Source of the DNA: Nitrospira sp.
GTDB taxonomy: Bacteria; Nitrospirota; Nitrospiria; Nitrospirales; Nitrospiraceae
Direction: 5' to 3'
Length of the DNA: 17,605 nt
Assembly: GCA_025361385.1 (NCBI GenBank)
Contig: JANYAJ010000301.1
Location: forward strand, 1-17,605
Position 1 is the stretch's first letter. Each line of letters begins with the position of its first letter. The notes beneath the pieces were generated by a model, which saw nothing but the letters and a program-made list of their open reading frames with translations, had not been told where the DNA came from and did not search any database. Shown piece after piece: positions 1 to 17,605 of this stretch. Both the position numbers and the translations under genes were made by a program.

Positions 1-78
1 CCGACCCGATTCCCGCGTGAGCCGGACGGCCTCGGACTTGAATGCGTCGGTAAACTGACGCCGTGTTGTTTTGGACAT
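1..78 (-). CDS. IS3-type transposase OrfA (N-terminal fragment, 26 residues in window)
   Basis: Reading leftwards from the ATG at 78, the protein begins MSKTTRRQFTDAFKSEAVRL and continues TRESG. This is the typical opening of the helix-turn-helix OrfA of IS3-family elements, in which OrfA binds the element ends and is joined to OrfB (the DDE integrase) by programmed frameshifting. A good Shine-Dalgarno, GGAGG, stands 5 nt before the ATG, fixing the start. The rest of the gene is outside the window. Family identification comes from the pattern of the N-terminus; the subgroup is not determined. Confidence 0.75.
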   Translation of the reverse strand, partial: MSKTTRRQFTDAFKSEAVRLTRESGR

Positions 79-141
79 GCTGACCTCCAATTTCATCATT
101 CTCCCACTTATGGAGGTGTCTGTGAAATCAGGGGAGGGTCA
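1..141 (-). mobile_element. End of an IS3-family-like insertion sequence (partial, runs off the left edge)
   Basis: The minus strand carries the first codons of an OrfA-type transposase, preceded by about 60 bp of leader. The likely terminal sequence begins TGACCCTCCCCTGATTTCAC at position 141 reading leftwards; a TG end dinucleotide is normal for IS3-type elements. The boundary at 141 is inferred from this end and from the change of context there. The other end and any target-site duplication lie outside the window, so the exact element cannot be named. Confidence 0.6.
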
Positions 142-151
142 CTATTGCTCA
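136..151 (-). promoter_or_regulatory. CRP-type box cut by the IS end
   Basis: The minus strand reads TGAGC-AATAGT-GACCC, matching the box found upstream of nine other units here. The IS appears to begin at 141, so the TGAGC half lies in host DNA while the GACC half belongs to the IS end. No good -10 hexamer sits 21 bp downstream (the position reads TCCATA; CATAAG is two bases off). The likely reading is a host promoter interrupted by insertion. Whether it now drives the transposase is unknown. Confidence 0.45.
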
Positions 152-203
152 CAATTAGCCATTCAGCCGGTGAACGTCCTTTTAGCTCGGCGTCGGCGTT
201 CGA

Positions 204-995
204 TTACTTTGGCGCGCCCGGCTGAAACGCGACGTCCGTGACCTTGTTTTCCTTGTCCACTAAGAGCACGGCGGTATCGCCTTTGGACAACGTTGCCAGC
301 CTCGGCTGAACGAGTGAACGTACCTTGTACGAGTGTTCTTTGCCGTCCTCGGTCCGAATGACAATGATGTTGTTCTTTAAGGGCTTCAGGATCTTGCCTG
401 TGACCTGTTCGAGGTTGCCCTTGAGAGGAGACTTCTGCTGCCCGAGGTCCGCCGCCCGATGCACTGATTCCACGCTCCCCATCGTCACGTCGACGATCTT
501 ATCCAACTCGTCGATGAGAAAAATGGCGTCCGCCCCGACGGGAATTGACGCGACCTTACTTTTTGCTACCGGTCGGATGAGGTGAGTCTCTTCTTTTCCC
601 TCGGTGGTACGAATCACTGCCTTATCGTGTCCGGTCGGCATCGGTTCGGCGAGCCGCCCGTGAACTACACGATGGTGACTGGCCTCACCGGCTTTGTGAA
701 CGTCCACCAGCAGATTCTGATCGTTGATCGTGATCTCGATCAGATCTCCTACTTTCAGCTCCGGCAATCCCTTATCCTTCCGCACGTTCATGGGGATATA
801 CCGAGGTTGTCCTTCACCGATATTGACTTTGGCCTGGTCGCTTCTGATTTCCTCTACCGTACCGAGAAGAACACGGTTCTCGGAAAGCAGTTGAGGATCA
901 GTTCCCGGTACTTCAGATGCAGCATTCGCAGCGGGGGCCGTTGCGATGAGCCACAGGGTGAGGACTGCTAGCCGCCAGACAGTATGTTGTGTCAT
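204..995 (-). CDS. Exported protein with three repeated beta-rich domains (unknown function)
   Basis: A 263-residue protein. The start at 995 is preferred over the upstream ATG at 1055 because AAAGGAGAACTC stands just before it and it begins directly with a signal peptide (residues 1-25, cut after ANA). The mature part holds three similar units of about 60 residues (about 42-100, 110-171 and 197-257). Each has the pattern G-x-hydrophobic strand, charged loop, a basic turn (VRKDKG, RPVAKS, RSLVQP), then VGD/KGD and a closing strand ending in VDVxx or VTDVAF. This suggests a small beta-barrel repeated three times. I recognise no named family or catalytic residues. It forms its own unit, with a CRP-type box and -10 element at 1146-1189. 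Periplasmic location is inferred from the signal peptide. Confidence 0.75.
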   Translation of the reverse strand: MTQHTVWRLAVLTLWLIATAPAANAASEVPGTDPQLLSENRVLLGTVEEIRSDQAKVNIGEGQPRYIPMNVRKDKGLPELKVGDLIEITINDQNLLVDVHKAGEASHHRVVHGRLAEPMPTGHDKAVIRTTEGKEETHLIRPVAKSKVASIPVGADAIFLIDELDKIVDVTMGSVESVHRAADLGQQKSPLKGNLEQVTGKILKPLKNNIIVIRTEDGKEHSYKVRSLVQPRLATLSKGDTAVLLVDKENKVTDVAFQPGAPK

Positions 996-1145
996 GAGTT
1001 CTCCTTTAGATTCCGCATGATTGCGCGAACGTGAATGCTCTTTGGTCCCTTGCACTATTGGGGGGAATCACCATTGCACCAAGCATGCTGTCCCCCTGAT
1101 CTCTCTGAATCGGCGATACGCGGCTGAGTACAGATTCCGATTCCG

Positions 1146-1189
1146 ATGTTACGCCTCTCGATCGAGAGGCGTCTGATCAATAGTGCTCA
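1146..1189 (-). promoter_or_regulatory. CRP-type box (1174-1189) and -10 (1146-1151) for the three-repeat exported protein
   Basis: The minus strand reads TGAGC-ACTATT-GATCA, then 22 bp, then TAACAT (4 of 6 to TATAAT). The expected start of transcription is near 1139, leaving an untranslated leader of about 144 nt before the start at 995. The spacer contains a perfect 22-bp palindrome (1151-1172), unlike the other boxes. Spacing is one base longer than the usual 21, so this is a weaker member of the set. Confidence 0.5.
1151..1172. repeat. Perfect 22-bp palindrome, possible terminator hairpin
   Basis: The sequence ACGCCTCTCGA is followed at once by its exact reverse complement. As RNA it could fold as a stem CGCCTCTC/GAGAGGCG with a GATC loop. 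It lies about 100 bp beyond the stop of the lipase gene, so it may end that run of minus-strand genes. No U-tract follows on either strand, so a rho-independent terminator is not clear-cut. A dyad operator is the other reading, since it lies between a CRP-type box and its -10. Confidence 0.45.
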
Positions 1190-1269
1190 GATGTGAGGGA
1201 TTGACTCAGCCTGAGAGGACGGGTGAAGTCTCTGTCTGGATGGAAACGTGAACAGGCGTGGAGCTCCAA

Positions 1270-2534
1270 CTATTGCGGCTGTGCTTGAAGAAAATCTGCG
1301 ATCCGGCGTCGACCCTCTCGGCCAGTCACTAACTCTATATGTCCCACCCGCAAGCGCTGAGTGGTGACATGGAAGGCATTTTCATAGGCCGCAGGCAGGG
1401 AGGCAGACTTCAGGGTGACCGACCCATCTCCATCCTCATTCACAATGTCCGGGTCGAGATTGGGAAGACGCGACTTGAATTGATCGCGGTCGAACAGGAC
1501 ATTGCCCTGGTCCTGTCCGGCCTCCTCCGGTATCCAGACTCCTCCCGCCAGCGTGCGCTGTCCCTCTGCAGCGAGAGAGAGGACAGGAATCGGTCGATCG
1601 TTCGGCGTGGCGAGGGGAGCATGGAGCCGATCCAGGAATCGTTGCGATCGATCCAGCCAGAAGGAGATATAGGTCTCGCGACGGTTGACGGTCTGGGTTG
1701 GCGCGGACCCTGTGTCCTTCAGCAAGCCCCATCCTTGGCCGCGCCAATTGGCCGCGGTACGAATTGCTCCTGCACTGGTTGTTGCGCAGGCGTCAGCAAG
1801 ACATCCGCCTCCAACAGCGGCAGCATATAGTAGGAGGCGGGAAACGACGCCATCGCCTGTTGATGCAAGATCGTGCGGTTGAAGCCGACCAGGCGTCCGT
1901 ACTGCATGTTGCGAAAGGCCCACATAGACCCCATGTACGGCATACCAGCCATGACGACCTTCTCGACGTGCCTCGCGCCTTCCCAAGTTTCAACGGCCTC
2001 GTCCGGCTCTTGATCGCCGTATCGAAGATAGTAACTGACGATTAAGCCGCCCATGCTATGGGCGACGAGCGCGATATGCGTCGTGCCTTCGGACTGGAGA
2101 CGCCCGATCTCCCTGCGCAAGAGCCGGACGGCGTCCATGAGATCCAGCCGCCAGTCGTAATTCAAGGAAGAGACCGACAGCTGTCCGTTGTGCAGCCGGC
2201 CCAGCTCATCGAGGAGAGGACGATACAACTCGAACGAGTAGAGCCAGGGGATCACCTTGACTTCATCGAGGATCCCGTCCGGACGGAGGGCCATCCCGTC
2301 GAGCTCCAGCTTGGGCAATGGCAGTGTCAGCGATTCGTCCCCTCCGAGGGCCTGCGATGCGGTGACCCAGAGGAGGTTCCCATTATCGACGCGCGCGAGC
2401 TTGGTCCCGTAATAGCCGGCCACCACGATGATGGCTTCGCCTGGCCTCAGCTTGGGGTCCACCTGAGTGGGCGGTATCTCGCAGGCCGTGAAGGCGAATA
2501 TGAAGAGAGAGGCGGCCGCGGCATGCCACGTCAT
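1270..2534 (-). pseudogene. LCAT-like alpha/beta-hydrolase lipoprotein (lipase/acyltransferase), frameshifted
   Basis: The first frame (2534 to about 1755) encodes a lipoprotein signal ending in the lipobox FTAC (Cys18). It then has the LCAT-family NYDWR motif (residues 125-129) and the nucleophile elbow AHSMGG with Ser160. It runs into an out-of-frame tail and stops at 1719. The homologous continuation (ANWRGQGWGLLKD) is in another frame and carries the acidic motif DGDGSV and the HIELVTG histidine motif near the C-terminus, ending at 1270. The two halves of the catalytic triad are therefore split by loss of one base (or gain of two) between about 1745 and 1775; repaired, the protein would be about 421 residues. 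Family role: hydrolysis or transfer of lipid acyl chains; outer-membrane or periplasmic anchoring is inferred. Either a real disabling mutation or a sequence error. It follows the PRC-barrel gene by 40 bp. Confidence 0.75.
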
Positions 2535-2574
2535 GGTATCTCAACCGATCAGGCTCTATTGTCGTATCCGCCCG

Positions 2575-3045
2575 TTATTTCTTGTGAGTCCCTTTTGGCT
2601 TGTCTGTCGCGCTCTTCCCATCTCCGGGGCTCTGCAAATCATAATACTCGTACACCGTCATGATCCATTCTTGATTCGACATGTCTGGCCACTGGTCTTT
2701 GGAGAACCCAGGAGCTTGTTTGAGGTCCTTCTTGCTCACGTCGAGGACAAGGTACTTCTGGTTCTCGCTTAACTGCATCGCCTCCCACGGTATGGCGAAG
2801 TATTTGTCACCGATTCCTAGGAATCCGCCGAAGTCCAGCACGACATATTCAATGTCTCCTTCCAGCGGGTCAATGACGAGGTCTTTGATGTCCCCAAGTT
2901 TTTTCCCTTCGGTATCTTGGACCTTGGCACCGATCAGGTTGCTGGCCTTCAGCACGCCGCTCTTGTCGCGCGCGGCGATCGATGGACTGAGGGTGAAGGT
3001 GGTACAGAGAGTCAGTACGGCAAACCCGATCCACAGCTTTCTCAT
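2575..3045 (-). CDS. Exported PRC-barrel domain protein
   Basis: A protein of 156 residues. ATGs occur at 3048 and 3045; the second is preferred because AGGAGG lies 6 nt before it and only 3 nt before the first. Residues 1 to about 25 form a signal peptide (LWIGFAVLTLCTTF, cut near SIAA). The next 90 residues match a PRC-barrel: LIGAKVQDTEGKKLGDIKDL, then IEYVVLDFGGFLGIGDKYFA and IPWEAM. The C-terminal tail is charged and Lys-rich. PRC-barrels are small adaptor folds found in photosynthetic reaction centre H subunits, RimM and many stress-induced proteins; the ligand here is unknown. It lies 66-70 bp after the peroxidase-like gene and 40 bp before the lipase, so it is probably part of the run that starts with the MlaC-like gene. 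Confidence 0.85.
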   Translation of the reverse strand: MRKLWIGFAVLTLCTTFTLSPSIAARDKSGVLKASNLIGAKVQDTEGKKLGDIKDLVIDPLEGDIEYVVLDFGGFLGIGDKYFAIPWEAMQLSENQKYLVLDVSKKDLKQAPGFSKDQWPDMSNQEWIMTVYEYYDLQSPGDGKSATDKPKGTHKK

Positions 3046-3114
3046 CATCTTCCTCCTTTTGAACAGTGTTCTTTCTTCACAGCCCCTATTTCAGGGGAAT
3101 GATCGCTCATGACA

Positions 3115-4518
3115 TTAGAGCACACGTAGAAACGCCACCAGATCCTGCTTCTCTCCCGACGTCAATTGAGTTCCCAACACCAGGTTGAAGAACTCCACGG
3201 CATCCTCTAACGTGAGTAACCGGCCATCGTGCAAATAGGGGGGCGAATCCTTGATGCCGCGCAAGGGAAAGGTCTTGATGGGGCCATCGGCGCTCGCCAT
3301 GCGCCCATTGATCATCCGCGGCTTGTAAAAACGCTCCACCTGTAAATTGTGCATGGAATTGTCCGTGTAATAGGGCGCCTGGTGGCAACTCGCGCATGTC
3401 GCTTTGCCGAAGAACAGATCCTGGCCTCGCTTCTCGGCTGCAGTCGCTTTCGTGGAATTCAATTTGCCATCAATGCCGAGTTTGGGGGCCGGGGGGAAGT
3501 CCAGGAGCTCCTGAAACTCTGCCATGAAATGTACCTGGCTGCCCCGCTCGAGAATGTTGACGCCTTTTTTGGCCGCGATGACGGGGTCGCCGTCGAAGTA
3601 GGCAGCGCGTTGTTCGAACTCCGTGAAATCCTCCACGCTCTTGAGCGCCCGTTGCGAGCCGAATAACCGCTGAATGTGTAAGCCGCGCAACGTTGGGGTA
3701 TCGAGTCGGTGGCGGAATTCCTGAGGGCGGACATCTCCCGCCAGATGGGTACTGGCATTCGTATGGCCGTTCGCATGACAGTCGAAGCAGGCCACGCCAC
3801 GGCTGGGACGCAGGGTGCGGCGATCTTCAGTCTGGTTGAACTGCTGCTGCGGGAATGAGGTGACGAGCAACCGCAAGCCCTCGAGCTGTTTCGGATTCAG
3901 AATCCCGTTGAAGAGCTCGTAATAGTTGTCGAGGGTTACCAATTTGCCGTGGGACAGGTCACCGAGATCCGTCCTGGTCGTAAGATAGATGGGTGCCGGA
4001 AATTCAGGTAAGAAATGGTCCGGCAGGTCAAACTCCAGGTCGAAGCGAGTGAGATCACGGCTCTCCTGCTTCTGAATCTCCTGGATATGGAATTTCGGGA
4101 AGATCATCCCCCCTTCAGGATGGTTGGGGTGAGGAAGAGGAAAGAATCCAGCCGGAAATGCATCCTTCTCCCGGATTTCTTCGGGTCTCATGGCCTGAAT
4201 TTTTTCCCAGGTGATCCCCTGAGGAAGTCTGACTCGTATCCCTTCCTGGACCGGCTTGCCCCGGGACATTGTAGCGTCTTTGGCCGGGCGATTCGCGAGG
4301 TCGTAGCGCTCGTTGAGCAGATCCATCTGCCGCTTCATGATCTCAGGCTTCGCGGCGCTCATGCGCGCAATGACGGCCGTCACGTCTTCCTTGAGATCGA
4401 CGGGCGCATAACTCGTCCCTCTCGGCGGTAACTCTTGAGCGGATGGAGCGCCGGTGGCGATGAGGACTGTCGCAAACATTCCCATTAGCACCCATTGCCG
4501 GTTCGGTTGATATGCCAT
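3115..4518 (-). CDS. Di-haem cytochrome c peroxidase/MauG-like exported protein
   Basis: A protein of 467 residues. The start at 4518 is chosen over 4647 because it begins with a signal peptide (MAYQPNRQWVLMGMFATVLI, cut near SAQ), has GAGAGGG upstream, and avoids overlap with the preceding gene. Two haem c sites are visible: CFDCH (244-248) and CASCH (375-379). The C-terminal PYLHDGRLLTLEDAVEFFN stretch (427-445) is characteristic of bacterial cytochrome c peroxidase and MauG proteins. Such enzymes use two c-haems to reduce peroxide or oxidise a protein or small molecule in the periplasm; the substrate is not evident here. The N-terminal 200 residues before the first haem are longer than in classical CcpA and lack an obvious third haem. 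It lies 70 bp after the MlaC-like gene and likely shares its promoter. Confidence 0.85.
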   Translation of the reverse strand: MAYQPNRQWVLMGMFATVLIATGAPSAQELPPRGTSYAPVDLKEDVTAVIARMSAAKPEIMKRQMDLLNERYDLANRPAKDATMSRGKPVQEGIRVRLPQGITWEKIQAMRPEEIREKDAFPAGFFPLPHPNHPEGGMIFPKFHIQEIQKQESRDLTRFDLEFDLPDHFLPEFPAPIYLTTRTDLGDLSHGKLVTLDNYYELFNGILNPKQLEGLRLLVTSFPQQQFNQTEDRRTLRPSRGVACFDCHANGHTNASTHLAGDVRPQEFRHRLDTPTLRGLHIQRLFGSQRALKSVEDFTEFEQRAAYFDGDPVIAAKKGVNILERGSQVHFMAEFQELLDFPPAPKLGIDGKLNSTKATAAEKRGQDLFFGKATCASCHQAPYYTDNSMHNLQVERFYKPRMINGRMASADGPIKTFPLRGIKDSPPYLHDGRLLTLEDAVEFFNLVLGTQLTSGEKQDLVAFLRVL

Positions 4519-4588
4519 GTGTACCCTCTCGTTGCGACCTGAGGAAAGAATGGCGATCGACACCTTCTGAGGACGAATGGCACATTCA

Positions 4589-5359
4589 TTAGGGAGCGTC
4601 GAGTGCAGGCGCCGACAACAGCGCGACGTCGGGAGCGGTCTTTTCAAATAACTTCACGGTGTGCGCCCTCTGCTTCATCTTCTCCACCAGTCCGGCATAA
4701 GAGTGGTCTCGGATAATGCGGCTGAACTGTGTCCGATAGTTCCTCACGATACTGGCGCGGTCAATGGCCACGTCGTACACGATCCACGCGCCGGACTGGT
4801 TCTCTAGCCGGAAGTCTAGCGAGGTATTTACTTTTGGACCGATCAAGTTGGTTCTCACCTCGGCAAAGCTGCCTTCACGTTGCTCGAAGAGATAAAAGAC
4901 CTGTTCGTCGTAATAGAGGTCGATATTGTTGGCAACCGCGTCTCGTATCAACTCAACGAAAAGACGGACAAATTCCTCCCGCTCCAGCCCGCTGAGTTTC
5001 GCCCAGGGAGCTCCCAGAGCGCGTTGGGCCATGTAGGTATAGTTCACGCGGTGTCTGATGACCTGCTCGATTTGTTGGCGGCGTTCCTCGGCGCGGCCGG
5101 GCTGCTTCAGGGTCTCGTTCCCCAGGATCGCGAGCACATCGAGGATTGAGCTTTTCACCGACTCGGTAGGGGAGTATTCGCTCGGCGCCACCCCTGTGGG
5201 TCCATTTACGATAGCTGCCATCGCCAGTTGTCGGCTCAGCCGATGATGGTTCGAGCTCTCGACGATTGTTGGCCCTTTGGAAGGCTCCATCGAGGCGCAA
5301 CCTGTGACTGCGGTAGCCATTCCGAAAGTAATGATCCAAGCCGCGAATTGTGAATGCAT
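4589..5359 (-). CDS. MlaC/Ttg2D-like lipoprotein
   Basis: A protein of 256 residues. The start at 5359 gives a clean lipoprotein signal with lipobox VTGC (Cys21) and has AGAGGT upstream; the longer reading from 5446 would add a signal-less extension crossing the promoter. The body resembles the MlaC/Ttg2D family (periplasmic phospholipid carrier): RRQQIEQVIRHRVNYTYMAQ, LGAPWAKLSGLEREEFVRLF, then the beta-sheet portion with VRTNLIGPKVNTSLDFRLEN and WIVYDVAIDRASIVRNYRTQF. Classical MlaC is soluble and coded with an Mla ABC transporter. Here no MlaD, E or F is nearby and the protein is lipid-anchored, so its partner is unknown. It is the first gene after a strong CRP-type box (5440-5455) and heads the run down to 1270. 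Confidence 0.8.
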   Translation of the reverse strand: MHSQFAAWIITFGMATAVTGCASMEPSKGPTIVESSNHHRLSRQLAMAAIVNGPTGVAPSEYSPTESVKSSILDVLAILGNETLKQPGRAEERRQQIEQVIRHRVNYTYMAQRALGAPWAKLSGLEREEFVRLFVELIRDAVANNIDLYYDEQVFYLFEQREGSFAEVRTNLIGPKVNTSLDFRLENQSGAWIVYDVAIDRASIVRNYRTQFSRIIRDHSYAGLVEKMKQRAHTVKLFEKTAPDVALLSAPALDAP

Positions 5360-5412
5360 GGCAGACCTCTGTGTTGGGTGGTTACCATCTGCGTGATTGC
5401 CGCCGTCCTCCA

Positions 5413-5455
5413 GCCTACGCTTTCCGAGGGGTGACAATCTGGTCAAAGTAGCTCA
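5413..5455 (-). promoter_or_regulatory. CRP-type box (5440-5455) and -10 (5413-5418) for the MlaC-like operon
   Basis: The minus strand reads TGAGC-TACTTT-GACCA, 21 bp, then TAGGCT. Predicted transcription start is about 5406, 47 bp before the ATG of the MlaC-like gene. The 21-bp spacing places the box centre at -41.5, as in class II CRP-activated promoters. There is no good -35 hexamer, as expected of an activator-dependent promoter. The assignment is pattern-based. Confidence 0.65.
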
Positions 5456-5525
5456 GGTTCGTGGATTGAGAGGGGACGAGGGAACGCAGGTTCGCTCTGC
5501 ACCGGCCGGAATCATTGAGAGAATG

Positions 5526-6261
5526 CTAGTCGTGGAGGACGACATTCAGGAGGGAGCTATGTATTTCCATTTTCCCCTTGTAGGTAATGAACCCCAGCTT
5601 TCTGAACTTATTCAGAAAGCCACTGACGCGGGACCGCGTGGTGCCGACCATCTCGGCGAGCGTCTCCTGGCTGATCTTCGGAATGACTGGCTCAGGCTTG
5701 CCTTCTTTCCCATAGTGGGCCAGCAAGAGGAGCGTTCGCGCCAGCCGCTTCTCAGCCGAATTGAAGAGATGATCGACTAAGTCCTCTTTGGGTGCGCATA
5801 TTGCGGGCCAGCAGATAAGACACAAACAGCTTCGCGAAGTCGGTCTCATCGCGTAAGACCTGAACCATGGCCGCCTTGTCGATGCGGACGATCTTGCTGG
5901 TATCTAACGCTGTGGCGGTCGCCATGCATAGGCGTTGTCCTACGAGGCAGCCTTCTCCAAAAAAATCTCCCGGAGACAGAATCGCGACGATGGCTTCTTT
6001 GCCCTGCGGCGAGAGGACCGAGAGCTTTACCCGGCCCGTCTTGAGATAGAATACGGCAGTGGCCGCATCTCCTTGCGAAAAGATCAGGTGCTTTTGCGGG
6101 GCCTGTACCGTCGTTTTACCCTGGCCATTTGTCGCAAGGTAGGTCTGGGGGTTGAATGGGCCGACAGGTTGTTTGGCTGCAGGCTTCTTTCCATTCCTGT
6201 CAGGAATGAGTCCGACAGTAGGAGCAATTTTTGCCGACAATCGTGTCCGGATTTTTTTCAT
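5526..6261 (-). pseudogene. CRP/FNR-family transcription regulator with a 1-nt frameshift
   Basis: The N-terminal frame (6261 leftwards) encodes a cyclic-nucleotide-binding-type domain with IFSQGDAATAVFYLKTGRVK, ILSPGDFFGEGCLVG and the dimer helix up to LLARNMR. The homologous continuation EDLVDHLFNSAEKRLARTL and the winged helix (ISQETLAEMVGTTRSRVSGF, ending LLNVVLHD) lie in the next frame, ending at 5526. One extra base in the TTTGGG run at 5787-5792 explains the break; repaired length is 244 residues. The Arg-Ser pair that binds cAMP phosphate in E. coli CRP is absent (MATATA instead), and there is no FNR-type cysteine set, so the signal is not cAMP or an FNR cluster by sequence. In the recognition helix, CRP's R-E-x3-R pattern becomes R-S-x3-G. 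A matching box sits in its own promoter, suggesting autoregulation. The frameshift may be a sequencing error in a homopolymer. Confidence 0.8.
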
Positions 6262-6302
6262 GCGTGTCCACGTCCTCTAGCGGTCCTTGTTGGCAGCTCC
6301 CC

Positions 6303-6345
6303 TCAATACCAGTTCCACCCTGTATCGTCTGGTCAGAATTGCTCA
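6303..6345 (-). promoter_or_regulatory. CRP-type box (6330-6345) and -10 (6303-6308) for the CRP/FNR regulator gene
   Basis: The minus strand reads TGAGC-AATTCT-GACCA, 21 bp, then TATTGA. Predicted start of transcription is about 6296, 35 bp before the regulator ATG at 6261. This box is among the closest to the consensus and continues upstream as CGAAC-TGAGC, like those at 9298 and 11504. Its place before the only DNA-binding regulator gene in the window is the main reason to link regulator and boxes. The rest of the 6262-6502 gap holds no gene I can support. Confidence 0.65.
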
Positions 6346-6502
6346 GTTCGGTAGAGCGGAGCCAGGCTGCTTGGCTCTGCTCCTGCGCAATGACTATGGA
6401 AAGTTGCCTGTGCATTACCAGGATCGCCATGAATGAGGCCGCTCGCCAGAACTTGTTCGTCAAGATGCTGCCGCGTGATGGCCCGGTGCTGCTTCATACC
6501 AG

Positions 6503-7384
6503 CTACCGCTCGGGCGAGGGAGTCGGTTCCGCTTCAGGGTTCGTCGACAGACGGGGGCTCACAAGTTCTATGCGCAGGATCGGTCCCATGAGTTGCAAGG
6601 GCCCTTCGAATTGCACGAAGCTCGGCACCTCATCGGCCAGGACCCAACAGTCATAGTGGAAATTGGCCGGGAGCTTGCCGATGACCTTTCCGATGAACTT
6701 CCGAATCGTTCCCATATCCGGTTTGAAGGCGTAGTGCCGAGCCGTACGGGACAGGTCTCCCACCTGGACGGTACGCTCCCCCATGAGACGCAGGTCCAGT
6801 TTGATGATTTCTGGGCCGGGCGTGAAGGCGAGAAGATGCACCGTGTCGCTGGCGCCTTTCGGCAGGTTCAGCAGCATTGTGACAAGCATGCCGTTGTAGA
6901 CATCTTTCGGCAGGACAAACTTTCCGGTCAGTATCCGTTCGGGTGCATCTCCTCCCAGCTTGGATCGAACCTTGTAATCTCCCGTGCCCCGGTCTACCGA
7001 CACGTCGACTTGCTCTGGAAACGACGGACCTTGCTGGACCAGGTGGTAACGAATCATCGTAAAGACATCTTGTTGGGAGAAGGCGACTTTCTCATCGTGC
7101 AGAGAGCCGTCTTTGAAACGGAATACCAGCCGGCTCTCGACGAGCTCACCTTCTTTGACGACTTGAGTCATCTCCCCCTGGCCAAGGGTCTCTCCGGTAA
7201 GCGACCGCACGAGAAGGAACCCATGTGTCACGCCTTCGGAAAGCCGCACCGCGACAGGAGCGGCATCGACGGGGGAGGACAGGAATGCGGCGAGCGAGAT
7301 GATGATCGCGAGGCAGGCAGAGGCCTCGCGATGGCTCGTCCACGTTTTCCGACAACCCGACATGGGGCAGGCTGAAGGTTTCAT
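6503..7384 (-). CDS. Exported protein of unknown function, coupled to the AI-2E permease
   Basis: A protein of 293 residues. Its ATG overlaps the TGA of the upstream permease gene in an ATGA junction, so translation is probably coupled. There is no strong Shine-Dalgarno, which fits. Residues 1 to about 41 look like an n-region plus signal peptide (ACLAIIISLAAFLSSPVDA). The mature part is rich in beta strands and includes GQGEMTQVVKEGELVESRLV, FRFKDGSLHDEKVAFSQQ and ADEVPSFVQFEGPL; it has two cysteines outside the signal region at most and no metal or nucleotide motif that I can see. The general pattern recalls DUF3108-like periplasmic proteins, but that is a weak resemblance. Being co-transcribed with a permease suggests an envelope role. 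A Pro/Glu-rich tail ends the protein. Confidence 0.7.
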   Translation of the reverse strand: MKPSACPMSGCRKTWTSHREASACLAIIISLAAFLSSPVDAAPVAVRLSEGVTHGFLLVRSLTGETLGQGEMTQVVKEGELVESRLVFRFKDGSLHDEKVAFSQQDVFTMIRYHLVQQGPSFPEQVDVSVDRGTGDYKVRSKLGGDAPERILTGKFVLPKDVYNGMLVTMLLNLPKGASDTVHLLAFTPGPEIIKLDLRLMGERTVQVGDLSRTARHYAFKPDMGTIRKFIGKVIGKLPANFHYDCWVLADEVPSFVQFEGPLQLMGPILRIELVSPRLSTNPEAEPTPSPER

Positions 7385-8589
7385 TTTCTCAGCATTTCAG
7401 CCAAGGGCTGGAATTCCTTTATATGCTCGGAGATCACCTTCACAATGCCGAGGATGGGAATTCCAAGCAGCAGACCCCATGCCCCCCAAAGCCATCCCCA
7501 GAAGAGCAATGCGATAAATATTGCCACGGCATTCATGTTCGTAACCTTCCCCGTCATCCAGGTGACGACGAATGTGCCGACGAAGGTGGCAATGGCCAGC
7601 GAGCTGACTGACACCAATAGGGCCATCCAGAAAGAGCCGAATTGCATGAAGGCCGCCATTCCCGTAAAAACCGCGGTCAATGCGGGACCTAGATAAGGAA
7701 TGACATGGAGGATTCCTGCCGCCATCGCCCATCCGCCGGCATTGTCCAACCCGATTCCGTAGAACGTGATCCAGGTCAGCAGTGCCAGGAGCACGTTGGC
7801 CGCCAACAGCGTGAACATGTAGTTCTGGATTGAGCGATTGATGTCGTCCAGGATACGCACTGTGATTTTCTTGTCGGAGAGCGACGGTCCGGCCAAGCGC
7901 ACCAGCTTAGGTTTAAACGTGTCGCCGGACAGTAAGAGAAAGAAGACCAAAATGAGCACCATCATCGCTTCACTGATGAATCCGAGTGCACCCATGGAAC
8001 CTGCCATCAACAAGTCACCCAGCTTTAACTTAGGCTGATCTATAACGATATGCGTCGCCGCTTGTTTATCCGTAGCCTGGCTGGTGGCCTGTTCGATCTC
8101 GCGGGCAGCGGCTTGAACTTTCTGCACCGTGTTGGCCCGTCCCCGGGCCAGGCTACGGAGGGTACTGGATAATTTGCTCGCTGCGGCAGGCACTTGATCG
8201 AGGATGGACTCTATCTGATCGCGTAGCGGAATCGTCAACAAGGCGCTTCCGCACAGCACGGACAGCATCACCATGCTGGCACCCACCATCCGGGGGATCT
8301 TTATCCGTTCCAGCCAAGCCACGAGGGGATGGAGGGTATAGGCAATGAATATTCCGAGCAGGAGCGGTACGAAAAACTTTTCCGCCCATTGCAGCGCAAA
8401 TGCCACGACGACTGCCGTCACAAGGGTCATTGCCAGACCTCGAACGTCTATCGACACGCGGGCGGTAGGATGAGCAGGGTCCGGCAGCGACGCCATGTCG
8501 ATGGGAAGGCATCTTCCGGCTGGACCGTCCGGCAGGGGCCGCGGTTCAGGCATCACGTCTGCAGCAGCATTCACGGCGAGCACGTTCAT
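7381..8589 (-). CDS. AI-2E family transporter (PF01594-type permease)
   Basis: A protein of 402 residues, somewhat longer than the usual 340-380 because of a soluble N-terminal tail of about 50 residues. Membrane segments follow: a first pair (about 52-90), one near GASMVMLSVLCGSALLTIPL, then a soluble insert of about 80 residues, then SEAMMVLILVFFLLLSG and a C-terminal cluster. Family signatures are visible: VIPYLGPALTA and FWGWLWGAWGLLLGIPILG. AI-2E family members are homotrimer or pentamer inner-membrane proteins linked to export of AI-2 or to Na+/H+ exchange; the family name does not prove AI-2 transport. AAGGA lies 9 nt upstream of the ATG at 8589. The gene is first after a CRP-type box at 8690 and overlaps the next gene by 4 nt. 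Confidence 0.88.
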   Translation of the reverse strand: MNVLAVNAAADVMPEPRPLPDGPAGRCLPIDMASLPDPAHPTARVSIDVRGLAMTLVTAVVVAFALQWAEKFFVPLLLGIFIAYTLHPLVAWLERIKIPRMVGASMVMLSVLCGSALLTIPLRDQIESILDQVPAAASKLSSTLRSLARGRANTVQKVQAAAREIEQATSQATDKQAATHIVIDQPKLKLGDLLMAGSMGALGFISEAMMVLILVFFLLLSGDTFKPKLVRLAGPSLSDKKITVRILDDINRSIQNYMFTLLAANVLLALLTWITFYGIGLDNAGGWAMAAGILHVIPYLGPALTAVFTGMAAFMQFGSFWMALLVSVSSLAIATFVGTFVVTWMTGKVTNMNAVAIFIALLFWGWLWGAWGLLLGIPILGIVKVISEHIKEFQPLAEMLRK

Positions 8590-8662
8590 GGCGATCGATC
8601 CTTAGCCTGCAGCCTGTTGGTTTCCGACGTACGCGAGCACGGTGACCGCAGAGCCTAGGAAC

Positions 8663-8705
8663 ATTGTGCGCGGATGATCGAGGAAGGTCCGGTCAAAAGT
8701 GCTCA
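8663..8705 (-). promoter_or_regulatory. CRP-type box (8690-8705) and -10 (8663-8668) for the AI-2E permease unit
   Basis: The minus strand reads TGAGC-ACTTTT-GACCG, 21 bp, then CACAAT (4 of 6 to consensus). Predicted start of transcription is about 8656, giving a leader of about 67 nt to the ATG at 8589. An ATG at 8706 overlaps the first base of the box; a short frame from it (34 codons, to 8602) has no Shine-Dalgarno and would start upstream of the predicted transcript, so it is not called as a gene. Confidence 0.6.
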
Positions 8706-8790
8706 TATTGGAAGAATCGATAAGGCCGGTGGCGTGAAGCGGCCCCTCCGTGGCGATCCGCAACAGGGGATGAACTTCATGCCGTTCCAC

Positions 8791-9228
8791 CTAATTCACG
8801 CGGCTGGCCGAGAGGGATGGGGCGATCGGGGCAGAGGGTGCCGGAGTTCTGATGAGACGAGGCCTGGGCACCGCCAATCGTTGGAACCTGTTTCGGCCGT
8901 TCCTGGGTTTCGTGTCGTGGCTTAGCGTTGCCGCTCGCGCGGTCCGGAGACCATGGGCTAGAATCGGTTCGCCTTGATGGGGTTTCGGCTCTGCAGGCTC
9001 CCAGAGGTCCACGTGCGAGCCAGATATTTCAAAGTGCTCGTGGGCATTGAAGACCCGCTTGACGTCCTCGCAACGGGCCATGTGCACGATCCCGAGGCCG
9101 AGGGCATAGCCGCACTCGTCCTTCAGCACCTGCGCCAGCACGACTGTCCCAAACGGGAGGAAGGCCTGACGGAGTTTGTCATCGGTGCAAAAGCAGGACA
9201 GCCCACTGACATGGATATTGGTACTCAT
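8791..9228 (-). CDS. RRM-domain RNA-binding protein with a basic Pro-rich tail
   Basis: A protein of 145 residues. The start at 9228 is preferred to 9258 because GAGGGA lies 6 nt upstream and the protein then opens at the RRM. The RRM covers about residues 3-77: RNP2 is IHVSGL (5-10), and the RNP1 position holds CGYALGLGIVHM (39-50), which departs from the usual KGFGFV pattern by an insertion-like GLG. The tail (80-145) is rich in Arg, Pro and Ala and ends in APSAPIAPSLSASR. Bacterial single-RRM proteins are often induced by cold or other stress and bind single-stranded RNA; the target here is unknown. The gene has its own CRP-type box and CATACT -10 immediately upstream. Confidence 0.82.
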   Translation of the reverse strand: MSTNIHVSGLSCFCTDDKLRQAFLPFGTVVLAQVLKDECGYALGLGIVHMARCEDVKRVFNAHEHFEISGSHVDLWEPAEPKPHQGEPILAHGLRTARAATLSHDTKPRNGRNRFQRLAVPRPRLIRTPAPSAPIAPSLSASRVN

Positions 9229-9271
9229 GTTGAATCCCTCTGGTGAGAAACAGGGCATTAGGTATCACGAA

Positions 9272-9313
9272 AGTATGCGTGGATGACCACCGGACGTTGG
9301 CCACCATGGCTCA
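9272..9313 (-). promoter_or_regulatory. CRP-type box (9298-9313) and -10 (9272-9277) for the RRM gene
   Basis: The minus strand reads TGAGC-CATGGT-GGCCA, 20 bp, then CATACT, identical to the -10 elements at 11477 and 16356. Predicted start of transcription is about 9265, 37 bp before the ATG at 9228. The box continues upstream as CAAAC-TGAGC, also seen at 11504. Its GACCA half is the least perfect of the set (GGCCA), and it overlaps one arm of a 13-bp inverted repeat. Confidence 0.55.
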
Positions 9314-9399
9314 GTTTGGAAGCTGCGAGACAGGCAAGTTATCGCTGCTGAGGGTGGCGCCGTTCAGGCACCTCTCCACCGCGAGTCCATGGTGGCCAA
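9297..9399. repeat. 13-bp perfect inverted repeat, arms 77 bp apart
   Basis: The left arm TTGGCCACCATGG (9297-9309) and right arm CCATGGTGGCCAA (9387-9399) are exact reverse complements. The left arm overlaps the CRP-type box of the RRM gene; the right arm lies in the 3' end of the small coiled-coil gene. In a read-through transcript the arms could pair and isolate the end of one unit from the promoter of the next. No U-tract follows, so it is not a standard terminator. Confidence 0.5.
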
Positions 9400-9609
9400 T
9401 TGGCTTCTGACGAGTCCCAGATCTGCTCTTTCCCGTAGAAGTCTCTCAATCTCTGACTGGACGTCCGCCAGAATGCGGTCGATCTTCTCGGTTGTGATCG
9501 TCAGTCCCATCGGCTTAGGGCGGAGTGTCTTACGGTCTTCTTCATCGTGCTTCAAACCCGCCGATGTCTGGGAGGCAGCGGATAGATTGTTATGCTGTGA
9601 TTCCATCAT
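9364..9609 (-). CDS. Small coiled-coil protein (hypothetical, 81 aa)
   Basis: Residues about 40-76 (TTEKIDRILADVQSEIERLL followed by RERADLGLVRSQLATMDSRW) have regularly spaced hydrophobic residues and many charges, as in an amphipathic helix or coiled coil. The first 35 residues are polar and probably disordered. No signal peptide, metal motif or membrane segment is present. Two ATGs stand together at 9609 and 9606; upstream purines (GGGAAAGAATC) give only a fair ribosome site. I do not recognise a family. Coding is supported by the coherent helix pattern and lack of a better frame on either strand, but a chance ORF cannot be excluded. Confidence 0.5.
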   Translation of the reverse strand: MMESQHNNLSAASQTSAGLKHDEEDRKTLRPKPMGLTITTEKIDRILADVQSEIERLLRERADLGLVRSQLATMDSRWRGA

Positions 9610-9758
9610 TGATTCTTTCCCAAGACGTGATTTGAACTCGTCTCATGAGCAGTTCGCAACGGAGATGTTCATCGGCCCGTTCCCTGTCGCATTGCCCGCA
9701 CCCGCATTTCGTTCCGCTCGATCCGTTCGTTCTCCCTGCCTCTTGGCGTAGCTCGCCA

Positions 9759-10022
9759 TCATGACGACTGGACCGATAGATGGCGCTCTTGGATGTGTTG
9801 CAGGACCGTCAAGCCGATAATTTCCGACATCATGTCATCGAGCAGCACGACGTCATCGTCGGCGCATTCGAGCCTGGTCAGACCATCCCTGCCGTTCTCG
9901 GCAGTGTCCACGGTGTGCCCGGCGCTTTCCTGCCGCATCTTCAGCAAGCTCAGGAGGACCCTATCGTCGTCGGCCATCAGCGTATGTTTTGCCATCATGG
10001 CCGTGCTCTTTTGATAATCCAT
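9759..10022 (-). CDS. Truncated response-regulator receiver domain (degenerate)
   Basis: From the ATG at 10022 (AGAAGGA close upstream; ATGs at 9998 and 9995 are alternatives) the protein is 87 residues. It shows the start of a receiver domain: the acidic pocket ADDDRVLLSLLKM, then GHTVDTAENGRDGLTRLE, then VVLLDDMM with the phospho-acceptor Asp in the first D position. It ends at VQSS, before the Thr/Ser and Lys that complete a working receiver. The bases just after read PVVMMASYA in another frame, the normal continuation, so a 1-nt loss near 9768-9774 caused the stop. Beyond that the shifted frame no longer resembles a receiver, so the domain is cut short in either case. It is 95 bp after the PAS-like gene, a plausible partner. 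Confidence 0.65.
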   Translation of the reverse strand: MDYQKSTAMMAKHTLMADDDRVLLSLLKMRQESAGHTVDTAENGRDGLTRLECADDDVVLLDDMMSEIIGLTVLQHIQERHLSVQSS

Positions 10023-10117
10023 TTCCTTCTCATTCGATCCAGGGTTGGTCAGGGATCGTCTCATCCCAGTGACGCGCCTCGTGCTCTCTTCTCGGGGTAG
10101 CCTGTGCCCCCTCACGT

Positions 10118-10609
10118 CTAGGGGGCAGCGCAGAGGGTGTTAGCCTGGCTGGCTGGCGCTTGACGCGATCTGTCTTTTTTCTGATAGCCGATTTCATCCA
10201 GAACGATCACGATGCGTGAATGGTCGTATGAATTTTGATTCGCAATCCCGAATCCGCTGATCAGGAGCTTGCGCGCGACATCAAATACGGTGCCCTCCGA
10301 CTCGAATGGTTCCCAGTTGCCGGCCTCTTTGCGTTGGTCGAGGGTCTGTTGGATCATCAGCCGGAATTCCTGTATCGACACCAGGGGGATATCGGTGCCT
10401 GGTCCGATTTCCGTCGGATCGAGGTGTCCCGCCAATTCCATGGCCCGGCGATTTATATACAGCAATTTTTTCCCATAGGAAAATATCAGAATGCCTGGTT
10501 GCGAGCGCTCGGATGCATTCTTCTTCAACTGTGTAGGCGAGGACGATCTCTGGAAAGGCTGTCGATATGATCCCCAGCTATCCCGGCTCACGGTTCCGCT
10601 GTTCATCAT
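10118..10609 (-). CDS. PAS-like single-domain protein
   Basis: A protein of 163 residues. The ATG at 10609 has GAGGGA 7 nt upstream. The core (about residues 36-130) resembles a PAS fold: PGILIFSYGKKLLYINRRAM opens with the usual 'hydrophobic-x-YxNxxA' turn, and the strands continue to FDVARKLLISGFGIANQNS and RIVIVLDEIG. No kinase, GGDEF or helix-turn-helix segment follows; the last 25 residues are polar and basic. In related bacteria I recall such a domain joined to a LuxR-type output, so this may be a stand-alone sensor or a shortened form. It follows the zinc-ribbon gene by 67 bp and precedes the truncated receiver, so the three may be one unit. Confidence 0.65.
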   Translation of the reverse strand: MMNSGTVSRDSWGSYRQPFQRSSSPTQLKKNASERSQPGILIFSYGKKLLYINRRAMELAGHLDPTEIGPGTDIPLVSIQEFRLMIQQTLDQRKEAGNWEPFESEGTVFDVARKLLISGFGIANQNSYDHSRIVIVLDEIGYQKKDRSRQAPASQANTLCAAP

Positions 10610-10676
10610 GGATTATTCCCTCTGGTCGAACATAGAGTTCGAGGTTGTCGCACGGGACGATACCCGCATGCCCTTG

Positions 10677-10934
10677 TCATCTGTGAGCTGATCGCTCAAC
10701 GAGGCCATAGCGCTCAGCGTGAGATCGCAGGAACACACCGCTTGCTTTCCTGGTTCCCCTCTGAGGCACAGCCCGTTTTGGTGTAGGAGGGTGGAGGCGA
10801 TTGGCATGCACTACTGCGTCCCCGATATACCCGCAATTAATGCATCGCGTGGCCATGCATAGGCCCCCAGTTTCCGATCTCAGATCGTCGAATGTTTCAC
10901 GGACAAGCAGTCCACTACAGCGTTGGCAGAGCAT
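10677..10934 (-). CDS. Small zinc-ribbon-type protein (85 aa)
   Basis: The start is firm: AGGAGG lies 4 nt before the ATG. Two CxxC knuckles are visible, Cys3/Cys6 (MLCQRC) and Cys31/Cys34 (RCINC), spaced as in a zinc ribbon. An extra Cys26 lies between them. The C-terminal half is basic and Arg-rich, ending HAERYGLVERSAHR. I have seen this layout (MLCQRCSGLLVRETF opening) in Nitrospira genomes, from memory; its function is not known. Nucleic-acid binding is a reasonable inference from the charge. It is the first gene of a probable unit with the PAS-like and receiver genes. The upstream gap (10935-11071) has only a weak box-like sequence. Confidence 0.8.
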   Translation of the reverse strand: MLCQRCSGLLVRETFDDLRSETGGLCMATRCINCGYIGDAVVHANRLHPPTPKRAVPQRGTRKASGVFLRSHAERYGLVERSAHR

Positions 10935-11071
10935 AGGTCCTCCTTCTACTGTCTCTCAATAATGAAACTCCCCTAAATGTGAAGTTCGACCAGCCGTAGT
11001 GCTTTCTCGTGAGACGGAAAGACGTCTGCCGAACCTCTGGCGCCGGTGCTGTGGAGATCTTCAGCCGCCTC

Positions 11072-11182
11072 CTATTGGTGACTAGGCAATGTGGCGATGA
11101 ACCAGACTAGAAAGCTGCACAGTGCCAACACCGCACCAGAAAAGGCGATCGCATCGAGTTTCTTCTTGGCTTTCCGTGTCAT
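11072..11182 (-). CDS. 36-residue single-pass membrane microprotein
   Basis: The start ATG at 11182 has AGGAGG 5-6 nt upstream, better than many larger genes here. The protein opens with a strongly basic stretch (MTRKAKKKLD) and continues with a hydrophobic helix of about 20 residues (AFSGAVLALCSFLVWFIATL), ending in PSHQ before TAG. The layout predicts a single membrane helix with the N-terminus in the cytoplasm by the positive-inside rule. It begins 35 bp after the stop of the zinc-ribbon gene at 11218 and so is probably the second gene of that unit, under the box at 11504. Function unknown; membrane regulators of this size are common in stress regulons. Confidence 0.65.
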   Translation of the reverse strand: MTRKAKKKLDAIAFSGAVLALCSFLVWFIATLPSHQ

Positions 11183-11217
11183 AGCATCCTCCTCCTGTTA
11201 CAGGCTGTGCCGTCTCC

Positions 11218-11430
11218 TCAGGCGACAGGTTGTTCGCACAGAGGCGAACTCATCAGGGGTTGCTCCCACGCTACATATTCGACCAGGGATTGAGTACAGG
11301 TCTGGCACAAGTGCGGCCCCAGATTGTTCAAGGTCCGAGACACCTCTACATCCGATGAACCGCATTCACTGCAGAGGGTCAGGCCAATGCGGGGAGAGTC
11401 TTGCGGTACCCGGGCTACTCGACAGATCAT
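11218..11430 (-). CDS. Small zinc-ribbon-type protein (70 aa)
   Basis: The start at 11430 is preferred to 11472 because AAGGAGG lies 7 nt upstream of it, and because 11472 is almost at the predicted transcription start (about 11470). Two CxxC knuckles stand out: Cys20/Cys23 (LCSECGSS) and Cys42/Cys45 (LCQTC), the spacing of a zinc ribbon. The segment between reads DVEVSRTLNNLGPH. The C-terminal tail is acidic/hydrophobic (EYVAWEQPLM). No catalytic motif is present. It is the first gene after a CRP-type box with a CATACT -10, followed 35 bp later by the 36-residue membrane microprotein. Confidence 0.75.
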   Translation of the reverse strand: MICRVARVPQDSPRIGLTLCSECGSSDVEVSRTLNNLGPHLCQTCTQSLVEYVAWEQPLMSSPLCEQPVA

Positions 11431-11476
11431 GATCTCGCCTCCTTCTGCTCTCAGATAGATGGGGAGCGTCAATGAG

Positions 11477-11519
11477 AGTATGACTTGAAGGTAGAGGGGA
11501 GTCTGGTCACAATTGCACA
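11477..11519 (-). promoter_or_regulatory. CRP-type box (11504-11519) and -10 (11477-11482) for the zinc-ribbon/microprotein unit
   Basis: The minus strand reads TGTGC-AATTGT-GACCA, 21 bp, then CATACT. Predicted transcription start is about 11470, 40 bp before the ATG at 11430. The bases upstream (CCCAAAC) match those of the box at 9298. One base of the TGAGC half differs (TGTGC), bringing it nearer to the classical CRP half site TGTGA. Confidence 0.65.
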
Positions 11520-11614
11520 GTTTGGGAAATCAATACCAAAGTCACTTAGGATGGAATGACCGAGGTGGCTGGTGGGGCTCGTTGTCAGAGTGTTTTTCGT
11601 TGTGGCAGGAGGGG

Positions 11615-12088
11615 TTAGGAAGGATGCGGGTGCGCGTAATAGCGCCAAAAGATGAGGTCGAGGATGATGAAGCTCAAGACGAGGCTGAGGATGCCGGATA
11701 GGGTAAGATCGAGTCTCTGCTGCACGATGAGGAGCGGGAGCAGGCTTTCAAGCACCTGGTCGAGACCCGGAGCATGGCCTCCCGAGGCCAGTCCAAGTCG
11801 TCGCTTGATGAAGCTCGTCAGACTATCACCCAGCAAGGCCGCGAGAGAAAACACCAGACCCGTTGCCGGATCAAGACCTTCGATCCATGCGCATGCGAAC
11901 GTGATCGGGATCGAAAAGAGGAAGCCTCGCCAGGTTTTTGACGGTCCTAACAGGGGTCGTCCATCCAGAAAACATGACCCGCAATCCAAGGGGGAGGCAA
12001 AACGGTTTCGTAAGAGCCGTTGCCCGATAATGGGCGCCAGATTCGCGACCACGATCAAGATCAGCAGCTTGAGGTATATCAGTTCCAG
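11615..12088 (-). CDS. CDP-archaeol-synthase-like (CarS/PF01864) membrane protein, probable CTG start
   Basis: Motifs of the CarS family, which couples CTP to a lipid alcohol phosphate in the membrane, are visible: DGRPLLGPSKTWRGFLFS, then AALLGDSLTSFIKRRLG, then PGLDQVLESLLPLL. At least four hydrophobic segments are present. No ATG or GTG is available in frame before a TGA at 12107. The shortest canonical start is TTG at 12058, which cuts the first membrane helix. A CTG at 12088 lies exactly 6 nt after GGAGG (12095-12099) and restores the helix (LELIYLKLLILIVV), giving 157 residues, so I use it. Known CarS acts on unsaturated archaeol phosphate; the bacterial substrate is not evident. It follows the dikinase gene by 32 bp and probably works downstream of it. 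Confidence 0.7.
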   Translation of the reverse strand: MELIYLKLLILIVVANLAPIIGQRLLRNRFASPLDCGSCFLDGRPLLGPSKTWRGFLFSIPITFACAWIEGLDPATGLVFSLAALLGDSLTSFIKRRLGLASGGHAPGLDQVLESLLPLLIVQQRLDLTLSGILSLVLSFIILDLIFWRYYAHPHPS

Positions 12089-12120
12089 GTGACACCTCCG
12101 ATGAACTCAGTGAGTCTCAG

Positions 12121-14763
12121 TTACTGCCTGAGGCGCGTGATCATTCCCGTCGTCGCATCCAAGGTGAGGCGCTCACCGTCCTTCAGGAGGTGCGTGACGC
12201 CAAAGACATTGGCAATGGCGGGGAGGCCGTACTCGCGGGCGATGATCGCTCCGTGGGACAATGTGCCGCCCATCTCCACGATGAGCCCGGCTGCGAGCCC
12301 CATGAGCGGCGCGATGCCTGGATCAATCACCGATGCCACCAGGATATCTCCCCGCTTCACTTTCTTGAGATCGTCAGGAGCTCGCACCAGACAGGCAGGC
12401 CCTTCGGCATAGCCGGCGCTGATGGGGAGACCTCGAAGCGAACCATCGGCACTGCCGATGTCGTCAACGAGTCGTTCGTCGTCTCCGATGACGGTATCCG
12501 GAACGTCTTGCGCGGCATGACAGGCCCACTCCTTGCGACGCCTGTTCACCAGGCCCTTCCAGTCGCCCGCTGAGTCGGATGTGGCCGCCGTGATCTCACC
12601 GAGCCTCAGAAAGAAAATATCGTCTCTTGATTGTAAGAGGCCACGCGCCGCCAATGTGCCTCCGACGCTCATCGCGATGAGCCGAGCCGCGGCGATGAAC
12701 TGCATCAGGGCATGTCGGTTGGCTTCTCGTAATTCCAGATAACGGCAGAGTCGTCGGTGCCACCAGCTCCACACCGCCCATTCATGCCAGCGCCAGCCGA
12801 ACCCGCCGCGGAGCCGCCGCAGTGCCTCCTGTCTGGCGGACGCTTGCTCACGGCGAATCTCGTCGGCGGGCCTCGTCGGCGGGATCAGCAGATGCCCCCT
12901 GATGACTCCGAGGACGTACACAGGAATCTCCGCGAAGCGCGGCGACATGACGTCGGATTCGCCGACCGCTCGGTGTCCGTATTCCGATAGATAGGCGTCG
13001 AAGGATCGAAGAAAATGCGTGCCGCCCAGTGTGGCGCGGAACGGCTCGGGCCTCCAAGGTTCTGCCAGCAGAAAGTCACGAACCACCGGCTCGCGTCCGG
13101 CCGCTTCGGCCAGTTCCGTTAATAGGAGAATTTGTTTGGCGCTGATGATCGTCCCAACTCCCTGCAACGTCTGATTCAGGATCGATTGCCACGCGGCTCC
13201 CAGCCGCCGTTCGAGGAGCAGTTTCATCACATAGAATCCCTGAGACACTCCGCTGAAGATTGCGAAGGTCAAGTCTCCGTTCACGAGAAGGTGCCGGCTC
13301 AACTCTTCTTTCCAGGCCGATAGCTCGACCGCCGTGAGCTCTTGTATTGGGTTGTTCCTACATCGCGCCCCTAGCCGTCGCATCTCCTGGAACCACGTGG
13401 GGGCTCGCCTGGCTGCATGCCGGATCTTCCATTCCATGAGGATGGCGACCCTCCACCAGGGAAGCTGTGTCACCGTGCGCGGGGTTGGAGACGCTCCACC
13501 ACCCATCTGTTCGGCAAGAAGGGTTGGGTCGCCTCCCAGTTGCGCCATGACAGACTGAAACAGGGTCACGTTGATGAAGGGACGGCCTCGGATCACTCTG
13601 ACCGACGAACATCCAAGCGGGATGCGGCATCCCAACTCGCGGTAGCAGCCCACGATGTGGGTCTCCATAAATCCATCCAGGAGCGAGAGGCCGAGGGGGC
13701 TCGGCAATTCTGGCAGGGTTTCCTTGAAGTTTGCCCGTGACCAGACGATCGGCGCGGAGTCTTGCCACGTGTCTCGACCGGGAATCGGCCTGGCCTGCAA
13801 GAGCCAGAGCCCCTGTGCATCGCTCGCCCATTCGACATCCACGGGTGTCCCGACCGCGCACTCGACCTTTTTCACCAGCCTTGCCAGGGCGAGCACTTCC
13901 CGCTCCTCCAGTACGGATCTTCTCTGATCCCGTTCGGGTACAGGCTGATCTGTCAGACCCCACGGCATGGCGAGCCTGACCTTCGTCTTCTCGGCAATGT
14001 CTTGCTGGATCAGTACCGGGGAGGCCGGATCGTTCCCGACCTCCACGACGTATTGATCTGGCCTCGTCAGGCCGCTCACCAGCGGTTCGGCCAGTCCGAA
14101 CACGGCATTGATCATGATCTGGTCGGTCCGGCCCGAGATGGGATGCCGGGAGTAGGCGACTCCGGCCGCACGTGGAGCGAGGAGCGGCTGGAGGATGACC
14201 GCCATGGCGGGAAAGAGACGGGATGTCGGCAGACGTTCCCGATAGGTAAAGGCAAAGGCTGTCCACTGCGAAGCCCAACAGTCGAGGATCGCCGCTGCGA
14301 TTGAGCGGCACGGCACTCCCAAAACCGTACGATAAATGCCTGCACAGGTCGCGTCTGCCGCGTCTTCATCAGAGGCGGACGATCGCACCGCCCACAGCAT
14401 GCTACCGGTCGATTCGTTCTCCGTCGCGAACTCTTTCTCCAGCTTGGCAAGTTGTGCGTCAATCGTGTCGAGCAGGGCTCGAGATAGTACCAGAGTCGAG
14501 ATCGTGTTTCGACAATCCTTCAGCAACGGCTCACGTTGTACCGCCGGCGTGCGCCCGATACGATTCCAGCGCTCTAAGAGGTTCAGCCCGCCCGCTTGCA
14601 ACGTGTCACGATAGGCCTGAGTCGTGATACAGAGGCCAGGAGGAACCAGGAATTCCTGTGCGATGAGCCGGGCGAGCCCCGCGGCTTTACCGCCGGCAAG
14701 CGCCGGATCGGTACATGATTCCAACGGGAGGATCAGCGGTGAGGACAGGACAGATCGTGTGAT
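12121..14763 (-). CDS. PEP-synthase-like dikinase (ATP-grasp plus swivelling His domain), similar in layout to rifampicin phosphotransferase
   Basis: The N-terminal third is a PPDK-type ATP-grasp: AGGKAAGLARLI, WAVRSSASDEDAADATCAGI, QPLLAPRAAGVAYSRHP, VDVEWASDAQGLWLLQARPI. A central substrate-type domain of about 450 residues follows, and a C-terminal phosphohistidine domain with TLSHGAIIAREYGLPAIANV, whose His would carry the phosphate (44 residues from the end). The PEP-binding TIM barrel of true PEP synthase is missing. The same order is found in rifampicin phosphotransferase (ATP, substrate, His domains), but its drug-binding residues cannot be checked here, so the substrate is open. The start is unclear: TTG at 14724 gives 867 residues but lacks a ribosome site. 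Homology-like sequence extends upstream to an ATC at 14763, 6 nt after GAGG, giving 880 residues; that would be a rare start or a base error for ATG. Confidence 0.78.
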   Translation of the reverse strand: MTRSVLSSPLILPLESCTDPALAGGKAAGLARLIAQEFLVPPGLCITTQAYRDTLQAGGLNLLERWNRIGRTPAVQREPLLKDCRNTISTLVLSRALLDTIDAQLAKLEKEFATENESTGSMLWAVRSSASDEDAADATCAGIYRTVLGVPCRSIAAAILDCWASQWTAFAFTYRERLPTSRLFPAMAVILQPLLAPRAAGVAYSRHPISGRTDQIMINAVFGLAEPLVSGLTRPDQYVVEVGNDPASPVLIQQDIAEKTKVRLAMPWGLTDQPVPERDQRRSVLEEREVLALARLVKKVECAVGTPVDVEWASDAQGLWLLQARPIPGRDTWQDSAPIVWSRANFKETLPELPSPLGLSLLDGFMETHIVGCYRELGCRIPLGCSSVRVIRGRPFINVTLFQSVMAQLGGDPTLLAEQMGGGASPTPRTVTQLPWWRVAILMEWKIRHAARRAPTWFQEMRRLGARCRNNPIQELTAVELSAWKEELSRHLLVNGDLTFAIFSGVSQGFYVMKLLLERRLGAAWQSILNQTLQGVGTIISAKQILLLTELAEAAGREPVVRDFLLAEPWRPEPFRATLGGTHFLRSFDAYLSEYGHRAVGESDVMSPRFAEIPVYVLGVIRGHLLIPPTRPADEIRREQASARQEALRRLRGGFGWRWHEWAVWSWWHRRLCRYLELREANRHALMQFIAAARLIAMSVGGTLAARGLLQSRDDIFFLRLGEITAATSDSAGDWKGLVNRRRKEWACHAAQDVPDTVIGDDERLVDDIGSADGSLRGLPISAGYAEGPACLVRAPDDLKKVKRGDILVASVIDPGIAPLMGLAAGLIVEMGGTLSHGAIIAREYGLPAIANVFGVTHLLKDGERLTLDATTGMITRLRQ

Positions 14764-14847
14764 GGTGAACCTCGCTTCAGTAGTGGAACGTACCGATGGA
14801 CCCCTGACATCGCCCGCACGATTTCACCCGTGCAGGGTGCGTTGTGG

Positions 14848-15543
14848 TTAGCCCGCCGCGACGGAAGAGGATGCTTCAGTCTGGAGCGCGCCTTCTTTTC
14901 GTTGTACGGCGGGATGCAGCCACCCCGGCACATACCGCCCGACATCGGAAGCCCAGGCCGTCGCATCTTCCTCAATGGATGTAAACAGATCGCCCAGCGT
15001 GGCGACCATCTCGTGCGTCAACGTGAGATATTCCTGTCCGCGATCCCGGAGGGCTTCCGGCGAGGTCACTCCGGCTGCGAACATCCGTTCCAGCGTGCGG
15101 CACCCGAATCCGTGGTGCGCTTCTTCTTGTTGCAACAGCATGCGCCGCATGCGCTCGAAGGGAGCGTTGCGTTTCGCCAGTCCTTCTTCGATGCGTTCGA
15201 GGATCGCCTGACCGAGCCCTTCGAGAATGATTTGTTCCGCCATCAGGGTTTCGGCAAAGTCTCCCCGTCCGATGGCCTCTTCGATCAAGGTGCGATACCG
15301 TTCCATCGGCGGCAGCAAGGGGCCGGTGCCCAAGTGGCGTGGGGCCAGCCAGGCGATGGCCCCTTGAAACACGAATGCATGATAGGCCTCTTGTCGGGAC
15401 TGATTGAGGAGGAACCGGCGCATGCCAGGGTCCGGCATGAGCTTCGCCTGCGCCTTGGCACAGTCGCTAGCGAGATATTCCCCATCTCGAAGAAATTGGA
15501 GAAGACGGGCGGTCGGCGCTTTCTGGTCTGGATGAATGAACAT
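14848..15543 (-). CDS. Ferritin-like di-iron protein
   Basis: A 231-residue, almost wholly helical protein; AGGGAG lies 5 nt before the ATG at 15543. Likely metal ligands follow the ferritin-like four-helix pattern: Glu22 (GEYLASD), Glu52-x2-His55 (RQEAYH), Glu103 (MAEQIILEGL) and Glu141-x2-His144 (QQEEAHHG). This two-ExxH arrangement binds two irons in oxygenases, oxidases and ferritin relatives. Whether it hydroxylates a substrate or stores iron cannot be told from sequence; the length (above the 150-170 of ferritins) favours an oxygenase-like enzyme. The C-terminal 30 residues are not conserved-looking. The gene is first after a CRP-type box and is followed 84 bp later by the dikinase gene, with which it may act. 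Confidence 0.75.
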   Translation of the reverse strand: MFIHPDQKAPTARLLQFLRDGEYLASDCAKAQAKLMPDPGMRRFLLNQSRQEAYHAFVFQGAIAWLAPRHLGTGPLLPPMERYRTLIEEAIGRGDFAETLMAEQIILEGLGQAILERIEEGLAKRNAPFERMRRMLLQQEEAHHGFGCRTLERMFAAGVTSPEALRDRGQEYLTLTHEMVATLGDLFTSIEEDATAWASDVGRYVPGWLHPAVQRKEGALQTEASSSVAAG

Positions 15544-15632
15544 GTCGGCTCCCTTCGAGGCGTGAAGATCAAGTTAGGACGGGACGGCGGTGTGCATGTG
15601 GCATTTCGAGACAACGTCGGGCAGCTGCTGAG

Positions 15633-15675
15633 AGTCTGTCAGCAATACAGAGCCTGATCTGGTCAAAATTGCTCA
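15633..15675 (-). promoter_or_regulatory. CRP-type box (15660-15675) and -10 (15633-15638) for the di-iron/dikinase/CarS-like operon
   Basis: The minus strand reads TGAGC-AATTTT-GACCA, which I take as the consensus, 21 bp, then CAGACT. Predicted transcription start is about 15626, 83 bp before the ATG at 15543. The -10 is weaker than the CATACT of other sites, sharing 3 of 6 with TATAAT. Confidence 0.6.
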
Positions 15676-15739
15676 ACTCGAAAGAGTCGACTGGGCCTGC
15701 AGGGATATGATCTGGTGCCGAAGAAGAGGCTTGGAATGA

Positions 15740-16246
15740 TTACACGCGGAGCAACTCCTCAGATCTCGTTTGTCCGACATTCGGGTGGCTGGCCAGAGGC
15801 AGGTGAGAGCCCGGTGACCATGCGAGGGAACTTAGATAACGGGTAAAGTCGAGAAATTGCTGTTCCTCTGGCGCTAACGAGAGGGTGTAACTGTTGTTCC
15901 CTGACAATAGAGCCCATTCGGTAGCATGTTTCGCAAGCGCATTGGCATCGAGTCTATAGGTTTGGCACCTCGTGATCGACCTGGCTGGCAGCAGGACTGT
16001 GATGGTTGAGAGATAGGGCTCATAGGTCAGCACATACTGATGCGCATACTGAAATACGAGTTGAACCCCACCGGCAGCGACCATGCCGAGATGGCTACAA
16101 GCGGGACAGCGGAAGTATAGAAGACCGTTCGCGGGATCGAACTCCTCAGTATTTCGCCTTGTCACTTGTTGCATTTTTTCGTGGCACAGACCCATGGGGG
16201 AGCTTGGAGGACCCATGACTGTGGCCGGGCAACGCAATTCTTTCAT
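15740..16246 (-). CDS. Hypothetical protein with a CxxC pair (168 aa)
   Basis: The start at 16246 is preferred to 16465 because GGGAG lies 8 nt upstream and the longer form would run across the promoter at 16356. A CPAC knuckle (Cys47/Cys50) in FRCPACSHLGMV, with Cys6 (RCPAT) and Cys21 (LCHEK) before it, suggests a zinc-binding head. The remainder is a mixed alpha/beta region (VQLVFQYAHQYVLTYEPYLS, then SLAPEEQQFLDFTRYLSSLA) with no motif that I recognise. No signal peptide or membrane helix. It is a single gene with its own CRP-type box. Function unknown. Confidence 0.65.
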   Translation of the reverse strand: MKELRCPATVMGPPSSPMGLCHEKMQQVTRRNTEEFDPANGLLYFRCPACSHLGMVAAGGVQLVFQYAHQYVLTYEPYLSTITVLLPARSITRCQTYRLDANALAKHATEWALLSGNNSYTLSLAPEEQQFLDFTRYLSSLAWSPGSHLPLASHPNVGQTRSEELLRV

Positions 16247-16355
16247 CGATGCACTCCCTCGTTGTCGACAGAAATCGCGGTGGCAACTTCTCAGCCTTGA
16301 TAGCACCCACCGCCTTTTGCTGGACAGATATGACAGATAGCGAGTTCCGGTTGTC

Positions 16356-16398
16356 AGTATGCCAAGAAAGCAGATTGGCGTCTGTTCAAAATAGATCA
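16356..16398 (-). promoter_or_regulatory. CRP-type box (16383-16398) and -10 (16356-16361) for the 168-aa hypothetical gene
   Basis: The minus strand reads TGATC-TATTTT-GAACA, 21 bp, then CATACT, the same hexamer as at 9272 and 11477. Predicted transcription start is about 16349, 103 bp before the ATG at 16246. The box is among the more diverged, but spacing and hexamer are exact. Between this site and the plus-strand box at 16616 (16399-16615) I see no gene or repeat. Confidence 0.6.
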
Positions 16399-16615
16399 GG
16401 ATGGAACCTCGATCAGGAAGTTGCACGACCAGACATGTCGCAATACCTCCAACCCAATCTTTCACGGCTAGACAGGGAGCATGAGGAGGGTTTCATTCCG
16501 GTAGGTCTCGAGTAGTCAGAATAAACGTGCGCAGGTCACAAATGATCTCAGGACAGAATAGAGACAGCCTCTATCGCAGACTTGCTTGACCCCTGAATGT
16601 CGGGACGTCGTATTG

Positions 16616-16658
16616 TGAGCAATAGTGAACAGACGATAAAGGAAGTGGTTGATAAATT
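16616..16658 (+). promoter_or_regulatory. CRP-type box (16616-16631) and -10 (16653-16658) for the DUF3309/BON pair
   Basis: The plus strand reads TGAGC-AATAGT-GAACA, 21 bp, then TAAATT (4 of 6 to consensus). Predicted transcription start is about 16665, 57 bp before the GTG at 16722. This is the only unit of the set on the plus strand, and its box has flipped with it, which argues for function. The 17 bp ATTGTGAGCAATAGTGA here recur beside the IS at the left edge. Confidence 0.65.
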
Positions 16659-16721
16659 AGAATATCGTTGATTGCGGTCCTGCGATCTTGGTCAATCACA
16701 CTTTGAAACTGGAGGTCACGC

Positions 16722-16874
16722 GTGAGCACCATACTACTCGTCATTCTCATTCTGCTCCTCGTCGGCGCATTGCCGACCTGGCCTCACAGCGCGAACTGGG
16801 GGTACGGTCCCAGCGGCGGTCTCGGCTTGGTCCTCGTGGTGTTGCTCATCCTGTTGCTGACGGGTCGGCTGTAA
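16722..16874 (+). CDS. DUF3309 family small membrane protein (50 aa)
   Basis: The start is GTG, with GGAGG 6 nt upstream. The protein opens MSTILLVILILLLVGALPTW, has the PHSANWGYGPSGG turn, then a second hydrophobic helix LGLVLVVLLILLLTGRL. This two-helix hairpin with a central W-G-Y-G-P turn is the DUF3309 pattern. Members are about 50 residues, so it is full length. Function unknown in the family; both ends are predicted on the same side of the membrane. It is 61 bp before the BON lipoprotein gene, and both likely share the promoter at 16616. Confidence 0.85.
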   Translation: MSTILLVILILLLVGALPTWPHSANWGYGPSGGLGLVLVVLLILLLTGRL

Positions 16875-16935
16875 CGGCTCCTGCGCCATCTTTATCGGGC
16901 GTGGAGAGGGCTCACGAGAGCAGAGGAGAACTCGT

Positions 16936-17244
16936 ATGATCAGAATTCCACACGTGCTGACGGTGCTGGCAGTCTTCAGTGTGCTTGCCATCGGTTGCAA
17001 ATCGAATCCCCAGACCACGGGGCACTACATCGACGATACGGGCATCACGACGGCAGTGAAGACGCATCTGGCCACGGACGGTCCGCTCAAGACGATGACA
17101 CAGATCAGCGTCAAGACCGTCGAAAACACCGTCTATCTCACCGGCGTGGCCGCGACTCTGCAAGACAAGAATCGGGCGGAGGAGATTGCGCGTCAAGTGG
17201 AAGGGGTGCAATCGGTGGTGAATACGATCACCGTTCAACCGTAG
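16936..17244 (+). CDS. BON-domain lipoprotein
   Basis: A protein of 102 residues; GAGGAGAAC stands just before the ATG. The signal peptide ends in a lipobox AIGC (Cys21). The rest is a single BON domain: GITTAVKTHLATDGPLKTMT, then ISVKTVENTVYLTGVAATLQ, then KNRAEEIARQVEGVQSVVNT and ITVQP. OsmY of E. coli has two BON domains and is soluble in the periplasm; this is a single-domain, lipid-anchored form. BON domains are thought to contact phospholipid or other envelope surfaces and are typical of osmotic and general stress responses. Probably the second gene of the DUF3309 unit. Confidence 0.88.
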   Translation: MIRIPHVLTVLAVFSVLAIGCKSNPQTTGHYIDDTGITTAVKTHLATDGPLKTMTQISVKTVENTVYLTGVAATLQDKNRAEEIARQVEGVQSVVNTITVQP

Positions 17245-17423
17245 CGTTTGTCAGTGTTCAGACTCGATATTCGCGTCACTACATCTTCGTGGCGCATCGC
17301 CGGTCCAGTCTTTCGGACAACGCCAGACGGCCTTTCGGCTAGGTGGATAGAGTCGAGCAAAGAATTTGCGCGCATGGATTGACAGCGTGCTGCCTTGTGT
17401 TGCGCCTTCGATCGATCAGGCCC

Positions 17424-17450
17424 CTGGCATGCACCTCTCTCCCATGCCAG
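17424..17450. repeat. Inverted repeat, 8-bp arms with 11-nt loop
   Basis: CTGGCATG (17424-17431) and CATGCCAG (17443-17450) are exact reverse complements. It lies about 180 bp after the BON gene. No U-tract follows, so termination is only possible. Otherwise 17245-17540 holds no gene or box that I can support. Confidence 0.4.
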
Positions 17451-17540
17451 ACTCGGCGAGCGGGGATTTCCTGGATTCCTTCAGTCTGTCGTAAATTGCA
17501 GTGCGCAGGTTTTCTTCGGAGCAACTGTCCAAGGGGAGCG

Positions 17541-17605
17541 ATGCAGCCGCTGCGCACTCCCGCGACTCGCCAGCGTCCGATCTTCTGGTTCGCATTGGAC
17601 GTCGA
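17541..17605 (+). CDS. Possible start of a gene running off the right edge
   Basis: An ATG at 17541 follows AAGGGGAGCG, a fair ribosome site, and the frame stays open to the end: MQPLRTPATRQRPIFWFALD. The basic start followed by a hydrophobic run could be the beginning of a membrane or exported protein. With only 21 residues, no family can be assigned and chance is a real alternative. Confidence 0.35.
   Translation, partial: MQPLRTPATRQRPIFWFALDV

Follow-up and report, generated by a model that had tools for sequence, protein, structure and literature searches.

A CRP-type box before putative stress-type genes in a Nitrospira genome and its likely CRP/FNR-family regulator

A 16-bp box recurs in front of genes in a window of 17,605 bp (the whole stretch of DNA analysed, contig JANYAJ010000301.1 of the Nitrospira sp. 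assembly GCA_025361385.1), and its copies are predicted, with a probability of about 0.85, to be operator sites of one uncharacterised CRP/FNR subfamily. The computations give the site, its spacing and orientation, an autoregulatory box, and both the co-occurrence and the adjacency of box and regulator. Positions 5526-6261 encode the probable regulator, a CRP/FNR-family protein that also has an intact paralogue outside the window, and the sequence evidence as a whole points to an undescribed regulon of co-controlled stress-type genes.

Box copies in the window

The nine 16-mers listed in a preliminary description are all present, each at the position and on the strand that it gave. The boxes and their -10 elements are listed below, with scores from a 23-bp matrix trained on 81 sites, all from outside the window.

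136 to 151, minus strand: tenth box, with its 3' part replaced, 9.8 bits
1174 to 1189, minus strand: box TGAGCACTATTGATCA, 30.3 bits; -10 TAACAT at 1146 to 1151, gap 22
5440 to 5455, minus strand: box TGAGCTACTTTGACCA, on the 3' side of the regulator gene and ahead of the MlaC/HpnM-like gene, 28.2 bits; -10 TAGGCT at 5412 to 5417, gap 22
6330 to 6345, minus strand: box TGAGCAATTCTGACCA, before the regulator gene, 33.8 bits
8690 to 8705, minus strand: box TGAGCACTTTTGACCG, before the AI-2E transporter gene, 23.1 bits; -10 CACAAT at 8663 to 8668, gap 21
9298 to 9313, minus strand: degenerate box TGAGCCATGGTGGCCA, before the RRM gene, 2.3 bits; -10 CATACT at 9272 to 9277, gap 20
11504 to 11519, minus strand: box TGTGCAATTGTGACCA, 30.1 bits; -10 CATACT at 11477 to 11482, gap 21
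15660 to 15675, minus strand: box TGAGCAATTTTGACCA, 30.1 bits; -10 CAGACT at 15633 to 15638, gap 21
16383 to 16398, minus strand: box TGATCTATTTTGAACA, 25.7 bits; -10 CATACT at 16356 to 16361, gap 21
16616 to 16631, plus strand: box TGAGCAATAGTGAACA, before the DUF3309 and BON genes, 25.9 bits; -10 TAAATT at 16653 to 16658, gap 21

Eight of the nine are strong copies of one site: they are the window's eight best matrix hits, and their scores of 23.1-33.8 bits were reached 0 times in 3 Mb of simulated window-like DNA. The set of nine does not stand in full, as the box at 9298 scores at a level of which about 2.2 examples are expected by chance. With up to 2 mismatches allowed, the 10-letter consensus on its own shows no excess in the window either (22 found, 20.4 expected), so that the case rests on the fuller site, which in gene sense reads as an A/T tract, CTGAGCAATTTTGACCAGAC and an extended [TC]AtaaT -10. 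The tenth box is followed by a transposase-like reading frame, and positions 139-298 share 97% identity with contig C117, on which the box runs on to TGAACAGA; the frames behind box 1174 include no recognisable small gene.

Spacing and promoter layout

The exact CATACT reported at 9272, 11477 and 16356 is correct, and box 9298 has a gap of 20 bp. On the other hand, the gap of 21 bp claimed for seven boxes applies to five when [TC]ANNNT is sought (8690, 11504, 15660, 16383 and 16616), the gap of 22 bp occurs at two boxes rather than one, and box 6330 has no strict match to this motif, with TATTGA at gap 21.

The spacing was also examined in 89 sites, mostly from relatives, which were oriented by the asymmetry of the box alone, without use of the genes. 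The motif stands at gap 21 in 55/89 and at gap 22 in 13/89 of these sites, against 0-7 of the 89 at any of the remaining gaps between 8 and 39, and on the mirror side, used as a control, it is found at gap 21 in one site and never in more than 8 at any gap. As the -10 usually lies 21 bp after the 16-bp box, the box centre would fall at -41.5, and the class II geometry proposed in the preliminary description was recovered from both 71 gene-oriented sites and the 89 oriented independently of genes. The promoter logo places the -10 at box positions 38-43, from which the class II position would follow, together with a G at 36, GAC at 17-19 and A/T-rich columns at -12 to -6.

Symmetry and orientation of the box

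The predicted site, CTGAGCA-N4-TGACCAG, is pseudo-palindromic with asymmetric inner bases, two positions that agree as an inverted repeat in just 16% and 8% of 95 sites. The first iterative matrix was perfectly symmetric because each site was counted on both strands, and asymmetry was judged on oriented sites. Among the 95 boxes, five are flipped and three are palindromic (TGAGCA...TGCTCA). The rule that orientation always follows the gene, valid for the boxes of the window, is too strong as a general one: the direction given by the asymmetry matches that of the closest called gene at 56/66 sites and conflicts with it at 10/66, some of these being doubtful gene calls. Asymmetry and flanks agree in 84/91 decidable sites, a partly circular figure given that the flank matrix was trained on sites with gene-asymmetry agreement; the 89-site gap test avoids this circularity. 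A heterodimer of two paralogues was considered as the source of the asymmetry and is not needed, given that one genome (G094) has a single detected regulator copy and 11 asymmetric boxes.

The candidate regulator

The window copy of the putative regulator lies in two frames.

5752 to 6261, minus strand: N-terminal piece, cyclic-nucleotide-binding-type domain PF00027, E=1.4e-20
5526 to 5849, minus strand: C-terminal piece in another frame, Crp-type helix-turn-helix PF13545, E=5.9e-13

On contig C207 the intact paralogue, a single frame of 240 aa, has a PF00027 match, and the two window pieces correspond to its residues 30-158 and 154-238. Its residues 53-222 can be aligned with CRP/FNR proteins of solved structure, and both PF00027 and PF13545 occur in its listed relatives. 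The regulator thus has the two domains of the CRP/FNR family, divided between two frames in the window; as this copy is frameshifted, the acting protein in its own genome would have to come from C207 or from a further copy. The preliminary description did not list this gene.

The recognition helix is close to TTRSRVSFFMNxF in 13 distinct aligned members, one of them acidobacterial, in an alignment that leaves out L116, L119, L110 and L111. A box precedes such a regulator gene in five loci, including 6330 in the window. The earlier proposal of a CRP/FNR-family reader gains support from the presence of such a regulator in the window and from the way in which it tracks the box in 235 genomes and is often its neighbour. 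The regulator scores below the curated cut-off of every named CRP/FNR model.

Co-occurrence of box and regulator

In the window's own genome, the 18-mer with up to 3 mismatches gives 42 matches against 19 for the reversed control, and with up to 2 mismatches it gives 21, of which 13 lie beyond the window; in 12 of these 13, a -10 follows at a distance of 21 or 22 bp. One own-genome match (C128:674) was judged false, as a coding sequence starts there. In a set of 235 genomes from the order, 66 are regulator-positive and average 7.1 boxes, as against 0.48 in the 169 regulator-negative ones; at least one box occurs in 65/66 of the former, and six or more occur in 29/66 versus 0/169. When labels were permuted within five genera, none of the 20000 permutations attained the count that was observed. 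Five regulator-negative genomes hold 4-5 boxes, and two of these (G007 and G177) are 99-100% complete.

The two elements are also often neighbours. Taking one locus per genome, 24/34 regulator genes have a box no more than 600 bp away and the other 10 have none at that distance, and of these 24 boxes 22 are on the 3' side, 15 of them 57-92 bp after the stop codon; other CRP-type loci have a box within 600 bp in 0/10. The predicted enrichment outside coding DNA was borne out, with 14/106 sites in ORFs called by a codon-scored gene caller in DNA that is 75% coding. A greedy longest-ORF mask, which placed 47/106 sites inside genes because antisense frames were kept, was rejected, and later analyses drop six of the 106 (five below 15 bits and L121:12737). 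The expected conservation was likewise found, as boxes recur ahead of the same gene families in several genomes, although the sites are not fully independent, given the islands with duplicated promoters and the promoters common to related genomes.

Predicted target genes

The genes behind the boxes of the window, with those that may share their transcription units, are as follows.

2575 to 3048, minus strand: PRC-barrel gene (PF05239, 1.1e-19), possibly in the transcription unit of the MlaC-like gene
3115 to 4518, minus strand: MauG/di-haem peroxidase-like gene (TIGR03791, 5e-12, far below cut-off), downstream of the MlaC-like gene
4589 to 5359, minus strand: predicted target, MlaC/HpnM-like protein (PF05494, 2.2e-36; longer frame 4589-5446; start from the gene call)
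7381 to 8589, minus strand: predicted target, AI-2E family transporter (PF01594, 3.5e-48)
8791 to 9258, minus strand: possible target, RRM protein (PF00076, 4.5e-06)
11218 to 11430, minus strand: predicted target, 70-aa protein (no Pfam match for the longer frame 11218-11472)
14848 to 15543, minus strand: predicted target, 231-aa protein, called di-iron in the preliminary description (no Pfam match)
15740 to 16246, minus strand: predicted target, 168-aa protein (no Pfam match for the longer frame)
16722 to 16874, plus strand: predicted target, DUF3309-type small membrane protein, clustering with L116:19410-19562 (PF11752, 1.3e-23)
16936 to 17244, plus strand: BON-domain gene (PF04972, 5.9e-18), possibly in the DUF3309 unit

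Several of these families recur behind boxes elsewhere. The MlaC/HpnM-like family has a box in four loci, the window's included, and the AI-2E and DUF3309 genes have boxes ahead in L120 and L123 and in L116 and L124, respectively; the family of the 231-aa protein (box 15660) has one at L123:4722. MauG-like relatives have a box immediately before them at L121:12686 and L125:8181, and strong boxes precede similar RRM genes in two relatives (L119:9532 and L123:11369). Overall, boxes stand before 37 sequence clusters of genes, the largest of which is a chain of ten CsbD-like and two MauG-like members and one bridging frame, and its reading as a single MauG-like family was rejected given its ten CsbD-like members. 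The names of the targets (CsbD, BON, PRC-barrel, DUF3309, DUF1328, MlaC/HpnM and ferritin-like) suggest a stress or envelope response.

Alternative readings and proposed mechanism

Agreement of positions 3 and 13 in 86% of the 95 sites could also be read as a head-to-tail TGANCA-N4-TGANCA repeat with a 10-bp pitch, bound by an OmpR/PhoB-type or other regulator while CRP-family genes co-travel in the islands, and the boxes kept in the five regulator-negative genomes, a receiver-domain gene within the window, and the gene of a PAS histidine kinase that follows a box on C40 would suit such a reading. It is nonetheless unlikely, given that positions 4/14 agree in 7%, that the flanking C0/G17 and the core A7/T10 fit an inverted repeat in 64% and 54% of cases and a direct one in 20% and 9%, and that one duplicated gene family has a flipped box with its -10 still in place; moreover, the box centre is that of class II CRP sites, and it is the CRP-family subfamily that tracks the box, other CRP-type loci having none adjoining. 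If the box were a -35-type element for an alternative sigma factor, this would account for the fixed distance to the -10 and for the TTGAC inside the box, and an RpoS-like factor (319-334 bits, cut-off 378.7) is found in 23/32 genomes of the genus. This is extremely improbable, however, as the 22 bp between the end of TTGACC and the -10 exceed what a sigma70-type -35 allows, the GAC after the box being at the 17-bp distance instead, and the box is pseudo-palindromic over about 18 bp; 0/32 genomes exceed the RpoS cut-off (TIGR02394), and box counts run from 0 to 36 in the same genomes. Sigma54 was rejected too, as neither spacing nor orientation fits its consensus (TGG...TTGC, on the other strand).

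Operators that serve repression usually overlap the core promoter. The -41.5 centring, the degraded -35 and the retained -10 amount to an activator layout, which makes it very unlikely that a CRP-family protein binds the box and mainly represses, even though some family members do so, such as RedB as outlined in PMC9603854. Near-identical repeats in some islands (L121 and L125) are what would be expected if the boxes were copies of one duplicated promoter, spread with the islands and devoid of regulatory meaning, an idea that is hardly credible given that 98 non-identical promoters, many with unrelated flanks, retain box, spacing and -10, ahead of 37 gene clusters and in two distant groups of genomes.

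Under the preferred reading, a CRP/FNR operator, a homodimer of the regulator would bind CTGAGCA-N4-TGACCAG centred at -41.5 and make the contact with RNA polymerase that is known from class II CRP promoters; this contact would replace a poor -35, of which just GAC is kept, 17 bp from the extended -10. The upstream A/T tract may seat the alpha C-terminal domain, and the window regulator gene would be under its own box (6330). Binding, activation rather than repression, the signal and the stress/envelope purpose are inferences.

Relation to known systems

At class II promoters of E. coli, CRP occupies a 16-bp pseudo-dyad with outer TG, centred at -41.5, with a weak -35 and an upstream A/T tract. 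The present promoters share each of these traits, and the regulator belongs to the same two-domain family (PF00027 and PF13545); unlike CRP, the inner half-site bases differ from TGTGA, and the regulator reaches 47.9 bits against the CRP equivalog cut-off of 266. In Rv3676 an Arg-Thr pair contacts cAMP. Of this pair, the Arg is present in 7/13 aligned members, the C207 protein not among them, while the place of the Thr is taken by Met, Leu or Pro in 13/13 and by Ser/Thr in 0/13. The regulator likewise scores 39.5 of 228 bits for FNR, 33.3 of 300 for FixK and 48 of 244.95 for NtcA, and falls far below the NCBIfam cut-offs of FtrB, LdrP and PtrA, which are of the CRP/FNR family too. To our knowledge, the half-sites of these six proteins all differ from the box.

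General stress regulons governed by RpoS, SigB and EcfG include overlapping kinds of targets (CsbD, DUF1328 and pyruvate-oxidase-like proteins). Unlike these, the present promoters would be read via a CRP-type box and not a sigma-specific element. The RpoS study PMC5437024 mentions DUF1328. RedB of Rhodobacter capsulatus is described in PMC9603854 as a member of a widespread, previously unstudied CRP/FNR subgroup with a non-palindromic site. Unlike the present box, that site is a 12-bp A/T-rich motif, and the role of RedB is that of an energy brake. NnrR and FNR-like regulators were predicted in a Nitrospira genome with matrices of known regulators, and the relevant part of that account describes no box like the present one for the CRP/FNR homologues (PMC8510549). 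PMC literature searches found no published description of the box or of the regulator subfamily; the kind of regulon is known, and the regulon itself, as predicted here, is new.

Wider distribution and significance

Among the relatives of an Acidobacteria genome, the exact box is present in 20/52 regulator-positive versus 2/48 regulator-negative genomes, 32/52 of the former lacking it. This set holds 35 exact boxes against 0 matches of the reversed control, and the gap is 21 or 22 in 21/31 of the boxes held in loci. The regulator subfamily numbers at least 8000 candidates at E<=1e-20, with up to six matches in one genome (G260). In a metagenome-assembled genome labelled Bacillota, the regulator is preceded by a box and shares an operon-like row with genes for STAS and HATPase proteins, hinting that partner switching by RsbV/RsbW-type proteins may feed into the regulator.

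It is tentatively proposed that this huge unnamed subfamily forms a portable stress-response system of Nitrospirota and Acidobacteria. On this reading, regulator copies lie inside stress-gene islands whose promoters share the asymmetric box, so that islands could come and go as ready-wired units and would stand in for sigma-factor stress regulons.

A very common and apparently uncharacterised CRP/FNR subfamily would thereby gain a DNA target, a promoter layout and a list of targets. Nitrospira-type nitrifiers and soil Acidobacteria are hard to grow and ecologically important, and the regulon, which would be readable from the metagenomes of both groups, offers a handle on how they may turn on their stress and envelope genes.

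Box Sequence and Distribution

The 16-bp boxes that the preliminary description placed at 1174, 5440, 6330, 8690, 9298, 11504, 15660, 16383 and 16616 were all found at these positions by a direct check of the window, which is contig C481 of a source genome of 3.05 Mb (562 contigs, 82% complete). When the boxes were aligned with their flanks, the 16-mer proved to be a portion of a longer element, made up of C, TGAGCA-ATTT-TGACCA and GAC. A whole-genome search with TGAGCWNTWKTGACCAGA returned 42 matches at up to three mismatches, compared with 19 for the reversed control, and 21 matches at up to two mismatches, eight in the window and 13 elsewhere in the genome. One of these 13 (C128:674), which sits within the start of a coding sequence, was taken as false.

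For the scoring matrix, 20 stretches were fetched from eleven related genomes, and the density of boxes in them is selected for, because 13 were picked for box clusters and six for regulator genes; the one control, a 20-kb stretch of genome G006, contained zero sites. The matrix was trained on 81 sites, all from outside the window, with 3 Mb of first-order random sequence as the null. Eight of the nine boxes scored 23.1–33.8 bits, values never matched in the random sequence, whereas the box at 9298 reached 2.3 bits, no better than chance. The expectation that the sites would favor intergenic DNA was borne out, given that 14 of 106 lay in called frames, some of them doubtful gene calls, although 75% of the DNA is coding (codon-scored caller).

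At the contig end, a tenth box is cut into by the upstream region of a transposase-like frame (window 1–138, named by eye). The truncated box, at 136, scores 9.8 bits with the same matrix of non-window sites; from 139 onward the window is 97% identical to contig C117 over 160 bases, and the tenth box is intact on C117.

Promoter Architecture and Box Symmetry

The column logo of 71 non-redundant, gene-oriented sites presents G17 (99%), A18 (70%) and C19 (61%) just 3' of the box and, further 3', G36 (65%), A39 (73%) and T43 (76%). These columns are read as a predicted promoter in which xxGACx is what remains of a −35 and 17 bp separate it from an extended −10. The box centre would then lie at −41.5, and the A/T-rich columns −12 to −6 upstream of the box, at roughly −62 to −56, would fit a UP-like element. 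In 89 sites oriented by box asymmetry alone, the −10-like hexamer [TC]ANNNT lies at a gap (the distance from box to hexamer) of 21 bp in 55 and of 22 bp in 13, compared with 0–7 sites at each other gap from 8 to 39; the mirror side has it at gap 21 in a single site. The 13 sites of the source genome outside the window have the hexamer at gap 21 in nine cases, at gap 22 and not 21 in three, and at neither in one. In 56 of the 66 sites where both are informative, box asymmetry points the same way as the nearest called gene, and in 84 of 91 it matches the direction given by the flanks.

Of 95 sites, 84 have AG as the inner bases of the left half-site, and in 82 the right half-site reads A and then C, A or T. 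An inverted repeat accounts for the outer C/G and core A/T pairs better than a direct repeat does; the inner two bases of these 95 sites do not follow inverted-repeat symmetry. Three sites (L116:6658, L127:7788 and L131:4344) are TGAGCA...TGCTCA palindromes, and in five others, all ahead of one duplicated gene family (120–154 aa; loci L121, L125 and L126), the box is flipped and the −10 is still in place, near its usual distance. The box would most economically be read as a dimer site whose inner bases are relaxed.

The Candidate Regulator

The candidate regulator belongs to the CRP/FNR family, and its window copy is as follows.

Regulator gene in the window
5752–6261 and 5526–5849: two overlapping frames, CRP/FNR-family regulator, behind box 6330 and ahead of box 5440

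Five cNMP-domain matches occur in the window's genome, and the one on contig C207, an intact close paralogue of 240 aa, provided the query for the subfamily searches. The break in the window copy, near 5779–5789, may represent recent decay, an assembly error or a programmed shift; intact copies of the regulator also exist. Compared piece by piece with the copy on G031:C40, the window copy gave dN/dS values of 0.24 and 0.16, which suggests purifying selection on both pieces. The G031:C40 copy is broken at the same codon stretch.

The regulator did not reach the cut-off of the NCBIfam CRP, FNR, FixK, NtcA, FtrB, LdrP or PtrA models. In the M. tuberculosis homologue, an Arg-Thr pair contacts cAMP. 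The query regulator has Tyr-Met at these positions. Of 13 aligned members, seven keep the Arg and none has Ser or Thr at the second position, which makes ordinary cAMP control doubtful. Cys101 is conserved in 12 of these 13 members. Among 32 genomes of the genus, none passed the RpoS cut-off, and 23 have a sigma factor related to RpoS (319–334 bits).

Association of Regulator and Boxes

Adjacency was analyzed in 34 loci, one per genome, drawn from a larger set of subfamily matches. A box lies within 600 bp of the regulator gene in 24 of these loci, on the 3' side in 22, and 15 of the 22 are located 57–92 bp past the stop codon; for other CRP-type proteins of the same genomes the count is 0 of 10 loci, an eleventh having been left out for want of an alignment. 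Genomes G019, G033 and G053 have a single box each, directly behind the regulator gene.

The survey of the order started from a 61-genome sample and was extended to 235 genomes searched, with regulator presence defined by E ≤ 1e-25 and boxes counted with TGAGCWNTWKTGANCAGA at up to one mismatch. The 66 regulator-positive genomes average 7.1 boxes, with at least one in 65, and the 169 negative genomes average 0.48; six or more boxes occur in 29 positive and no negative genomes, and ten or more in 15 and none, respectively. The contrast persists in five genera taken separately, and 0 of 20,000 within-genus permutations reached the observed value. Among the positive genomes, G190 alone lacks a box, and its regulator match has 44% identity. 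On the other hand, five regulator-negative genomes (G007, G012, G134, G159 and G177) contain four to five boxes, which is evidence against the association.

Two of these five, G007 and G177, are 99–100% complete, with five boxes each and no subfamily regulator detected. Three members of the window's genus reach 36 (G031), 21 (G013) and 20 (G030) boxes.

The regulator also occurs, at 56–61% identity, in loci from three further records, a "Terriglobia bacterium", an "Acidobacteria bacterium ... gp1" and a "Bacillota bacterium" MAG, and each of these three genomes has an exact match to the 18-mer. The subfamily may occur in Pseudomonadota as well. In 100 genomes, comprising the Acidobacteria genome and its relatives, 35 exact boxes were found vs. 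0 reversed-control matches. With regulator presence set at E ≤ 1e-40, 20 of the 52 positive genomes have an exact box, compared with 2 of the 48 negative ones (Fisher p = 2.4e-5). Six of the 35 boxes lie within 300 bp of a regulator match and 18 within 15 kb, and of the 31 with fetched loci, 12 show [TC]ANNNT at gap 21 and nine at gap 22. In the Bacillota-labelled MAG (L158:6–1518), a box is followed in an operon-like row by RsbV/RsbW-type STAS and HATPase genes and a CRP-family regulator gene, the last only partly covered by the locus.

Predicted Targets

A called gene lies downstream of 86 of 99 oriented sites, at a median distance of 107 bp, and these genes form 37 single-linkage clusters, which were named from scans of cluster representatives.

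Repeated box-gene pairs (counts are sites, the window's own included where present)
CsbD-like genes: 10
120–154-aa protein family with flipped boxes: 7, at three loci
117-aa lipoprotein-like gene: 5
Regulator gene itself: 5
MlaC/HpnM-like genes: 4
Ketoacyl-synthase cluster: 4, including one short frame
DUF1328 genes: 4
DUF3309 genes: 3
AI-2E genes: 3
GH94-type giant gene: 3
91-aa protein: 3
RRM genes: 2
MauG-like genes: 2
231-aa protein, family of window 14848–15543: 2

Further targets are PRC-barrel, ferritin-like and DUF5670 proteins, together with a pyruvate-oxidase-like TPP enzyme that is below the named cut-offs among the matches listed. In the window's genome, the genes behind boxes encode CsbD, PRC-barrel, PAS histidine kinase, chlorite-dismutase-family, TPR and DUF1207 proteins; the box of the chlorite-dismutase-family gene (L023:519–1334) is followed at gap 21 by the −10 CATAAT. 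An 867-aa PEP-synthase-like protein (window 12121–14724), which carries the domains PPDK_N and PEP-utiliser and falls short of the named cut-offs among the matches listed, is not directly behind a box.

A literature search of open-licence papers found no published description of the box or of the subfamily's targets. The predicted regulon is filed as known in its family (CRP/FNR) and class II layout and as new in its site and regulator clade, and from the names of the target families we infer a stress or envelope role for the box-linked genes.
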